Assembly: GCF_900637685.1 (NCBI RefSeq)
Contig: NZ_LR134388.1
Coordinates: 369,501 to 433,500 of the forward strand
Length of the DNA stretch: 64,000 nt
Reading direction: 5' to 3'
DNA from: Legionella sainthelensi
GTDB taxonomy: Bacteria > Pseudomonadota > Gammaproteobacteria > Legionellales > Legionellaceae
The translations under genes and the position numbers were made by a program. Of this stretch, positions 1 through 64,000 are shown piece by piece. Within the stretch, counting starts at the first letter, position 1; every line of letters begins with the position of its first letter. The notes under the pieces are model-generated. The model saw nothing but the letters and a program-made list of their open reading frames with translations. It ran no database searches and had not been told where the DNA came from.

Positions 1-833
1 GGTTCATATGCTTTATGCGCTGTACTTGTACTTGGAACAGAATAGCCAAGCATCAGCAAAGGTAATTTCGCTGATGCCTGAACATGAACGCTTTTTTTAC
101 CTAGCATAGGAGGTTCTTTTTGCACTTTTCGTTCAGGAATAGCTTTTCGAGGCAATGCACCAAAATAGTTTTCAGCTAAAACACGAACTTGTTCTGGATT
201 AACATCACCCACCACAACTAAAGTAGCATTATTAGGAGCATAGTATTTTTTGTACCATTCTCTTACATCTTCAACATTCATCTGTTTTAGATCACTCATC
301 CAACCTATAACAGGATGATGATATGGGGCACTGAAATGAGCAGTTGCAAGAAAGCGCTCAAAGGCTAAGGCTTGCGGATTATCATCAGTACGCATGCGTC
401 GTTCTTCTTGGATTACTTTAATTTCTTTAGCAAATTCATTTGTATCAAGAGTTAAATGATTCATCCGATCTGCTTCTAACTCAAAGCTAGTAGCGAGTTT
501 CGAGGCATCTACTTTTTCAAAAAAAGCAGTGTAATCATTGTTGGTAAAGGCGTTGGCTTGTCCTCCAATTGATGCAATCGTCTTGGAAAAGATGCCTAAG
601 GGGTATTTTTCTGTTCCTTTGAACATCATATGTTCTATAGCATGAGAAACACCTGTAATTCCACCGGGTTCATCGGCAGAACCTACTTTGTACCAAATCA
701 TTGATACGGCAATAGGAGCCCTGTGATCTTCTTTGACCAATATTTTTAATCCATTATTCAAGATAAACTCTTGAACTTGGCTAAAGGTCTGGCAAGATAG
801 TACCATGAGTAGCGTAAAGAGTATTTTGCGCAC
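1..833 (-). CDS. M16 family zinc metalloprotease (insulinase-like), C-terminus beyond window
   Basis: Translated from the reverse strand, the frame stays open from a GTG at 831-833 to the window edge, so the C-terminal part is missing. The start is supported by a GAGG ribosome site about 7 bases upstream. The N-terminus (MRKILFTLLMVLSCQTFS) is a signal peptide, so the protein is exported. The inverted zinc motif HxxEH appears as HAIEH followed by MMFKGT, as in pitrilysin/insulinase M16 peptidases, and the downstream block with ERRMRTDDNP and YHHPVIGW is also typical of the family. It is probably a periplasmic or surface peptidase; M16 genes often come in pairs and the partner would lie to the left. 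It is divergent from ftsY with a 61-base gap holding both promoters. The family is clear; the substrate is unknown. Confidence 0.9.
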   Translation of the reverse strand, partial: MRKILFTLLMVLSCQTFSQVQEFILNNGLKILVKEDHRAPIAVSMIWYKVGSADEPGGITGVSHAIEHMMFKGTEKYPLGIFSKTIASIGGQANAFTNNDYTAFFEKVDASKLATSFELEADRMNHLTLDTNEFAKEIKVIQEERRMRTDDNPQALAFERFLATAHFSAPYHHPVIGWMSDLKQMNVEDVREWYKKYYAPNNATLVVVGDVNPEQVRVLAENYFGALPRKAIPERKVQKEPPMLGKKSVHVQASAKLPLLMLGYSVPSTSTAHKAYE

Positions 834-894
834 AACTTAACCTCAAAGTAAAAAAGATGATAGAATTTCACATTTTTTAGGATTTGTACACTAT

Positions 895-1947
895 ATGATT
901 AAATGGTTCAAACGCAGTCACACTCCTACCTCTTCAGAAGCTGATGAGTCCCAGCACAAAGAAGAGCTATTACCGCAAGCCCCTGTGAAGGAGGTGGAGG
1001 AAGAGCAAGAGCCTGTAAAAGAAGGATTTTTTGCTCGGTTTAGGAAAAGTTTAAGTAAAACGCGTCATCAGTTAGGTGATGGTATTGGCCGGTTATTGTT
1101 AGGAAAAAAAGAAATCAGCCAAGATTTGCTGGATGAGCTAGAAACTCTTTTAATCAGTGCTGATTTGGGTATAGAAACCACACAAATGGTATTAAAGCAA
1201 TTGGCAGAAGGATTAGCACGCAAGCAATTATCTGACGGTGATGCGGTTTATGACGCACTTAAATCTCATTTACAAGCGATTTTAAATCAAAAAAAACAAT
1301 TGCTCACTTTAGAAACGGAAGATCATTCTCCTTTTGTTATTTTAATGGTTGGCGTGAATGGAGCTGGCAAAACAACTACCATAGGAAAATTAGCAAAACA
1401 ATTTCAACAGCAGGGTAAAAAAGTGATGTTAGCTGCGGGAGATACCTTTAGAGCTGCCGCGGTAGAACAATTACTTGTTTGGGGGGAGCGAAATGATATT
1501 CCTGTTATTGCCCAACATACAGGGGCTGATAGTGCGTCAGTCATTTTTGATGCGCTGCAGGCCGCTAAAGCGCGAAAAATAGATGTATTAATTGCAGATA
1601 CGGCAGGACGATTACATACTCAAAGCAATTTAATGGAAGAATTGAAAAAAGTAAAAAGGGTATTACAAAAACTTTGCCCTGAAGCGCCTCATGAAACAAT
1701 GTTGATATTAGATGCAACTATAGGGCAAAATGCATTAGTTCAGGCAAAGCAATTTAATGACGCGGTTGGATTAACGGGCATTACCATGACCAAGTTGGAC
1801 GGTACAGCTAAAGGCGGAATTTTGTTTGCTATTGCTAATGAACTAGGGATACCCTTTCGTTATATAGGGATTGGTGAGGGAATAGAAGATCTTCAACCCT
1901 TCGATGCTGCGCAATTTGTTGGTGCATTATTTAATGATCACATTTGA
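895..1947 (+). CDS. ftsY: Signal recognition particle receptor FtsY
   Basis: FtsY is the SRP receptor GTPase that docks ribosome-nascent chain complexes at the inner membrane. The 350-residue protein has an acidic, charged N-terminal A region (about residues 1-45), a helical N domain, and the G domain with GVNGAGKTT at 153-161, DTAGR near 235 and TKLD near 299, followed by the GxGE segment near the end. The A region is shorter than in E. coli FtsY, which is common outside enterics. The ATG at 895 has no strong ribosome site. The end overlaps the true ftsE start, and the order ftsY-ftsE-ftsX-rpoH is the classic gammaproteobacterial one. Confidence 0.97.
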   Translation: MIKWFKRSHTPTSSEADESQHKEELLPQAPVKEVEEEQEPVKEGFFARFRKSLSKTRHQLGDGIGRLLLGKKEISQDLLDELETLLISADLGIETTQMVLKQLAEGLARKQLSDGDAVYDALKSHLQAILNQKKQLLTLETEDHSPFVILMVGVNGAGKTTTIGKLAKQFQQQGKKVMLAAGDTFRAAAVEQLLVWGERNDIPVIAQHTGADSASVIFDALQAAKARKIDVLIADTAGRLHTQSNLMEELKKVKRVLQKLCPEAPHETMLILDATIGQNALVQAKQFNDAVGLTGITMTKLDGTAKGGILFAIANELGIPFRYIGIGEGIEDLQPFDAAQFVGALFNDHI

Positions 1948-2584
1948 CCAAGTCAGTAAACGTTATCCAGGTGGTTTTGAAGCTTTAAGCCAAGTTAACT
2001 TTACCTTACATAAAGGGGAGATGATTTTTCTCACTGGGCATTCAGGAGCAGGAAAAAGTACGTTGCTTAAACTGATCGCTCTATTGGAAAGGCCCACTTC
2101 TGGCCAATTAACAATGAATGGCATACGTTTGAATCATTTAAAAAAACGCGAGGTAGCTGCTCATCGCAGTCAATTAGGGATTACTTTTCAATCACCCTAT
2201 TTACTCAATGATCGGACTGTTTTTGATAATGTAGCTTTGCCTTTGCAAATTCAAGGCATGGCTTCTCCTATGATAGTCAAAAGAGTACACGCAGCCCTAG
2301 ATATGGTGGGTCTACTTAGCAAGGAAAAAATGCTGCCTATTCACTTATCTGGCGGAGAACAACAACGTGTGGGTATTGCCCGTGCTGTAGTTCATAAGCC
2401 GGCATTATTATTAGCTGATGAACCTACTGGAAATCTTGATCCTAAACTTTCAGCAGAAATTATGTTGATTTTTGAACAATTTAATCAAGTGGGAGTGAGT
2501 ATCTTAATTGCTACCCATGATTTGGCATTAATTGCCGGCATGAAACATCAAATTGTGATGCTTAAAGGAGGCCGGATATGTTAA
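1934..2584 (+). CDS. ftsE: Cell division ATP-binding protein FtsE
   Basis: FtsE is the cytoplasmic ATPase of the FtsEX complex, which controls periplasmic cell-wall amidases at the divisome. I chose ATG 1934 (MITFDQVSKRYPGG) over an in-frame ATG 30 bases upstream because it gives the normal FtsE N-terminus and a 216-residue protein. Walker A is GHSGAGKST at residues 35-43; the ABC signature LSGGEQQR and Walker B LLLADEP follow in order, with the switch His in ATHD. It overlaps ftsY by 14 bases and ftsX by 7 bases, so the three are translated as one operon. Confidence 0.96.
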   Translation: MITFDQVSKRYPGGFEALSQVNFTLHKGEMIFLTGHSGAGKSTLLKLIALLERPTSGQLTMNGIRLNHLKKREVAAHRSQLGITFQSPYLLNDRTVFDNVALPLQIQGMASPMIVKRVHAALDMVGLLSKEKMLPIHLSGGEQQRVGIARAVVHKPALLLADEPTGNLDPKLSAEIMLIFEQFNQVGVSILIATHDLALIAGMKHQIVMLKGGRIC

Positions 2585-3507
2585 AGCGAATGAGAACAAT
2601 CCTCGCTTATCATCTGCAAGCGGCAATACAAAGTTTAAATTTATTATGTCGTAGACCTATAGCGACCTTGATGACATCTATTGTGATTGCTATTACCTTA
2701 GCTTTACCTGCTCTTTTTTGGATCATTTCCGATAACTTAGCTCATCTAACAGCAAACTGGCAGCGTGGCGGCCATATTTCCCTTTATTTAAAACCTGGTT
2801 TATCTGAAGCAGAGCAACAAACTGTAGTCCAGGAAGTGCGTAAAACGGTAGGAGTAGCACAAGTAACCTTAAAATCTTCCGCAGAAGGGTTGTCGGAATT
2901 GACACGACAAGAAGGGATGCAGGATATTATGCGCTATCTCCCTGAAAATCCTCTACCTGCAGTGATCGATGTGATACCTGATTTGGTGGCTAACTCCCCC
3001 GCTAACTTGGACTTATTGGCACGACAGTTGCAAACGATAACCCAAGTTGAACATGCAAAAGTTGATATGGAGTGGATAAGCCGTTTACATGCGCTTTTGA
3101 GCTTTGCTGCTACATTTGCTGATTCATTACTTGCCTTATTGGCAATGGCTGTAATTGTGATCGTTGGTACCACCTTACGTTTGGCGATTCATAGTCGACA
3201 AGAAGAAATTCAGGTTTTAAAGCTAATCGGTGCCCAGGATCCTTTCATCCTGAGACCTTTTTTATATTCTGGAATCTGGTATGGAGCAATCGGCGCTATT
3301 TTTGCCATTTTTTTAGTTAATATTTTTATCTTCAGTTTAGGTGCTGCTCTTAATCAATTGGCAGTCGTTTATCAAATGCACTATCCGCTAGCAGGACTGT
3401 CAATGCGTCAGATCTTGCTACTTGTTTTATTTGCAATTATACTAGGGTGGATGGGGGCAAGATTGTCAGTGAAGCGACAGTTGGCCTCCATAGAACCTCA
3501 AATATGA
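2578..3507 (+). CDS. ftsX: Cell division protein FtsX (permease-like)
   Basis: FtsX is the membrane partner of FtsE. The 309 residues show the expected topology: a cytoplasmic N-terminus, one membrane segment around residues 30-52, a large periplasmic loop, then three membrane segments in the C-terminal half (about 180-205, 225-255 and 275-297). The ATG at 2578 follows an AGGAGG ribosome site that lies inside the end of ftsE. The gene overlaps ftsE by 7 bases, and rpoH follows after 46 bases. Confidence 0.95.
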
Positions 3508-3553
3508 GTTCTTTTATAAACTTGTTTTACAGCGAAATTTTAGAGGAAGAAGC

Positions 3554-4408
3554 ATGAGCCAATATTTGCAACTTACCGGAATAAATTTACCTGTGGGCAG
3601 TATTGATGCGTATATTCACAGGGTCAATCAAATTCCTATGCTCTCTTTAGAGGAAGAAATTGCTTGTGCTGAGCGTTTTCATTCTGAAGGGGATTTAGAG
3701 GCCGCAAGACGCTTAGTGCTTGCTCACTTGCGTTATGTTGTGCGGGTCGCTCGTGGTTATTTAGGATATGGTCTACCTTTGAATGATCTCATTCAAGAAG
3801 GTAATGTTGGCCTGATGAAGGCGGTAAAACGTTTCGACCCTAAGATGGGTGTACGCCTCGTTTCTTTTGCAGTGCATTGGATTAAAGCAGAAATCCATGA
3901 GTTTGTTTTACGCAATTGGCGTATTGTTAAAATCGCTACAACTAAAGCACAGCGTAAGCTATTTTTTAATCTTCGCCAAATGAAAAACCGCTTAGGCTGG
4001 ATGAGCCATGAAGAGGTGACTGCTGTAGCGAATGATCTAGGCGTAAGTCGTGAAGATGTGCTTGTTATGGAGCAACGCTTGAATGCAATGGACACCCCTT
4101 ACGATGCTCCAGATGCAGATGATCATGATGATTTTTATACAGCTCCTGAACGTTATTTATTTAATGCAAATGAGGATCCTTCTGTATTATTGGAAAATGA
4201 TAGCGTCAGTGATCTGGGGCGCGAAAAGTTGATGTTTGCATTGGAACAATTAGATGAGCGCAGTCAGGATATTTTGCAGCAACGTTGGTTGTCAGAAGAC
4301 AAATTGACTTTACATGATTTAGCTAAAAAATACGGTGTATCTGCTGAACGTGTTCGACAATTAGAAAAGAATGCTATGAAAAAACTGAAGCAGTATATGG
4401 AAAATTAG
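3554..4408 (+). CDS. rpoH: RNA polymerase sigma-32 factor (heat shock)
   Basis: RpoH directs RNA polymerase to heat-shock promoters. At 284 residues it has normal length. Region 2 is seen in the segment with [14 protein letters not shown] and [19 protein letters not shown]. The RpoH-specific box QRKLFFNLR is present, which separates it from RpoS and RpoD. The region 4.2 helix-turn-helix ([20 protein letters not shown]) ends the protein. A GAGGAAG ribosome site precedes the ATG. It lies downstream of ftsX, as in E. coli, and faces a hairpin-rich segment at about 4477-4560. Confidence 0.97.
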
Positions 4409-4469
4409 CGTTTCAGTAATTCGTAAGCGCTCAGTTACACTGGTGTTGGCATAATGAATCGACCCTTAT

Positions 4470-4565
4470 TCCTTTGTCCCGCGGTTCGCACGCGGGATCG
4501 AGAAATCCCTCGTCACTATTATCCCGCAGACAAGCCGCGATATGTCGATTAAGGGTACGTTCTTA
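4470..4565. repeat. Hairpin-forming intergenic repeat, REP-like
   Basis: This lies between the convergent rpoH and hydrolase genes. A perfect 7-bp stem, TCCCGCG at 4477-4483 with CGCGGGA at 4491-4497, is followed by a second GC-rich part at 4522-4538. The reverse complement of that part (CGGCTTGTCTGCGGGA) nearly matches a stretch at 28036-28050. The high local GC in AT-rich surroundings and the recurrence suggest a dispersed palindromic element that may also end transcription from both sides. I could compare only copies inside this window. Confidence 0.55.
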
Positions 4566-4567
4566 AG

Positions 4568-5446
4568 TCAATGGCACAGAGGTCTTTCTAAAAAATCACA
4601 AACGAGTTGTTCCACGCGCTTATCCACTAATACACTGATATGATTAGCCTCTGGAAGTAAGCATAGTTTGGCATCAGGATACTTCTCACAGAACTCTATA
4701 GACTCTTTGATGCTGATCGTTTTATCGAGTTCCCCATGGATACACAAAAAAGGAATATGAGGCTTTTGCGAAATAAAATGGTTTAATCGTATCAGCTTTA
4801 GATCAAATTGTGCCTGTTGACGCATAACTTGTCTTAGTTGAAGATATCCATGTCCACTCAGCTTAAATTTTTTGGCGATGCGGTTTACAGGACTTCGCAT
4901 TTGCGTTGGTGATGCAATTAAAATGGCACATTCGGGTTTGTATTTTAATTGCCAATCGGGAAGTTGGCCTGACACATTCAAGGTGTTAAGTAACATGGAA
5001 CCACCGAACGAATGTCCTATAACAGCATAAAACGGCCCATATTGATTAATCGTATCTCTCAAAATGGCTACGGCATCTGTCCATGGCAACTGCAAGCCTT
5101 TAGCCTCCCCATGCGCAGGAAAATCAAGAGCGTATACTTCATATCCTTGTTGATATAACGAGTCGATTAAGCGAGCCATGTAAGCTGCGCGTGATATCCA
5201 TCCATGAGCAATCAATACTTTTCTGTTGTTTGTCTCTCTTTGAGGCTCAAAGCGATGTAATACATAATGGCGTGGAAACTCTTGATGAATAACTTCCGTA
5301 CGTTTCCCCTCAATAAACTCACACGCGCGTTTGGCAAAATCTCTATAAGGTTTTTCCAAAGGAAGAAAAATAGGTGTAATAAACGCTTGATAACACAATT
5401 GGGCATGTAATAAATCTCGTACATGGGTTAATGATGAAGTGATCAT
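4568..5446 (-). CDS. Alpha/beta hydrolase (lysophospholipase-like)
   Basis: This is a 292-residue alpha/beta-hydrolase-fold protein. It has the motif HGWISRAAYM near the oxyanion position, the nucleophile elbow GHSFGGS, a probable acid in GELDKT and a late catalytic His in EANHIS. I chose ATG 5446 because GGGGA lies about 8 bases upstream; an in-frame ATG 78 bases earlier gives a longer start with no clear ribosome site. There is no clear signal peptide, so it is probably cytoplasmic. The substrate cannot be read from the sequence. It stands alone between rpoH and a divergent dienelactone hydrolase. Confidence 0.85.
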   Translation of the reverse strand: MITSSLTHVRDLLHAQLCYQAFITPIFLPLEKPYRDFAKRACEFIEGKRTEVIHQEFPRHYVLHRFEPQRETNNRKVLIAHGWISRAAYMARLIDSLYQQGYEVYALDFPAHGEAKGLQLPWTDAVAILRDTINQYGPFYAVIGHSFGGSMLLNTLNVSGQLPDWQLKYKPECAILIASPTQMRSPVNRIAKKFKLSGHGYLQLRQVMRQQAQFDLKLIRLNHFISQKPHIPFLCIHGELDKTISIKESIEFCEKYPDAKLCLLPEANHISVLVDKRVEQLVCDFLERPLCH

Positions 5447-5698
5447 GATTAATTCCCCGTTAGATTTTATTTTAATTGTAGTCGAAAATGGGAAGTAGCT
5501 TATAATCCTGAAACAAATATTCATGCTTTATCTCAGAACGGCGTTTCATATAAACTACACTCTCTTTAAACTAAAAATACGTTAAATTTATTCTGCATTA
5601 ATAGCTATCGGATTTTTAACAGAATAGCTATTCTTATGATGAACTTACGATCTACTATTTAGTTTTATTTATTTCGTCTTACTTCAGTGGAGCTGGAT

Positions 5699-6415
5699 AT
5701 GCATACTTCAAATCATATTTATCGCGATGGGGAACAGGAACTTCTGGGATTTTTAGCATATGATCGATCTATTGTTGGGACTCGGCCTGCAGTATTAGTT
5801 GTCCACGATTGGTCTGGTCGTAACGAATTCGCCTGCGATAAAGCAAAAATGCTGGCAGAGATGGGCTATATTGGTTTTGCAGTAGATATGTATGGTCAAG
5901 GAAAACTTGGCACTACTGTAGAAGAAAAACAAGCCTTAATGAGTCCTTTAATGTCACAACAATCTTTGTTGCGTCAGCGAATCAAGGCCGGTTTAGCTGC
6001 TGTTTGTTGTGTCCCTAAAGTGGATAGTAAACAAGTGGCAATAATAGGTTTTTGTTTTGGGGGGTTATGCGCGCTTGAATTGGCACGTTCTGGAGCGGAT
6101 CTTAAGGGCGCGGTGAGTTTTCATGGGTTATTACATAAACCAGGGACTCTTAAATCAGAGCCCATTAAAGCGAAGATTTTAGCGTTACATGGTTATGATG
6201 ATCCTATGGTCCAGCCTGAACAGGTACACGCATTTTGCACCGAGATGACGGAGGCCAATGTGGATTGGCAAATGCATATGTATGGACATGTCCAGCACGC
6301 ATTTACTAATCCAAATGCACATGATACCCAACTAGGCACTATTTATAATGAAGTTGCCGCGCAGCGTTCTTGGCAAGCCATGAGCCAATTTTTGCAAGAA
6401 ATTTTTGCTAAATAG
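5699..6415 (+). CDS. Dienelactone hydrolase family protein
   Basis: This 238-residue protein belongs to the dienelactone hydrolase (carboxymethylenebutenolidase-like) branch of alpha/beta hydrolases. The N-terminal VVHDWSGRN segment, the nucleophile motif GFCFGG with Cys in the nucleophile position, an acid in HGYDDPMV and a His in HVQHAFTNP make up the expected triad. I chose ATG 5699 because GGAG lies 6 bases upstream; an in-frame GTG at 5687 is the alternative. Legionella genomes carry several such hydrolases of unknown substrate, so a role in aromatic degradation should not be assumed. Confidence 0.88.
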   Translation: MHTSNHIYRDGEQELLGFLAYDRSIVGTRPAVLVVHDWSGRNEFACDKAKMLAEMGYIGFAVDMYGQGKLGTTVEEKQALMSPLMSQQSLLRQRIKAGLAAVCCVPKVDSKQVAIIGFCFGGLCALELARSGADLKGAVSFHGLLHKPGTLKSEPIKAKILALHGYDDPMVQPEQVHAFCTEMTEANVDWQMHMYGHVQHAFTNPNAHDTQLGTIYNEVAAQRSWQAMSQFLQEIFAK

Positions 6416-6709
6416 TGTGGATTCGACAGCAAAGGCATGAAATCTCTTTGCTGTCGCTAACAAGAACGGTATCGAACATTATTAAAAAATTATTATAATA
6501 GGGTCGATTGTCATGTGACAAAGAATTATAATCCGCAAAAACAATTTTGCTTCTGTGCGTTTCTGTATGTCTTAATACTTCTGTAAGTCTTAATACTATT
6601 GATACAAATTATAGAGATTGGAATATGTTTTTGTGTGCTTCATGCAATTCAAACAAACATTAAAACCAAGGAACTATAAAAAATGACGCAATAAATAGGA
6701 GCAGCCCTT
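6416..6709. other. Intergenic region before the NRPS gene
   Basis: About 290 AT-rich bases. I see a partial direct repeat (TTCTGTATGTCTTAATACT, then TTCTGTAAGTCTTAATACT) around 6561-6600, copies about 20 bases apart. There is no coding frame I would defend. It probably holds the promoter of the NRPS gene, but I cannot fix -35 and -10 boxes with confidence. Confidence 0.5.
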
Positions 6710-6963
6710 TTGAGTTTTTCATCCGGTTATAACACTATGCAATTGCATCATTTTTTTGAACGTTCCGTTGATCATTATTCGAGTAACATTGCTTTAATTT
6801 GTGATAATGCTTTTATTTCTTATCAAGAATTAGAATGTCGTGCAAATCAATTGGCTCATTTTTTGTATGAGAAAAAATAACCCAAGGGAATGTTGTTGGG
6901 CTCCTATTAGAGCGATCTGTAGACTGCTATATTGCCATCTTAGCTATTTTAAAAGTAGGGGCA

Positions 6964-9900
6964 GTGTATGTTCCTATCGAAGTGGATTATCCTGACGAAC
7001 GAATTAACTATATTCTCTCTGATTTGGCATTTGGTGCTGTTTTAACAACATCGCTGCAAGTAGCAAATAAAAATTTGGTTTGGCCGGTTTGTTATACGCT
7101 TGATACGCTTAGTGAGGAAATCTCGAAACAACCTACAACACGCTTAAATCTCCATGGTGAACGAAGTGCTGATGATTTGTGTTACATCATTTATACCTCA
7201 GGCTCTACTGGAAAACCAAAAGGGGTAGAAATTACCCAACGTAGTATTTGTCATTACGTCCAAGTTGCGAGTGAACTTTACAATATGGACAGCAACGACC
7301 GTGTGTATCAAGGTTTTTCTTTGGCTTTTGATGCCTCTTTAGAAGAATTTTGGATGGCTTTTGCCAATGGTGCTGCTCTGGTTGCATGCACTACAAAAGA
7401 AATCCGCGCTGGGTTGGGTTTGATTTCCTTTTTAGAACAACATAGGGTTAGTGTTTTTTCAACGGTACCTACTTTATTAGCTACATTAGAAGAACAACTA
7501 CCAAGTTTACGGCTGTTAATCTTAGGTGGGGAAACTTGTCCTGCAAGTTTGGTCAAACGCTGGAGTAGAGATGGGTTGCGGATCGTTAATACCTACGGAC
7601 CTACTGAAGCCACAGTGATTGCTACTTATGCTGAATGTCATCCTGAAAAGGAAATTACCATAGGCAGACCTTTACCTGGCTATGAAGTACTTATTTTGGA
7701 TGAGCAATTACAGGAAGTAGAGACTGGCGTGGAAGGCGAGTTATGCATTGCTGGAGTTGCTTTGGCTCGTGGTTATGTCAACCGACCTGAGAATACAGCA
7801 GAAAAATTTGTGTTGAATCCAAAAAATAAAGCACAACGCTTGTACCGAACAGGTGATCTGGTCTCAAAAACAGTTCAGGGTGAGTTACGTTTTGCTGGGC
7901 GCGTAGATGATCAAGTCAAGTTGCGTGGATTTCGTATTGAATTAAATGAAATTGAAGCAGTCATTATGAGCTATGCTGGAATTAAACAAGCAGTAGTCTC
8001 TTTGCAAATAATAGAACAGCCTACTTTAGTTGCTTATTTAATCCTTGATAAAAATTCGCGATTTGATGCCAATAAGCTCAAGGCTTTTTTAAGATCTTGT
8101 CTCCCTGATTACATGATTCCATCAATAATCGAAATTTTAGAAACCTTTCCGGTTTTGGCAAGTGGCAAAGTAAATAAAAAAGCGTTGCCAAAACCGGTAC
8201 AACTGAAAACCGAAAAATTAAAAAATACACCTAGTTCTCCACTTGCCAAAGAAATTGCACTGGTATGGGAAGATGCCTTAAACTGCTCGAATATTTCAAT
8301 CGATGATGATTTTTTCTATGATTTAGGTGGACATTCGCTTTATGCAGCTAAAGTCATCTCTAATTTGCGCAAAATATCTACTTTACAAAATATATCAATT
8401 TTGGATTTATACAAAAATCCTACAATTAGGCAGCTAGAACAGAAATTTAAGGATGAGGTAACGAATCATTCAAATTCCAATAAAAAACATAAAATTAATG
8501 AAAAGTACAAGGCTCCGGCGTGGAACTATTATTTGTGTGGATTGGGGCAAGTTTTTGGTTGTTTCTTGCAATATGGTTTAGGGACTTTGCAATTATTAGC
8601 AGTGATTCTGTGTTATAGTTGGGTTAGTTCTAAATATTCAATTATTTCAAAAGAGTCAGAACTTCTATTTTTCGCTTTATTTTTAGCGATGCCCTTTCTT
8701 TCTTTATTCATAACCATAGGCTTGAAATGGCTGTTATTAGGGCAAGTAAAACCAGGAAAATATCCCTTATGGGGTTGGTTTTATTTCCGTTGGTGGTTAG
8801 TACGACGATTGCAACATAATTTGTTTCTACCCAAATTTTTAGTGGGCTCCTCTTTAATTAATATCTATTATCGATTATTAGGCGCTAAAATAGGAAAAAA
8901 TTGTTATATAGGATCTATGTACGTGGGGACTCCTGATTTACTCAGCGTAGGAGAGAATACATCGATAGGTAGTGATAGTAAATTAAATGGTTATATAGTC
9001 GAAGATGGTTGGTTAAAAATAGGAACCATCGCTATAGGTGATCGTTGCTACGTGGGCCCGCGTTCGGTAATTGGAATCAATACAACAATTGAAAGTGATG
9101 CTGTTTTGGATGATATGTCGATGCTCCCTGATCGGGGAGTACTCCCGCAAAAGTCTTATTTTTCAGGATCACCAGCAGTATCTAGTGCGATTCCTGCCGA
9201 TCATATTACCCAACGCAAAGTGAAGGTTGCAGCGCCAACTCTGATGAATGATATCCTTTTTGGCCTTCTTCATTATTTAGGCATAGTCTTTGCTATCATG
9301 GTGTATTATTTGTGTCTTATCCCCTCAATTTCATTCATTAGCTATTATTATGATCAGGGGCATTATTTTACCACCATATTTTTTGCTATCCCTTTAGGAA
9401 GTATCTTATTTTTAAGCGCTTATTATCTTTGTACCCTAATGTGTAAGAAGATTATTTTGCATAAGGTAAAGCCAGGACATTATCCTTTAAAAAGTTTGTA
9501 TTATCTCCGCCATTGGACGTTTATGAAAATTTTCGATGTGAATGAAATACACGTTTTGGCAGACTCTTTGTATCTACCGGTCCTTTTGCGGTTGCTTGGA
9601 GCAAAATTGGGCAAAAATGTGGAAATGGGGGAAACTCCTCATCTTGTGCCAGATCTTCTTACCATTAAGGATGGGGGCTTTACCGCCAGTTCGGTAGCTT
9701 TAGCTTGGCCTAATGTCTACAACGGTTTTATTTCTTTTGCTCCAGTTTCTATTGGACAGGAAGCGTTTGTGGGGAATGTCAGCTTGTTGCCTGCTGGTCA
9801 ATCAATTGGTAATGGTGCATTGTTAGGGTGTCTTTCTGTGCTTCCTCCTGGTGAGCAAGCAAAAGAACCTCATTCTTCCTGGTTGGGCTCTCCTGCTGTT

Positions 9901-10140
9901 TTTTTGCCTCGGCGGGAAATAGTGGTTGGATTTTCAGAGGAAGAGAGATTTAATCCTCCCCTCAAGCTTTATTGTCTGCGCTTGTTTATTGAGTTTATCA
10001 GAATTATTTTACCAACAGCATTTTCACTGATTATTTTATTCAATTTATTGTATGTTATAGATTACATGCTTATTGCTCACTCCTGGTTGGTTACGGCACT
10101 GGTATTACCTCCAGCCGAGTTATTTTTATTGCCAGTCTGA
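6964..10140 (+). CDS. Main open frame of the Pls-type NRPS (A domain, carrier domain, membrane/LbH units 1-2)
   Basis: This is the largest piece of the broken gene; its first ATG lies inside the adenylation domain. A-domain core motifs run in order: A3 YTSGSTGKPKG, A4 LAFDASLEEF (Asp present, pointing to an alpha-amino acid), A5 NTYGPTEAT, A7 YRTGDL, A8 RVDDQVKLRGFRIELNEIE and A10 with the Lys in SGKVNKKALP. The carrier domain has DLGGHSLYAAK, with Ser for phosphopantetheine. After it come membrane pairs near 8530-8740 and 9240-9450, each followed by a KPGKYPL/KPGHYPL segment and LbH repeats (about 8870-9200 and 9590-9900). In Pls the C-terminal tandem domains catalyse iterative peptide bonds. 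The amino-acid substrate cannot be read by eye. Confidence 0.85.
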   Translation: MYVPIEVDYPDERINYILSDLAFGAVLTTSLQVANKNLVWPVCYTLDTLSEEISKQPTTRLNLHGERSADDLCYIIYTSGSTGKPKGVEITQRSICHYVQVASELYNMDSNDRVYQGFSLAFDASLEEFWMAFANGAALVACTTKEIRAGLGLISFLEQHRVSVFSTVPTLLATLEEQLPSLRLLILGGETCPASLVKRWSRDGLRIVNTYGPTEATVIATYAECHPEKEITIGRPLPGYEVLILDEQLQEVETGVEGELCIAGVALARGYVNRPENTAEKFVLNPKNKAQRLYRTGDLVSKTVQGELRFAGRVDDQVKLRGFRIELNEIEAVIMSYAGIKQAVVSLQIIEQPTLVAYLILDKNSRFDANKLKAFLRSCLPDYMIPSIIEILETFPVLASGKVNKKALPKPVQLKTEKLKNTPSSPLAKEIALVWEDALNCSNISIDDDFFYDLGGHSLYAAKVISNLRKISTLQNISILDLYKNPTIRQLEQKFKDEVTNHSNSNKKHKINEKYKAPAWNYYLCGLGQVFGCFLQYGLGTLQLLAVILCYSWVSSKYSIISKESELLFFALFLAMPFLSLFITIGLKWLLLGQVKPGKYPLWGWFYFRWWLVRRLQHNLFLPKFLVGSSLINIYYRLLGAKIGKNCYIGSMYVGTPDLLSVGENTSIGSDSKLNGYIVEDGWLKIGTIAIGDRCYVGPRSVIGINTTIESDAVLDDMSMLPDRGVLPQKSYFSGSPAVSSAIPADHITQRKVKVAAPTLMNDILFGLLHYLGIVFAIMVYYLCLIPSISFISYYYDQGHYFTTIFFAIPLGSILFLSAYYLCTLMCKKIILHKVKPGHYPLKSLYYLRHWTFMKIFDVNEIHVLADSLYLPVLLRLLGAKLGKNVEMGETPHLVPDLLTIKDGGFTASSVALAWPNVYNGFISFAPVSIGQEAFVGNVSLLPAGQSIGNGALLGCLSVLPPGEQAKEPHSSWLGSPAVFLPRREIVVGFSEEERFNPPLKLYCLRLFIEFIRIILPTAFSLIILFNLLYVIDYMLIAHSWLVTALVLPPAELFLLPV

Positions 10141-10157
10141 TTAGTCTCTTAATTGGT

Positions 10158-10712
10158 TTGAAGTGGATGATGTTGGGTAAATTAAAGCCCCTGACTAAGC
10201 CTTTGTGGGATCCTTTTATTTGGAAAAATGATGTAATCGAATATTCGTATAGCTATTTTATTAACCCACACTTTACTGAAAAAGTGTTAGGGACTCCTTT
10301 TGCGCTTTGTGTTGAACGTTGCTTTGGAACTAAAGCAGGCAAACGAGTTTATGTGGGTACGGAAGGATTTGCAGAATTTGATTTAATTACTATTGGTGAT
10401 GATGTATGCATTAATGACGGAGCAAGAATACAAACTCATCTTTATGAAGATCGCGTATTTAAAGTCTCTCATTTAACAATTAACTCTGGATGTAACGTAG
10501 GAGCCGACTCCATCATTCTTTATAATACACTAATGGAGGAGAATTCTACATTAGGAAGTCTTTCTTTATTGATGAAAGGTGAGCGTTTACCTCAAAATAC
10601 CCATTGGGCTGGCATTCCTGCACAATCTACTGTATCACGCTTCTCAAATCAGCAATCTAGGGTGCCGCCTGTAGTAAAAGAAAGAGAAGAAACAATTCCA
10701 GAATTAGCATAG
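10158..10712 (+). CDS. C-terminal fragment of the Pls-type NRPS (third LbH domain)
   Basis: This 184-residue frame is the third membrane/LbH unit of the upstream synthetase, one base out of frame with it. Upstream of its first ATG the same frame reads VIFIASLISLLIGLK, a membrane helix that continues the pattern of units 1 and 2. The KPLTKPLW segment and hexapeptide repeats (KRVYVGTEGFAEFDLITIGDDVCIN) match those units. No convincing ribosome site precedes 10158, so separate translation is unlikely. Confidence 0.7.
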   Translation: MKWMMLGKLKPLTKPLWDPFIWKNDVIEYSYSYFINPHFTEKVLGTPFALCVERCFGTKAGKRVYVGTEGFAEFDLITIGDDVCINDGARIQTHLYEDRVFKVSHLTINSGCNVGADSIILYNTLMEENSTLGSLSLLMKGERLPQNTHWAGIPAQSTVSRFSNQQSRVPPVVKEREETIPELA

Positions 10713-11018
10713 ATACTGAATAGAGCGTCATCCCCTAAGCTTTAGGCAAGACGTGAGGATGGTGAGATCTAAATACCTGATTTATCGAGCGAGCTTGCTC
10801 TGATGGATAAAACTAAGTGGATGGTGTTATAGAATGTAAATTTTGAAGAAGAAACTTCAATAATTTAAGGCCAATGTCCTGGACACTGGAGTGTTAACGT
10901 TATTATTTTAATGAATTTTTATGATTCAATAGACTTTTTTCTCATAATGAAGCACCATAAAGATCAGCAATAAAGATACAGGTTGAACTTACGGGAGTAA
11001 AATCAGAGATTAAGGACA
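10713..11018. other. Intergenic region between the NRPS and pelA
   Basis: No gene is visible here. A hairpin at 10781-10811 pairs TTTATC with GATAAA and, inside, GAGC with GCTC; it may end the NRPS transcript. Short palindromes (GTCCTGGAC near 10877, CACTGGAGTG just after it) lie in the part that should hold the pel promoter, but I cannot assign a regulator. Confidence 0.45.
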
Positions 11019-11083
11019 ATGGACTTTATTAAATTACTAAAAAAAAATTCCTTTATTTATTCAATCGCTTCCATTTTGAAGTT

Positions 11084-13828
11084 TTGTTGATTTTATTTAT
11101 TTATTCAAGTGCCAGTCTCGCTGAGTTCTCTTCACACTATAACTTGGCCTTCTATTATGGATCTCATCCGCCTTTGGCCAAATTAAGGCTTTTTAAAAAT
11201 GTGGTTATTGAACCTGGTAGTGGTTTAGATCCTCAGTTGCTAGAAATGGGGGGGCGAAACGTTTATGCCTATGCTTCACTCGGAGAAGCGATAAGTTTGA
11301 ATCAGTATGAAAAGCCTATTGATAAAAGTTGGGTCATTGCGAAAAACAAAAATTGGCAGTCTTTGGTTTTAGATCAGTCAAATCCAGCTTGGCAGGCATT
11401 TTTTATTAATCAAATAATTACTCCTCTTTGGGAAAAGGGGTATCGAGGATTTTTTCTAGATACGCTGGATTCTTATCGAATAGCATCAGAAGACCCTCAA
11501 AAAATGAAAAAGCAACAAGAAGGGATTATCACTACTATTCGAGCAATTAAATCCAAATATCCCAATGCGAGGCTTATAGTAAATCGTGGCTTTGAAGTGT
11601 TACCCGAAATTAAATCTTTAGTAGATCAAGTTGTCGCTGAATCTTTATTTAATGGCTGGGATAACCTAACAAAAAAATATTTTCAGGTTCCTGAAAAGAA
11701 CAGAGAAAACCTGTTAAAAGAGCTTGATGCAGTTAAGAAAATGGGAGTTCCTGTTACTGTTGTTGATTACTTACCCCCTAATGAAGAAGATCAAGCAAAA
11801 GCAGCTGCTAAGAGAATCGCTGATTTAGGATTTAATCCTTGGATTACGGATGGCGCTCTTAATCAGATTTATTTATTTGATTTCGAGCCATTACCCCGCA
11901 AGATATTATTATTTTATCAAGGAACAACAAATAATGTGGATGGGAAGATAGGCTCTTATCTTTCGTTTGCGGTAAGTATGCCTCTGAATTACATGGGATA
12001 TGTGACTGAATTACGTAATATTGCAGATCCTTTACCCCACAATCTTTCTGCAAAAGATTATGCAGGCATCGTGGTAGCACCAGGAGGGAATTTACTTGGA
12101 AGACAGATGGAATTGACTAATTGGTACAAGGATTTGTTAAAGAAAAAAATACCTGTGGTCATTTTAAACAGCTTCGGTTTTCCTCCAAAAGATCAACATG
12201 TAAAAATGTTTGGTTTATCTGTAATGGAAACTTACAACCCTATGCCGGCAAATGAGGTAAAAATTATATATAAAGCCCCTATAATGGGTTATGAAATTGC
12301 TCCTGTAGTTACTGGAGATGATTTCTTATCATTGCGTGTTTTAAACGGAAAGAGTCTACTCAAGGCAGAAGACGATATGGGTAACGTTTTTGATGTCGCT
12401 GCGATTACTCCGTGGGGTGGATATTATTTAACTAATAACATGTTACTCCAAAATATTGGGGATTATTTTCTGTGGACTATTGATCCGTTCAAGTTTTTTA
12501 GACAAGCATTGAAACTTCCCGAACGGCCAACCCCGGATCTTACCTCAGAAAATGGTAATCGATTAATGATGGTGCATATTGATGGTGATGGTTTTGCTAA
12601 CCGAGGTGAATGGTATAATGCCCCTTATACGGGAGAAATATTGAGTAAAGAGTTTTTAAAACGATATATTATTCCTACAACGGTATCCATTATCCAAGGA
12701 GAAATTGCACCCAATGGACTTCATCCTCAATTATCAGCACAGTTAGAAAAAATTGCGCGAAAAATTTTTGCTCTTCCGAATGTTGAAATAGCAAGTCATA
12801 CCTACAGCCATCCATTTACTTGGTCCAAAGCTGAGAAATATAAAGGAACAAAGCCTAATCCTTATACAATAAAAATTCCTAATTATAAATTTAATGTATA
12901 TACAGAAATCGTGGGCTCGGTCGAATACATCAATAAAAATTTGTCGCCACCAGGAAAAAAATGTAAAGTTTTCCTATGGTCGGGAGAGGGAGACATACCT
13001 GAAAAAGCATTAGAATATACTTATCAGTTAGGTTTAGCTAATTTAAACCCGGGAAAATTAATTACAAAATCAAAAAAATCTCTCACACGAGTGTCTGCTT
13101 TAGGCCTTTTTGAGGGATCGTATTTTCAAGTATTTGCACCTATAGGTAATGACAATGAAACAATTTCCCTGAATACCAGATTTTATTCTTTAATTAATAT
13201 TATTCCTGCGCTAAAACTTACCGATCACCCGCGCCGTTTAAAACCGATTGATATTTATTTCCATTTTTATACGCTCCAAAGACCATCCGGCATAAAAGCG
13301 TTACATGAAATTTATAAGTGGGCTCTGTCCACTCCAGTAATGAATATTTATGTTTCTGATTATTTTAACAAAATTCAAGATTTTCAAAGTCTAATGATTG
13401 CAAAAACTGAAGACGGTTGGTCTTTTATTACTGGTGATTCGTTAAGAGAAATACGAATTCCAGAGTCAATGGGGTATCCTGATCTGATAGGCAGTAGTAA
13501 TGTTATAGGATACAGCTCTTACAATGACGATCGTTACATTCATTTAGGACCTGGTGGACAATCATTTATCCGTTTTTCTTCTCAACCACCTACACTCCCT
13601 TATTTAGTTGATTCTACAGCTAGAGTTACTCGCTTTTTGAGAAAGAAAAATCAAATTGATTTCACCTTAGAGGGATATTTGCCACCAAAATTTACTTTTG
13701 CAAATGTGAGCAATTGCGCATTATGGGATGGAAAAAAAATCGTATCTCCTAAATCCCAAAAAGAGGATCAAAAACGTTATGAATTTACCGAAGGTTTGAG
13801 ATATGAACTCTCCGTTAGATGCCAATAA
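11084..13828 (+). CDS. pelA: PelA: Pel polysaccharide deacetylase and glycoside hydrolase
   Basis: PelA is the periplasmic enzyme that partly deacetylates Pel and can cleave it. The N-terminal GH114/GH166-like hydrolase domain has FLDTLD with Asp at 126 and an acidic Glu in VAESLF at 186. The central Rossmann-like region contains VVAPGGNLLG. The deacetylase has HIDGDG (D500, D502) and HTYSH (H572, H576). The 70-residue spacing from D502 to H572 equals that of P. aeruginosa D530 to H600, as I recall those numbers. The 914-residue frame starts at a TTG with no good ribosome site. An ATG at 11019 followed by an A9 run lies one frame off; adding one A gives a 936-residue protein starting MDFIKLLKKKFLYLF, close to the roughly 948 of P. 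aeruginosa. The true start is therefore uncertain. Confidence 0.9.
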   Translation: MLILFIYSSASLAEFSSHYNLAFYYGSHPPLAKLRLFKNVVIEPGSGLDPQLLEMGGRNVYAYASLGEAISLNQYEKPIDKSWVIAKNKNWQSLVLDQSNPAWQAFFINQIITPLWEKGYRGFFLDTLDSYRIASEDPQKMKKQQEGIITTIRAIKSKYPNARLIVNRGFEVLPEIKSLVDQVVAESLFNGWDNLTKKYFQVPEKNRENLLKELDAVKKMGVPVTVVDYLPPNEEDQAKAAAKRIADLGFNPWITDGALNQIYLFDFEPLPRKILLFYQGTTNNVDGKIGSYLSFAVSMPLNYMGYVTELRNIADPLPHNLSAKDYAGIVVAPGGNLLGRQMELTNWYKDLLKKKIPVVILNSFGFPPKDQHVKMFGLSVMETYNPMPANEVKIIYKAPIMGYEIAPVVTGDDFLSLRVLNGKSLLKAEDDMGNVFDVAAITPWGGYYLTNNMLLQNIGDYFLWTIDPFKFFRQALKLPERPTPDLTSENGNRLMMVHIDGDGFANRGEWYNAPYTGEILSKEFLKRYIIPTTVSIIQGEIAPNGLHPQLSAQLEKIARKIFALPNVEIASHTYSHPFTWSKAEKYKGTKPNPYTIKIPNYKFNVYTEIVGSVEYINKNLSPPGKKCKVFLWSGEGDIPEKALEYTYQLGLANLNPGKLITKSKKSLTRVSALGLFEGSYFQVFAPIGNDNETISLNTRFYSLINIIPALKLTDHPRRLKPIDIYFHFYTLQRPSGIKALHEIYKWALSTPVMNIYVSDYFNKIQDFQSLMIAKTEDGWSFITGDSLREIRIPESMGYPDLIGSSNVIGYSSYNDDRYIHLGPGGQSFIRFSSQPPTLPYLVDSTARVTRFLRKKNQIDFTLEGYLPPKFTFANVSNCALWDGKKIVSPKSQKEDQKRYEFTEGLRYELSVRCQ

Positions 13829-14684
13829 ACGAAAAAAGCCTTTTAGTTGGTGGCAAATGCTGCTTTTTATCTTATTGTTTATTGGTTTTTTGATTTTTCT
13901 TTTTCCGCAAAAATTGTTTATGGACACACTGCTCAAAACAGATAAGCCCAGTGCCGTATCTATAAGTTATTTGAAAAATGCAGTAGAAAATAATCCGACG
14001 AATGTTGATTTAAGGATGAGTCTTGCTCAACAACAATTCCAAATAGGGCAGGTTGAAGAGGCTAAAAAAACAATTACCCCATATATTAACTATAGGCCTA
14101 ACACCAATTTTGAATGGCGCGCTCTTTGGTTATATTATGAAATTCTCACTGTTGAAGCATTTCAGTTAAAAGAAAACAATCCACAGCGTAAAGAAAAAGA
14201 GATGATGTTACGGTCTCTACAAAATATTCTAATCCATTCACCGCTTTTGACTTCGAAAGAATTGCTAGAGCTTGCTGACAACGCCCTTGCTTTTGAGCGA
14301 CCAGATTTAGCCGATCTCATATATCAAAAAATCAATCTACAAGGTGAAAATCAATCAGTGGCTTTCTATGCTAAGGCAGGAAAAGTTGCTTTGTATGTTA
14401 AAAACTATCAGGGAAGTGCGGATTACTTTCTTATGGCGATGAAAAAAAGCACATCAATAGATGAAAAGAGACTCTATTACACCAAAGCATTGGATAGTTT
14501 AAGAGCAGGAGGAACCGAAAGTAAAGCTTTGGAATTCGCCCAAAAAAACATTGATGGATTAGGAAAAGACAAAAATACCTTAATCTACTTAGCTAAATTA
14601 GCTCTTGGGGCTGGACAACAAAAAGTTGCAGAGCAATATATTAATCAGCTATTACAACTCAATTTTCGAGGTTCAACAGAATGA
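13803..14684 (+). CDS. PelB N-terminal part: membrane-anchored TPR protein (split PelB)
   Basis: A 293-residue protein with one membrane helix at about residues 15-38 (WWQMLLFILLFIGFLIFLFP) and TPR-like helical repeats after it. In P. aeruginosa one PelB of about 1193 residues combines an N-terminal membrane anchor, many TPRs and a C-terminal outer-membrane barrel. Here the anchor plus first TPRs form one gene and the rest another, overlapping by ATGA at 14681. A GAAGG ribosome site precedes the ATG, which overlaps the pelA end by 26 bases. The position between pelA and the barrel gene supports the split-PelB reading. A diverged extra TPR protein that only resembles PelB or PelE is the alternative. 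Confidence 0.7.
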   Translation: MNSPLDANKRKKPFSWWQMLLFILLFIGFLIFLFPQKLFMDTLLKTDKPSAVSISYLKNAVENNPTNVDLRMSLAQQQFQIGQVEEAKKTITPYINYRPNTNFEWRALWLYYEILTVEAFQLKENNPQRKEKEMMLRSLQNILIHSPLLTSKELLELADNALAFERPDLADLIYQKINLQGENQSVAFYAKAGKVALYVKNYQGSADYFLMAMKKSTSIDEKRLYYTKALDSLRAGGTESKALEFAQKNIDGLGKDKNTLIYLAKLALGAGQQKVAEQYINQLLQLNFRGSTE

Positions 14685-17653
14685 GTTGGAAAAAATACCC
14701 TACATTCATTTTCCTTCATTCTCTTATTTATTCAGTTGGGACTTACAGCGATGGTTCGCATGAAAATGCCCGATCACATGTCCGATCACATGTGCCATCT
14801 ATAGATTCTAAAACATTATTTGAATTTGTGCTTCCTCAAAAAGCAGATAGTGAGCAACACTGTGTGCAGATGATTAAATATGAGAAAAATATTTATGAGC
14901 TAGCCTATACTGTTTATCTACAAAGCGGAAACGCTCAAAAAGCGTATGCAGTTGCCATGTCGGCAGTAAAGCAAGTACCTCAAAATAAATTGTGGCGAGA
15001 GAGGCTTGCAGAAGTCGCGATTTGGAATCAGGAGCCTAATGTTGCTTTGGAGCAGTATGTATATTTATGGAAAAAATTTAATGATAAAAATGCAGAACTC
15101 AAAGGAAAAGATCTGGCAAGAAAACTTCATGCAGATAAGATATTATCGGAATTTCTTTTAGCCGATATAAAAGGAGGTAATACATCGAAAGCTAATTGGA
15201 ATGAATACATTAATGTCTTGTTTCATTTAGGGGAAGTCCCTGAACTTATCGATATTGTTGAAAAAAATAAAAACACGATACCGAAAACCATGTATTTAAA
15301 TACACTTGCTACAGTTTACCAAATAACAGATGAACCCGGGCAAGAGTTACAGATACTAAAAAAATTAAGCGCTTTGAAGGGCATGCTCCCAGAAATTGCT
15401 ATAAAAATGGCACAAATTTATGTTAATCAAGGAAATATTTCTGACGCAGAGCGAGTGATGATTCAGGCACGACAAAATCAGTCCCCTAAAAGCTTAAAAT
15501 TTTGGGATGCCTACAGACAGATCTCGTTCCTGGCTAATAAACCTCAAGATGCCTTATACGCGAGCCAACAATTATTAAAGGACAAAAAAACAAATAGTGA
15601 CAATTTGACTATCCTTATTGACATTACGAGAAAAAGCAATCCGGATTTAGCGTATCAATATGCCAAACAAGCGATCACACGATACCCTAATAAGTATTAT
15701 TTTGCTTCAGAATTTTTTTCTTTAATGAATAAACAGCAGAGTATCGATTTTCCAAAATATGAAGCACGATTACCACCATCAATTCTTAATTTGCTACGAT
15801 ACGAAGGCGCTTTTTGGAATGCGAAGGTTATCTATGAAAAGCAATTTGGTAATGAAAATTCCGTTTTGCAAACTTATTTAGAAGCCATGCACTATCTTCC
15901 ACGAGATCCGGATGTATTTGCTGATTTTTTATATTTCTTAATTGAAACGAATAATATGGTACTTCTTAAGCATGCATTACCTTTATGGCAACACGAGTTG
16001 CCTAAGACCCATGCATTATGGGGGCCATATGCACAAGCCTACGCTCGGTTTGATAACCGACTGATGACTCAAGCTGTTCTAAATTTATTTTATGATGAGT
16101 TTAAACAGTATGAAAATAATCCTTATTGGCTCATTTTATTTAAAGATGTTCTCGAAAATGCTTTTTATGACACCCAATCGACACAAGTGAGCATCTATGC
16201 TTGGCCAATCTATTTGAATTTACTTAAAAATCAAAAAGAACCTCCAATTTATATTCAATTAATTGATTATACCAAATTATCAATGTTGAATGCTTTTGGC
16301 GACCCAACTGCTGTAGCATTATCCATGCTGGAAAAATATGAAAATGAAGATGTTGAATTATTGATGCTAACCTGGGCTTTAGGACACAATAATATTGCTT
16401 TAGCAGAAGCAATCTACTCACATTATAAAGCTAAAAATATAGAGCCTCCTTTATGGGCACGCTTAAGCATTGCTCTTATTCGGCATGATCATACTGCAAT
16501 GAGCAAGATATTACGGGATAAAAAAGCGATAATTTCCTATAGAGATCGCACAAAAGCTGCGACCGAAATTGATGCATTACCTTACGCGCAAACATCTGCT
16601 TATTTGGCATTAAAACGATACAGAAAAGATCAAGATTTATATGATAATTTTTTTACTCCTTTAATGCTTAATAATTCAGATAACTTATATGTCAGCCAAG
16701 AATATTATCAGTATGGAAATGTGGTGGGGCCAAGAACAAACACCTCCTACACTTATTTTTACATGCCTAGCCTAAGCTTAACCCCATATAATTCAATATG
16801 GTTTACTCGTAATTTACCAGGTGGAAATACCGTTACAGTGAATCAAAATAATAATATAAGTACGACAAGTAATCAGGTATTAAGAACCGTTCCTAGCAAG
16901 GATGAGCGAGCGGGAGTAAAAATAAACACGAAGCAGCGACGAGGGTATTTAGATTTTGATTTAGGTTATCGTGATAATCTGACTTCTTTTTTCACTGCTA
17001 AAGTAACAAGATCCTATACTGCCCTAAGCAATTTGGAATTAACCACCACAATAGGCTATCATCAACCTGCGGATGATACTGCAGGTATGCTCGTTGGCGG
17101 TACAAAAAACAATGTGAATTTTGATTTTTATTATCGCCTTTTCAAACAAGATTTTATTTCAGGAAATTTAAGGCAAAACTTTTTTTATACACAGGATGGG
17201 CAATACCTTGCGAAGGGAACTCAATTTACCCTGCGTCATGAGCATAAACTTTGGAGTTCCTATCCTGATTGGACCCTGGCTCCTTATGGAGTAGTTACTA
17301 ATTATTACAATAAAACCACCCAATTACTTAGGGGGAATATACTTACACTAGTTCCAGAGAATGTTATACCTGATGTGAACTTTCTAATTCCTGCTAATTT
17401 TACCGAATATGGTTTGACTTTTTCATTTGGTGAAAATTACATAGAAAATTATACTCATCGGTGGCGGCCTTTTGCTGCGGCTACTATTTCCCAAAGTTCT
17501 GTAGTAGGACTTGGAAAATTATACAATCTGGGCATAGCGGGCATGGTGTTTGGTCGGGATCATTTGGTAATTTATTATGAATGGGGATCGAACCAGGGGC
17601 AAGGAATTCAAGTGTCCCAATTAGCAAAAATTAGTTATCAAATATATCTTTAA
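14681..17653 (+). CDS. pelB: PelB: TPR scaffold and outer-membrane export porin
   Basis: A 990-residue protein. The first two thirds are helical TPR repeats, for example LAYTVYLQSGNAQKAYAVAMSA and AIKMAQIYVNQGNISDAERV. From about residue 680 the sequence changes to alternating aromatic/polar beta strands (YTYFYMPSLSLTPYN, RGYLDFDLGYRDNLT) and ends in LAKISYQIYL, a typical barrel closing strand. PelB guides Pel through the periplasm, binds PelA and forms the export pore with PelC. Its own start has a hydrophobic stretch (YPTFIFLHSLIYSVG) that could be a signal peptide. A 12-base tandem repeat at 14771-14793 encodes RSHVRSHV. It is the second half of a split PelB. Confidence 0.88.
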   Translation: MSWKKYPTFIFLHSLIYSVGTYSDGSHENARSHVRSHVPSIDSKTLFEFVLPQKADSEQHCVQMIKYEKNIYELAYTVYLQSGNAQKAYAVAMSAVKQVPQNKLWRERLAEVAIWNQEPNVALEQYVYLWKKFNDKNAELKGKDLARKLHADKILSEFLLADIKGGNTSKANWNEYINVLFHLGEVPELIDIVEKNKNTIPKTMYLNTLATVYQITDEPGQELQILKKLSALKGMLPEIAIKMAQIYVNQGNISDAERVMIQARQNQSPKSLKFWDAYRQISFLANKPQDALYASQQLLKDKKTNSDNLTILIDITRKSNPDLAYQYAKQAITRYPNKYYFASEFFSLMNKQQSIDFPKYEARLPPSILNLLRYEGAFWNAKVIYEKQFGNENSVLQTYLEAMHYLPRDPDVFADFLYFLIETNNMVLLKHALPLWQHELPKTHALWGPYAQAYARFDNRLMTQAVLNLFYDEFKQYENNPYWLILFKDVLENAFYDTQSTQVSIYAWPIYLNLLKNQKEPPIYIQLIDYTKLSMLNAFGDPTAVALSMLEKYENEDVELLMLTWALGHNNIALAEAIYSHYKAKNIEPPLWARLSIALIRHDHTAMSKILRDKKAIISYRDRTKAATEIDALPYAQTSAYLALKRYRKDQDLYDNFFTPLMLNNSDNLYVSQEYYQYGNVVGPRTNTSYTYFYMPSLSLTPYNSIWFTRNLPGGNTVTVNQNNNISTTSNQVLRTVPSKDERAGVKINTKQRRGYLDFDLGYRDNLTSFFTAKVTRSYTALSNLELTTTIGYHQPADDTAGMLVGGTKNNVNFDFYYRLFKQDFISGNLRQNFFYTQDGQYLAKGTQFTLRHEHKLWSSYPDWTLAPYGVVTNYYNKTTQLLRGNILTLVPENVIPDVNFLIPANFTEYGLTFSFGENYIENYTHRWRPFAAATISQSSVVGLGKLYNLGIAGMVFGRDHLVIYYEWGSNQGQGIQVSQLAKISYQIYL

Positions 17654-17734
17654 TGCATTTTGCTTCACGAAATTCATTGAGGCTGTATTATTTTGGTTGT
17701 ATGTTAAAAGTGACTTATTAGAGAAGGAGTCAGA

Positions 17735-18262
17735 ATGAAATATGGATTGAAAATTTTAGCCCTCATGAGCTTGTTCGTCATGGTAGGATGTACAAAAATT
17801 AATTCCTCCCAAGTTGTTCCGGTGAACGCTAATGCTGGATGGGGGATTGCGGTATTTGCTAATAATACCGAAGTGCCGCAAGCGGGCTATCGAGCAATGA
17901 ATATTACCACGGGCGTACTTCGCTCAAAGGGCGTACACACATTAGTATTCTATCCTTCTAATGCAAACTGTAATAAATTAATTGTTTGTCCTAATGCGAC
18001 TCCCTCCGTTAATGCAGTTTTAAGTTGGGCGAGAGAACGGCATTTACAGTATGTAGTAATGGGTGCTGTAAATGAATGGGACTATAAAGTGGGGCTAGAT
18101 GGAGAACCAATAGCAGGAGTTTCATTGCAGATATTCAGTGTTCCCACTGGACAAATGATTTGGAGTTCTGTTGGGAGTAAAATGGGTACTAGTCGCTCAG
18201 GATTAGCGGTAATTGCGCAGCGATTAATTGATAATATGCTTTTTAGCTTAAAGATCTCTTGA
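17735..18262 (+). CDS. pelC: PelC: outer-membrane lipoprotein of the Pel exporter
   Basis: A 175-residue lipoprotein with signal peptide MKYGLKILALMSLFVMVGC; the lipobox Cys is residue 19. In P. aeruginosa PelC (about 172 residues) forms a dodecameric ring at the outer membrane that funnels Pel into PelB. The mature part has the short alternating alpha/beta pattern expected (GIAVFANNTEVPQAGYRA, LQYVVMGAVNEWDYK). An AGAAGGAG ribosome site precedes the ATG. The stop and the pelD ATG share a base as TGATG, so the two are translationally coupled. Confidence 0.92.
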   Translation: MKYGLKILALMSLFVMVGCTKINSSQVVPVNANAGWGIAVFANNTEVPQAGYRAMNITTGVLRSKGVHTLVFYPSNANCNKLIVCPNATPSVNAVLSWARERHLQYVVMGAVNEWDYKVGLDGEPIAGVSLQIFSVPTGQMIWSSVGSKMGTSRSGLAVIAQRLIDNMLFSLKIS

Positions 18263-19602
18263 TGAATATAAAACCATTATTAAAGCAATTGTGGATTTGG
18301 CGAGAGCACAGTGTATGGATGTGGGGGGAGGCCATTGGTATCTCTCTCCTCATTTTAGGGTTGTGTTATGTAACGAATCCAAATAATCCATTGTTTATTA
18401 GAGAAATTTTTCCTTGGCCGTGGATTGCTTCAGTAATAATTGCATTTCAATATGGCTTTGGTCCGAGCTTGTTATCAATTGCGGTAATTGCTATATATGC
18501 CAATACCAAACTTATAGCAGGGGATATGTCACTCACTGACTTCCAGTCTTATTTGCTCAGTGGAGTATTCTTAACGCTAATCTGCACTTTATTTAGCTCG
18601 AGCTGGGTAAGAAGAATACAAAATACAGATGTACTGCAGGCTTATAGTGAAGAACGTTTAAAGAGTTTGTCTCGCTCTTATTATATGTTGCGACTTTCTT
18701 CTGATTACCTTGAACAAAACATTATTTCTAAACCTATGACACTACGATTAGCGTTTAGAGAATTACAAAAGTTAAATTTAAATGCAGACACACTGTTGTC
18801 TCCCGACGTAGCCTATTCTTTTTTGCAAATTATTTCGCAATTTTGCCAAGTCAATGTAGGTGGAATCTTTTTGTATCAAAATGAATGGTTAAATCCGGAA
18901 CCTTTTGTTGAAATTGGTTTAGTGGGCGAATTAGTGACACATGATCCACTCATCAAGAGATGCATGGAGTCAGGAGAAATTTCTTTTGTAAGTATTAATC
19001 AAATCGAAGAAGCAAGCGACTGTCTTTATTTGGTGGCAGTGCCTTTACTCACTAGAGAAAATGGACTTATAGGTATATTAGTGATTAAAGAAATTCCTTT
19101 TTGGAATTTAAACGAAGAGACGCTCAGAATATTGAGTATCTTGGCTCATTATTTCAGTCAAGAAGTTATTGTTTCTTCTGAAGTTACTGATTTTTTACGC
19201 AACTATCCTGATTGTTCCGTTGATTTTGCAAAACAATTAATAAGACTAATCCCATTGAAAGAAACTTTAGAAATTGATAGTGCACTTGTTGCAGTGATGG
19301 TTTCGAAAAAATTAAGAGCTCATAATGTCATCTATAATTTAAAAAACCAGCACCGAATTCTTGACTCATTTTGGTCTTTAGAATTGGGTGAATATGATGT
19401 ATTAATTACTTTAATGCCTTTTACTTCTTCAGCAGGAATTTATGGCTATATAGCAAGAATTAAAAATTATTTGCATATGGACTTAGGCTTCTCCGTGAAT
19501 AATGAAGAGATAAGAATACGTTCGATGCAGCTTTATGCAGACACTCCTTTTTATGTGATGCAGTATTTCTTAAATTTTATCAATGGAGAGGACATTGGTT
19601 AA
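18262..19602 (+). CDS. pelD: PelD: c-di-GMP receptor of the Pel synthase complex
   Basis: PelD is the inner-membrane c-di-GMP sensor that switches Pel synthesis on. I start at ATG 18262 (TGATG overlap with pelC), giving 446 residues against about 455 in P. aeruginosa. Four membrane helices occupy roughly residues 20-112, then comes a helical linker, a GAF domain (about 160-310) and a degenerate GGDEF domain. The GGDEF signature is missing, as in known PelD proteins, but the inhibitory-site motif RxxD is kept as RILD at about 365-368, almost the same number as P. aeruginosa R367/D370. This predicts c-di-GMP binding without cyclase activity. Confidence 0.92.
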   Translation: MNIKPLLKQLWIWREHSVWMWGEAIGISLLILGLCYVTNPNNPLFIREIFPWPWIASVIIAFQYGFGPSLLSIAVIAIYANTKLIAGDMSLTDFQSYLLSGVFLTLICTLFSSSWVRRIQNTDVLQAYSEERLKSLSRSYYMLRLSSDYLEQNIISKPMTLRLAFRELQKLNLNADTLLSPDVAYSFLQIISQFCQVNVGGIFLYQNEWLNPEPFVEIGLVGELVTHDPLIKRCMESGEISFVSINQIEEASDCLYLVAVPLLTRENGLIGILVIKEIPFWNLNEETLRILSILAHYFSQEVIVSSEVTDFLRNYPDCSVDFAKQLIRLIPLKETLEIDSALVAVMVSKKLRAHNVIYNLKNQHRILDSFWSLELGEYDVLITLMPFTSSAGIYGYIARIKNYLHMDLGFSVNNEEIRIRSMQLYADTPFYVMQYFLNFINGEDIG

Positions 19603-20572
19603 TCAGATGGATTCATTACATGGATTGTTCGCCGCTCTTTTTCGACAAAGTCCAACTACCGATTTGTTCTTGAATGTATTTTTTCTGAATTTAGGCATAA
19701 GTCTATTAATTACTTTTTTATTGATAAACTTAATCCAGTTAGATCTTGTTAAAAGGAAAAAAGAATTTTCATTGTTATTAATATGTATTGGAACTTTTAT
19801 TCCATTTCTGGGAAATATTGTAGTTGTTGTTGCTGTTTTCCTTCTTAAAAAGTTTGGTGAAGATTTTCAACCCCACATAATTAATTTATATCCTCAAGTT
19901 GAATATGCGCGAAAAAATCCTGTTGAAGTAGTAGCGCATGGAACAAGTTGGGCTGATGTCAGATTGCATTCTTCGAATTATTCGACCGAAGAGCGCAATA
20001 AAGCACTTTATAGCGTTAGTAAAGGATTGCCGAGAGATACGAACCGCATTTATAGCTCTTTAGTATCGGATGATTTAGAGGAATTGCGGATTTGCGCTTT
20101 TTCCATGCTTGAGAATCAACAGAATTATTTGCAAAAGAAAATTAATCAATTTATAAAAAAATCTGAAGAAACGGCAGATCCTGATAAAATAGCCTTTCTA
20201 GCCAAGCAGCTCGCTTTATTATATTGGGAATTGGTGTATCGTAACTTAGCTGATCAGGAATTTCGCTCCATCTTATTGGAACAAAGTAATTTTTACGCCA
20301 ATATTGCATTAGAATCACTACCAGAAGATACAACTTTGTTAATCTTATTAGCAAGGATAAATATGGAAAATAAGCAATTAAAAGAAGGGCTTAGTTATTT
20401 ATCGAGGGCCTCAGAATTAAATGCCCCAAAAAGTAAAATTTATCCATATTTAGCAGAGCTCGCATACAACAAAAGGGATTATAATACAGTGAAAGAATCT
20501 TTATGTTTGGATACTTCGTTTCGTTATATTTTAAAAATTAATAAAGTGGTTGAATTCTGGTGTGGAAAATGA
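19583..20572 (+). CDS. pelE: PelE: TPR membrane protein of the Pel synthase complex
   Basis: A 329-residue frame, the same length as P. aeruginosa PelE as I recall it. It has two membrane segments near the N-terminus (about 20-48 and 58-82) and then helical TPR-like repeats (ALESLPEDTTLLILLARINMEN, GLSYLSRASELNAP). PelE is an inner-membrane part of the PelDEFG synthase and helps place PelF at the membrane. The ATG at 19583 overlaps the pelD end, but the clear GGAGAGG lies just after it. A TTG at 19595 (VNQMDSL...) is therefore a good alternative start. The end overlaps pelF by ATGA. Confidence 0.88.
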   Translation: MERTLVNQMDSLHGLFAALFRQSPTTDLFLNVFFLNLGISLLITFLLINLIQLDLVKRKKEFSLLLICIGTFIPFLGNIVVVVAVFLLKKFGEDFQPHIINLYPQVEYARKNPVEVVAHGTSWADVRLHSSNYSTEERNKALYSVSKGLPRDTNRIYSSLVSDDLEELRICAFSMLENQQNYLQKKINQFIKKSEETADPDKIAFLAKQLALLYWELVYRNLADQEFRSILLEQSNFYANIALESLPEDTTLLILLARINMENKQLKEGLSYLSRASELNAPKSKIYPYLAELAYNKRDYNTVKESLCLDTSFRYILKINKVVEFWCGK

Positions 20573-22083
20573 GTACTTATTTAGCAGAACAGGCTGATGA
20601 AGTTGATATCGCCCTACTCCTTGAGAGTTCCTATCCATTTATTTTGGGAGGAGTTTCCACCTGGGTACATCAGATTATAGAAAATTTTCCTCAATACACA
20701 TTTGCCCTAATATTTTTAGGTGGCTCTCCTGAGAATTATCAAGAGGGGATTCGCTATAATATTCCCAAGAATGTCACTCATTTTCAAGTCCATTATCTTT
20801 TTGACGAAGATGAGCCGCCTTCGCCCAAAAAAAGGTTAGTTGGAAATGAAAAGGGATTTGTATATCTGAGAGAAATGCATGAGCTGTTTAAATGCCCAAC
20901 CGCTGAAAATTTAGATCAAATTGCTGATGTCAGTAATATTCTTAATGATCCTTCAGGAGTTGATTATGCGCAGTTTTTGTATAGCAAGCTCAGTTGGAAT
21001 TTTATTGAAGACAAATACGCAGAACAGTGCGAAGATTCTTCATTTATTGATTATTTTTGGACAGTAAAAAATATCCATAAACCTTTATGGAAGTTGATCC
21101 ATGTTCTTACCAATTTTCCTAAAGTTAGAGCAGTGCATTCTATTTCAACGGGATATGCGGGATTACTTGGTTTTTTTATTCATCGACATTTCAACTATCC
21201 TCTAATTTTAACCGAACATGGTATTTATACTAAAGAACGTAAAATTGATATTTTTTTAAGCCAGGTATTTCATGATGATCCTGATCGGGCGTTGACCGAA
21301 ACAAGTTATTTACGAAATTTATGGGATCGCTATTTTAAGACATTGGCACAGCTAACTTATCACGTAGCTGATCCAATAGTCAGTTTATTTAGTCATGCAC
21401 AGCAAATACAGATAGATGATGGTGCTGATCCAAAGAAGACACTCATTATACCTAATGGGATTAATATCGATCGATTTAGGAAATTAAGACGCCCTTTGGA
21501 GGAAAAACTTACAGCGATCTGTTTTGTTGGCCGTATTGTTCCTATGAAAGATGTGAAGGGGTTTATCAGAGCAGTGCCTAATCTACATAATGCAATGCCG
21601 GATTTAAAGGTTTGGATCATTGGTTCAACTGACCAGGATCCGGTGTATGCTCAAGAATGTATTGAGCTAGTCGAAAATACATTGCTGCAAGATGTTATTG
21701 AATTTTTCCCTCATCAAAAAATGGAAGATGTTCTACCAAAAATCAAGATTTTAGTCTTACCAGCTATTAGAGAAAGTATGCCATATGTGCTTTTGGAAAG
21801 TTTTGCTGCTGGGGTTCCTGTAGTGGCTACTGACGTTGGGGCTTGTAAAGAAATGGTATTAGGTATGAATGAAGAAGACATTGCTTTAGGCCCCGCTGGT
21901 AAGATAGTGAGAGTCTCTGATTCTAAAGACTTGGAAGTTGCGATTCTTGACGTATTAAATAACCCTGAATTATGGAATGAAATGAGTCAGTCTGCGATTA
22001 AACGCGTAGAAACCTACTATAATGAAACAGTTATGATTGCACAATATCAAGAAATCTACGAAAGTACGATGAATAAAGGATAG
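20569..22083 (+). CDS. pelF: PelF: Pel glycosyltransferase (GT4)
   Basis: PelF is the cytoplasmic glycosyltransferase that polymerises Pel from UDP-amino sugars. I chose ATG 20569 (ATGA overlap with pelE), giving 504 residues against about 507 in P. aeruginosa. The PelF-like start ALLLESSYPFILGGVSTWVHQ is clear. Other GT-B features are IIPNGINIDRF, the donor-site stretch CFVGRIVPMKDVKGFIRA, and the E-x7-E motif in RESMPYVLLESFAAG, followed by VPVVATDVG. It is followed after 7 bases by pelG. Confidence 0.95.
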   Translation: MSTYLAEQADEVDIALLLESSYPFILGGVSTWVHQIIENFPQYTFALIFLGGSPENYQEGIRYNIPKNVTHFQVHYLFDEDEPPSPKKRLVGNEKGFVYLREMHELFKCPTAENLDQIADVSNILNDPSGVDYAQFLYSKLSWNFIEDKYAEQCEDSSFIDYFWTVKNIHKPLWKLIHVLTNFPKVRAVHSISTGYAGLLGFFIHRHFNYPLILTEHGIYTKERKIDIFLSQVFHDDPDRALTETSYLRNLWDRYFKTLAQLTYHVADPIVSLFSHAQQIQIDDGADPKKTLIIPNGINIDRFRKLRRPLEEKLTAICFVGRIVPMKDVKGFIRAVPNLHNAMPDLKVWIIGSTDQDPVYAQECIELVENTLLQDVIEFFPHQKMEDVLPKIKILVLPAIRESMPYVLLESFAAGVPVVATDVGACKEMVLGMNEEDIALGPAGKIVRVSDSKDLEVAILDVLNNPELWNEMSQSAIKRVETYYNETVMIAQYQEIYESTMNKG

Positions 22084-22090
22084 CAACCAA

Positions 22091-22789
22091 ATGGCGGGAA
22101 TTGGATTCTCTTTACGAAAAATTTTAAATCACGAAAGTATTACACGGACAATAGCTGCTTATACGGTTGCAGGAGTTATTGGCGGTGGACCATGGCTGAT
22201 CTCAATTCTAGGTATTATTTCTCTGTCAATTATTATTGCTAGGATACCCGCGCAACAAGAAGCAATTACGCAATTTCAAATATCGATTACTTACTTAATT
22301 GCCGGGAGTTTAATCTTTAGTAGTTCTGCAGGTAATAGTTTTTCTCGTTATGCGGCGGATCAATTATTTTTAAATAGATCCACCTACCTTATTTCTAACT
22401 TGAATGGATTAATACTTATTATTTCTTTAGGTGCTGGTATTTTTTCATTCTTTTTTGTATTACTTTTTTTCTCGCAACAAGATATTGCCTATCGCTTGCT
22501 ATTAATGGGTAGTTTTGTTGTTCTATCAAATATTTGGGCTGTGATTACACTTCTCACCGCAGTAAAAGATTATACGATTATCCTCAAAGCGTTTTTATTG
22601 AGTTACTCGATTATCGTTCTTTTGGCGTATGGGTTACGTAATTACGGTCTTGATGCTTTTATGTTCAGCTTTTTAGTGGGACAAACCGTTTTATTGCTTA
22701 ATTTACTCATCGTGCTGTACAAAGAGTATCCCACCAATTCAATTATTGATTTTCATTTTCTGAAAAAAATAGTATGTATAAGATATTAA
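22091..22789 (+). CDS. pelG: PelG, N-terminal half (frameshifted gene)
   Basis: PelG is a 12-helix membrane protein of the MOP flippase type thought to move Pel across the inner membrane. This frame covers about the first 226 residues (MAGIGFSLRKILNHES, then hydrophobic helices). It runs into a wrong-frame tail (IVCIRY) after a run of seven A at 22763-22769. One extra A would continue as LKKNSMYKILIFNGLFFNL, joining the next frame without loss. The repaired length is 457 residues against about 456 in P. aeruginosa. Without slippage or correction the product is a half-protein lacking the last helices. Confidence 0.88.
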   Translation: MAGIGFSLRKILNHESITRTIAAYTVAGVIGGGPWLISILGIISLSIIIARIPAQQEAITQFQISITYLIAGSLIFSSSAGNSFSRYAADQLFLNRSTYLISNLNGLILIISLGAGIFSFFFVLLFFSQQDIAYRLLLMGSFVVLSNIWAVITLLTAVKDYTIILKAFLLSYSIIVLLAYGLRNYGLDAFMFSFLVGQTVLLLNLLIVLYKEYPTNSIIDFHFLKKIVCIRY

Positions 22790-23463
22790 TTTTTAACGGT
22801 TTATTTTTCAACTTAGGCGTATGGGTAGATAAATTTATATTTTGGTATAATGATAATACGAGTTATGCAGTGATTGGTCCTTTTAGAGCTTCATTAATTT
22901 ACGATCTCCCAATCTTTATTGCCTATCTTTGTTTGTTGCCAGGAATGGCCGTTTTTCTTTTACTAATAGAGACCAATTTCTCGGATTATTATCTTCGTTT
23001 TAATGAAGCAATACGAAGTGGGAAATCCTTGTCTTATATAAAGATTGCGGGTAATCAAGTAGCTACTTATGCTTTTGAACTCATCTATTCTATAGTTAAA
23101 ATTCAAGCATTAGTAATTATTCTTATGCTGCAGTTTGGCGAAAAAATTTTGGCTTTTTTAAATATTTCGCTGCTTTACTACAATTTGCTTTATGTTGCAG
23201 TGATAGGTACAAGTTTGCAAATTTTTCTTCTAGCTATTATTGATATTTTGTACTATATGGATAGAAGATGGTATGTTTTTGTAGTTTCCATTAGCTATTT
23301 TGTTTTAAATTTAGTATTTAGCTTAATCTCTGTATCTTTGGGACCTTTTTATTACGGATATGGATTTACTGGTTCCTTAGCTTGTGTCTGTGTATTAGGA
23401 ATGTATTTTTTAAATGAAGGATTCAATGATCTTGAATATAAAGTGATCATGCTACGAGGATAA
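22774..23463 (+). CDS. pelG: PelG, C-terminal half (frameshifted gene)
   Basis: This is the second half of PelG in the -1 frame relative to the first, overlapping it by 16 bases. It begins MYKILIFNGLFFNLGVWVDKF, an internal PelG motif rather than a natural start, and holds the remaining membrane helices to the end. No strong ribosome site precedes 22774, so independent start is doubtful. Translation coupled to the upstream stop, or slippage on the A7 run, could still make some product. It ends one base before the epimerase gene. Confidence 0.85.
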   Translation: MYKILIFNGLFFNLGVWVDKFIFWYNDNTSYAVIGPFRASLIYDLPIFIAYLCLLPGMAVFLLLIETNFSDYYLRFNEAIRSGKSLSYIKIAGNQVATYAFELIYSIVKIQALVIILMLQFGEKILAFLNISLLYYNLLYVAVIGTSLQIFLLAIIDILYYMDRRWYVFVVSISYFVLNLVFSLISVSLGPFYYGYGFTGSLACVCVLGMYFLNEGFNDLEYKVIMLRG

Positions 23464-23464
23464 T

Positions 23465-24403
23465 ATGGATACTTATCTTGTTACAGGAGGTGCAGGGTTT
23501 ATTGGTTCACATCTGTGTGACCAATTAGTGAAATCTTCCAAGGTATATGTCCTCGATAATCTTTCAACAGGCTGCAAAGAGAATCTTCCCGAGGAGGTTG
23601 TTTTTATTGAAGGGGATATCTGTGACTACCAATTAGTCAAAGAACTAATGGAGCAGGTAGATGGATGCTTTCATCTTGCCGCCTTGGTTTCAGTCCCTTT
23701 ATGCAATGAAGACATTTTGCAAGCTCATGAAATAAATTTATCTGCTACGGTGAATATTTTAAAAACCGCGAGTGAATTGTCTCGATTTTCTAAATTTGTT
23801 CCTATTGTATTTGCTTCTTCTTGTGCGGTATATGGTAATAGTTCGCATTTCCCAATTAAAGAAGATGCTCCTTTGTTGCCTATATCTATTTATGCAAATA
23901 CGAAACTTTCAGGTGAATATTATGGTCGATTTATCAGTGAAATATATAAATTTCCTTTCACTGCATTACGTTTATTTAATGTCTATGGAGCAAGACAAAA
24001 ATTAGATAGCCCTTATTCTGGTGTCATTTCAATCTTTTTAAATAATTTATTGAATGATAATCCCTGTGCCTTTTATGGTTCGGGTGAGCAATCAAGAGAT
24101 TTTGTATATGTAGAGGATGTTATTTTATTTTTTATTAAAGCGATGGAAACTTCTAAGCATGCTGCCCGAACTTATAATGTATGCAGTGGAAAAAATATTA
24201 AAATAAAGACAATAGCTAATTTGTTAAGTCACGAATTGAAAAAAGAACTAGTCACTATTCATAAACCTCCAAAAATTGGGGATGTTGAATACTCATTGGG
24301 AGATCCATTTTTAGCGGGAGAAGAGCTTGGTATTTTTGCTAAAACGTCAGTTGAATCTGGATTGAAGAACCTAGTAAATACAATACTGAGAGATCTTAAA
24401 TGA
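23465..24403 (+). CDS. pelX: NAD-dependent sugar-nucleotide epimerase, PelX-like
   Basis: An extended short-chain dehydrogenase of 312 residues. It has the Rossmann motif GGAGFIG at 8-14, the Ser-containing SSCAVYG segment, and the catalytic YANTK pair (Y143, K147). It resembles UDP-glucose/UDP-GlcNAc 4-epimerases. PelX of Pseudomonas protegens (about 310 residues) is a UDP-GlcNAc C4-epimerase encoded with pel genes that makes UDP-GalNAc for Pel. Size, family and the 1-base gap to pelG support the same role here; the exact substrate is inferred. It overlaps the next gene by ATGA. Confidence 0.8.
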   Translation: MDTYLVTGGAGFIGSHLCDQLVKSSKVYVLDNLSTGCKENLPEEVVFIEGDICDYQLVKELMEQVDGCFHLAALVSVPLCNEDILQAHEINLSATVNILKTASELSRFSKFVPIVFASSCAVYGNSSHFPIKEDAPLLPISIYANTKLSGEYYGRFISEIYKFPFTALRLFNVYGARQKLDSPYSGVISIFLNNLLNDNPCAFYGSGEQSRDFVYVEDVILFFIKAMETSKHAARTYNVCSGKNIKIKTIANLLSHELKKELVTIHKPPKIGDVEYSLGDPFLAGEELGIFAKTSVESGLKNLVNTILRDLK

Positions 24404-26007
24404 AGATAACCTACCTAGGCCACGCAGGATTTTATGTTGAATCTGAATTGTCAGTCATCATCATGGATCCGTGGCTTTCACCTTATGGCGCATTTGATTC
24501 AGCATGGTTTCAATTTCCAAAAAATATCCATATGCTTGAATATGTTTTAAATCATTTTGAATCAACTCATAAAGATAAATACATTTATGTCAGCCATGAG
24601 CACAAAGATCATTTTGATATTGAATTTCTAAAAATGATAAAAAAGAGAAATTTTAAATTCATATTGGCTAATTTTCATCGTTGTATTGTTAAAGAGCAAT
24701 TGGAAGCGATTAATTATCAATGTGATGGCATTATTTCTTTAAATTATGAAGAAGAGTTTACACTAAAAGATGGGAATCTGAGGCTCTTTGTACTTGATGC
24801 AGAGCTTGATTGTGATTCCGCAATTCTTGTTCAAGCGGATTCAAAAAGTTTTTTAAATATAAATGATTGTAAGCTACATGAAAAATTAGAAAAAATTGTA
24901 AAAATGCATGGAAAAATAGATGTTTTTGCAGCTCAATTTTCTGGGGCTATATGGCATCCTGTTTGCTATGACATGCCTTTAAAAGATTATCAAAGAGTTT
25001 CTTTGAAAAAGAAAATGAATAAGTTTTCTATTGTTGCAAGAGCAATTGAAACCGTAAATCCAGCGTTTTATATTCCTTCTGCGGGTCCTCCTTGTTTTCT
25101 CGATCCAATGTTAATGCATATTAATGTTGAAAAAATTAATATTTTCCCCAAAGCTCCCGAATATCTTCGCTATTTGGACAAGCACTGTAAAGCAACAGAT
25201 ACCACATGGCCTGAAATCATGCCCGGTGATATTCTGGATGTAAATTTAGGGAAATTTATTCACCTTGATGAAAATAGGGTGGAGGAAAACCAGTATGAAA
25301 GTTATATCAAATCCTATGCCAATGAATATAAAGACTACTTTCAACAAAGGGAAATAGAGAATAAAAAAGTTAACCCTCAAGCAGTGTTTGTCGATTTAAG
25401 ACACGATCTTGAGGAAAAAATGAAGAATATACATTTAGTCAATGTCAAGGTTCATGCCATTTTATATTGGGGGATTAGTGATTATTCGGATATCATGTAT
25501 CGCATCGATTTAACCAATAAAACGATTACCACAACAAATGAGATTCTAGATCCCAATAATTATTGGAAAATTGAAGCTCCTGCTTGGCAAGTCAATAAAG
25601 TTTTAAGTAACGAGATGAATTGGCCTGATTTTGTACTGACTTTTAGAGTGAAGCTGAAAAGAAATCCCGATCTCTATGATGTGGTCACACACGGATTTGT
25701 GGCTTTGGATGCGATTGAAATTAGACGGTTTTGTGACTTGGTTGAGCGCTTTCATGCAAATAATAAAGATCGAATTGTAGTAGAGTTTGAGGGGAAACGT
25801 TATTCGATATTACGTTGGTGCCCTCATTTGGGAGGAGATCTCAGTTCAGGTTGGTTGGATAGTCAAGGGTGTTGGGTATGTCCAAGACACCAATGGCATT
25901 TTGATCTGCGCAATAAAGGGCAGTGTATTACAAGTACAGAGACTATCGATGCGATTTGCCTGGACGATGAGAACCTTAACCAAAAAGAAGAGAAAAAAGA
26001 AAAGTGA
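24400..26007 (+). CDS. Metallo-beta-lactamase fold plus Rieske [2Fe-2S] protein, probable N-acetyl-sugar hydroxylase
   Basis: A 535-residue two-domain protein. The N-terminal part is a UlaG-like metallo-beta-lactamase fold: the start MKITYLGHAGFYVE, metal ligands H66, H68, D70 and H71 in SHEHKDH. The C-terminal part is a Rieske domain with C474-x-H476 and C494-x2-H497, separated by 17 residues, which can bind a [2Fe-2S] cluster. This pair occurs in CMP-Neu5Ac hydroxylase (CMAH) and mycobacterial UDP-MurNAc hydroxylase (NamH), both of which turn an N-acetyl into an N-glycolyl group. Co-translation with the epimerase (ATGA overlap) suggests a UDP-N-acetylhexosamine substrate. Family and motifs are seen; the substrate is inference. 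Confidence 0.8.
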   Translation: MKITYLGHAGFYVESELSVIIMDPWLSPYGAFDSAWFQFPKNIHMLEYVLNHFESTHKDKYIYVSHEHKDHFDIEFLKMIKKRNFKFILANFHRCIVKEQLEAINYQCDGIISLNYEEEFTLKDGNLRLFVLDAELDCDSAILVQADSKSFLNINDCKLHEKLEKIVKMHGKIDVFAAQFSGAIWHPVCYDMPLKDYQRVSLKKKMNKFSIVARAIETVNPAFYIPSAGPPCFLDPMLMHINVEKINIFPKAPEYLRYLDKHCKATDTTWPEIMPGDILDVNLGKFIHLDENRVEENQYESYIKSYANEYKDYFQQREIENKKVNPQAVFVDLRHDLEEKMKNIHLVNVKVHAILYWGISDYSDIMYRIDLTNKTITTTNEILDPNNYWKIEAPAWQVNKVLSNEMNWPDFVLTFRVKLKRNPDLYDVVTHGFVALDAIEIRRFCDLVERFHANNKDRIVVEFEGKRYSILRWCPHLGGDLSSGWLDSQGCWVCPRHQWHFDLRNKGQCITSTETIDAICLDDENLNQKEEKKEK

Positions 26008-26059
26008 TAACGCACATTCTTCATCAAAGATGGCGAAAGTGGAGATGAATTACAAACAT

Positions 26060-26084
26060 GAGATTGAGTTTTACACTCAATCTC
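26060..26084. terminator. Hairpin between convergent genes
   Basis: Perfect 10-bp inverted repeat GAGATTGAGT (26060-26069) with ACTCAATCTC (26075-26084) and a 5-base loop. It sits between the Rieske-protein gene and panC, which converge, and can serve both strands. The T-run after it is weak. Confidence 0.6.
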
Positions 26085-26848
26085 TAGATTAAATAATTAT
26101 CAATCAAGCGAATATCACCAATTCGCACCGCAGCAAATCGACGACCTTGATGTTCTTCAACATACTCCACAACAATGTTTTTTTGAGTTAATTCTTCAAT
26201 GATTTGGGTGCACGATTTATCTTTTTGTTGAAATAAGGCCGCAAATTTTTCCGCTGTAATTTTTTGCTCCTTGGTAAGGCGATTATTGCGTGAACTATAG
26301 GCCAAGCCACTGGACTCACGCAGGGTTGGACATACTTTGATTTCTACATCCAGAAAGAAGGCCTTAGCCATTCCGTGGATCAGTTGATATTGTTGATAAT
26401 CCTTTTCCCCAAAATACGCCCGGTGTGGTTTGATAAGATTAAATAATTTAATGACAACCGTTAAAACACCGTTAAAGTGTCCGGGTCGATGTTTCCCCTC
26501 CATTAATTGACACAGTTGTTTTTCATGTACTTGATAATTATATCCATCTACATACATTGCTTTATCATCCGGAAGAATACAAAAATCGACTCCTGAGTCT
26601 TCCATCATCTTCAGATCTGCTTCTAAAGTGCGGGGATACAATTTAAAATCTTCAGCTTGATTAAATTGTGTGGGATTAACAAATAAACTGGAAACAGTGT
26701 AGCTGTTTTCTTTTTGACTCGTTAAAAATAAAGATGCATGTCCTACATGCAAATTACCCATGGTAGGTGCAAAACCTAGGCTTAATTCAGTAGATAAGGT
26801 TTTACGAAATGCAATCCACTCTTCAAGATTATGAAAAATTTGCATCAT
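26084..26848 (-). CDS. panC: Pantothenate synthetase
   Basis: PanC joins pantoate and beta-alanine with ATP to give pantothenate, the coenzyme A precursor. The HxGH-type motif TMGNLHVGH lies near the N-terminus, then [19 protein letters not shown] and the KMSKS-like [13 protein letters not shown]. At 254 residues it is shorter than the 283 of E. coli, mainly at the C-terminus. The ribosome site AGGAG precedes two adjacent ATG codons (26848 and 26845); either could be used. It is in the usual order after panB, 114 bases downstream; panD is not in the window. Confidence 0.95.
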
Positions 26849-26962
26849 GATGCTCCTAATTATGTGCGTTCAATACAACAAAAATCGAGTTGATTGTATT
26901 GAACTGTTTTGAATGGCCCCATACAAAAATGCGGTGCATTTTTATGGGGTAACTCATGTACA

Positions 26963-27751
26963 TTAAAATGCATGTTCAGATGCTGGAAAACTGACCTGTT
27001 GTACTTGCTGTGCATAAGCATTTAACGCATTCAGCAACATTTCTTTACCTTGTATGTATCGTTTGACAAACTTGGGATTAAAATCAGTTTGTAAGCCCAA
27101 CATATCATGCCAAACGAGAACTTGACCATCAGTATCAGAACCGGCCCCAATGCCAATAGTGGGTATGCGTAAGGACTGGGTAATGGCTTGGGCTAATGGT
27201 TGTGGAACGCACTCAATTACTACAGCAAAACATCCAGCCTCTTCTAAACGAAGTGCCTGTTGAATCAGCGTTTCTGCTTGTTCTGGATTTCTTCCCTGTA
27301 TTTTATAGCCACCCAATTGGTGAATCGATTGAGGAGTCAAACCAATGTGACCCATAACTGGAACACCTGCATTGACTAGATAGGAAATGGTTTGACAGGT
27401 ATCTGCGTCAGCCCCCTCGATTTTTACAGCATGTGCTCCTGAACGTAATAGACTTTTCACATTTTCTACCGTTTGAGCTAATGAAGTTTTATGACTTAAA
27501 AACGGCAGATCGCTAATTAAAAATTGCTGTGTTAAACCTCGAGCTACGGCTTGGGTATGCAGCACCATCATCTCTATTGTTGCCATAATGGTTGTTTCGT
27601 GGCCATGTACAGCCATCGCTACTGAGTCACCAACAAGTACACAATCTATATTAGATTCAGAAACAATACAGGCAGAAGGATAATCATAGCATGTGACCAT
27701 GACGATTTTTTGTTGTTCTTCCTTTTTACGTTTGAAATCATGAATTTTCAT
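26963..27751 (-). CDS. panB: 3-methyl-2-oxobutanoate hydroxymethyltransferase
   Basis: PanB makes ketopantoate from 2-oxoisovalerate and methylene-tetrahydrofolate. At 262 residues it is full length, with the N-terminal metal-binding segment VLVGDSVAMAVHGHETT, KIEGAD, GHIGLTPQS and GIGAGSDTDGQVLVWHD. A GGAG ribosome site lies 9 bases before the ATG. It is upstream of panC on the reverse strand, and its promoter must lie in the gap to the divergent hydrolase gene. Confidence 0.96.
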   Translation of the reverse strand: MKIHDFKRKKEEQQKIVMVTCYDYPSACIVSESNIDCVLVGDSVAMAVHGHETTIMATIEMMVLHTQAVARGLTQQFLISDLPFLSHKTSLAQTVENVKSLLRSGAHAVKIEGADADTCQTISYLVNAGVPVMGHIGLTPQSIHQLGGYKIQGRNPEQAETLIQQALRLEEAGCFAVVIECVPQPLAQAITQSLRIPTIGIGAGSDTDGQVLVWHDMLGLQTDFNPKFVKRYIQGKEMLLNALNAYAQQVQQVSFPASEHAF

Positions 27752-28023
27752 TTGTGCTACTCCTTCATTAAGAAACTGGAGTAAGCATGATTAGGGAAAG
27801 CTAAATGTACTACAGGTACCTGTCGCATGGATCAAGTCCTCCAAAAGTTAAAAATTTAAAGTCGCTGCCAAGGGGTCAACGCAGTACGTATCATAGTTTA
27901 AATTCGGTACGTTGAGAAGTAGGGTTAAATATGGGACCTATTTTGTTCCTTTGTCATTCTGAGGTATTATTCCTGTTTCAGGTAACAAGCATCTGGACTC
28001 TGTTGATAAGTCGTCTTTCAAGA

Positions 28024-28057
28024 CTCGACGTCCCACGGCTTGTCTCGGGACGTTGAG
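28024..28057. repeat. Palindromic element, second copy of the REP-like repeat
   Basis: CTCGACGTCCC (28024-28034) pairs with GGGACGTTGAG (28047-28057) with one G-T wobble; the loop holds CGGCTTGTCT. The loop and right arm match the reverse complement of 4522-4538, so it looks like another copy of the same dispersed element. It lies in the divergent gap between panB and a hydrolase gene, about 65 bases before that gene's start. Confidence 0.5.
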
Positions 28058-28121
28058 AACCAAATTGTCAACGGATCTTATAGTTGCGAAAAATAAACTA
28101 CGTCATGTAAACAGGTTTTTT

Positions 28122-28781
28122 ATGCAAATCATTGAAAAATTAGCTATCCCTGGTGAACATCCCCTATTGTTACAAGGTATTATCGGTAAGTTAGAAGCGG
28201 TTTTGACCGTTCCTGATCAAAAGGATAGTGGGTTTATTGCTTTTTTAGGACACCCGCATTCCCTGCAGGGCGGCACGATGAACAATAAAGTTGTTACCAC
28301 TCTAGCGCGTGTTTTCAAAGATTTAGGTATTCCTTCTTTGCGTTTTAATTTTAGAGGAGTGGGGCAGTCTGAAGGATCTTATGATGCTGGACAAGGTGAA
28401 AGTGAGGATATGCTTGCTTTGGCTCGTGAGTTACAAAAAGAGCAACCGGAAAAGAAATTAATTTTTGCGGGTTTCTCTTTTGGGTCTTATGTTACTTACC
28501 GAGCTGCAGCACAAGTTCATGCACATTTATTAATCTCGATAGCGCCACCCATACATCATTATAATTATCATGAATTTAATCCGGCACCTTTTCCCTGGGT
28601 TATTGTTCAAGGTGAAGAGGATGAGGTCGTTCCTCCTGCATTAGTTTTTGATTTTGCATCGCAATTAGATCCGGAAGTTCCAGTAATTCGTTTTGCCAAT
28701 ACAAGCCATTTTTTTCATGGAAAATTGATAGAGCTCAAAACAAAGTTGAGTGAATATATAACCGCTCAGGTTGTCCTCTAA
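28122..28781 (+). CDS. Alpha/beta hydrolase (DUF/dienelactone-like)
   Basis: A 219-residue alpha/beta hydrolase with the motif AFLGHPHSLQGGTMNN, LRFNFRGVGQSEGSYD, the nucleophile elbow GFSFGS, a probable acid in GEEDEVVPP and a His in TSHFFHGKL. It belongs to the widespread small cytoplasmic hydrolase group annotated as alpha/beta superfamily hydrolase. I chose ATG 28122 (MQIIEKLAIPG) because AGG lies upstream and the 69 bases of open frame before it overlap the palindromic repeat. Its stop overlaps the zapE start as TAATG, so they form an operon. Confidence 0.85.
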   Translation: MQIIEKLAIPGEHPLLLQGIIGKLEAVLTVPDQKDSGFIAFLGHPHSLQGGTMNNKVVTTLARVFKDLGIPSLRFNFRGVGQSEGSYDAGQGESEDMLALARELQKEQPEKKLIFAGFSFGSYVTYRAAAQVHAHLLISIAPPIHHYNYHEFNPAPFPWVIVQGEEDEVVPPALVFDFASQLDPEVPVIRFANTSHFFHGKLIELKTKLSEYITAQVVL

Positions 28782-29881
28782 TGACGTTAATAAATCAATA
28801 TGAAACGGCAGTAGCCCGGGGCGAAATTGTTGATGATCCTTTACAAAGAGATATATTGCAGCATTTTCAGCGACTTACTGAGGAAATAAAAAAATCAAAC
28901 TCCTCATGGTTCTACCCTTGGAGGAAATCTCGAGTCAAGGGTATATATCTTTATGGTCCTGTTGGAGTAGGAAAAACTTATTTGGTCGATCTTTTTTATG
29001 AATTTCTTGAGGAAAAAAAGAAGGCGCGTTTTCATTTCCATCATTTTATGCAACAAGTTGATGCACAATTAAGATTGTTACAGGGACAAAAAAATCCGCT
29101 ACTTCAGATTGCTAAAAAGCTTGCCAAAAATACTCGGATACTTTGCTTTGATGAATTCATGGTTCATGATGTAGCTTATGCGATGATTTTGGCTGAATTA
29201 CTCAAGGCTTTAGTTGCGCATGGGGTAATATTAGTAATTTCATCAAATATACCTCCAGATGATTTGTATCGAGATGGTGTTCATCGTAAACGATTTTTAC
29301 CTGCTATTGCTGCTATTAAAGAAAATTGTGAGGTTCTGTATTTGAATGAGCAAAGAGATTATCGAATTGGGCGTGCGCCATTATTAGATGCTTATTTATG
29401 TCCACTAAATCAGCACACCAGTCAAGCAATGGAAAAACAATTTGTGTTACTAAACAGTGAATTTCAAGAACATGGGATTATTACAATTCAAAAGCGGACA
29501 ATTCCTTATCTGAAGTGCGGGATAAAATCAATTTGGTTCGCTTTTGATATTTTGTGTAACCTCCCGCGTAGCCAATTAGATTATTTAGAGTTAGCAGATA
29601 AGTTTGACACTATCTTTGTCAGTGACGTGCCTGCTTTAACAGTAAATCATACATTACAAACCATTATGTTCATTCATTTTATTGATGTGATGTATGATCG
29701 TGGTATTAATATTATTTTATCTGCCGAAGTCACAGCAGAGCAGTTATATGTTGAGGGTGAAATGGTAGAGACCTTTAAACGAACTCTGAGTCGTTTGTTG
29801 GAAATGCAGTCTGTAGATTACTTGGCACGTCATCCCAAGCGAGAGTTACAAGAATTGATTTCGGATGACTCTGAATCGTAA
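28781..29881 (+). CDS. zapE: Cell division protein ZapE (AFG1-like ATPase)
   Basis: A 366-residue AFG1/ZapE P-loop ATPase. Walker A GPVGVGKT is at 59-66, Walker B is LCFDEFMVHD, and the later SSNIPP and HRKRFLPAI segments are family marks. In E. coli ZapE associates with the Z-ring under stress; the mitochondrial homologue AFG1/LACE1 helps degrade unassembled complexes. The length is close to the 375 of E. coli ZapE. It is translationally coupled to the upstream hydrolase. Confidence 0.93.
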   Translation: MTLINQYETAVARGEIVDDPLQRDILQHFQRLTEEIKKSNSSWFYPWRKSRVKGIYLYGPVGVGKTYLVDLFYEFLEEKKKARFHFHHFMQQVDAQLRLLQGQKNPLLQIAKKLAKNTRILCFDEFMVHDVAYAMILAELLKALVAHGVILVISSNIPPDDLYRDGVHRKRFLPAIAAIKENCEVLYLNEQRDYRIGRAPLLDAYLCPLNQHTSQAMEKQFVLLNSEFQEHGIITIQKRTIPYLKCGIKSIWFAFDILCNLPRSQLDYLELADKFDTIFVSDVPALTVNHTLQTIMFIHFIDVMYDRGINIILSAEVTAEQLYVEGEMVETFKRTLSRLLEMQSVDYLARHPKRELQELISDDSES

Positions 29882-30039
29882 TGCGGTTCATTCAGTATGG
29901 ATTAGCGCCATGCCCCTTAACAAGATATTATTCTTAAAGTAAAAGTACTGTCATTGGATTATTATTTTACAGCCACCCCAACAGTATGATCAAAAATTTT
30001 ACGTTTCAAAGTCAAAAATATATCACTTTTTTCTTAACT

Positions 30040-30052
30040 GAGAATGATTCTC
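30040..30052. promoter_or_regulatory. Fur-box-like operator upstream of feoABC
   Basis: The palindrome GAGAATGATTCTC ends 50 bases before the feoA ATG. It matches the core of the Fur consensus (GATAATGATAATCATTATC) and lies where the promoter should be; TAAAAT near 30066-30071 is a possible -10. Iron-bound Fur would shut the ferrous uptake operon. Seen motif plus known Fur control of feo in many bacteria. Confidence 0.7.
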
Positions 30053-30102
30053 GATTCCATTTGTGCTAAAATTAGCATATTTCGTTATTTTCTTGTTCGC
30101 AC

Positions 30103-30333
30103 ATGATAAAAATTACAGAGCTAGTCCAAGGTGATAAAGTACGATTAACAAGTTTTGGTTCAACGGATATGCAGTATCGACGCAGGCTTTTGTCTTTAGG
30201 TGTAACGTGCGGTACCGAATTTTCAGTTGTTCGTATTGCTCCTTTAGGTTGCCCTATACAAATTGAGGTCAGAGGAACGGCTTTAACTTTGCGTAAAGAA
30301 GAGGCGAATCAATTGGTTTTGGAGTATGTATGA
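30103..30333 (+). CDS. feoA: Ferrous iron transport protein FeoA
   Basis: A 76-residue SH3-like cytoplasmic protein of the FeoA family that supports FeoB. It shows the pattern GDKVRLTSFG, RRRLLSLGVTCGTEFSVVRIAPLGCPIQIEVRG and ALRKEEA-like end. The stop overlaps the feoB ATG (ATGA at 30330-30333). The gene follows a Fur-box-like palindrome. Confidence 0.95.
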   Translation: MIKITELVQGDKVRLTSFGSTDMQYRRRLLSLGVTCGTEFSVVRIAPLGCPIQIEVRGTALTLRKEEANQLVLEYV

Positions 30334-32582
30334 CGCATGTGTTACTCGTTGGCAATCCTAATTGTGGTAAGACCACTTTGTTTAATGCATTAACTGGAGA
30401 TAGTCAACGTATAGGAAATTGGCCGGGTGTCACCGTTGAAAAGAAAACAGGTGAATTCTTGCTCGATGGACAACGCATCAGCATAACTGATTTGCCTGGC
30501 GTCTATTCATTAGTCGCGAATGCTGATGGAGTCAGTCAGGATGAGCGAATTGCAGCCCAAGCAGTTGTTTCCATGCAAGCAGATTGTATTATTAATGTGA
30601 TCGATGCCTGCCATCTTGAGCGACACTTATATCTAACCAGTCAAATTCTAGAGTTAGGTACCCCCGTAATACTTGCACTCAATATGATGGATATCGCTCT
30701 GCAACGAGGCATAACGATAGATATTAATGCCTTATCGCAACAATTAGGTTGTCCTGTAGTTGCAATTCAAGCACATAAAATGGTAGGTATTCCTTTACTC
30801 AAACAAGCGCTGCTGCAATTACCAAAAAACCTTATTCCTTGGTCACTTCCCTTGTCCAAACCCATACAAGAAACATTAATCGCATTGGAGCGCCAGTTAA
30901 TTGATGAGGGTTATAGCCAGTCGCGTGCTTTTTATCACGCGCGTCGGATTGCAGAAGGAGACGTATTGCTCCTGGGCCAGGCGTTGTCTAAGAACTTAGC
31001 GTCATTGAATCCAGAGGAAGCTAATTTAGATATCTTATTAGCAGATGCTCGATATCAAAAAATACACGAAATTGTCACCCTTGTTCAGAAAAAACGCAGT
31101 GATGCCAGCGAGCATTTTACTGCAAAAGTCGATAGAATTGTATTGCATCGCTTTTGGGCGCTACCTATATTTTTTGCCATGATGTATTTAATGTTCTTAT
31201 TTGCAATCAATATTGGAGGTGCATTTCAAGATTTTTTTGATATCAGTACAGATACTCTATTTGTACAGGGAAGCGCTTGGCTATTAGAACAAATCCATGC
31301 TCCGAATTGGTTAATTGCCTTATTAGCCAATGGGGTGGGCAAAGGAATTAATACAACACTAACATTTATTCCTGTCATTGCCGCAATGTTCTTCTTTTTG
31401 TCATTATTGGAAACGTCAGGATATATGGCAAGAGCAGCTTTTGTTGTTGATAAAGCGATGCGTGCTCTGGGGTTGCCGGGTAAATCTTTTGTGCCGATGA
31501 TCGTGGGTTTTGGCTGCAACGTACCCGCCATTATGGCCGCACGTACATTAGATTCAGAACGTGATAGATTATTAACTGTAATGATGAGCCCATTTATGTC
31601 ATGCAGTGCTCGCTTGGCCATTTATGCGGTATTTGTTGCTGCATTTTTCCCTTCAGGTGGTCAAAACATTGTCTTTTCTTTATATATTATCGGCATCTTA
31701 ATGGCGGTCTTAACTGGATTCATATTGCGAAAATCCACGTTAAAAGGACATGCATCACCATTGATTTTGGAGTTACCTGCTTATCATAAACCTGCATTGA
31801 AACGGTTAATTAAAGAAACATTGATGCGGTTACGTTTTTTTGTGCTGCGGGCAGGAAAATTAATTCTACCTGTTTGTGTGCTTCTGGGAGGGTTAAATGC
31901 TATTACCATCGATGGGGGGATTAATTCAGGTGAGGCAAGCACCCAATCCTTGTTGTCTTTGATGGCACAATGGATTACACCTTTTTTTGCTCCTATGGGT
32001 ATACATCAAGATAATTGGCCTGCAACAGTAGGATTGTTAACTGGAATGCTGGCCAAAGAGGTAGTAGTGGGTACCTTGAACTCGCTGTATGCTCAAGTAG
32101 GTCAGGTAGGTGAGATGGCTGCAGCACATTTTGATCTTTGGATAGGCATAAAAGCGGCTTTTTGGTCTATTCCAGAGAATTTATCACAATTAGGCTCTGC
32201 ATTAGCAAACCCTGTCCTTGCAAGTGCGGCAGATAGTCCAGTATCTCAATCTGTATATGGAGTTATGGCTCAACGTTTTGATGGTCAAATCGGCGCCTTT
32301 GCTTATTTACTTTTTGTTCTTCTTTATATTCCTTGTGTGTCAACTATGGCAGTAATTAGGCAAGAAGCAAATAGAAAGTTAATGTGGGTTTCTGTAATTT
32401 GGTCTTTTGTTGTTGCTTATATGGCTGCAGTTTTATTTTATCAAACAGCGAAGTGGCTTCAGTCTTCAGGATTAAGTATTTCTTGGATTATTGGATTTTT
32501 GTTTGTTCTATTTCTTATTATCGTCATACCTATTTCTAAAAAGCGAAGTATGAGGAGGGCTAATGCTGCTGCAAATACGTGA
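30330..32582 (+). CDS. feoB: Ferrous iron transporter FeoB
   Basis: A 750-residue Fe(II) transporter. The N-terminal G domain has G1 GNPNCGKT at 8-15, NWPGVTVEK, DLPGVYSL and LNMMD; it is followed by the spacer domain and a membrane domain with about 8-11 helices. The gate motifs GFGCNVPAIMAARTL and FMSCSARLAIY carry the conserved Cys residues. The length is near the 773 of E. coli. The end overlaps feoC by 20 bases. In Legionella pneumophila FeoB supports iron uptake and growth in host cells. Confidence 0.97.
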   Translation: MTHVLLVGNPNCGKTTLFNALTGDSQRIGNWPGVTVEKKTGEFLLDGQRISITDLPGVYSLVANADGVSQDERIAAQAVVSMQADCIINVIDACHLERHLYLTSQILELGTPVILALNMMDIALQRGITIDINALSQQLGCPVVAIQAHKMVGIPLLKQALLQLPKNLIPWSLPLSKPIQETLIALERQLIDEGYSQSRAFYHARRIAEGDVLLLGQALSKNLASLNPEEANLDILLADARYQKIHEIVTLVQKKRSDASEHFTAKVDRIVLHRFWALPIFFAMMYLMFLFAINIGGAFQDFFDISTDTLFVQGSAWLLEQIHAPNWLIALLANGVGKGINTTLTFIPVIAAMFFFLSLLETSGYMARAAFVVDKAMRALGLPGKSFVPMIVGFGCNVPAIMAARTLDSERDRLLTVMMSPFMSCSARLAIYAVFVAAFFPSGGQNIVFSLYIIGILMAVLTGFILRKSTLKGHASPLILELPAYHKPALKRLIKETLMRLRFFVLRAGKLILPVCVLLGGLNAITIDGGINSGEASTQSLLSLMAQWITPFFAPMGIHQDNWPATVGLLTGMLAKEVVVGTLNSLYAQVGQVGEMAAAHFDLWIGIKAAFWSIPENLSQLGSALANPVLASAADSPVSQSVYGVMAQRFDGQIGAFAYLLFVLLYIPCVSTMAVIRQEANRKLMWVSVIWSFVVAYMAAVLFYQTAKWLQSSGLSISWIIGFLFVLFLIIVIPISKKRSMRRANAAANT

Positions 32583-32781
32583 TTATATTCGACGAAAAGG
32601 TGTAGTAAGTACACAACAATTAATTAGAGAATTCCATTTGGACTTCCAGGCATTGCAACCGATGCTTAATCTATGGATCGGTAAAGGAGTGATACGTAGG
32701 TGTGAGGCAAAGGAGCAATGCAAAAGTTCTTGTTTTAAATGTCGTGCTCAAGAGCCTGAATATTATCAATATGTTTCGTAA
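32563..32781 (+). CDS. feoC: FeoC-like [Fe-S] winged-helix protein
   Basis: A 72-residue winged-helix protein (QIRDYIRRKGVVSTQQLIREFHLDFQALQPML) with four Cys near the C-terminus in CEAKEQCKSSCFKC, spaced x5, x3 and x2, as in FeoC proteins that bind an iron-sulfur cluster. FeoC protects or regulates FeoB. The ATG lies inside the feoB end after an AGGAGGG ribosome site. The small size, position and Cys cluster make the call good. Confidence 0.88.
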   Translation: MLLQIRDYIRRKGVVSTQQLIREFHLDFQALQPMLNLWIGKGVIRRCEAKEQCKSSCFKCRAQEPEYYQYVS

Positions 32782-32917
32782 ATTTTTTCCACCGAGAAAA
32801 AAGATTGCTTTATGACGATTTTTACAGTTTTTTTACTTATGCGACTTTAACTTGCGTGCCCCTTGGCGAAATTTGAGCTAATATAGTCTTATAGCTTGAT
32901 TTTTATGTGACAAATAA

Positions 32918-33538
32918 ATGGCTGATAGCACTGATACTCCTGAAACTCCAACGATCGGCATCGATATTGGTATGCGTCGATTAGAAATGGAAGCTGACTT
33001 AAATGATCCTGTAGTTTTAGTTGAGCGCGTCTATCAAATTTGGTGGCATTGGGCTGATTTTCAGTTATATATTGTGTCTCCGTTTCTTGATAGTGTTACA
33101 CCTCCTGTGATTATAAAGCCAGAGCTCATTCCGGGGACAGATGAATATGAATTCGTATATCCTATTCATGATTCTGGATCAAAACTAGCTACTTCTAAAA
33201 GTTCAGAAATGTATCATGCGGGCATGTCGATGCATAGACTCTATATGACTATAGAAAAAATGATTTACATTTTAGTTGAACGTTTGAAAAAAGAAGGTAT
33301 TACCACTGATACGGAAGTTCAAGTATCTTTTGGAGGACATCTGCTGCCACAACGAAAGGCCTTTGAATCCATTATTAACTTGTCCTACAATGTGGTAGTT
33401 ACTAACTTTGATCCTGGTGAGTGGGGGGAACGCTATTTACAAATTGTGAAACAAAATGCAGACAAATACGGATATCCTCCTGAGTCACCACGAGATACAT
33501 ACAAACAACCCCATACAAACCCGTCTCCTAAGAGATAA
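32918..33538 (+). CDS. Conserved protein of unknown function
   Basis: A 206-residue soluble protein that I do not recognise. It starts with an acidic, Thr/Pro-rich tail (MADSTDTPETPTIGIDIG), then a mixed alpha/beta core with aromatic residues (VYQIWWHWADFQLYIVSPFL), a helical middle part (SMHRLYMTIEKMIYILVERLKKEG) and ends in a Pro-rich tail (TYKQPHTNPSPKR). No signal peptide, membrane segment or metal motif is visible. It is a single gene between feoC and sdhC, with its own upstream gap of 136 bases. The long intact frame and low-complexity-free core argue that it is a real gene. Confidence 0.7.
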   Translation: MADSTDTPETPTIGIDIGMRRLEMEADLNDPVVLVERVYQIWWHWADFQLYIVSPFLDSVTPPVIIKPELIPGTDEYEFVYPIHDSGSKLATSKSSEMYHAGMSMHRLYMTIEKMIYILVERLKKEGITTDTEVQVSFGGHLLPQRKAFESIINLSYNVVVTNFDPGEWGERYLQIVKQNADKYGYPPESPRDTYKQPHTNPSPKR

Positions 33539-33774
33539 GAGTTCTTATTTTTCGCTTGCTGAGCGGATGTTGTACTACAAAATACAGGTTGTGATTTTAA
33601 TACAACTAAACCACTATTTTTTTGTGACGCATATTCATCCTAGGCGTGTTTTTCTCTCTGGGCTGAAAAGTATCTTGCTCTGCAAAACGCTAATCCTGGC
33701 GCAACAGACACTAATAAAAATTGTCCAAAATACAGATACTGTTTACTTTTATTCAAATTCGATAGAGACTTAAT
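33539..33774. other. Intergenic region upstream of the sdhC promoter
   Basis: About 235 bases with no gene I can support. A frame of about 100 codons crosses the end of the previous gene and this gap, but it has no ribosome site and an odd composition, so I treat it as chance. Confidence 0.5.
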
Positions 33775-33775
33775 C

Positions 33776-33803
33776 TTGCGTGATAAAAACAGAGTGCTAT
33801 ACT
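33776..33803 (+). promoter_or_regulatory. Sigma-70-type promoter of sdhC
   Basis: TTGCGT at 33776-33781 and TATACT at 33798-33803 with a 16-base spacer. The predicted transcript start is about 45 bases before the sdhC GTG. This would drive the sdhCDAB operon. Confidence 0.6.
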
Positions 33804-33855
33804 CGCATTTGTACTTTATTTAATAACTTTCTCTAAATTAAGGAAGAAACCTACA

Positions 33856-34230
33856 GTGAATAAAAAAAGACCGGTTAATCTAGATTTGGTGAGTTTGAAA
33901 TACCCCCCAATGGCAATCGCTTCCATATTGCATCGGATTTCAGGGGTAGTTTTATTTTTATTGTTGCCCATTATGTTATTTATTCTGGGGCAATCAGTAC
34001 AATCAGAAGAAACATTTCTTCACGTGAAAAATTTATTATCTCAATCATGTTATAAAATGGTGGTTTGGGCATTTGGTACGGCCATGATTTATCATCTGCT
34101 TGCAGGGATACGGCATCTTTTGATGGATATAGGATTTGGTGAGCACCTGAATGCCGGCCGGAATTCGGCTATTTTAGTCATTGCTCTTACCGTTATTTTG
34201 ACAATTTTTCTAGGAATCTGGATATGGTAA
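33856..34230 (+). CDS. sdhC: Succinate dehydrogenase cytochrome b556 subunit
   Basis: A 124-residue membrane anchor subunit of complex II. It starts MNKKRPVNLDLVSLKYPPMAIASILHRISG; the SILHRISG segment is the quinone-site/heme signature and the heme-ligand His is in YHLLAGIRHLLMD. Three membrane helices are visible. It uses a GTG start with an AAGGAAG ribosome site upstream. It overlaps sdhD by 7 bases. Confidence 0.95.
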   Translation: MNKKRPVNLDLVSLKYPPMAIASILHRISGVVLFLLLPIMLFILGQSVQSEETFLHVKNLLSQSCYKMVVWAFGTAMIYHLLAGIRHLLMDIGFGEHLNAGRNSAILVIALTVILTIFLGIWIW

Positions 34231-34571
34231 CTAATGTCACTAGCTTGACAGGTAATGGGTTAAAAGATTGGTTAATTCAACGAGTAACGGCGGTTTATTT
34301 TGCTGTGTACACTATTTTTATAATCGGTTTTTTATTATCACATCCTGGATTGAGTTTTGCTCAATGGCATGCTCTGTTTTCTAATATCGTGGTTCAGATC
34401 GCATCCATAATTGCTTTATTTGCTCTTTCTTTACATGCTTGGATAGGTCTTTGGACTGTAACTACAGATTATATGAAATGTACTGTTCTGCGTGTATCAG
34501 TACAAATGATAGTTGTTTTATGGCTCCTTAGTCAATTTATCTGGGGCTTAATGATCCTTTGGGGGCGGTAG
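34224..34571 (+). CDS. sdhD: Succinate dehydrogenase membrane anchor subunit
   Basis: A 115-residue protein with three membrane helices. The N-terminal part [22 protein letters not shown] holds the conserved DWLxQRxTA motif of SdhD, and the heme-ligand His is probably in [17 protein letters not shown]. It anchors SdhAB and helps bind quinone. It overlaps sdhC and ends 1 base before sdhA. Confidence 0.94.
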
Positions 34572-34572
34572 C

Positions 34573-36342
34573 ATGACAATTGCACGTAATGAATTTGATG
34601 CAGTAATTATAGGTGCAGGTGGGGCTGGAATGCGCGCTTCACTGCAAATGGCTAAATCGGGTTTAAAAGTTGCACTCTTATCAAAAGTATTTCCAACCCG
34701 CTCACATACTGTTTCAGCGCAAGGTGGCATTACCTGTGCATTAGGAAACGCACATGATGACGATTGGCGTTGGCACATGTATGATACGGTAAAGGGAGCC
34801 GATTATATTGGTGATCAGGATTCGATTGAATATCTCTGTAAAACAGGTCCTGAAGCTGTCTATGAGCTGGAGCATATGGGTTTGCCTTTCTCTCGCATGG
34901 ATAATGGTAGAATTTATCAACGCCAATTTGGGGGGCAATCTAAAAACTTTGGTGGTGAACAAGCAGCACGCACATGCGCTGCGGCAGATAGAACAGGGCA
35001 TGCTTTACTGCATACTCTTTATCAACAAAATCTAAAAGCAAAAGCGTCCATATTTAGCGAGTGGTATGCTCTTGATTTAGTCAAAAATGCTCATGGGCGT
35101 ATTTCTGGTGTAACCGCAATGTGTATTGAAACAGGAGAAGTCGTCTTTTTTCAAGCACGAGTATGTATTTTGGCTACTGGTGGGGCTGGTCGTATTTATC
35201 AATCCACTACGAATGCATTTATTAATACAGGCGATGGATACGGTATGGCATTAAGAGCCGGCATTCCTTTACAAGACATGGAGATGTGGCAATTTCATCC
35301 TACGGGAATCGCTGGGGCAGGTGTTTTGGTCACTGAAGGGTGTCGCGGTGAAGGTGGTTATTTAATTAACAAAGATGGTGAACGTTTTATGGAGCGTTAC
35401 GCTCCTCGAGTTAAAGATTTGGCTTCCCGAGATGTTGTAGCACGTTCTATGGCTTTAGAGATTCGAGCTGGGAAAGGATTTGATCCTAAGGGCATTGATC
35501 ATGTTAAATTAAAATTAGATCATTTAGGCGCGGATCTTATTAAGTCTCGCTTGCCCGGAATTCGTGAATTATCGATGAAGTTTGCGGGTATCGATCCGAT
35601 TGTTGAGCCTATTCCTGTCGTACCTACTTGTCATTATAGTATGGGTGGTATCCCTACCAACATGTATGGACAAGTTATTACCAAAACCAAAGGTAAAGAA
35701 CATGTAGTCGAAGGTTTGTACGCAGTAGGGGAGTGTGCTTGTGTGTCAGTACATGGAGCGAATCGTCTTGGTGGTAATTCCTTACTTGATTTGGTTGTAT
35801 TTGGACGAGCAGCGGGCTTACATGTTGAAGAATTATGGCAATCAAATCACTTACCTGATGTGGCCTATATTAGTGATGATGATCTGGCCCCGTCTTTAGA
35901 ACGATATAACCGGTGGAACAATTCAAAAGAGGGTGAAAGTCCTGCAGTAATACATGATGAGATGCAACGTGTGATGCAAGAGGATTTTGGTGTGTTCCGT
36001 ACAGGCGATGTTATGGCTTCTGGATTAAAACGCCTTCAAGCTTTACGTGAGCGTTTAGCACATGCCAAATTAGCGGATAAAAGCAAAGTATTTAATACGG
36101 AACGAGTAAGTGCGTTGGAATTGGATAATTTAATGGCAACTGCATATGCTACGGCACACTCTGCTATGGTACGCACTGAGAGTCGGGGGGCACATAGTCG
36201 AGAAGATTATCCAAGTAGAGATGATAAAAACTGGATTAAACATACACTTTATTTTGAGGAAGGTGAGACGATTGATTTTCGACCAGTTAATGCATCACCT
36301 AAGCATGTCGAGCCTTTTATGCCCAAAGAACGTGTTTATTAA
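34573..36342 (+). CDS. sdhA: Succinate dehydrogenase flavoprotein subunit
   Basis: The 589-residue catalytic subunit of complex II, oxidising succinate to fumarate. The FAD-binding [10 protein letters not shown] is at the N-terminus and the covalent-FAD His is H45 in SHTVSAQGG. Active-site blocks [24 protein letters not shown] and [10 protein letters not shown] are intact. The length matches E. coli (588). Confidence 0.98.
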
Positions 36343-36356
36343 AGAGGATACATTAC

Positions 36357-37079
36357 ATGGCAGATAGTAGAAAATTGACCCTATCAATATATCGCTATAA
36401 TCCAGAGGTGGATGCTAAGCCATATATGAAAGATTATGAGCTGGACATTCCAGCCAAAAGTGATCCTATGTTACTTACTTTGCTCGAGCGTTTGAAGGCA
36501 GAACAGGATCCTTCCATTACGTACAGACGCTCTTGTCGTGAAGGGGTATGTGGTTCTGATGGCATGAACATTAATGGAACTAATGGCTTAGCATGTATTA
36601 CTCATATCTCTCAATTACAGACAGATAAAGTAGTGATTCGTCCTTTACCAGGGTTTCCAGTGATTAGAGACTTAGCTGTTGATATGTCCCAATTTTATCA
36701 ACAATATGAACGAATAGAACCCTATTTACAAAATGACGAAGTTGCTCCCGCACGAGAACGATTACAGTCTCCAGAGGAACGAGCACAACTTGATGGGTTA
36801 TATGAGTGTATTCTATGTGCATGCTGTACGAGTTCATGCCCTTCATTTTGGTGGAATCCGGAAAAATTTGTAGGACCTGCTGGATTGTTACAGGCAAAAC
36901 GATTTTTAGCTGATAGTCGAGATAAAGCAACAACACATCGTTTGGATAAATTGCAGGATCCTTTCAGTGTATTTCGTTGTCGTACTGTTATGAACTGTAC
37001 GAATGTTTGTCCTAAGGGACTCAATCCGTCAAAGGCGATTGGAGAGATTCGCATACAGATGTTAAAACAAGAAACTTAA
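36357..37079 (+). CDS. sdhB: Succinate dehydrogenase iron-sulfur subunit
   Basis: A 240-residue protein carrying three Fe-S clusters: [2Fe-2S] ligands in CREGVCGSDGMNINGTNGLAC-type spacing, then CILCACCTSSCP and CRTVMNCTNVCPKGLNP for the [4Fe-4S] and [3Fe-4S] clusters. It passes electrons from SdhA to quinone. It starts 14 bases after sdhA and ends the sdh operon before a hairpin-rich gap. Confidence 0.98.
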   Translation: MADSRKLTLSIYRYNPEVDAKPYMKDYELDIPAKSDPMLLTLLERLKAEQDPSITYRRSCREGVCGSDGMNINGTNGLACITHISQLQTDKVVIRPLPGFPVIRDLAVDMSQFYQQYERIEPYLQNDEVAPARERLQSPEERAQLDGLYECILCACCTSSCPSFWWNPEKFVGPAGLLQAKRFLADSRDKATTHRLDKLQDPFSVFRCRTVMNCTNVCPKGLNPSKAIGEIRIQMLKQET

Positions 37080-37211
37080 TATATTGTTTTATTTTTGGGT
37101 ACCTGGTAAAGAATTATGAAACCTATGCTGGATTGAAATGGAAATGCAATTTCAAAATAACTCGAATCTCTAGCATAAGAGTTATTATTCTAGGTTTTTG
37201 ACTCGGAACTA

Positions 37212-37262
37212 GGATAAGGACGAATCCCTGCTTGCAGGGATAGCCGTTTTATCCACGTGGAT
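37212..37262. terminator. Nested hairpin in the sdhB-sucA gap
   Basis: ATCCCTG (37224-37230) pairs with CAGGGAT (37235-37241) around a CTTG loop; an outer GGATAA / TTATCC pair at 37212 and 37248 extends it, and a palindrome TCCACGTGGA follows. It lies about 60 bases before sucA. It may be a weak terminator or an mRNA processing site between the two operons. Confidence 0.45.
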
Positions 37263-37321
37263 GAGTGGAATAGCCAATTTTAATGGTGGTAGTGATCAAT
37301 ACCCCTTTGGAGAGAGAAAAA

Positions 37322-40126
37322 ATGAGCAGTTCCAATCTGCAAAATGAATGGGCATCTTCCTATTTATCTGGTGGAAGTATGGCTTATATTGATAGTCTTT
37401 ATGAGGATTATCTCGCTGATCCTAACTCGGTTTCGGCTGATTGGCGAGCAGTATTTAGTGCTTTACCTAAAGTGGACAATGCCGAAAAAGAGCTTTCTCA
37501 TAGAGATGTTCGCGAATATTTTTTGCAGAATGCAGATAAAAAAGCAATACCTGTTGTTCAATCAACTGACAATCAACAATTTCGGATTGCCCACTTAATT
37601 AATGCATATCGATCAATGGGGCATCATGCTGCCAAGTTAGATCCACTAGAAATGGCGGAACGTTTACCCGTTCCCGCATTGGAGCTGGATTATCATCATT
37701 TGTCCGATGTCGATAAAAATCGAAAGTTTTTTGCTGGAACTACATTTAATGGACCTGAAATGACGTTGGATGAAATATATCAAGCGTTGCGGGAAACATA
37801 CTGTGGCAGCATAGGTATTGAATACATGCATATTTCTGATACAAAAGAAATAGAATGGTTGCAACAACGTATGGAGTCGGTGCGAGGACGTCCATCCTTA
37901 GATACGTCGAAAAAAATCGAAATCCTAAAAGATCTTATTGCCGCAGATGGATTGGAACGATATTTGGGGACTCGTTATGTTGGACAAAAGCGATTTTCGC
38001 TTGAAGGTGGGGATTCTTTAATTCCTATGATGAAGGAAATTATTCAATGTGCCGGAAGAGATAATGTAAAAGAAGTGATTATTGGTATGGCACATCGAGG
38101 GCGGTTAAATGTTCTCGTGAATGTATTGGGTAAAGAGCCTAATGCCCTTTTTCAAGAATTTGAAGGAAAAATTAAATCGGAACGAACAGGTGATGTAAAG
38201 TATCATTTAGGTTTTTCATCCGATATAAAAACAAACTCAGGTTCTGTAGTTCATTTAGCATTGGCATTTAATCCTTCTCATTTAGAAATTATTGGTCCTG
38301 TAGTAGAGGGATCCGTACGTGCTCGCCAGAGACGACGTAATGATCTAGACCAAAAAGAAAAAGTAGTACCAATCGTTATCCATGGAGATGCTGCATTTGC
38401 TGGACAAGGTGTCGTAATGGAAACGTTTAATTTTTCTCAATCTCGAGGATACTGCACTGGAGGTACAGTTCATATTGTTATTAATAATCAAATAGGTTTT
38501 ACAACCAGTAATCCTTTAGATGCACGCTCAACTTTATACTGTACTGATGTTGCTAAAATGGTTCAGGCTCCCGTGATTCATGTAAACGGCGATGATCCAG
38601 AAGCCGTGGTTTTTGCTACACAGTTAGCATTTGATTTTAGGATGAAGTTCAAACGTGATGTCGTTATTGATCTCGTATGTTATAGAAGACATGGGCATAA
38701 TGAAGCGGATGAACCAGCCGTAACGCAACCTGCAATGTATAAAAAAATTAAATCAATGCGGCCTGTTCGAGAAATCTATGCAGATCACCTCATTAAAGAA
38801 GATTTATTAACAAGTAAGGATGCTGAAAAATTAATAGATTCGTATCGTGATAGTTTAGATAAAGGTAAAGCGGTTGTTGATTTGGTACACGGCGATTATG
38901 AAGGCAAACATGCAATGGATTGGACGCCTTACATTGATGCAAAATGGACAGATAAAGCGGATACTACAATTTCTAAAACCAATTTACAGAAATTGGCGAA
39001 ACAATTAAATGAACTTCCTAAAGGCTTTTCATTACATCCAGTGGTACAGCGTTTATTAAATGAACGTGATAAAATGACCGCCGGTGAGTTACCCATGAAC
39101 TGGGGATATGCTGAAACTATGGCTTATGCAAGCCTCGTCGAGGAAGGTTATGGTGTTCGCCTCTCAGGCCAAGATTCTGGAAGGGGCACGTTTGCGCACC
39201 GTCATGCTATATTACATGATGTAGAAACTGGTGATACCTTTATTCCTTTGGAACACATAACTAATGAACTTAGTCGTCCTTTTTCTGTAATTGATTCAGT
39301 GCTGTCTGAAGAAGCAGTCTTGGCTTTTGAATATGGATATTCTTCTTCCGATCCTAACTTTTTAGTATTGTGGGAAGCTCAGTTTGGTGACTTTGCAAAT
39401 GGTGCTCAGGTAGTTATCGACCAATTTATTAGTTCAGGCGAGCAAAAGTGGGGCCGTTTATGTGGTTTAGTCATGTTATTACCGCATGGATATGAAGGAC
39501 AAGGTCCTGAGCATTCATCGGCTCGTTTAGAGCGATATATGCAACTTTGTGCGCAGCACAACATACAGGTATGTACGCCAACAACCCCTGCACAGATTTT
39601 TCATTTATTGCGAAGACAGGTCATTCGTAACTTCAGAAAACCTTTAATTGTGATGACGCCAAAGAGTTTATTACGTCATAAATTAGCAGTCTCTCCTCTA
39701 GAGGATTTATTTAAAGGAAAATTCCATACCATTATTCCTGAAATTGATGATTTAAATGCAAAAAAAGTGACTCGAATAGTGCTGTGCTGTGGGAAAGTCT
39801 ATTATGATCTCTTACAAATGCGTCGTGATAAGAAGTTGAACCATATTGCATTGGTCCGTATAGAGCAGTTGTACCCATTCCCTAAGAAAGCACTTATCAC
39901 GGAGCTTAAGAAATATCCTCAAGCAAAAGAAGTAATCTGGTGTCAAGAAGAACCGCAAAACCAGGGGATTTGGTATTCCTCTCAACATAATATAAAAGAT
40001 TGCTTGCAGGCGGATCAAACATTGCATTATGCAGGTAGAGAGTCTGCTGCAGCGCCAGCTGTAGGAAGTCCCGCCTTGCATGCCGCGCAACAGCAGTCTT
40101 TAGTTGAGCAAGCTTTATTGGGGTAA
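37322..40126 (+). CDS. sucA: 2-oxoglutarate dehydrogenase E1 component
   Basis: The thiamine-diphosphate-dependent E1 subunit of the 2-oxoglutarate dehydrogenase complex. I chose ATG 37322 (MSSSNLQNEW) because GGAGAG lies 9 bases upstream; the frame is open further but without signals. At 934 residues it is the length of E. coli SucA (933). Blocks seen include IGMAHRGRLNVL, HGDAAFAGQGVV, the ThDP motif around GDDPEAV...YRRHGHNEADEP and FGDFANGAQVV. The E3 gene (lpd) is not in this window. Confidence 0.98.
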   Translation: MSSSNLQNEWASSYLSGGSMAYIDSLYEDYLADPNSVSADWRAVFSALPKVDNAEKELSHRDVREYFLQNADKKAIPVVQSTDNQQFRIAHLINAYRSMGHHAAKLDPLEMAERLPVPALELDYHHLSDVDKNRKFFAGTTFNGPEMTLDEIYQALRETYCGSIGIEYMHISDTKEIEWLQQRMESVRGRPSLDTSKKIEILKDLIAADGLERYLGTRYVGQKRFSLEGGDSLIPMMKEIIQCAGRDNVKEVIIGMAHRGRLNVLVNVLGKEPNALFQEFEGKIKSERTGDVKYHLGFSSDIKTNSGSVVHLALAFNPSHLEIIGPVVEGSVRARQRRRNDLDQKEKVVPIVIHGDAAFAGQGVVMETFNFSQSRGYCTGGTVHIVINNQIGFTTSNPLDARSTLYCTDVAKMVQAPVIHVNGDDPEAVVFATQLAFDFRMKFKRDVVIDLVCYRRHGHNEADEPAVTQPAMYKKIKSMRPVREIYADHLIKEDLLTSKDAEKLIDSYRDSLDKGKAVVDLVHGDYEGKHAMDWTPYIDAKWTDKADTTISKTNLQKLAKQLNELPKGFSLHPVVQRLLNERDKMTAGELPMNWGYAETMAYASLVEEGYGVRLSGQDSGRGTFAHRHAILHDVETGDTFIPLEHITNELSRPFSVIDSVLSEEAVLAFEYGYSSSDPNFLVLWEAQFGDFANGAQVVIDQFISSGEQKWGRLCGLVMLLPHGYEGQGPEHSSARLERYMQLCAQHNIQVCTPTTPAQIFHLLRRQVIRNFRKPLIVMTPKSLLRHKLAVSPLEDLFKGKFHTIIPEIDDLNAKKVTRIVLCCGKVYYDLLQMRRDKKLNHIALVRIEQLYPFPKKALITELKKYPQAKEVIWCQEEPQNQGIWYSSQHNIKDCLQADQTLHYAGRESAAAPAVGSPALHAAQQQSLVEQALLG

Positions 40127-40357
40127 ATTTGTATTTATCGTAGCTGGGTTAGGGCATTACCTGCTCTGGCTACACATTTGTTAATGAATCTAGGGGCATC
40201 TTTATAATTTGCTGGATTGGGTCAAAGTTTCTAGCTTTTAAGGGAATGAAGTTTCGCATACATAAAATGTGCGAGCAGCATAGCATAGAAAAGTAAGAAA
40301 TTTTGGGTAAGAAAGTCGAATTTTAAATAAACCCTAATAAAATAAGAAGGTATAACC

Positions 40358-41587
40358 ATGTCGATTGAAGTCAAAGTCCCTGTTTTGCCTGAGTCAGTAG
40401 CTGATGCAACAGTAGCTGCTTGGCATAAAAAGGTAGGTGATAAAGTTTCACGTGATGAAAATTTGTTGGATCTAGAAACAGACAAAGTCGTTCTTGAAGT
40501 TCCAGCTCCCGTTGATGGGATATTAAGTGAAATCATGTTTCAAGAGGGAGACACAGTACATTCTGGACAATTGCTCGCAAAAATAAAGGAAGGCGATGCA
40601 GCTGAATCTAAAGAAGAAAAGAAGGCTGAATCCAAAGAGGAAATGAAAGCGGAGCAGGTTGACTCTGCAAAGGAAACGGTTAGCGCCAAAGAAGATAAAT
40701 CAACAAGTCCAGTGGTAAGACGAATGCTGGCAGAACATGATCTTCAGCCAGGACAAATTCAAGGTAGTGGAAAAGATGGTCGGATTACGAAAGAAGACGT
40801 GCTTTCCTACATAGAATCAAACAGAGAAAAGTCCACCAAACCTACAGAAAGTAAAAAAGAACAAACAACCTCAGCACAGATGGGGATACGTGAAGAGCGC
40901 CGTGTGCCAATGACACGATTACGGGCAAAAATTGCAGAGCGTCTATTAGCAGCACAACATAATGCAGCCATGCTGACTACTTTTAATGAAGTCAATTTAA
41001 AAGCAGTGATGGACATGCGTGCTCAATATAAAGATAGTTTTGAGAAAAAGCATGGCGTAAAACTTGGTTTTATGTCTTTTTTCACTAAAGCCGTTGTTGA
41101 ATCATTAAAGCGTTTTCCTGCTGTAAATGCGTCTATAGATGGGCAAGATGTGGTCTATCATGGGTTTTATGATATAGGTATTGCCGTATCTACAGATAGA
41201 GGACTGGTTGTGCCCGTAATTCGTGATGCGGATCAAATGAGCATGGCTAATATTGAACTCGCTATTAATGATGCTGCAACAAAAGCCAGACAAGGCAAAT
41301 TAGCCATGGAAGATATGCAAGGTGGTACATTTACCATTACAAATGGGGGCGTGTTTGGCTCTTTATTGGCTACCCCAATCATTAACCCGCCACAAACAGG
41401 TATTTTGGGAATGCACAAGATAGAGGAAAGACCGGTGGTGGAAAAAGGACAAATCGTGATTCGTCCTATGATGTATGTGGCACTGTCTTACGATCATCGT
41501 TTAATAGATGGTAAAGATTCAGTCCAATTTCTGGTGAGTGTGAAAGAGCTATTGGAAGATCCCGCTCGTCTTTTACTTAATGTTTAA
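40358..41587 (+). CDS. sucB: Dihydrolipoyllysine succinyltransferase, E2 component of 2-oxoglutarate dehydrogenase
   Basis: A 409-residue E2 core. One lipoyl domain at the N-terminus has the lipoylated Lys in [10 protein letters not shown] (K about 44). A charged, repetitive Lys/Glu linker (about 90-120) follows, then the peripheral-subunit-binding domain ([13 protein letters not shown]) and the catalytic domain ending [13 protein letters not shown] with catalytic His and Asp. It forms an operon with sucA; the 231-base gap before it holds no gene. Confidence 0.97.
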
Positions 41588-41644
41588 GTTTTCATTAACA
41601 CTTATGTGTTGATGAATTTTGCTTTTTTTAGAAAGGTAATTGCA

Positions 41645-42805
41645 ATGAATTTACATGAATACCAAGCCAAACAATTGTTTGCAAAATATAATTTACCAGT
41701 TCCAAATGGCCAAGTTGCTTATAATGTCGATGATGCATTACAAGTAGCGTCTCAACTAGCAACAAATCGCTGGGTTGTTAAAGCACAAGTTCATGCGGGT
41801 GGAAGAGGGAAAGCTGGCGGAGTCAAAGTGGTAGCCAATAAAGATGAATTAGCCGCTGCAGTGAAATCCTTATTAGGTACTCGTTTGGTTACTTACCAAA
41901 CTGATGCCCAGGGTCAACCCGTTAATGCAGTGCTTATTGAAGAAACCTGTGATATTGGAAGAGAATTATATCTTGGCGCAGTTGTGGATCGCGCTACCCG
42001 TCGAGTAGTAATCATGGCATCTACAGAGGGAGGAGTTGAGATCGAGAAGGTTGCTGAAAAGACCCCTGAGAAAATTTTTAAAATAATTGTAGATCCTCTA
42101 GTGGGTGTTATGCCTTTTCAATGCCGTGAAGCAGGATTTAAATTAGGTTTGCACGATGATCAAATCAAGCAGTTTACCCATTTAATGATGGGATTAGGCA
42201 AAATGTTTGTTGAGTGCGATTTAAGCCTATTGGAAATAAACCCACTCGTAGTAAGCCAATCAGGGCAATTAATTTGTTTGGATGGAAAAATTAATATTGA
42301 TGGTAACGCATTGTATCGTCAACCTCAATTGAAGAGCCTGCGTGATGCATCACAAGAAGATGAACGAGAAAATCGTGCGAGTGACTGGGAATTAAATTAT
42401 ATTCCACTTGATGGTTCTATTGGTTGTATGGTCAATGGTGCAGGTCTTGCCATGGCGACTATGGATGTAATCAAGCTTCATGGGGGCGATCCGGCAAACT
42501 TCCTGGACGTCGGGGGTGGTGCTACCAAGGAACGAGTAAGCGAAGCACTGAAAATTATTATATCTGATGAAAAAGTCAAAGGTATTTTGGTTAATATCTT
42601 TGGTGGTATCGTCCGCTGCGATCTCATCGCTGATGGTATTCTTGCTGCAGTGAAAGAAGTTGATGTGAAAATTCCTGTAGTTGTGCGACTTGAGGGTAAT
42701 AATGCACAGCTTGGCGCTGATATTTTAAACAAAAGTGATTTAAATGTAATTGCTGCAACCAGTTTAACTGATGCTGCAAAGAAGATTGTTGCGGCTGTTG
42801 CTTAA
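41645..42805 (+). CDS. sucC: Succinyl-CoA synthetase beta subunit
   Basis: A 386-residue ATP-grasp subunit. I chose ATG 41645 ([12 protein letters not shown]), the family's standard start, with AAGG upstream; the 39 extra bases of open frame are not needed. Motifs: [27 protein letters not shown] and [13 protein letters not shown]. It works with SucD to convert succinyl-CoA to succinate with ATP or GTP formation. Confidence 0.97.
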
Positions 42806-42948
42806 TTACTAATTTATAACCATTCATCACAATAGAAAATCTGTGGAAAAGTTAGATTTGAGCATAGATGGAATAAACAGTTCAATGTGGCAAATATAGC
42901 TTTTCAAAGAATTGCGATGAATCGTTATACTAATTTTCGAGGTTAACA

Positions 42949-43827
42949 ATGAGTGTATTAGTTAATAAACAGACTAAAGTACTGTGTCAAGGTTTTACTG
43001 GAAAGCAAGGAACTTATCATTCAGAACAAGCAATTGCTTATGGTACGCAAATGGTTGGCGGTGTAACACCCGGTAAAGGTGGCCAGATGCATTTGGGATT
43101 GCCCGTATTTAATACGATGCGAGAAGCAGTGCAAGAGACAAAAGCGGAGGCTAGTGTGATTTATGTTCCGGCTCCATTTTGTAAAGATTCAATTTTAGAA
43201 GCTGCCGATGCTGGGATTCAATTAATCGTTTGTATCACAGAAGGTGTACCTGTATTAGATATGTTACAGGTAAAAGTATATCTGGAAAATAATACTCAGG
43301 CGCGCTTAATTGGCCCAAATTGTCCCGGCATTATTACTCCAGGAGAATGTAAAATTGGCATTATGCCAGGCTCAATCCATTTGCCCGGAAAAGTGGGAAT
43401 TGTCTCTCGCTCTGGTACATTAACTTATGAAGCAGTAAAACAAACTACAGATAAAGGTTTCGGGCAAAGTACTTGTATTGGTATTGGAGGAGATCCAATT
43501 CCTGGCACTAATTTCATTGACGCTTTAGCTTTATTTGAGCAAGACCCTCAAACACAAGCCATTATCATGGTCGGTGAAATTGGCGGCTCAGCAGAAGAAG
43601 AAGCGGCTGACTACATTAAGTCACATGTAAGTAAGCCAGTAGTTTCTTACATTGCAGGAGTGACTGCTCCAGCGGGTAAACGGATGGGACATGCCGGGGC
43701 AATTATTTCAGGCGGTAAAGGAACAGCTGCTGAAAAATATGCTGCATTAGAGGCTGCTGGTGTGAGAACAGTGCGTTCTCCAGCTGATTTAGGGGATGCA
43801 GTAGCAGAAGTAACTGGCTGGAAATAA
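42949..43827 (+). CDS. sucD: Succinyl-CoA synthetase alpha subunit
   Basis: A 292-residue subunit that binds CoA and carries the phospho-His, seen in [14 protein letters not shown] near the C-terminus. The N-terminal CoA-binding part reads [20 protein letters not shown] and [20 protein letters not shown]. It is separated from sucC by 143 bases and followed by a strong hairpin. Confidence 0.97.
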
Positions 43828-43833
43828 TTAAGG

Positions 43834-43870
43834 AAATAGCCTGGACGGGTGCATGCTGTCTAGGCTATTT
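43834..43870 (+). terminator. Terminator after sucD
   Basis: AAATAGCCTGGAC (43834-43846) pairs with GTCTAGGCTATTT (43858-43870), 12 of 13 positions, loop of 11 bases. It lies just after the sucD stop. The T-run is only the end of the stem (ATTTATT). Confidence 0.7.
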
Positions 43871-43925
43871 ATTGAGAACCAAAAAGTCAGGTATATGTAT
43901 ACCTGGGTACGTTAAGTGGTATTTC

Positions 43926-44573
43926 ATGACAAATTTTCGAAGCATTGCAGATATCCGACGCGAATATGGCGAGTTGAATTTAAGCGAAGAATCACTCCCT
44001 GATGATCCCATAATACAATTTACGCAATGGTTTGACGATGTGCTTAAGAATGAGAAAAATGATCCTACCGCGATGGTTTTATCTACAGTTGATAATCAAG
44101 GCTATCCCGATTCTAGAGTTGTATTGTTAAAAGGGTTGAATGATGGGAATTTCGTTTTTTATACAAATTATCAAAGTGTAAAAGCAGTGCAAATTAAAAT
44201 GAACCCCCATGCTGCACTTAATTTTTATTGGCCGCAAATGGCCAGGCAGGTTAGGGTTCGCGGGCAAGTGAAACAAGTTGAAGAAACGCAATCAGATCTC
44301 TATTTTTTATCCAGGCCAATTAAAAGCCAATTCAGCGCGATCGTCTCACCCCAAAGCCATGAGATTAAAGATAGGCAATCATTAGAAAATGCTTTAAATG
44401 AATTGATAGAAAGGCATGGACAACAACCTATCGTACGCCCAGCTTATTGGGGAGGATATATGATTATTCCTGACCAAATTGAGTTTTGGCAAGGAAGGGA
44501 TAATCGGTTACATGATAGAATTCAGTATTTTCGGCAAGATGAGCAATGGCGATACCATCGTTTAGCACCCTAA
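43926..44573 (+). CDS. pdxH: Pyridoxamine 5'-phosphate oxidase
   Basis: PdxH uses FMN to oxidise pyridoxine- or pyridoxamine-phosphate to the active cofactor PLP. I chose ATG 43926 ([19 protein letters not shown]), giving 215 residues, close to the E. coli 218; the 54-base longer frame starts inside the sucD terminator region. Motifs: ATVD-like [22 protein letters not shown] (FMN site), [10 protein letters not shown], and the C-terminal [13 protein letters not shown]. Confidence 0.96.
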
Positions 44574-44678
44574 TGGCAAAATTTGCCGGCAAAAAGTAAA
44601 TTTACATCACATATGTATTTTTAATCCCCCTTGTTGTCCTTCTACTAATTTTATTGTTTTTTTAAGAGACAAAAAAAA
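44574..44678. other. AT-rich gap after pdxH
   Basis: The start holds a 12-base palindrome TTTGCCGGCAAA near 44582. The rest up to the sigma-54 promoter is AT-rich with no coding frame. The whole pdxH-letE gap is 304 bases. Confidence 0.45.
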
Positions 44679-44679
44679 C

Positions 44680-44695
44680 TGGCACAAAAGTTGCA
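44680..44695 (+). promoter_or_regulatory. Sigma-54 (RpoN) promoter upstream of the letE-like gene
   Basis: TGGCACAAAAGTTGCA fits the -24/-12 consensus TGGCAC-N5-TTGCA. GG at 44681-44682 and GC at 44693-44694 are separated by exactly 10 bases, as RpoN promoters require. The predicted start near 44705 would give a 5' leader of about 170 bases. I see no second match of this quality in the window. An activator binding site further upstream cannot be named. Confidence 0.7.
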
Positions 44696-44697
44696 TC

Positions 44698-44721
44698 TAT
44701 TATTATAGAAATATAATAATA
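44698..44721 (+). other. Perfect A/T hairpin at the predicted 5' end of the letE-like transcript
   Basis: TATTATTATA (44698-44707), loop GAAA, TATAATAATA (44712-44721): a perfect 10-bp inverted repeat lying at the start point predicted from the sigma-54 promoter. It could be an operator or a 5' mRNA structure. Confidence 0.5.
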
Positions 44722-44877
44722 ACTATTATTTCTTAGCTAAATAAAAAATTGTCAAAAATTAGTAAATGTTTTGAATTGGTAAATAAGCGTTAATTTAAAG
44801 TCGTAAAATTGTTTTAAATGTAGAAATTATTGACAGTATTAATAAGCATACTGAATACATAAATAGAGGGTACAACC

Positions 44878-45252
44878 ATGAACGACATAACAGCCTTACT
44901 ACCACATATTAAATTACGTTTTAACATTGAGCATCCAAGCTATGAAGACAGTTACGCATTTGGGTATGAATGCGCTCTTGCTAATGTAGCCGAAGAAGAT
45001 AATCCCTTCAATAGAGGGAGTCAACAAGCGGAGCATTGGTTAGAAGGATGGTGGGATGCCATGCAAGGAGAGCAACCACTTTTTGCGTTAAATTCTGAAA
45101 CGCCAGAAGTGCTTTCAGTAGCTAATGAAGTAGCTGCAAATGACCAGGTGTATTGTCATAAGCATAGCTTTTTATCACTGGTTATTGAAATTAGTGGAGC
45201 TATAGCTGCGTCTGCATTAGTTGGATACCAGTTATTTGAATTGGTCGCCTAA
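44878..45252 (+). CDS. letE: LetE-like transmission trait protein with RMF/CrpP-like core
   Basis: A 124-residue protein. Residues of about 20-60 (AFGYECALANVAEEDNPFNRGS, then AEHWLEGWWDAM) match the core pattern of ribosome modulation factor (GY...A, NPY, W..GW..A). The C-terminus (LVIEISGAIAASALVGYQLFEL) is hydrophobic, like a single membrane segment. The name LetE (transmission trait enhancer of L. pneumophila) rests on my memory of gene order after the suc/pdxH genes and on size, so it is tentative. An AGAGGG ribosome site precedes the ATG. A sigma-54 promoter at 44680 probably drives it. Confidence 0.6.
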   Translation: MNDITALLPHIKLRFNIEHPSYEDSYAFGYECALANVAEEDNPFNRGSQQAEHWLEGWWDAMQGEQPLFALNSETPEVLSVANEVAANDQVYCHKHSFLSLVIEISGAIAASALVGYQLFELVA

Positions 45253-45319
45253 TTTTAGAAGAATAGCTATAGAAACATAACTCGCCTATTTATGTAGTTT
45301 TGTAATTAGTCTCATTTCT

Positions 45320-45339
45320 CTTCTCCCGACAGGGAGAAG
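45320..45339. terminator. Hairpin between convergent genes
   Basis: Perfect 8-bp stem CTTCTCCC (45320-45327) with GGGAGAAG (45332-45339) and loop GACA. It lies between the letE-like gene and the reverse-strand SseB-like gene and can serve both. Confidence 0.6.
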
Positions 45340-45392
45340 GAAATTGTCTTTTAAAAAAGAGAAGTAGGAAGATTAGGATTGTAGATACAAAG

Positions 45393-45782
45393 TTATTTTT
45401 TAAATAATTTTAATACAATTGAACGCATGCGAGTAATTTCAGAAGGATTGAATTCTTTGTATATTTCACTGCCTATATTGAGGCAGACAGTGACATCGTC
45501 ACCGAGTCCTTTAAGTAAATCAACTCCAGATAACTTAAGTAGCTTAATTTCTTCAGCTATTTCTAAAGCCCACGAATTAAGATAACTTATTTCAGTAAAT
45601 ACCGGCAAAAAAACATGGCCGTTTTCTTGCAAAAATAGCACTTTAGGTTGTTCTTCATCAGTGCTTTGTTCAATTGGAATAATGAAATTAGCTTTAATAA
45701 ACTCAAGATAAGCTTTATTCACTTCTTTCGAATTTCCTGCTGAAAGAAGGGCTTCTTTTATTGCAAGATTAAGAGCATTCAT
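45393..45782 (-). CDS. SseB-like small protein
   Basis: A 129-residue soluble protein. I chose ATG 45782 (MNALNLAIKEALLSAG) with AAGG upstream; the frame is open for 60 more codons but that part is low in coding character. The core VLFLQENGHVFLPVFTEISYLNSWA resembles the SseB N-terminal domain (serine sensitivity enhancer family), where the PVFTs..L..W pattern is common. The C-terminus is helical and charged. Function unknown. It is convergent with the letE-like gene. Confidence 0.65.
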   Translation of the reverse strand: MNALNLAIKEALLSAGNSKEVNKAYLEFIKANFIIPIEQSTDEEQPKVLFLQENGHVFLPVFTEISYLNSWALEIAEEIKLLKLSGVDLLKGLGDDVTVCLNIGSEIYKEFNPSEITRMRSIVLKLFKK

Positions 45783-46133
45783 TTTAAGCCTTAAAAAAAT
45801 TAAATAAGCACAATCATTATAACCATAATCTTTATGCAGAGTAACACTTAGTATATAACTGTGTCTTAGGAAATGGTTCTGACAAAAGAAATCAAGCCAT
45901 GTGTTGAAATAAATGACAACAGCAGTATAATGTGATCCTTGCTTTGCAAATTTTTTGCTCATTTTTGTATAAATATTGGGGCTTATTGATATTTATACTA
46001 CAGTCGATGTTCTAGCATTCGTAGAAAATGTAAATAGCCCTGATACGGGGCTTTGCTTTTTGATAAACCAATGCGGTTAGTAACCCTTCGATGAAACAAA
46101 GCGAATTAGAATTTTTATTAAAATAGAGAATTT

Positions 46134-47429
46134 ATGAACAAAATGCATGAATCTAAAGTAGAAATTTATAACCGTAAGAGTTATCTAGGATTTGCTTGGC
46201 TAGTTTGGGGATTGGCTGCTGCTTTTTATTTCTCAGATTATATGGCTCGTGTCGCTCCTGGGGTGATGCACCGATACTTGCAAATTGATTTTGGAATCAA
46301 TGAAGCAGGTTTCGGAATATTAACCGCTTCATTTTATATACCCTATATTTTGATGCAAATTCCTGTAGGTCTTACTGTCGATCGTTTAAGTATCCGCTGG
46401 TTACTTACGGTGATGTCGTTGGTTACTGCTTTTGGCTGCTGTGTTTTTGGGTTAGCAGGAAGTCTGTTTATGGGCTCAATCGGTAGAATGCTCATTGGCT
46501 TTAGTGCTGCGTTTGCTTTTGTATGTTCGTTACGATTAGCGACCTCTTGGTTTCCTCCTACAATGTTAGGTTTACTTGCAGGTTTAACCCAAGCATTAGG
46601 TATGTTAGGTGCTGCAGCAGGAGAGGCCCCTGTATCCTTTTTAGTGAGTAATGTAGGATGGCGGCATAGTATGTTGATTATTGCATTCCTATTTATTGCT
46701 CTAGCAGCATTGCTCTATCAATTTGTACAAGATAAACCCGGGGAACATAGAAGTGAGCTGCGTTCCATAAATCAATTAAGCATCTTGCAGAGTTTAAAAA
46801 TCGTATTATCTTGCAGACAAACTTGGTATAACGCGCTTTATGCCGGATTCTTATTTGGTCCAACGGCAGTGATTGGAGAAGCCATAGGCCCTGCTTATTT
46901 GCAATTTGGCAGAGGACTCGGTGCGCATGCAGCGGCTTTCGCTACAGGACTAATTTTTATTGGCTGGGGGATTAGCGGTCCTTTATCAGGGTGGCTCTCA
47001 GATAGAATGGGTCGTCGCAAGCCACTTATGATTCTTTCCGCAATTTTTGGTATCATTTTCACAAGTTTATTTGTATATAGCACAAATTTGAGTCAAAACT
47101 CAGCTTATTTACTGTTTTTTGCTTTTGGTCTCACGAATACAGGGGTTGCTATTGCTTATGCGGTTTCAACTGAGATCCACGACAGGAATGTTATTGGCAC
47201 TTCAATTGCATTCACTAATATGATATCAATTTTTGTTGGCGCTTTATTGCAACCTTTAGTCGGGCGCTTAGTCGATATGGTGTCAGGAGCTCGTGCTTAT
47301 AATGTTGAAACGCTGCTCTTGTCAGATTTTCAGGCGGGTCTAAAAATATTGCCACTTTGTTCTTTGATTGCACTAATATTGGCTTTTATGGTTAAGGAAA
47401 CTAATTGCAAATCAATAAAGCATAGTTAA
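46134..47429 (+). CDS. Major facilitator superfamily transporter
   Basis: A 431-residue inner-membrane transporter with about 12 helices. The MFS loop 2-3 motif appears as GLTVDRLSIRWLL and is repeated in the second half as GWLSDRMGRRKPLM. Legionella genomes carry many MFS proteins, including the Pht phagosomal amino-acid/nucleoside transporters; I cannot say whether this is one. It is a single gene with its own 171-base upstream gap. Confidence 0.88.
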   Translation: MNKMHESKVEIYNRKSYLGFAWLVWGLAAAFYFSDYMARVAPGVMHRYLQIDFGINEAGFGILTASFYIPYILMQIPVGLTVDRLSIRWLLTVMSLVTAFGCCVFGLAGSLFMGSIGRMLIGFSAAFAFVCSLRLATSWFPPTMLGLLAGLTQALGMLGAAAGEAPVSFLVSNVGWRHSMLIIAFLFIALAALLYQFVQDKPGEHRSELRSINQLSILQSLKIVLSCRQTWYNALYAGFLFGPTAVIGEAIGPAYLQFGRGLGAHAAAFATGLIFIGWGISGPLSGWLSDRMGRRKPLMILSAIFGIIFTSLFVYSTNLSQNSAYLLFFAFGLTNTGVAIAYAVSTEIHDRNVIGTSIAFTNMISIFVGALLQPLVGRLVDMVSGARAYNVETLLLSDFQAGLKILPLCSLIALILAFMVKETNCKSIKHS

Positions 47430-47557
47430 TCCAGTTTATTGATTGCCGCAAAATTTACTAGGACTGTTTTTTTATAAGCGTATCGCACTCCTATGTTATT
47501 TGCTGTTATACTGCGTACTGCAGTTTGTTGTAGTGAATTAATAACATGGAGAACAGA

Positions 47558-49030
47558 ATGAAAAAAATTGCAGGATTAGTGATTATCCTGGCCGTTCTAA
47601 TTCTAGGCGGATATTATGGCATGGGTGTTCTTACTGAAAAGTCAATCAGAAAGACTATTGAAGTAATTGATCAATCAAACGGCTTGTATGCTGAAATTGA
47701 AAATTACCACAGAGGAATGTTTAATTCCGAAGCTAAAATTAAATGGCGTTTACATGTTCCTGAGCGTGTTGTAACAGATGCTAATGGCCAATCTCAAACG
47801 CTTCCTGCCCAAGATTACAGGACTGAAATGCCATTAACAATTCATCATGGTCCGGTTATTTTTGCTAATAATCATATACGCTTTGGATTAGGATATGCAG
47901 AAGCGCTATTCCCATTCCCACCCCAATATAACGATCAGTTTAATGCACAATTCACACAAGACTCAATAAAACCACAATTGGATTTAAGTATCTTTGTTAA
48001 TTACATTAATGAAAGTACGGTTGACTTTAAAGTTCCTACATTTAAATTAGTTGCAAAAGATGGCTCTGGTAACTTTGAATGGTTAGGGATGGACTCCAGT
48101 ACTACCATGACTTCGGGAGTGACAAAGGTTAAAGGTAATGTTGTTTTAGCTGGATTAAATGCAATTAAAGATGATACGAAAATCACTTTAAGCAAGGTGA
48201 GTAGTGATTATGATTTGCACGAAACCTCTGCCGGATTGTATTTGGGTGATGCAAACTTTAGTTTACCAATTTTTGATGTTTTTGTTAAAGATCAAAAGAT
48301 GTTTGAGATCAATGGGCTCGTCATTAAATCTGATAGCGATATTGAGCAACACCTCTTCAATACACATTTTAATGTCAGCTTAAAATCCATGTTAGCCAAT
48401 GGCCAAAATTATGGTCCTGGAGATTTAGAAGTCGCGTTAAGAAATCTTGATGCTGATGTATTAGCTAAGATCAATGAACAAACACGGGCTATGCAAAATG
48501 GTGATGAAGTGCAACGCCAACAAGCAATGCTCGCTTTGTTGCCTGAATTACCAAAGTTATTTAGTAAGGGAGCAGAGTTTGAAATCTCTCAACTCAGCTT
48601 CAAAATTCCTCAAGGAAAGATTGAAGGAAACCTTTATGTTACATTACCTAAAGGAGAGAATTCTAATCCTTTCGAATTAATGCAAAAAATTGAGGGTAAA
48701 GCTAAATTACAAGTTCCTGCTGAAGCAGTAAAAGAAATCTTGAAACAATCAATTATGCAGCAGTTAGCTAAAGAGCCTGATTTACAACAAACCTTAGTAC
48801 AGCAATTGCAGGCCAGTCAAAATGCGAATCAAACTACAGGTAAAACGAATCAGCCAGCACCAACTGCAGAACAATTAGCTGATATGCAAACTCAAAAGCA
48901 ATTAAATGCATTACAGCAATCTGGTTTAATTATTGTTCAAGGTACAGATTACGTCATCGAAGTCTCTCTAGAGCAAGGTAAATTTATAATTAATGGCAAA
49001 CCTTATGACCCTTCAATGATGAAGTTCTAG
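47558..49030 (+). CDS. DUF945 (YdgA-like) protein
   Basis: A 490-residue protein with one N-terminal membrane anchor (MKKIAGLVIILAVLILGGYYGMG) and a large periplasmic part rich in beta strands, as in YdgA/DUF945 proteins (KSIRKTIEVIDQSNGLYAEIENYHRGMFNSEA-type start, split here for length by the family pattern Y.RG.F.S.A). The C-terminal part has a Gln/Asn-rich stretch (about 410-455) and ends with ...INGKPYDPSMMKF. ATG 47558 is preceded by GGAG with 6 bases spacing, so it is preferred over the ATG 12 bases upstream. Function unknown. Confidence 0.82.
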   Translation: MKKIAGLVIILAVLILGGYYGMGVLTEKSIRKTIEVIDQSNGLYAEIENYHRGMFNSEAKIKWRLHVPERVVTDANGQSQTLPAQDYRTEMPLTIHHGPVIFANNHIRFGLGYAEALFPFPPQYNDQFNAQFTQDSIKPQLDLSIFVNYINESTVDFKVPTFKLVAKDGSGNFEWLGMDSSTTMTSGVTKVKGNVVLAGLNAIKDDTKITLSKVSSDYDLHETSAGLYLGDANFSLPIFDVFVKDQKMFEINGLVIKSDSDIEQHLFNTHFNVSLKSMLANGQNYGPGDLEVALRNLDADVLAKINEQTRAMQNGDEVQRQQAMLALLPELPKLFSKGAEFEISQLSFKIPQGKIEGNLYVTLPKGENSNPFELMQKIEGKAKLQVPAEAVKEILKQSIMQQLAKEPDLQQTLVQQLQASQNANQTTGKTNQPAPTAEQLADMQTQKQLNALQQSGLIIVQGTDYVIEVSLEQGKFIINGKPYDPSMMKF

Positions 49031-49050
49031 AGGAATATTAAAATGTTTTG

Positions 49051-49085
49051 TTAGGTGTAGCTTGCAAAAGCAAATCTACACCTAA
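49051..49085 (+). terminator. Strong hairpin after the DUF945 gene
   Basis: TTAGGTGTAG (49051-49060) pairs perfectly with CTACACCTAA (49076-49085), with an inner TTGC/GCAA pair around AAAA. It follows the stop by about 20 bases. There is no long T-run. Confidence 0.65.
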
Positions 49086-49210
49086 TTGGAACTGTTTAAA
49101 TTTGTAATTAATATTGATTATTGATTTTTAATGCGGATTTTTTCATTGGCTCTTGTTTCAAGAGGCTTGATTCGGTAATATACTTTTTTTAAAAAGAGGA
49201 GCTAATAATA

Positions 49211-49492
49211 ATGACAACAATCAGTAATGAAGTAGTGGATAACACCGCTTCTCTGGCTGAAAGCGTAACTCTTTCAGTGCAAAAATACTTTTCAGAACTT
49301 AAAGGAACTGATCCTGTTGACTTATACCAGTTTGTACTCGAAGAAATTGAGACCCCGTTATTTCGTGCTGTTATGGAGCATTGCAAGTATAATCAATCCC
49401 GAGCTGCAATAATGCTAGGTATTAGTCGAGGAACCTTAAGAACTAAATTGCGCCGTTATTTTGATGACAAGTATGTAGGTACTCGTGATTAG
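49211..49492 (+). CDS. fis: DNA-binding protein Fis (Fis1-like)
   Basis: A 93-residue nucleoid protein. The C-terminal helix-turn-helix reads YNQSRAAIMLGISRGTLRTKLRRYF, the Fis signature; the N-terminal part ends with PLFRAVMEHCKYN. Legionella has three Fis proteins; the position near letE and prs recalls Fis1 of L. pneumophila, which represses effector genes during replication. An AAGAGGAG ribosome site precedes the ATG. A strong terminator follows. Confidence 0.93.
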   Translation: MTTISNEVVDNTASLAESVTLSVQKYFSELKGTDPVDLYQFVLEEIETPLFRAVMEHCKYNQSRAAIMLGISRGTLRTKLRRYFDDKYVGTRD

Positions 49493-49510
49493 TTTATATT
49501 TAAGTTTCAT

Positions 49511-49535
49511 AAGGAGCTCTTAAGCTCCTTTTTTT
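49511..49535 (+). terminator. Intrinsic terminator after fis
   Basis: AAGGAGCT (49511-49518), loop CTTA, AGCTCCTT (49523-49530), then TTTTT. Perfect 8-bp stem and T-run; the best terminator in the window. Confidence 0.9.
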
Positions 49536-49853
49536 ATCCATTGTATTGTTGTATTGATCGCCCTCACATAACGTATGTAGCATTCAGAGAATCGTCGCCA
49601 CTTGTGCTCTATTGTCCGATCCGTTAAGCAAAATTGCTGCATCTTAGAGGAGTATCACTTTCTGCAACAACAGGAGTCGGCGTTTTGTAAACATTTAGAG
49701 TTGATCTCGAAACTCAATCTCTCTTAGGTTGTTTTAACAAAGTAACAAATTGTGTGAATGCTTACTATCGCATAAGCATAATCGTTTATACTATAAAAAT
49801 GATAATATTTGATTTATTTTTAGCTATGTATTAATGACAGGCTTGAGAAATCC
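49536..49853. other. Intergenic region between fis and prs
   Basis: About 320 bases between two convergent genes. I see no gene, tRNA or clear repeat in it. Confidence 0.5.
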
Positions 49854-49873
49854 GTAGCCTGGTTCAAGGCTAC
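49854..49873 (-). terminator. Hairpin after prs
   Basis: GTAGCC (49854-49859) with GGCTAC (49868-49873), loop of 8 bases, 10 bases past the prs stop on the reverse strand. The T-run is weak (GGATTTCT). Confidence 0.5.
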
Positions 49874-49883
49874 AGACGCTACT

Positions 49884-50831
49884 TTATTCAGCAAACATGG
49901 AACTGACGGATTCTTCTATATTGACTCGTTTAATGGCTTGTGCAAGCATCTCAGATAAACTGACAACACGAATTTTTTCACATTTTCGCGCCTCAGCAGA
50001 TAGAGGGATGGTATCAGTTACTACTATTTCATCAAGACAAGAGTTTTTAATATTATTTATTGCTTGTCCAGATAATACAGGATGAGTAATGTATGCCCTT
50101 ACACTGTGAGCTCCATTTTTTTTGAGTTCATGAGCCGCAGAGCAAAGAGTACCAGCAGTATCAACAATATCATCAACAATAATACAGCTTTTATTAGTAG
50201 GATCACCAATAATATGCATTACTTCAGATTTATTTGGACCACTACGGCGTTTATCAATAATACATAGCTCCGCATGATCAAGTCGTTTAGCCACAGCTCG
50301 AGCTCTAACAACGCCACCTACATCGGGAGAAATGATCATTATATTTTTTAAATTTTGTTTTGTAATGTCATCAAGAAGTATCGGGGTAGCATAGACGTTA
50401 TCAACGGGCATATAGAAGAAGCCTTGGATCTGATCAGCATGCAAATCAACTGTAAGAACTCGGCAAATACCTACGGATGCCATCATGTCAGCAACGACTT
50501 TTGCCGTAATAGGAACACGCGCAGAGCGGACACGCCTATCTTGACGCGCGTAACCAAAGTATGGAACCACTGCTGTAATTCGCGCTGCAGATGATCTTCT
50601 TAATGCATCCGCCATTGTTAATAGTTCCATTAAATTATTATTTGATGGGGCGCAGGTGGATTGAATTATAAAAACATCCCTACCACGGACATTCTCTAAA
50701 ATTTCAATCATTGTTTCTCCATCACTAAAAGTACCAACAGTTGCTTGGCCAATAGGTATTTTTAAATGAGAAGAAATTTGTTGTGCTAACTCCGGATTTG
50801 CATTTCCGGAAAAAATCATCATTGTGGACAT
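49884..50831 (-). CDS. prs: Ribose-phosphate pyrophosphokinase
   Basis: A 315-residue enzyme that makes PRPP for nucleotide, His and Trp synthesis. Seen blocks: [53 protein letters not shown] and the PRPP signature [16 protein letters not shown]. coli length is also 315. The tRNA-Gln gene lies about 150 bases upstream on the same strand. Confidence 0.97.
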
Positions 50832-50979
50832 GTGTATAAAGCCTTCGATCTAGGTTAATCATTTAACTTAAACACATAGCAGAAGACAGCCAAAAAGATA
50901 TTATTATTATTTGAGCATTACAAGAACGCATCCTTCCAGGTTATCTTCTGCTGTCTGTTTACTTGAATCAACAAGAAAG

Positions 50980-51054
50980 TGGCAGGGGTGCTAGGATTCG
51001 AACCTAGGTATGCAGGGATCAAAACCCTGTGCCTTACCGCTTGGCGACACCCCT
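50980..51054 (-). tRNA. tRNA-Gln(UUG)
   Basis: The reverse strand reads AGGGGTGTCGCC..., with the acceptor stem AGGGGTG pairing CACCCCT, anticodon stem CAGGG/CCCTG around the loop TTTTGAT (anticodon TTG), T-loop GGTTCGAATCC and an encoded CCA. Total length is 75 bases. It sits between lolB and prs, as in many gammaproteobacteria. Confidence 0.95.
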
Positions 51055-51267
51055 AAAATTTGTAGATTCTAAAAATACTCCGTGCATTAACTACGTTCAT
51101 CCCTACAAATGTGTTGCGTATTTTGCAGTGGTTTTTGAAACATGTCAACTTTGAATGCAATAATTTTTTGTATTTTTTAACTAATCTAGGAATTGACATC
51201 AGACAAAGAATAACATATAGGATGAGCCTTTGATAGGGCTCATCTACTAGCAAATAACTGAAAAAGT

Positions 51268-51867
51268 TTATACAGTCCAATTTTGAATAACCACTTTAAC
51301 CATCACTCCATTTCCTTGTAGGTGAATCATACTTGGAAGATCAGTGCCTTTGACAGAAGTGTACTTAGCAAAATTAATGGTATATCCACTTTGTTTTAAT
51401 TGGGTTAGATGGTTATATTGATCTCGATGTTCTGCTGCAATAGAACCGGGTGCCGGTAATCCCCTGACCCAATAATAAAGATTGTTTACAGGGAGTTTAA
51501 TTCCAGTTTGCTCGGCAAGTAATTCGTCAGCATTGTGTGAGGTAATTTTTTTGGGGCCATCTTGGAAAGTGATTGTATTCCCTTTTTTGTCGATTAGTAC
51601 CGTTCCGCCTCCTAAAGGACCCATTAAACGAATTTGATACGTATTGGGGCCATTTTGAACCCAGTTCATTGTAGCTGACCACCCTTTAGATTTACTTTTA
51701 GCAGCCATCGCACCCCGAATTTCCCATGAGGAAATAGTTTCGGTTTTTTCTTTACGTTGCTCTACTGGCATGACCTTATTTTCAGGTAATTCCGCTGCTG
51801 GCCGAGGAGGAGCACAGGCGGTTAATAGACAAATAGGAATTATTGTTAATTTTTTTAAATTATTCAT
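51268..51867 (-). CDS. lolB: Outer-membrane lipoprotein receptor LolB
   Basis: LolB takes lipoproteins from LolA and inserts them into the outer membrane. The 199-residue protein has a lipoprotein signal peptide with lipobox LTAC and lipid Cys at 18. The mature part has the LolB features WEIRGAMAAKSKSKGWSATMNW and YYWVRGLPAPGS. A GAGGTGATCA leader gives a good ribosome site. In E. coli lolB is followed by ispE; here the tRNA follows directly, with a 213-base gap. Confidence 0.93.
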   Translation of the reverse strand: MNNLKKLTIIPICLLTACAPPRPAAELPENKVMPVEQRKEKTETISSWEIRGAMAAKSKSKGWSATMNWVQNGPNTYQIRLMGPLGGGTVLIDKKGNTITFQDGPKKITSHNADELLAEQTGIKLPVNNLYYWVRGLPAPGSIAAEHRDQYNHLTQLKQSGYTINFAKYTSVKGTDLPSMIHLQGNGVMVKVVIQNWTV

Positions 51868-51948
51868 TGATCACCTCAAGTCCTTTTTTGTAGTTTTTCG
51901 ATTAACAATACGCTAGACTGTTGCTATATGCAATTAGTCTTAACCATA

Positions 51949-52443
51949 ATGAAATTAAAAGCAATTTATCCTGGTACATTTGATCCTGTTACGAATGGAC
52001 ATGTTGATATTATCAGCCGAGCGGCTAAAATTTTCCCTGAAATTGTGGTGGGTGTAGCAAGCAATAGGTCAAAACGTCCTTTTTTACCTATGGAGACGAG
52101 AATCAATCTATTAAAAGAGTCTCTTGAACACTTGCCTGGAGTTTGTGTTCTAGGTTTTGAGAACTTATTAATTGATTTTGTATTAGAACAAAATGCTGGA
52201 ATTATTCTGCGGGGGTTACGAGCGGTATCCGATTTTGAATATGAATTTCAATTGGCTGGAATGAATAGAAAATTATCAAAAAAAATAGAAACTATCTTTT
52301 TAACGCCATCAGAAAATTTAATGTTTATTTCATCTACTTTAGTGCGTGAAATTGCGTTTTTAGATGGAGATATTTCTCAGTTTGTTCCCGCATGCGTCGT
52401 TAGAGAATTAAAAAAGAGACAAAATGAAAATCACGCTACGTAA
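51949..52443 (+). CDS. coaD: Phosphopantetheine adenylyltransferase
   Basis: The penultimate step of CoA synthesis, joining AMP to phosphopantetheine. I chose ATG 51949 ([18 protein letters not shown]), giving 164 residues, near the E. coli 159. The TxGH nucleotidyltransferase motif is TNGH, and the ISSTLVRE motif is present. It is divergent from lolB and overlaps ggt by 20 bases. Confidence 0.96.
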
Positions 52444-54181
52444 AGTTCATAAGAGCATTTGTCTTGTACTCAGTGCTAATTTACTTTACGCCTCTACAAA
52501 TAGTTTTGCGGGGCAATATAACGCACAACCTCCTGGTTATGCGGTTGCAAGTGCTAATCCATTAGCTACCAATGCAGGGCTTGAAGTTCTAGCTCAGGGA
52601 GGGAACGCTTTTGACGCAGCTGTAGCTGTATCCGCGGTGTTGGCTGTAGTTGAACCTTATCATTCTGGGCTGGGAGGTGGAGGATTTTGGTTGTTGCATC
52701 AAGAGAAAGAACATAAGAATATTTTTATTGATGCTCGTGAAACAGCACCTATGGCTGCTAAAAAGGACATGTATCTGGCACCCGATGGCAGTGTGATCCC
52801 GGGTTTATCACTTAATGGGGGATTGGCCGCAGCAATTCCTGGTGAACCTGCTGCTTTAGCATATATTGCAAAAAACTATGGACGATTATCTTTGGAAAAA
52901 ACTCTTGCCCCTGCTATTAGATTGGCAGAAGAGGGTTTTGCAGTGGATAAGCAGCTTTATACGTTCTTAAAGAATGAAGATAGATTGAATCAAATTAAGA
53001 AATATCCAGCTACCGCAGCAATTTTTCTAAAAGAGGGACAACCTTATTTAATCGGTGAGCGCTTAGTACAAAAAGATTTGGCGAAAACATTAAGGTTAAT
53101 AGCTAAAAACGGAGAGCTGGGCTTTTATACGGGTGAAGTGGCGGAACAATTAGTTAAAGGTGTTAATGCGGCAGGTGGTATTTGGACATTAGCTGATTTA
53201 GCCCAATATCGGATTAAGGTCAGAGAACCCTTAATAGGGGCTTACCATAATATGCTTATTATTACCGCGCCACCACCTTCGGCAGGCGGCATTGCTTTAT
53301 TAACGATGTTGAATATATTGTCGCACTATTCTCTTGATTCATTTTCTAAAGTGCAATGGATACATTATCTGGTTGAATCTATGCGACTGGCTTATTGGCA
53401 AAGGGAAGAGTTTCTAGGAGATCCTGATTTTGTGAATATTCCTGTTCAGAAGTTAATTTCTGCAGAGAATGGTAAACAATTGAGCGCCTTAATTTCTCCA
53501 ACTAAAGCTACTGCGAGCTCAGTGTTACAAAAACAACCAAAAAAAGCCACAACTAAATCACTCGGCTCTACAAGTACAACACATATCGCGATTATTGATG
53601 CAGAAGGAAATCGTGTTGCTGCAACGATGACAATAAATTACATTTTTGGCTCGAGCGTTGTTGCTGAAGGTACTGGCATCTTGTTGAATGATGAAATGGA
53701 TGATTTTTCAAGTAAAGTAGGCGAAGAAAATGTTTTTGGTATCGTTGGGGCTGATAAAAATTCTATTGAGCCTGGCAAAAGACCTGTTTCAAGTATGGCG
53801 CCTACTTTCCTTGAGTTACCGGGACGAGTTGCGATTTTAGGCACTCCAGGAGGTAGCCGCATCCCTACTATGATATTAATTGCATCCTTGGTGTTTAAAG
53901 ACGCATATGGAGCTATCAGTATGGTCTCTGCTATGCGCTTCCACCATCAGTATTTACCTGATATTCTGCAGTTTGAACCGGATACATTTCCCCCTGCAAT
54001 TCAAGAAGGTTTGAAAGCAATGGGATATCACTTAATGCCATTAGGACAATATTATGGTGATATGCAAGCGATTACGTGGGATAAGCAAAGCAATGTATTA
54101 ACTGCCGCATCTGATCCACGTAATATCGGCTTGGCCGCATCAATTGTGAACCAACAAAGAGGGTATGGGGTAAGGTATTAA
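52424..54181 (+). CDS. ggt: Gamma-glutamyltranspeptidase
   Basis: A 585-residue exported enzyme that cleaves glutathione and transfers the gamma-glutamyl group. An N-terminal signal peptide ([25 protein letters not shown]) is present. The autocatalytic cleavage site and nucleophile is Thr at about 385 in [25 protein letters not shown] and [11 protein letters not shown] are conserved blocks. It starts inside the end of coaD, with AAGAGA before the ATG, so the two are coupled. Confidence 0.95.
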
Positions 54182-54289
54182 GGATATTTCTGTAATTCTT
54201 CTCCCTCCAACAGCAAAGGGATGTGACATCGAACCAGATCATCTGGATTTGCAGGGTAACTATGCCTTTTCACTTAATGCCAGTGCATA

Positions 54290-55030
54290 CTATGGTGTAT
54301 TACTTTCACCAATTAACTCTTTGATTGTAATAAAAGTTTGTTTAATCAATTCCTCTTTATTTCCTAAAGTAAATTGAGATGCATCTATTGGTTTGCCTAT
54401 ATGAATTTCTGCCTTTTGCTTTAAATGGATATTAAAACTCCGGGCGGGTAGAATATTATTTGCTCCACGGATTCCTATAGGAATAATTGTGGCTTTAGAT
54501 TGAATTGCTGTAATAAAACCTCCCTTTTTAAAATGGCCAAGTTGTCCATCTTTAGAACGAGTGCCTTCAGGAGCAATCCACATGACAATCCCACTTTCCA
54601 TGAGTTGCTGGGCAAAAGCTAAATCCTTAATAGCCTGGTATTTATTTTTTCTGTCTATAAAAGGAAACTCTGCTGCTGCCATTGCTTTGCCCATTAAAGG
54701 AATTTTTGCGAGCTCCTTTTTTGAAAGCATGCGAATGGAGTGGTTTGGAAAGGCCTTAAAAGCAAGTGGGATATCATAGGCGCTCGAATGATTACACATT
54801 ATAATGGTCGCTTTTCCTGCTTGTGGCTGAATATTTAAGGGATTGATAACTTTATATTCAACTTGTACTTCATTTAATAATTGATCAACCCAATGGTGTA
54901 GTGCCTTATCAGTCCACGAGCGGTTTAATGTACTAAGAAAATACTTAAAGATACAGCGAATACTAGTTACTGCCGTATAAAACATTAAAGCACAAATAAC
55001 CCAGGCAGTTCTAAATTGATTTATTTTCAT
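54290..55030 (-). CDS. plsC: 1-acyl-sn-glycerol-3-phosphate acyltransferase
   Basis: A 246-residue PlsC-type enzyme that makes phosphatidic acid. The HX4D motif is NHSSAYD, later blocks are FPFIDRKNKYQ and the PEGTRS motif (APEGTRSKDG), and IPIGIRGANNI. An N-terminal hydrophobic part (AWVICALMFYTAVTSI) anchors it in the membrane. It is convergent with ggt. Confidence 0.93.
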   Translation of the reverse strand: MKINQFRTAWVICALMFYTAVTSIRCIFKYFLSTLNRSWTDKALHHWVDQLLNEVQVEYKVINPLNIQPQAGKATIIMCNHSSAYDIPLAFKAFPNHSIRMLSKKELAKIPLMGKAMAAAEFPFIDRKNKYQAIKDLAFAQQLMESGIVMWIAPEGTRSKDGQLGHFKKGGFITAIQSKATIIPIGIRGANNILPARSFNIHLKQKAEIHIGKPIDASQFTLGNKEELIKQTFITIKELIGESNTP

Positions 55031-55150
55031 TATCGTTGGGATAAAGTAAGTTAGCGCTAATATAACGCAAGTTGAATGGATTGCCCAGAACGTTTTTTAG
55101 TATTATAAAAAACCTATTTGACAACGGTGAATGGAGTCTAGTTTTTCTTG

Positions 55151-55975
55151 TTAGAGGCCCCAGTTTTGGCATTTAGGACAAAAAGTAGAGTTACGCCCTC
55201 CAAGAATAACTGACTCGATTGGATGCTGGCATTGCATACACGGTTGATTTTTTCGGCCATATACTTTAAGTAAAATGCTAAAATAACCGGGTTTGCCGTC
55301 GAAAGCATAAAAATCTTTTAAAGTAGTACCTCCGCACGCTATAGCTTGCTGTAGTACTTCTTTAATGTGCGTGGCTAAGTTGAGATGAGCTTCTTCAGAA
55401 AGTATTTTCGTGGGGGTGCCTGGATGAATTTTAGCTAAAAAAAGACTCTCTGTGGCATAGATATTTCCTACACCTACGACAACCTCATTATCCATGATGA
55501 ATGATTTAATTGGTTTATTTTTATTTTTTCCTTTTTGAAATAAATAATGGCCGTTAAATTCATCTGAAAGAGGCTCTTTGCCTAAATGAGCGAGAAGTGG
55601 GTGTTCGTATGGATCTTTATCGATGTAAAGAAATAGCCCAAATCGTCTGGGATCATAAAAGCGTAATAAAAGATTATTCGTTAGAGCTACGGTAATATGA
55701 TCGTGCTTTTTAGGGGGGGTACCGCCTTCCGCCATTCTTAAGTGCCCCGACATTCCTAGATGAATGAGCAGATACCCTTGAGATAGGTGGATTAATATAT
55801 ATTTCGCTCTACGAGTAATTGCAATAATTTCTTTACCAACACACAGTTCATTTAAGTGACTAGGTACAGGTATCCTAAGCCTCGGATTATGAACGCTAAT
55901 ATTGCTAATTATTTGTCCTTGTAGATGGGGTTTAATTCCTTCTTTTGTAGTTTCAACCTCGGGCAGTTCTGGCAT
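55151..55975 (-). CDS. mutM: Formamidopyrimidine-DNA glycosylase
   Basis: MutM removes 8-oxoguanine. The 274-residue protein has the catalytic N-terminal PELPEVE (Pro2, Glu3), the conserved Lys in LLIHLGMSGHLR region, NEVVVGVGNIYATESLF and a C-terminal zinc finger with four Cys (CMQC and CPKC). The start overlaps the stop of a small upstream membrane protein gene by 1 base. Confidence 0.97.
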   Translation of the reverse strand: MPELPEVETTKEGIKPHLQGQIISNISVHNPRLRIPVPSHLNELCVGKEIIAITRRAKYILIHLSQGYLLIHLGMSGHLRMAEGGTPPKKHDHITVALTNNLLLRFYDPRRFGLFLYIDKDPYEHPLLAHLGKEPLSDEFNGHYLFQKGKNKNKPIKSFIMDNEVVVGVGNIYATESLFLAKIHPGTPTKILSEEAHLNLATHIKEVLQQAIACGGTTLKDFYAFDGKPGYFSILLKVYGRKNQPCMQCQHPIESVILGGRNSTFCPKCQNWGL

Positions 55976-56226
55976 TATTTTTTGTCATTGTGTTCAATAA
56001 TCCTTCCTTCACTTTTTTTGACTACATCTGTGGTCGTTTTGGTGTTTGAAAAGAGAATTTGTCTTATTGTCGCTATGACCCACAGGGTACCGCCGATGAT
56101 AATGCCCCAAATTAAAACATACGAGAACATGAATAATAGGCCTAAGAACAATGCAATTGCCATCCCGGCTATAACGAACGGGACTAGGGTCTCAAAAATT
56201 TTTGCAAACGGAAATTTCTCATTCAT
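55975..56226 (-). CDS. Small two-helix membrane protein
   Basis: An 83-residue protein with two membrane helices (about 14-34 and 38-55) and a charged C-terminal tail (NTKTTTDVVKKSEGRIIEHNDKK). It has a GGAAT ribosome site and its stop overlaps the mutM start, so it is probably co-expressed with mutM. I do not recognise the family. Confidence 0.65.
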   Translation of the reverse strand: MNEKFPFAKIFETLVPFVIAGMAIALFLGLLFMFSYVLIWGIIIGGTLWVIATIRQILFSNTKTTTDVVKKSEGRIIEHNDKK

Positions 56227-56401
56227 ATCATTATTCCTAATCTTGATTATTATAATTATCGGCTACTTAATTAAATGTTGCAATGTAAAGCGCAAAATTG
56301 TGTTATTCTTAGTATCATATATAATATAAGGACGTATGATCATTTATTGATGATTCAACTAAGGGAAGAGTTTTTTTAATTTGCATGTTAGTGGGGTAAT
56401 T

Positions 56402-57583
56402 ATGGTTTTTGGTTATTTAAACCTGTCTTTTTGGGGATATGTCATTGCGACATTGATTTTGACGCAAATTACTATCGCAGCAGTAACGTTGTATCTTCAC
56501 CGAAATCAAACACATCGAGCGTTGACTTTACATCCTATTGTCAGCCATTTCTTTCGTTGTTGGTTATGGTTAACTACTGGAATGGTTACAGCAGATTGGG
56601 TAGCTATTCATCGCAAACATCATGCATCAGCAGACGTAGAAGGGGATCCCCATAGTCCTGTGGTTTTTGGTATTAAAAAAGTATTTTGGGAGGGTGCAGA
56701 GCTTTATAGAGCAGCGCGTAAGGATAGAGAGATGGTTGCTAAATACTCTCACGGCACGCCTACTGACTGGCTAGAGCGCAAGGTTTATTCATGTCATTCT
56801 GCCAAAGGAATTTGGCTCATGTTCTTAATGGACTTGTTTTTATTTGGTGCGCCAGGAATTACTATTTGGGCAATCCAAATGTTGTGGATACCTGTTTTTG
56901 CTGCTGGAGTCATTAACGGTATTGGGCATCATTGGGGATATAGAAACTTTGAATGCTTTGATGCGGCAAGAAATATTTTTCCTTGGGGTTTTTGGATCGG
57001 TGGAGAAGAGTTGCATAACAATCACCACACTTTTGCTTCATCAGCAAAATTTTCAGTAAAATGGTGGGAGTTTGATATAGGTTGGATGTATATTCGCATT
57101 CTTTCCTTTTTAGGTTTGGCTAAGGTTAAAAAATTGCCACCTAAGCTTGCCATGGACGCAGGTAAGTTACAGATCGATTTAGATACAGTGAAAGCAGTTG
57201 TTTCTAACCGATTCCAGGTGATGTCAAATTATTATAAAGGCGTGATTAGACCAATACTTCAACAAGAAAAAAGTACTGGTGTTGAAAGTAAAGCAGATAA
57301 AAAGCTCTTTTCTCGTGCCGGAAGTCTTTTGAGGCGTGAAAATTGCTTGTTGACTACGAAAGCAAAAATTCGTTTATCAAATTTGCTTGAAGCTCGTGAA
57401 CAGTTGCGTGTTGTTTATGCCTACAAGCAGTCATTACAAAACATTTGGCTAAAAACAGCATCTACTCAAAAAGAGTTAGTTGACGCCTTGCAGCAATGGT
57501 GTCGGCAGGCAGAAGAGTCTGGTCTTGAAGTTTTAAAGCAATTTGCGCAACAAATAAAGGGATATGTTCCTGTTTACAAGTAA
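56402..57583 (+). CDS. Fatty-acid (acyl-CoA type) desaturase
   Basis: A 393-residue membrane di-iron desaturase. The three His boxes are HRNQTH, HRKHH and HNNHH (in EELHNNHHTF), typical of delta-9 acyl-CoA/lipid desaturases. Four membrane helices are visible. A C-terminal helical, charged part of about 100 residues (from about 290) is not needed for catalysis and has no clear family. I chose ATG 56402 because GGGG lies upstream. A terminator follows. Confidence 0.93.
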   Translation: MVFGYLNLSFWGYVIATLILTQITIAAVTLYLHRNQTHRALTLHPIVSHFFRCWLWLTTGMVTADWVAIHRKHHASADVEGDPHSPVVFGIKKVFWEGAELYRAARKDREMVAKYSHGTPTDWLERKVYSCHSAKGIWLMFLMDLFLFGAPGITIWAIQMLWIPVFAAGVINGIGHHWGYRNFECFDAARNIFPWGFWIGGEELHNNHHTFASSAKFSVKWWEFDIGWMYIRILSFLGLAKVKKLPPKLAMDAGKLQIDLDTVKAVVSNRFQVMSNYYKGVIRPILQQEKSTGVESKADKKLFSRAGSLLRRENCLLTTKAKIRLSNLLEAREQLRVVYAYKQSLQNIWLKTASTQKELVDALQQWCRQAEESGLEVLKQFAQQIKGYVPVYK

Positions 57584-57602
57584 TTAATTTGCCATTTTTC
57601 TT

Positions 57603-57639
57603 ACCCATCATTTCAATCGTTTAAAAGTGATGGGTTTTT
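57603..57639 (+). terminator. Terminator after the desaturase gene
   Basis: ACCCATCA (57603-57610) pairs with TGATGGGT (57628-57635), followed by a run of T. The loop is 17 bases. Confidence 0.75.
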
Positions 57640-57691
57640 AGTTTAAATTTTCTATAACACTATTTATTATCGCAATAACAGGGAGTTGTTT

Positions 57692-58432
57692 ATGATGAAA
57701 GGCGTAGCAATAGTAACTGGAGGAACTGGAGGAATCGGTACCGCTATTTGCCAGCGATTGGCTTCCGACTTCCAGGTTGTAGCATGTTATTTTAAGAATG
57801 GGAAACATGAAGAAGCGAAACAATGGCAAGAAGAACAAAAAAAGCTAGGTTTTGATCTTGATATCGTTTATGGAGACATAGCTCAATTTGCAGACTGTGA
57901 AAAATTAATCTCTCTTGTTATGGAACGCTATCAGCGTATTGATGTTTTGGTGAATAATGCAGGCATCACTCATGATTGTAGTTTGCGAAAAATGACTCCT
58001 GAACACTGGCATAGCGTTATTGAGGCTAATTTAACGAGTGTATTTAATATGACTCGTAATATTATTCCCATAATGATTGATCGAGGTTATGGTCGTATCG
58101 TAAGTATTTCTTCTATCAATGGACGAAAAGGACAATTTGGTCAATGTAATTATGCCTCTACTAAATCTGCTTTATATGGTTTCAGCAAAAGCTTGGCGTT
58201 AGAAGTAGCAAGTAAGGGCATTACTGTGAATACGATTTCTCCAGGTTACATCGAAACGCCTATGCTTTCGTCTTTAAAAGAAGATGTTCTAAATTCAATA
58301 ATATCGAGTATCCCCGTTGGACGTTTGGGTCAGCCTAAAGAAATTGCTGATGCCGTCGCTTTTCTAGTATCCCCTGAAAGTGGTTTTATCACCGGAGCTA
58401 ATTTGGATATTAATGGTGGTCAGTATATGTAA
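57692..58432 (+). CDS. phbB: Acetoacetyl-CoA reductase-like SDR (copy 1)
   Basis: A 246-residue short-chain dehydrogenase with GGTGGIG for NADPH, NNAG, and the catalytic Ser-Tyr-Lys in SSINGRKGQFGQCNYASTK. PhbB/PhaB reduces acetoacetyl-CoA to (R)-3-hydroxybutyryl-CoA for polyhydroxybutyrate. I chose ATG 57692 with GGGAG upstream. It is the first of a tandem pair; the next gene starts 75 bases downstream. Confidence 0.9.
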   Translation: MMKGVAIVTGGTGGIGTAICQRLASDFQVVACYFKNGKHEEAKQWQEEQKKLGFDLDIVYGDIAQFADCEKLISLVMERYQRIDVLVNNAGITHDCSLRKMTPEHWHSVIEANLTSVFNMTRNIIPIMIDRGYGRIVSISSINGRKGQFGQCNYASTKSALYGFSKSLALEVASKGITVNTISPGYIETPMLSSLKEDVLNSIISSIPVGRLGQPKEIADAVAFLVSPESGFITGANLDINGGQYM

Positions 58433-58441
58433 ATGATAATG

Positions 58442-58470
58442 TCCTGGTTTAAAAGCCAGGATATCAGTTA
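58442..58470 (+). terminator. Hairpin between the two SDR genes
   Basis: TCCTGG (58442-58447) with CCAGGA (58456-58461), followed after 8 bases by a short T-rich stretch. It may reduce read-through into the second copy. Confidence 0.5.
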
Positions 58471-58507
58471 TTTTTAGCCCGTCCTTTTTTAAAGAATAGA
58501 GAATTGT

Positions 58508-59254
58508 ATGCACAAAAATAATATGGCGTTGATTACTGGTGGTACCGGTGATATTGGTACTGCGATAGCCCAAGAATTAGATCCATTATATACCCATGTT
58601 TTTGCCCTTGATTTGATTTCGGAAAAGCAAGGCCAAGCATGGGAAAATGAATTAAAGGAACAAGGGTATAAGAATATTCATTTTCGCCATATGGATGTGA
58701 CGGATTATGAGCAATGTGGCAATGTTATTTCTTCGCTTATTAAAGACTACGGCAATATTGATGTATTGATTAATAATGCCGGAATTACTCGAGATGCTGT
58801 ATTTACTAAAATGACTAAAGAGCAATGGGATGAAGTGCTTACTGTTAATTTGGATGGAATGTTTCATGTGACTCGCCATGTAGTTGAAAACATGAGACAA
58901 AACGAATACGGTCGAATCGTTAATGTTTCTTCTGTGAATGCGCAAAAAGGCCAATTTTCCCAAGCGAATTATGCAGCATCAAAAGCAGGTGTTTATGGAT
59001 TTACGAAAAGCTTAGCACAAGAGTTAATGGGTAAAAATATTACTGTGAATAGTCTTTCTCCAGGGTATGTTGATACGCGACTGATGAAGGGGATTAGACC
59101 TGATATCCTCGAAGCAATTATTGACCAAATTCCTGCAAAGCGCTTAGCCGAAACTCAGGAAATCGCTTGGGCAGTTGAATTTTTAATTAGCGAAAGAAGT
59201 CGATATATAACTGGGGCTAATTTGAGTATCAATGGTGGCCTTCATATGTATTAG
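58508..59254 (+). CDS. phbB: Acetoacetyl-CoA reductase-like SDR (copy 2)
   Basis: A 248-residue paralogue of the previous gene, with GGTGDIG, NNAG and SSVNAQKGQFSQANYAASK. The two proteins are clearly related but diverged, so the duplication is old. Both keep all catalytic residues. The pair may serve different chain lengths or conditions. phaR follows 62 bases later. Confidence 0.9.
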   Translation: MHKNNMALITGGTGDIGTAIAQELDPLYTHVFALDLISEKQGQAWENELKEQGYKNIHFRHMDVTDYEQCGNVISSLIKDYGNIDVLINNAGITRDAVFTKMTKEQWDEVLTVNLDGMFHVTRHVVENMRQNEYGRIVNVSSVNAQKGQFSQANYAASKAGVYGFTKSLAQELMGKNITVNSLSPGYVDTRLMKGIRPDILEAIIDQIPAKRLAETQEIAWAVEFLISERSRYITGANLSINGGLHMY

Positions 59255-59316
59255 AATTTCAGTATTTTCTTTATGAATAAATGCAACTAAGATCTTTTTC
59301 GCTATATGAGAGAAAT

Positions 59317-59715
59317 ATGACTCGTTTAATTAAAAAATATAAAAATCGTCGGCTCTATGATACGGAGACTAGCCAGTATATTACTCTTGAAGAGTTGCAA
59401 CATTATGTTATCGATAATGTATTATTTAAAGTAGAAGACTCTCTCACAGGAAAAGATTTAACTAACTCCATTTTATTGCAGATTATTGTTGAGATGGAGG
59501 CGGGAACCACTCAATTTTTATCCCCTGAAATTTTACGACAAATTATATCATTAGCAAATCATCCTATGCAGGCCTCGTTAAAACAGATGATGGAGCAAAT
59601 GTTTCAAGTCATGGAGAAGCCATTGCAAAATAATCCTTATGCCCAGGCAACTGAAACCTGGAATCAACAAATGCAAAAAATGATGCAACAATGGCAAAGT
59701 ATATTTAAAGGTTAA
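59317..59715 (+). CDS. phaR: Polyhydroxyalkanoate synthesis repressor PhaR
   Basis: A 132-residue regulator. The N-terminal DNA-binding part MTRLIKKYKNRRLYDTETSQYITLEEL is the PHB/PHA-accumulation regulator signature. PhaR senses PHB granules and represses phasin genes. I chose ATG 59317 (12 codons after the first ATG) because GAGAG lies upstream and it gives the family start. The C-terminus is Gln/Met-rich and helical. Confidence 0.92.
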   Translation: MTRLIKKYKNRRLYDTETSQYITLEELQHYVIDNVLFKVEDSLTGKDLTNSILLQIIVEMEAGTTQFLSPEILRQIISLANHPMQASLKQMMEQMFQVMEKPLQNNPYAQATETWNQQMQKMMQQWQSIFKG

Positions 59716-59766
59716 GTCTTAATGATCCTTTTTATGGTGCATTGCAAAAAAATATGTTTTAACCCA

Positions 59767-59796
59767 TTGACAAATCAACAGTGTATAGTCTAATAT
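59767..59796 (+). promoter_or_regulatory. Sigma-70 promoter of the phasin gene
   Basis: TTGACA (59767-59772) and TAATAT (59791-59796) with an 18-base spacer. The transcript would start about 27 bases before the ATG. The region TTGTGCATTGCAACATA just downstream, with its TGC-rich inverted halves (TGCATTGCA), could be a PhaR operator; that is inference. Confidence 0.65.
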
Positions 59797-59829
59797 AAAA
59801 TTGTGCATTGCAACATATTGGAGAATATC

Positions 59830-60123
59830 ATGTATCAACAAAACTTTGACAAATGGACTGAAATAGCTAAGAAAATGCAAGAGCCTTTTCAAGCGATGGC
59901 TGAATTAAATGTTAAAACATTACAAGGTATTAATTATCTTAAACCCGAAGAAATCGCAAGTATTAAAAAGCCAGAGGAACTATTAGAGAAACATATTAAT
60001 TTGGCTGTTGAAAATGGACACAAAACTTTGGATTACCTCCAAAAATCTTTTCAAATTATTGAGAAAGCGATGTTAGGTTTTGTGCAGGAAGCCAAAAAAA
60101 CAGCTGCTGAAACAAAGCATTAA
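59830..60123 (+). CDS. Phasin (PHA granule-associated protein)
   Basis: A 97-residue helical protein of the phasin family (FDKWTEIAKKMQEPFQAMAELNVKTLQGI), with the amphipathic helix content needed to coat PHA granules. I chose ATG 59830 with TTGGAGA upstream. It follows phaR, its likely repressor, after 114 bases. No PHA synthase gene is in the window. Confidence 0.87.
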   Translation: MYQQNFDKWTEIAKKMQEPFQAMAELNVKTLQGINYLKPEEIASIKKPEELLEKHINLAVENGHKTLDYLQKSFQIIEKAMLGFVQEAKKTAAETKH

Positions 60124-60610
60124 TGTGCTATTTCTTTAAGAGCAGCTCAACTCATTATATTTGGGCTGCAGTTATTCTTTCTGTGTAGTCACTTAGTCCC
60201 AACACACATGTTTTCTGAAGAAATAACGGTTAAACTCAATTCCAAATATTTTTATTGAAAACGTAGTCAATATGACTTTCGGTGCATTATGTAGAAGGCT
60301 CAGAATAGGATTGCATTCTGCTACTCCTCGCCACGTTAAAGTTATTTCTATGTCGAACTCACGTTAATTTAGTAGATTCAAGCGCTTTTTCTGGGTTAAA
60401 ATGCATAAAGTTATCTCATCTTTAGGTAATCTCTCAATAAGTCTGGAGAAAAGAAGTTGCCGTATATTCTATGGATGGTACGCAAAATCTAGGATCTGAC
60501 TCAATGTCCTTCCTTCTTAAGGAGATAAGTTACAGGATACTTGAGTGGTTACCTCTTTATCGGACGACCTTCATTAAAGGAGGAGGGAATTACTAAAATA
60601 GGGGCAATGA
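60124..60610. other. Long intergenic region before lptF
   Basis: About 490 bases without a gene I can defend on either strand. No strong hairpin or repeat stands out. The last 20 bases hold an AGGGG ribosome site for lptF. The length is unusual for this compact stretch; a small RNA is possible but not shown. Confidence 0.45.
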
Positions 60611-61690
60611 TTGATTATTTTTCGTTATTTGGCCAAAGAAGTGTTGATCACTTTGATTTCGCTAACATCCATACTCGTGTTGATTTTTTTGAGTAATCAG
60701 TTGATTCAATATCTTAATCGAGCGGCCTCTGGCAGTATTCCGGGGGTTATCATCATGAAACTGATGATGCTCGAGTTACCTACTTTGCTTTGTTTGCTTA
60801 TCCCTTTGGGTTTTTACATCGCCATGTTACTTGCTTATGGTCGTTTGTATGCTGAAAGCGAGATGACCGTATTACGTGCTTGTGGTTATGGCCCACATAA
60901 ATTGTTAAAACATAGCCTCATTATGGCTACTGTTGTGGCTTTTATCGTAGCTATCGTGATGATTTGGGGAAGTCCTTTAATTTACATTGAGCGTGCAAAA
61001 TTATTACGCTCCACTGGAATACAGACCCTAGTGCAAACTATTATGCCGGGGCGTTTTCATGCTATTAACGAAGGCAAAGAGGTATTTTATGTGCAATCCA
61101 TGAGTCGAGACCATACTAAGGCCGAACAAGTGTTTCTTGCAAAACGAACTACAGTAGACGAGAAAACACGCTGGGATGTATTATGGGCAGATCAAGCTTT
61201 TGCAGAAACTGATCCAAAAACAGGTGAAGATTATATTATTCTCCAAAATGGTAAGGAATACCAGGGAGTTCCTGGCCATGCTGATTATCAAATTGCTGAA
61301 TTTGGTCAGTATAAAGCACGACTACCTCATCCGGTGGTAAAAATATCTGAAGATTTTCGCACTATAAGTACTGCCAATTTATTTCCATTCAATAATCCCG
61401 ATCGTGCTAAAGCAGCTGAGTTACAATGGCGTTTTTCTGTACCCATTATGGTGTTTGCTTTGACTTTAATCGCAGTTCCTTTAAGCCGTATTAATCCTCG
61501 ATCAGGTAAATTTGCCAAGTTATTACCGGCAATTATTATTTATATTATATATGCTAACTTATTATTCATTGCTCGAGATGCTATGGTGTCTGGAAAAATG
61601 CCGCAATGGTTAGGTTTATGGTGGGTACACCTGTGCATAATTGCATTTGGATTATGGCTGATCTGGCGTAATCAGGCAAAACTGGCATGA
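60611..61690 (+). CDS. lptF: LPS export permease LptF
   Basis: A 359-residue permease of the LptBFG ABC transporter that pulls LPS from the inner membrane. Six membrane helices in two groups of three flank a periplasmic domain. The conserved coupling segment (YGRLYAESEMTVLRACGYGPHKLL) and ERAKLLRSTG are seen. The start is a TTG at 60611 with AGGGG 6 bases upstream; the overlapping ATG at 60607 is in another frame. It overlaps lptG by 4 bases. Confidence 0.95.
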   Translation: MIIFRYLAKEVLITLISLTSILVLIFLSNQLIQYLNRAASGSIPGVIIMKLMMLELPTLLCLLIPLGFYIAMLLAYGRLYAESEMTVLRACGYGPHKLLKHSLIMATVVAFIVAIVMIWGSPLIYIERAKLLRSTGIQTLVQTIMPGRFHAINEGKEVFYVQSMSRDHTKAEQVFLAKRTTVDEKTRWDVLWADQAFAETDPKTGEDYIILQNGKEYQGVPGHADYQIAEFGQYKARLPHPVVKISEDFRTISTANLFPFNNPDRAKAAELQWRFSVPIMVFALTLIAVPLSRINPRSGKFAKLLPAIIIYIIYANLLFIARDAMVSGKMPQWLGLWWVHLCIIAFGLWLIWRNQAKLA

Positions 61691-62757
61691 CTATGAAAAT
61701 ATTAGATCGTTATATTGCGAAAACCGTTCTCGGATCCATTGGTTTAGTTACTTTAATGCTGATTGGTCTCCAAATTTTTATTTTATTTGTTGATCAAATA
61801 AGTGATTTGGGGCGAGTCGATTTTGGGATTGTGCAAGCTACTTTTTTTGTGATGCTGCAAATGCCTTATCAAGTTTATTTATTTTTTCCAATGGCAAGTC
61901 TTCTTGGTACTTTAATCGGTTTAGGTATCTTAGCGAATCATAGTGAATTAGTCATTATGCGGGCGTCAGGTATGTCCATAGGCCAGATTACCTGGGCAGT
62001 ATTAAAGGCGTCCGTATTGCTCATTGTATTTGTTACAGTTTTAGGCGAGACCTTAGTTCCATACTTATCTCATTATGCAAATGATTATAAAACGGCAGCG
62101 ATTAGTGGTGGTCAAACCTTGCGCACGTCAAAAGGATTTTGGCTGCGTTATAACAATGATTTTATTTCAGTAGGAATAGTGCTTTCCAATAATGTCCTGA
62201 ATAATATTTATCAATTTCGTTTTGATAATCAACATCATTTGACAATGTCGCGTTTTATTCGTGAAGTTCGACATACTCCAACGGGATGGATAGCTTATGA
62301 TGTACAACAAACAGAGTTTGCTGACGATCAGACGAAAGCACAAACTTTTGCCTCATTTCCTTGGGATGTATCGGTAAAACCTAAGATTTTGACAATTAGC
62401 AGCATCGATCCTGATGAAATGAACTTACGTGAATTGAATCGATACATAAGGGAACAAAAACTGAATCATCAAAATGTACATAATTATCAGTTTGCTTTTT
62501 TACAAAGGCTTATTCAACCATTTACAACTATGGTTATGATGATTCTTTCTATTCCGTTTATTTTTGGTCCATTACGCTCAACTACTATGGGGTCGAAGTT
62601 ATTGGTGGGTGCCGCAGTAGGGTTTAGTTTTCATATTTTAAATCGCTTTTTTGGCCCACTAAGTACGGTGTTTCAATTACCACCAGAGTTATCCGCTTTG
62701 GGGCCAACGGTCATTTTTGCATTATTGGGACTTTATCTGATGAGAAGAGTACGGTAG
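61687..62757 (+). CDS. lptG: LPS export permease LptG
   Basis: The 356-residue partner of LptF, starting inside the lptF stop (ATGA). MKILDRYIAKTVLGSIGLV, the coupling helix HSELVIMRASGMSIGQ and six membrane helices with a beta-rich periplasmic domain match the family. The pair lptF-lptG is universal in gammaproteobacteria. Confidence 0.95.
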   Translation: MTMKILDRYIAKTVLGSIGLVTLMLIGLQIFILFVDQISDLGRVDFGIVQATFFVMLQMPYQVYLFFPMASLLGTLIGLGILANHSELVIMRASGMSIGQITWAVLKASVLLIVFVTVLGETLVPYLSHYANDYKTAAISGGQTLRTSKGFWLRYNNDFISVGIVLSNNVLNNIYQFRFDNQHHLTMSRFIREVRHTPTGWIAYDVQQTEFADDQTKAQTFASFPWDVSVKPKILTISSIDPDEMNLRELNRYIREQKLNHQNVHNYQFAFLQRLIQPFTTMVMMILSIPFIFGPLRSTTMGSKLLVGAAVGFSFHILNRFFGPLSTVFQLPPELSALGPTVIFALLGLYLMRRVR

Positions 62758-62880
62758 CTGTAGTTTAATTAGGCAAACGTTCCGGGTAATAGCTTTTGCT
62801 CTAAATTTTATCCTGGCTCTTTAATAGCCCCCTGTTATTGTGGAGGGGTGAGTTCTTACAAATAGTTAGAATTTTCGCTG

Positions 62881-62900
62881 CCTTCCGCAAAAGCGGAAGG
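62881..62900. terminator. Hairpin between convergent lptG and the coiled-coil gene
   Basis: Perfect 8-bp stem CCTTCCGC (62881-62888) with GCGGAAGG (62893-62900), loop AAAA. No T-run on either side, so it may be a weak bidirectional terminator. Confidence 0.55.
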
Positions 62901-62915
62901 TTCAGGAGTAACAGA

Positions 62916-64000
62916 TCAAAGATTGAGCGTATTTTGTGGCTCTTCACTCACATGAGTAAGTTCAGGTTGTATGGATATTTTATCGAGCTCAACTAAAACA
63001 GTGTCGATCAATTTTGCACGTTCTTCAATTTTCGCGACAAATGTCGTACTGTGGTTTAGGTTTTTTAAAAGAGCATGTATTTTTTCAGCATTTTCCGTCG
63101 AAATTCCAATTGCCTCTTCTAATTCCTTCGGACTTTTTTGGGCTAATGTATGGATAAGTTTCTGAATGTCATACGTGTCATTATTTAAATCTTCTTTAAA
63201 TTGATCTAATGCCTTCCCCTTTTGGTTTAGGTTCGTTCGTTGGTCTGTGGTTAGTCCTACAAGATCTGTAAGTCCTTGGAGTATCCAACGATTTTTAGTA
63301 AGTTCTTCAGTTTTTGTTTTTCTTGATTCTGCTAAATGATTTTGATGGGCTTCGCATAATTCACGTAATCGTATAATTAAAGCCTCGCTCTTGAATTGCA
63401 ATTGCACCATTGCAGGATAGGCTTTTTGTTTCTCCACAAAAAACTCATTTAATTTTACAATCTCAGCTTTATGGTTTTGCGCTGTATCCGAATCATCTAA
63501 TGTTTTTGCGAGCTTATCAAGAAGCTGTAAATTGAGTTGAGCCTCTTTTACTTGCACATCAAATGTTTTTACTTGCATTTGATTGAGAGAGACTCTTATA
63601 TTATTTACCAATGCCTTAGTTAAGAATTGATTTATCTTTTGTAATCGATCCTTCAATGCATCAATATCGGATAGGTTAAGAGGTTCTTTTGATGTTTCGT
63701 GTTTTCTTGTCTTTTCATGACGTAACTGTTCCACTTCGGCAAGTCGCTCATTAAAACTAGAAATCATTTCTTTGACAGCTATCAGATTCTTCGGTGTCTC
63801 TTCTTCAAGATTGTTAATTTCTTCTGCTACTGCAACTACATAGGCATCATATAACTTGCTATGAATCGTTCGTAGTTGTTTTTCTAGGTTTTCGACATCA
63901 GTAAAATCAATTTTTCCGGTTCCAATATGCATCAGAGCTCTTTCATTACGCAGCACTTTTACTTCTTCTTGCAGGGTATTAAAATAAGATAGTTTCTTCT
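62916..64000 (-). CDS. Coiled-coil-rich protein, N-terminus beyond window
   Basis: The reverse-strand frame is open from the stop at 62916 to the window edge, so the N-terminal part is missing; a GTG at 63956 is internal rather than a clear start. At least 361 residues are seen, almost all predicted helical with heptad-like runs of Leu and charged residues (VENLEKQLRTIHSKLYDAYVV, DALKDRLQKINQFLTKAL). The end is EEPQNTLNL. I do not recognise a domain. Large helical proteins like this are common among Legionella Dot/Icm substrates, but the last residues do not make a strong secretion signal by eye. Confidence 0.7.
   Translation of the reverse strand, partial: KKLSYFNTLQEEVKVLRNERALMHIGTGKIDFTDVENLEKQLRTIHSKLYDAYVVAVAEEINNLEEETPKNLIAVKEMISSFNERLAEVEQLRHEKTRKHETSKEPLNLSDIDALKDRLQKINQFLTKALVNNIRVSLNQMQVKTFDVQVKEAQLNLQLLDKLAKTLDDSDTAQNHKAEIVKLNEFFVEKQKAYPAMVQLQFKSEALIIRLRELCEAHQNHLAESRKTKTEELTKNRWILQGLTDLVGLTTDQRTNLNQKGKALDQFKEDLNNDTYDIQKLIHTLAQKSPKELEEAIGISTENAEKIHALLKNLNHSTTFVAKIEERAKLIDTVLVELDKISIQPELTHVSEEPQNTLNL

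What the first reader, a model, noticed from the sequence alone, without database searches (positions are those of the whole stretch)
6710..26007. Candidate modified-Pel system: Pls-type NRPS, split pelABCDEFG, PelX-like epimerase and an MBL/Rieske hydroxylase in one cluster
Pel genes in order are followed, with a 1-base gap and an ATGA overlap, by an epimerase that could make UDP-GalNAc and by an MBL plus Rieske protein. CMAH and NamH share this domain pair and hydroxylate N-acetyl groups to N-glycolyl. The tight coupling suggests a polymer with N-glycolyl amino sugars, or a hydroxylated precursor pool. The Pls-type NRPS upstream would make a cationic homopeptide, a chemically similar matrix polymer. 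I know of no described Pel locus with an MBL/Rieske gene.
Basis: partly seen in the sequence, partly recalled or inferred. Interest (0 to 1): 0.9.

Follow-up and report, generated by a model that had tools for sequence, protein, structure and literature searches.

The report
Candidate sugar hydroxylase in Pel operon
A Legionella biofilm-sugar (Pel) operon ends in a gene for an iron enzyme related to one that turns N-acetyl into N-glycolyl groups on cell-wall sugars, and in related bacteria this gene recurs beside sugar-precursor genes of several polymer clusters, so some bacterial matrix polymers may carry an unexpected chemical group.

Summary
In detail: pelA-G in order, a PelX-type epimerase one base after pelG, and a 535-aa MBL/Rieske protein joined by an ATGA overlap. 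Two qualifications: pelG and the NRPS are interrupted in this genome (single open frames in L. santicrucis), and the NRPS is a genus-wide gene (34 of 45 genomes) not tied to pel (4 of 45). In 143 Legionellaceae genomes it is linked to pel in 6 of 15 pel loci, in four gene orders, and the pel-linked copies are not one clade. All 13 full-length copies are next to a nucleotide-sugar epimerase-type gene (PelX-like, WecB-type or another SDR), in Pel, BcsB-type or YaiO/PgaC-like clusters. The protein shares domain order and metal/Rieske residues with NamH-like proteins but forms a separate, widely spread family (25-27% identity to two named NamH-like proteins). Best reading: an O2-dependent hydroxylase of the N-acetyl group of UDP-GlcNAc-derived sugars, feeding N-glycolyl amino sugars to secreted polymers. 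Genetics support an amino-sugar precursor role; the N-glycolyl product is inferred by homology and unproven.

The parts
11084..13828 (+). pelA: hydrolase (GH114) + deacetylase
   Evidence: Pfam GH114; phmmer to PelA 9cgy over 860 residues, E 2e-141, HIDGDGF and SHxxSHPF stretches aligned
13803..14684 (+). TPR protein, N-terminal half of a two-gene pelB (inferred)
   Evidence: TPR_19; separate homologue in 9 of the other 14 Legionellaceae pel loci
14681..17653 (+). pelB: TPR + outer-membrane barrel
   Evidence: PF24604 E 6e-52
17735..18262 (+). pelC
   Evidence: PDB PelC 9h80 E 1e-32, 5t10 E 3e-29
18259..19602 (+). pelD
   Evidence: PF16963 E 3e-26; PDB PelD 4dmz E 1e-15
19583..20572 (+). pelE, assigned by position and orthology
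   Evidence: no Pfam family; weak TPR match; syntenic homologues between pelD and pelF
20560..22083 (+). pelF glycosyltransferase
   Evidence: NF038011 571 bits, cutoff 100
22091..22789 (+). pelG, N-terminal half (interrupted gene)
   Evidence: PF16933 positions 1-227; one 457-aa frame in L. santicrucis
22774..23463 (+). pelG, C-terminal half
   Evidence: PF16933 positions 230-451
23465..24403 (+). PelX-type UDP-HexNAc 4-epimerase
   Evidence: Epimerase family; best PDB match 6wjb E 2e-51, catalytic Ser and Tyr present
24400..26007 (+). MBL/Rieske protein, proposed N-acetyl hydroxylase of UDP-amino sugars
   Evidence: Rieske E 2e-8 and Lactamase_B_3 E 3e-5; profile to diiron monooxygenase 8a90 E 1e-11; residues; linkage
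26060..26084 (.). terminator-like hairpin between the operon and convergent panC
   Evidence: pattern match only
6964..10140 (+). NRPS-like (Pls-type) gene, interrupted; not part of the pel unit
   Evidence: AMP-binding, PP-binding, Hexapep; single 1324-aa frame in L. santicrucis; 34 of 45 genus genomes
10158..10712 (+). C-terminal piece of the same NRPS-like gene

Best explanation
The MBL/Rieske gene encodes a cytoplasmic, O2-dependent, iron-containing hydroxylase of the NamH/CMAH kind. Its MBL domain holds the catalytic iron and its C-terminal Rieske cluster passes electrons to it. It converts the N-acetyl group of a UDP-GlcNAc-derived sugar (here UDP-GalNAc made by the adjacent PelX-type epimerase, or UDP-GlcNAc before epimerisation) to N-glycolyl. 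PelF then polymerises a mix of GalNAc and N-glycolyl-galactosamine, and PelA deacylates part of it. In relatives the same enzyme clade serves other synthase-dependent polymers. Shown: gene linkage, domain order, residue conservation, phylogeny. Inferred: location, hydroxylation, substrate, product, presence in the polymer. In this genome pelG is interrupted, so the pathway may be inactive in this strain.
For: Linkage: the gene lies 2.3-10.6 kb from pelF in 6 of 6 Legionellaceae genomes that have both, among 143 searched (15 with pelF, 13 with a full-length copy; expected overlap 1.4, hypergeometric P 5e-4). Four gene orders. All 13 full-length copies adjoin a same-strand nucleotide-sugar epimerase-type gene: PelX-like in 5, another SDR in 6, WecB-type in 2. 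WecB of G006 is over its curated cutoff (414 bits, cutoff 210). Homology: UlaG then Rieske as in NamH; H8, D23, H66, H68, D70, H71, D156 identical in 63 of 63 sequences and Rieske C474/H476/C494/H497 in 62 of 63. MBL profile matches diiron monooxygenase 8a90 (E 1e-11) and CmlA (E 0.015-0.018); the Rieske part matches Rieske oxygenases. Repeated association: pel-linked copies rejected as one clade (AU p 1.6e-55), 4 changes on the gene tree and 4 on the PelF tree. Precedent: engineered E. coli fed N-glycolylglucosamine made N-glycolyl chondroitin, the authors inferring that a 4-epimerase (KfoA) and polymerase (KfoC) accept UDP-N-glycolyl sugars (PMC7429809 passages).
Against: No activity, metal or product data. 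Identity to the Rhodococcus and Nocardia NamH-like proteins is only 25-27%, in a separate clade, so the substrate cannot be transferred. 9 of 15 Legionellaceae pel loci lack the gene, including the close relatives G797 and G806, so Pel does not need it. 7 of 13 full-length copies are in genomes without pelF. Of 42 non-Legionellaceae neighbourhoods displayed, none showed pelA, B, C, D, E or G, and several (myxobacteria) showed no match to the reference sugar genes used there. The pel label is not clustered on the gene tree (225-228 of 500 shuffles as low). Co-occurrence by itself is modest and genomes are not independent. The N-glycolyl chondroitin precedent gave about 1% conversion.
Confidence: 0.62

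Rival explanations
1. The enzyme oxidises a UDP-amino sugar elsewhere (ring carbon, C6 or another N-acyl change) rather than making N-glycolyl.
For: Separate clade from NamH-like proteins, 25-27% identity to the named two; residue 186 is His in 32 of 36 family members but Tyr in 25 of 27 NamH-like ones, so the pockets may differ; some neighbouring clusters hold sugar dehydrogenases and further SDRs.
Against: Both characterised MBL/Rieske fusions that I know of hydroxylate N-acetyl groups: NamH (PMC10050696 passages) and CMAH (CMP-Neu5Ac to CMP-Neu5Gc, PMC7429809 passages); metal and Rieske residues are the same as in NamH-like proteins.
Confidence: 0.16
2. It makes a general UDP-N-glycolylglucosamine pool that also enters peptidoglycan or LPS; the pel linkage reflects shared precursors only.
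For: Gene kept where most pel genes are absent: G013 and L. saoudiensis have SDR-MBL/Rieske-(pelC in L. saoudiensis)-pelX-UGD; found with BcsB/WecB-type and YaiO/PgaC-like clusters.
Against: Every full-length Legionellaceae copy is beside a precursor gene, most in a polymer cluster; in the window the start overlaps the epimerase stop.
Confidence: 0.13
3. A repair or scavenging enzyme, or a decaying passenger gene without a role in the polymer.
For: pelG and the NRPS are interrupted in this genome; most pel genes are absent in two relatives.
Against: The frame is open in all 13 full-length Legionellaceae copies with catalytic residues kept; repeated association with pel.
Confidence: 0.09

Closest known systems
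NamH (mycobacterial N-acetylmuramic acid hydroxylase, UlaG + Rieske)
   Same: N-terminal UlaG/MBL and C-terminal Rieske (order from PMC10050696 passages), similar length, same metal and Rieske residues as NamH-like proteins
   Different: 25-27% identity to the Rhodococcus and Nocardia NamH-like proteins; separate clade; sits in polymer operons rather than near the amidase/HAD/acyltransferase genes of the Rhodococcus copy; mostly His instead of Tyr at position 186. No mycobacterial NamH itself was compared by name
CMAH (CMP-Neu5Ac hydroxylase)
   Same: Hydroxylates the N-acetyl group of a nucleotide sugar (PMC7429809 passages); Rieske plus MBL-type domains (recalled)
   Different: Animal enzyme; domain order recalled as Rieske first; not compared here
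8a90 and CmlA, MBL-fold diiron monooxygenases
   Same: MBL domain profile matches 8a90 at E 1e-11 and CmlA at E 0.015-0.018
   Different: Only the MBL part aligned in those hits; substrates unrelated (recalled)
Pel operon with PelX (Pseudomonas protegens)
   Same: pelABCDEFG order and a PelX-type epimerase; PelX makes UDP-GalNAc (PMC9135694 passages)
   Different: Added MBL/Rieske gene; pelB in two genes
epsilon-poly-L-lysine synthetase (Pls)
   Same: Adenylation, carrier and hexapeptide-type domains in the intact L. santicrucis relative; likeness to Pls recalled
   Different: Interrupted here; genus-wide, not part of pel; product unknown

Membership tests
NamH/CMAH-type MBL-Rieske hydroxylase superfamily | UlaG/MBL domain and Rieske domain in one protein, NamH order | tested here: met
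NamH/CMAH-type MBL-Rieske hydroxylase superfamily | HxHxDH metal motif and Rieske CxH...CxxH | tested here: met
   63 of 63 and 62 of 63 sequences; the exception is one long-branch actinobacterial row, L165
NamH/CMAH-type MBL-Rieske hydroxylase superfamily | Hydroxylates the N-acetyl group of a nucleotide sugar | not testable with these tools
   Needs enzymology
NamH proper | Falls in the actinobacterial NamH-like clade | tested here: not met
   Tree of 63 rows: window in a separate clade of Legionellaceae and others (quick method). The NamH-like clade is named from a Rhodococcus locus whose synteny with Rv3818 is recalled
Pel system | pelA, B, C, D, E, F, G present and in order | tested here: met
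   pelE by position; pelG interrupted here
Pel system | PelA hydrolase domain and deacetylase motifs | tested here: met
Pel system | PelD c-di-GMP inhibitory-site residues (RxxD, recalled) | tested here: inconclusive
   The P. aeruginosa stretch rlrndeg aligns to slelge; weak alignment, one sequence
PelX | Closest solved relative is PelX and catalytic Ser and Tyr kept | tested here: met
   Best PDB match 6wjb; 6wj9 differs from it by S to A and Y to F in the aligned stretches, and the window has S and Y. That 6wj9-6wjb are PelX is recalled
PelX | UDP-GlcNAc C4-epimerase activity | not testable with these tools
   Needs enzymology
Pls NRPS as part of this system | Travels with pel | tested here: not met
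   34 of 45 genus genomes have it, 4 of 45 have pelF
Pls NRPS | Transmembrane tandem domains and lysine specificity | not tested
   -

The most novel reading that the evidence does not exclude
An uncharacterised, widely spread MBL/Rieske family makes UDP-N-glycolyl-hexosamines as precursors for secreted matrix polymers. In Legionellaceae it is an exchangeable tailoring gene placed into Pel, BcsB/WecB-type and YaiO/PgaC-like synthase operons, each time beside the gene that sets the sugar. N-glycolyl groups would change deacetylation, charge and enzyme resistance of the matrix.
Probability: 0.42. Interest if true: 0.85.

Novelty: new variant of a known kind. Interest (0 to 1): 0.72.

Why it matters
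N-glycolyl amino sugars in bacteria are known from the muramic acid of mycobacterial peptidoglycan (passages). In searches I saw no report of a bacterial gene that makes them for a matrix polymer; the nearest is N-glycolyl chondroitin made by engineered E. coli fed the sugar (PMC7429809). A dedicated gene that recurs next to precursor genes of three polymer types gives a simple test: does the polymer carry N-glycolyl, and does it resist PelA-type hydrolases and deacetylases? It also marks out a protein family beside NamH with a predictable substrate class.

Tried and rejected
Rejected: NRPS as a pel partner. Rejected: gene specific to Pel. Rejected: pel linkage as a single clade of the enzyme, though repeated gain cannot be told from exchange and loss. 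Viral contigs: 34 stretches matched a pattern, none a relative. Plasmids: 9 records with a match, all under 60% identity. Paenibacillus rigui has both genes but on contigs of different length (215,151 and 233,953 bases), so not linked there; an Archangium pelF piece lies on a 12.6-kb contig on which my script found no hydroxylase gene. c-di-GMP riboswitch: no Rfam match in the window at gathering score except a tRNA. Rows dropped: one search kept 80 of 166 relatives; one search used 55 of the 80 (L054-L108), the other 25 (L109-L133) matched only an N-terminal stretch, at most to residue 226; in 7 of the 55 my ORF script called no gene there and no neighbourhood was shown. Searches also found two short MBL-only relatives (G028, G768) and one Rieske-only match (G027), not counted as copies. 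A class-level draw gave matches in 5 of 369 genomes, the window's own included, two of them partial. The A3 alignment was made only to scan hand-picked neighbours in bulk: 39 rows, one a hydroxylase homologue, 38 neighbours.
Full report
What is there. The window lies in a 4.16-Mb one-contig genome. Its genus is Legionella: five loci from the genome search handles are identical over at least 12 kb to named records (L. santicrucis G021, L. rowbothamii G020, L. gratiana G010, L. saoudiensis G022, and, in a sister genus by the tool's grouping, L. maceachernii G803). The nearest is L. santicrucis (94% for the protein studied). Positions 11084-26007 hold pelA, a TPR gene, pelB, C, D, E, F, G, an epimerase and an MBL/Rieske gene on one strand. 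The epimerase starts one base after pelG, and the MBL/Rieske gene starts inside the epimerase stop codon (ATGA). A terminator-like hairpin follows.

Qualifications. pelG is in two overlapping frames that match the two halves of one PelG model; it is one frame of 456-461 residues in the other 14 Legionellaceae pel loci. The NRPS is likewise interrupted here and one 1324-residue frame in L. santicrucis. Whether these are mutations or assembly errors was not settled. The two-gene pelB is a different matter: a separate TPR gene is seen in 9 of the other 14 loci, and pelB fission is described for other lineages (PMC7112194, passages only).

The NRPS is a neighbour, not a partner. It is present in 34 of 45 genus genomes, pelF over cutoff in 4 of 45. 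L. maceachernii has the same pel-epimerase-hydroxylase unit with a helicase gene upstream. L. gratiana has the NRPS without pelF, next to its own copy of the MBL/Rieske gene.

Linkage of the MBL/Rieske gene. In 143 Legionellaceae genomes there are 15 with pelF and 15 with a match to the MBL/Rieske profile, 13 full-length and 2 short MBL-only. Six genomes have both pelF and a full-length copy, and in all six they are 2.3 to 10.6 kb apart (expected co-occurrence 1.4, P 5e-4; with all 15 matches P 1.4e-3). Gene orders: (a) pelA-G, pelX, hydroxylase in the window, L. santicrucis, L. maceachernii; (b) SDR, hydroxylase, pelA-G, pelX, UGD in L. rowbothamii; (c) hydroxylase, pelX, pelA to pelF, with pelG on the other strand, in G744; (d) pelX, hydroxylase and pelC-G on one strand with pelB, UGD, SDR and pelA on the other in G805. 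G744 and G709 (locus L058) are the same sequence and are counted once. Nine pel loci lack the gene, among them G797 and G806, whose pel proteins are 51-70% identical to the window's (pelA seen only in part) and whose operons end in pelX.

Beyond pel. G013 and L. saoudiensis have SDR, hydroxylase, pelX and UGD, with only pelC of pelA-G in L. saoudiensis; neither has pelF. G006 and L. gratiana have it beside WecB-type genes in a locus with BcsB, TPR and GT2 genes (the L. gratiana WecB is typed by similarity, 48%). In G332, G764 and G728 it stands beside an SDR. G764 continues with a YaiO barrel, a HEAT protein, a PgaC-like GT2 and a PelX-like epimerase, and has a divergent UGD; G332 also has the UGD, YaiO and HEAT genes and a PelX-like gene further on. 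I did not type the distal genes of G728. All 13 full-length copies are next to a same-strand PelX-like, SDR or WecB-type gene, as far as ORFs of 80-90 residues or more were called. The common denominator I propose is UDP-GlcNAc and its products; the G006 WecB is over its curated cutoff, the UGDs fit the general nucleotide-sugar dehydrogenase model with TviB as the best specific but sub-cutoff model, and the SDR has no specific assignment.

Beyond the family. A scan of genome contigs kept 80 of 166 relatives. In 48 of 55 examined loci my script displayed a neighbourhood: 6 Legionellaceae and 42 others, none of the 42 with pelA, B, C, D, E or G (matches to pelF and pelX there were 20-31% identical and generic). 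Some have sugar genes next to it: SDRs, GTs and WecB in Actinomarina, UGD and SDRs in a Chloroflexi MAG, an epimerase two genes upstream in Paenibacillus rigui, GTs in two further Chloroflexi MAGs. Of 38 hand-picked neighbours scanned in bulk, 4 match Epimerase, 4 Sulfotransfer_3 and 4 Glyco_transf_4. Myxobacterial copies gave no clear context.

The protein. The A2 alignment (30 sequences) and a 63-sequence set with 27 NamH-like proteins keep the MBL metal residues (63 of 63) and Rieske ligands (62 of 63; the exception is the long-branch row L165). The MBL part matches a diiron monooxygenase, 8a90, at E 1e-11, ahead of hydrolases (next 1e-5). NamH has the same N-terminal UlaG, C-terminal Rieske order (PMC10050696, passages). 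On the tree the window belongs to a Legionellaceae clade (SH-aLRT 100) inside a broad family apart from the NamH-like clade (quick method, some long branches, one Dictyobacter row with the NamH-like ones). I named that clade from a Rhodococcus ruber locus with amidase, HAD and acyltransferase neighbours; its match to the Rv3818 surroundings is recalled. Residue 186 is Tyr in NamH-like rows (25 of 27) and His in 32 of 36 others; the Tyr exceptions are G332, G764, G728 and Dictyobacter. Pel-linked copies are not one clade (AU p 1.6e-55; the labels were fixed before any tree, but the test was run after the tree was seen). The label needs four changes on the gene tree (bootstrap 4-4, supported branches force 3) and four on the PelF tree (bootstrap 3-4, supported branches force 2). 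Clustering of the label is no better than in 225-228 (gene tree) and 130-143 (PelF tree) of 500 shuffles, which fits a gene that moves between clusters but is also what no association with the phylogeny would give.

Mechanism. Shown: linkage, adjacency, residues, phylogeny. Inferred: the Rieske cluster feeds electrons to an iron centre in the MBL fold, which activates O2 and hydroxylates the N-acetyl methyl of a UDP-HexNAc; PelX sets the galacto form; PelF polymerises; PelA removes part of the acyl groups. Downstream tolerance of N-glycolyl has a precedent: engineered E. coli K4 fed N-glycolylglucosamine made N-glycolyl chondroitin, which the authors explain by 4-epimerase and polymerase accepting UDP-N-glycolyl sugars, at about 1% conversion (PMC7429809, passages). 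Whether hydroxylation here comes before or after epimerisation is open. If it acts on UDP-GalNAc or UDP-ManNAc, peptidoglycan would be spared.

Literature. Searches listed no paper whose title or abstract start describes a Rieske gene in a pel locus or N-glycolyl in Pel. I read passages of PMC10050696, PMC9135694, PMC7112168, PMC7112194, PMC7429809, PMC9561416 and PMC6972965, and listings of the rest. The words Rieske and Legionella do not occur in the main text of PMC7112168 or PMC7112194, nor N-glycolyl in PMC9135694, which describes Pel as partly deacetylated GalNAc. The PelX paper itself was not held. Absence from an open-access library is weak evidence.

Verdict. A real, repeated association between an uncharacterised MBL/Rieske family and amino-sugar polymer operons; the Pel case is one of several. 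New variant of a known kind. The chemistry is a good hypothesis and not a result.

Noticed in passing
window 22091-23463 and 6964-10712: pelG and the NRPS-like gene are interrupted here but single open frames in L. santicrucis; mutation or assembly error not resolved.
   Followed up: partly
window 18259-19602: PelD stretch slelge stands where P. aeruginosa PelD has rlrndeg; the c-di-GMP inhibitory site may be degenerate.
   Followed up: no
L191 10696-18001, L192 945-1946, L193 5594-14204: A synthase-type cluster in G332 and G764: UGD divergent from MBL/Rieske, SDR, YaiO barrel, HEAT protein, a PelX-like epimerase, and in G764 a PgaC-like GT2; a polymer cluster I do not recognise.
   Followed up: partly
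L050 and L051: BcsB/TPR/GT2 locus with WecB-type genes around the MBL/Rieske gene in G006 and L. gratiana; in G006 WecB copies lie on both sides of it.
   Followed up: partly
L048 and L049: Most pel genes are absent between the hydroxylase and pelX in G013 and L. saoudiensis, with flanking precursor genes kept.
   Followed up: partly
window 24955-24957 (residue 186): His in 32 of 36 family members, Tyr in 25 of 27 NamH-like ones; the three Legionellaceae with Tyr are G332, G764 and G728, at least two of them the YaiO-type clusters. A candidate specificity position.
   Followed up: partly
window 6964-10712: The Pls-like NRPS is in 34 of 45 genus genomes; its product is unknown.
   Followed up: partly
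L187 4683-6869: Paenibacillus rigui pel locus has a 728-aa protein with a PelX-like part, resembling the epimerase-PelD fusions described for Gram-positive Pel (PMC7112168 passages).
   Followed up: no
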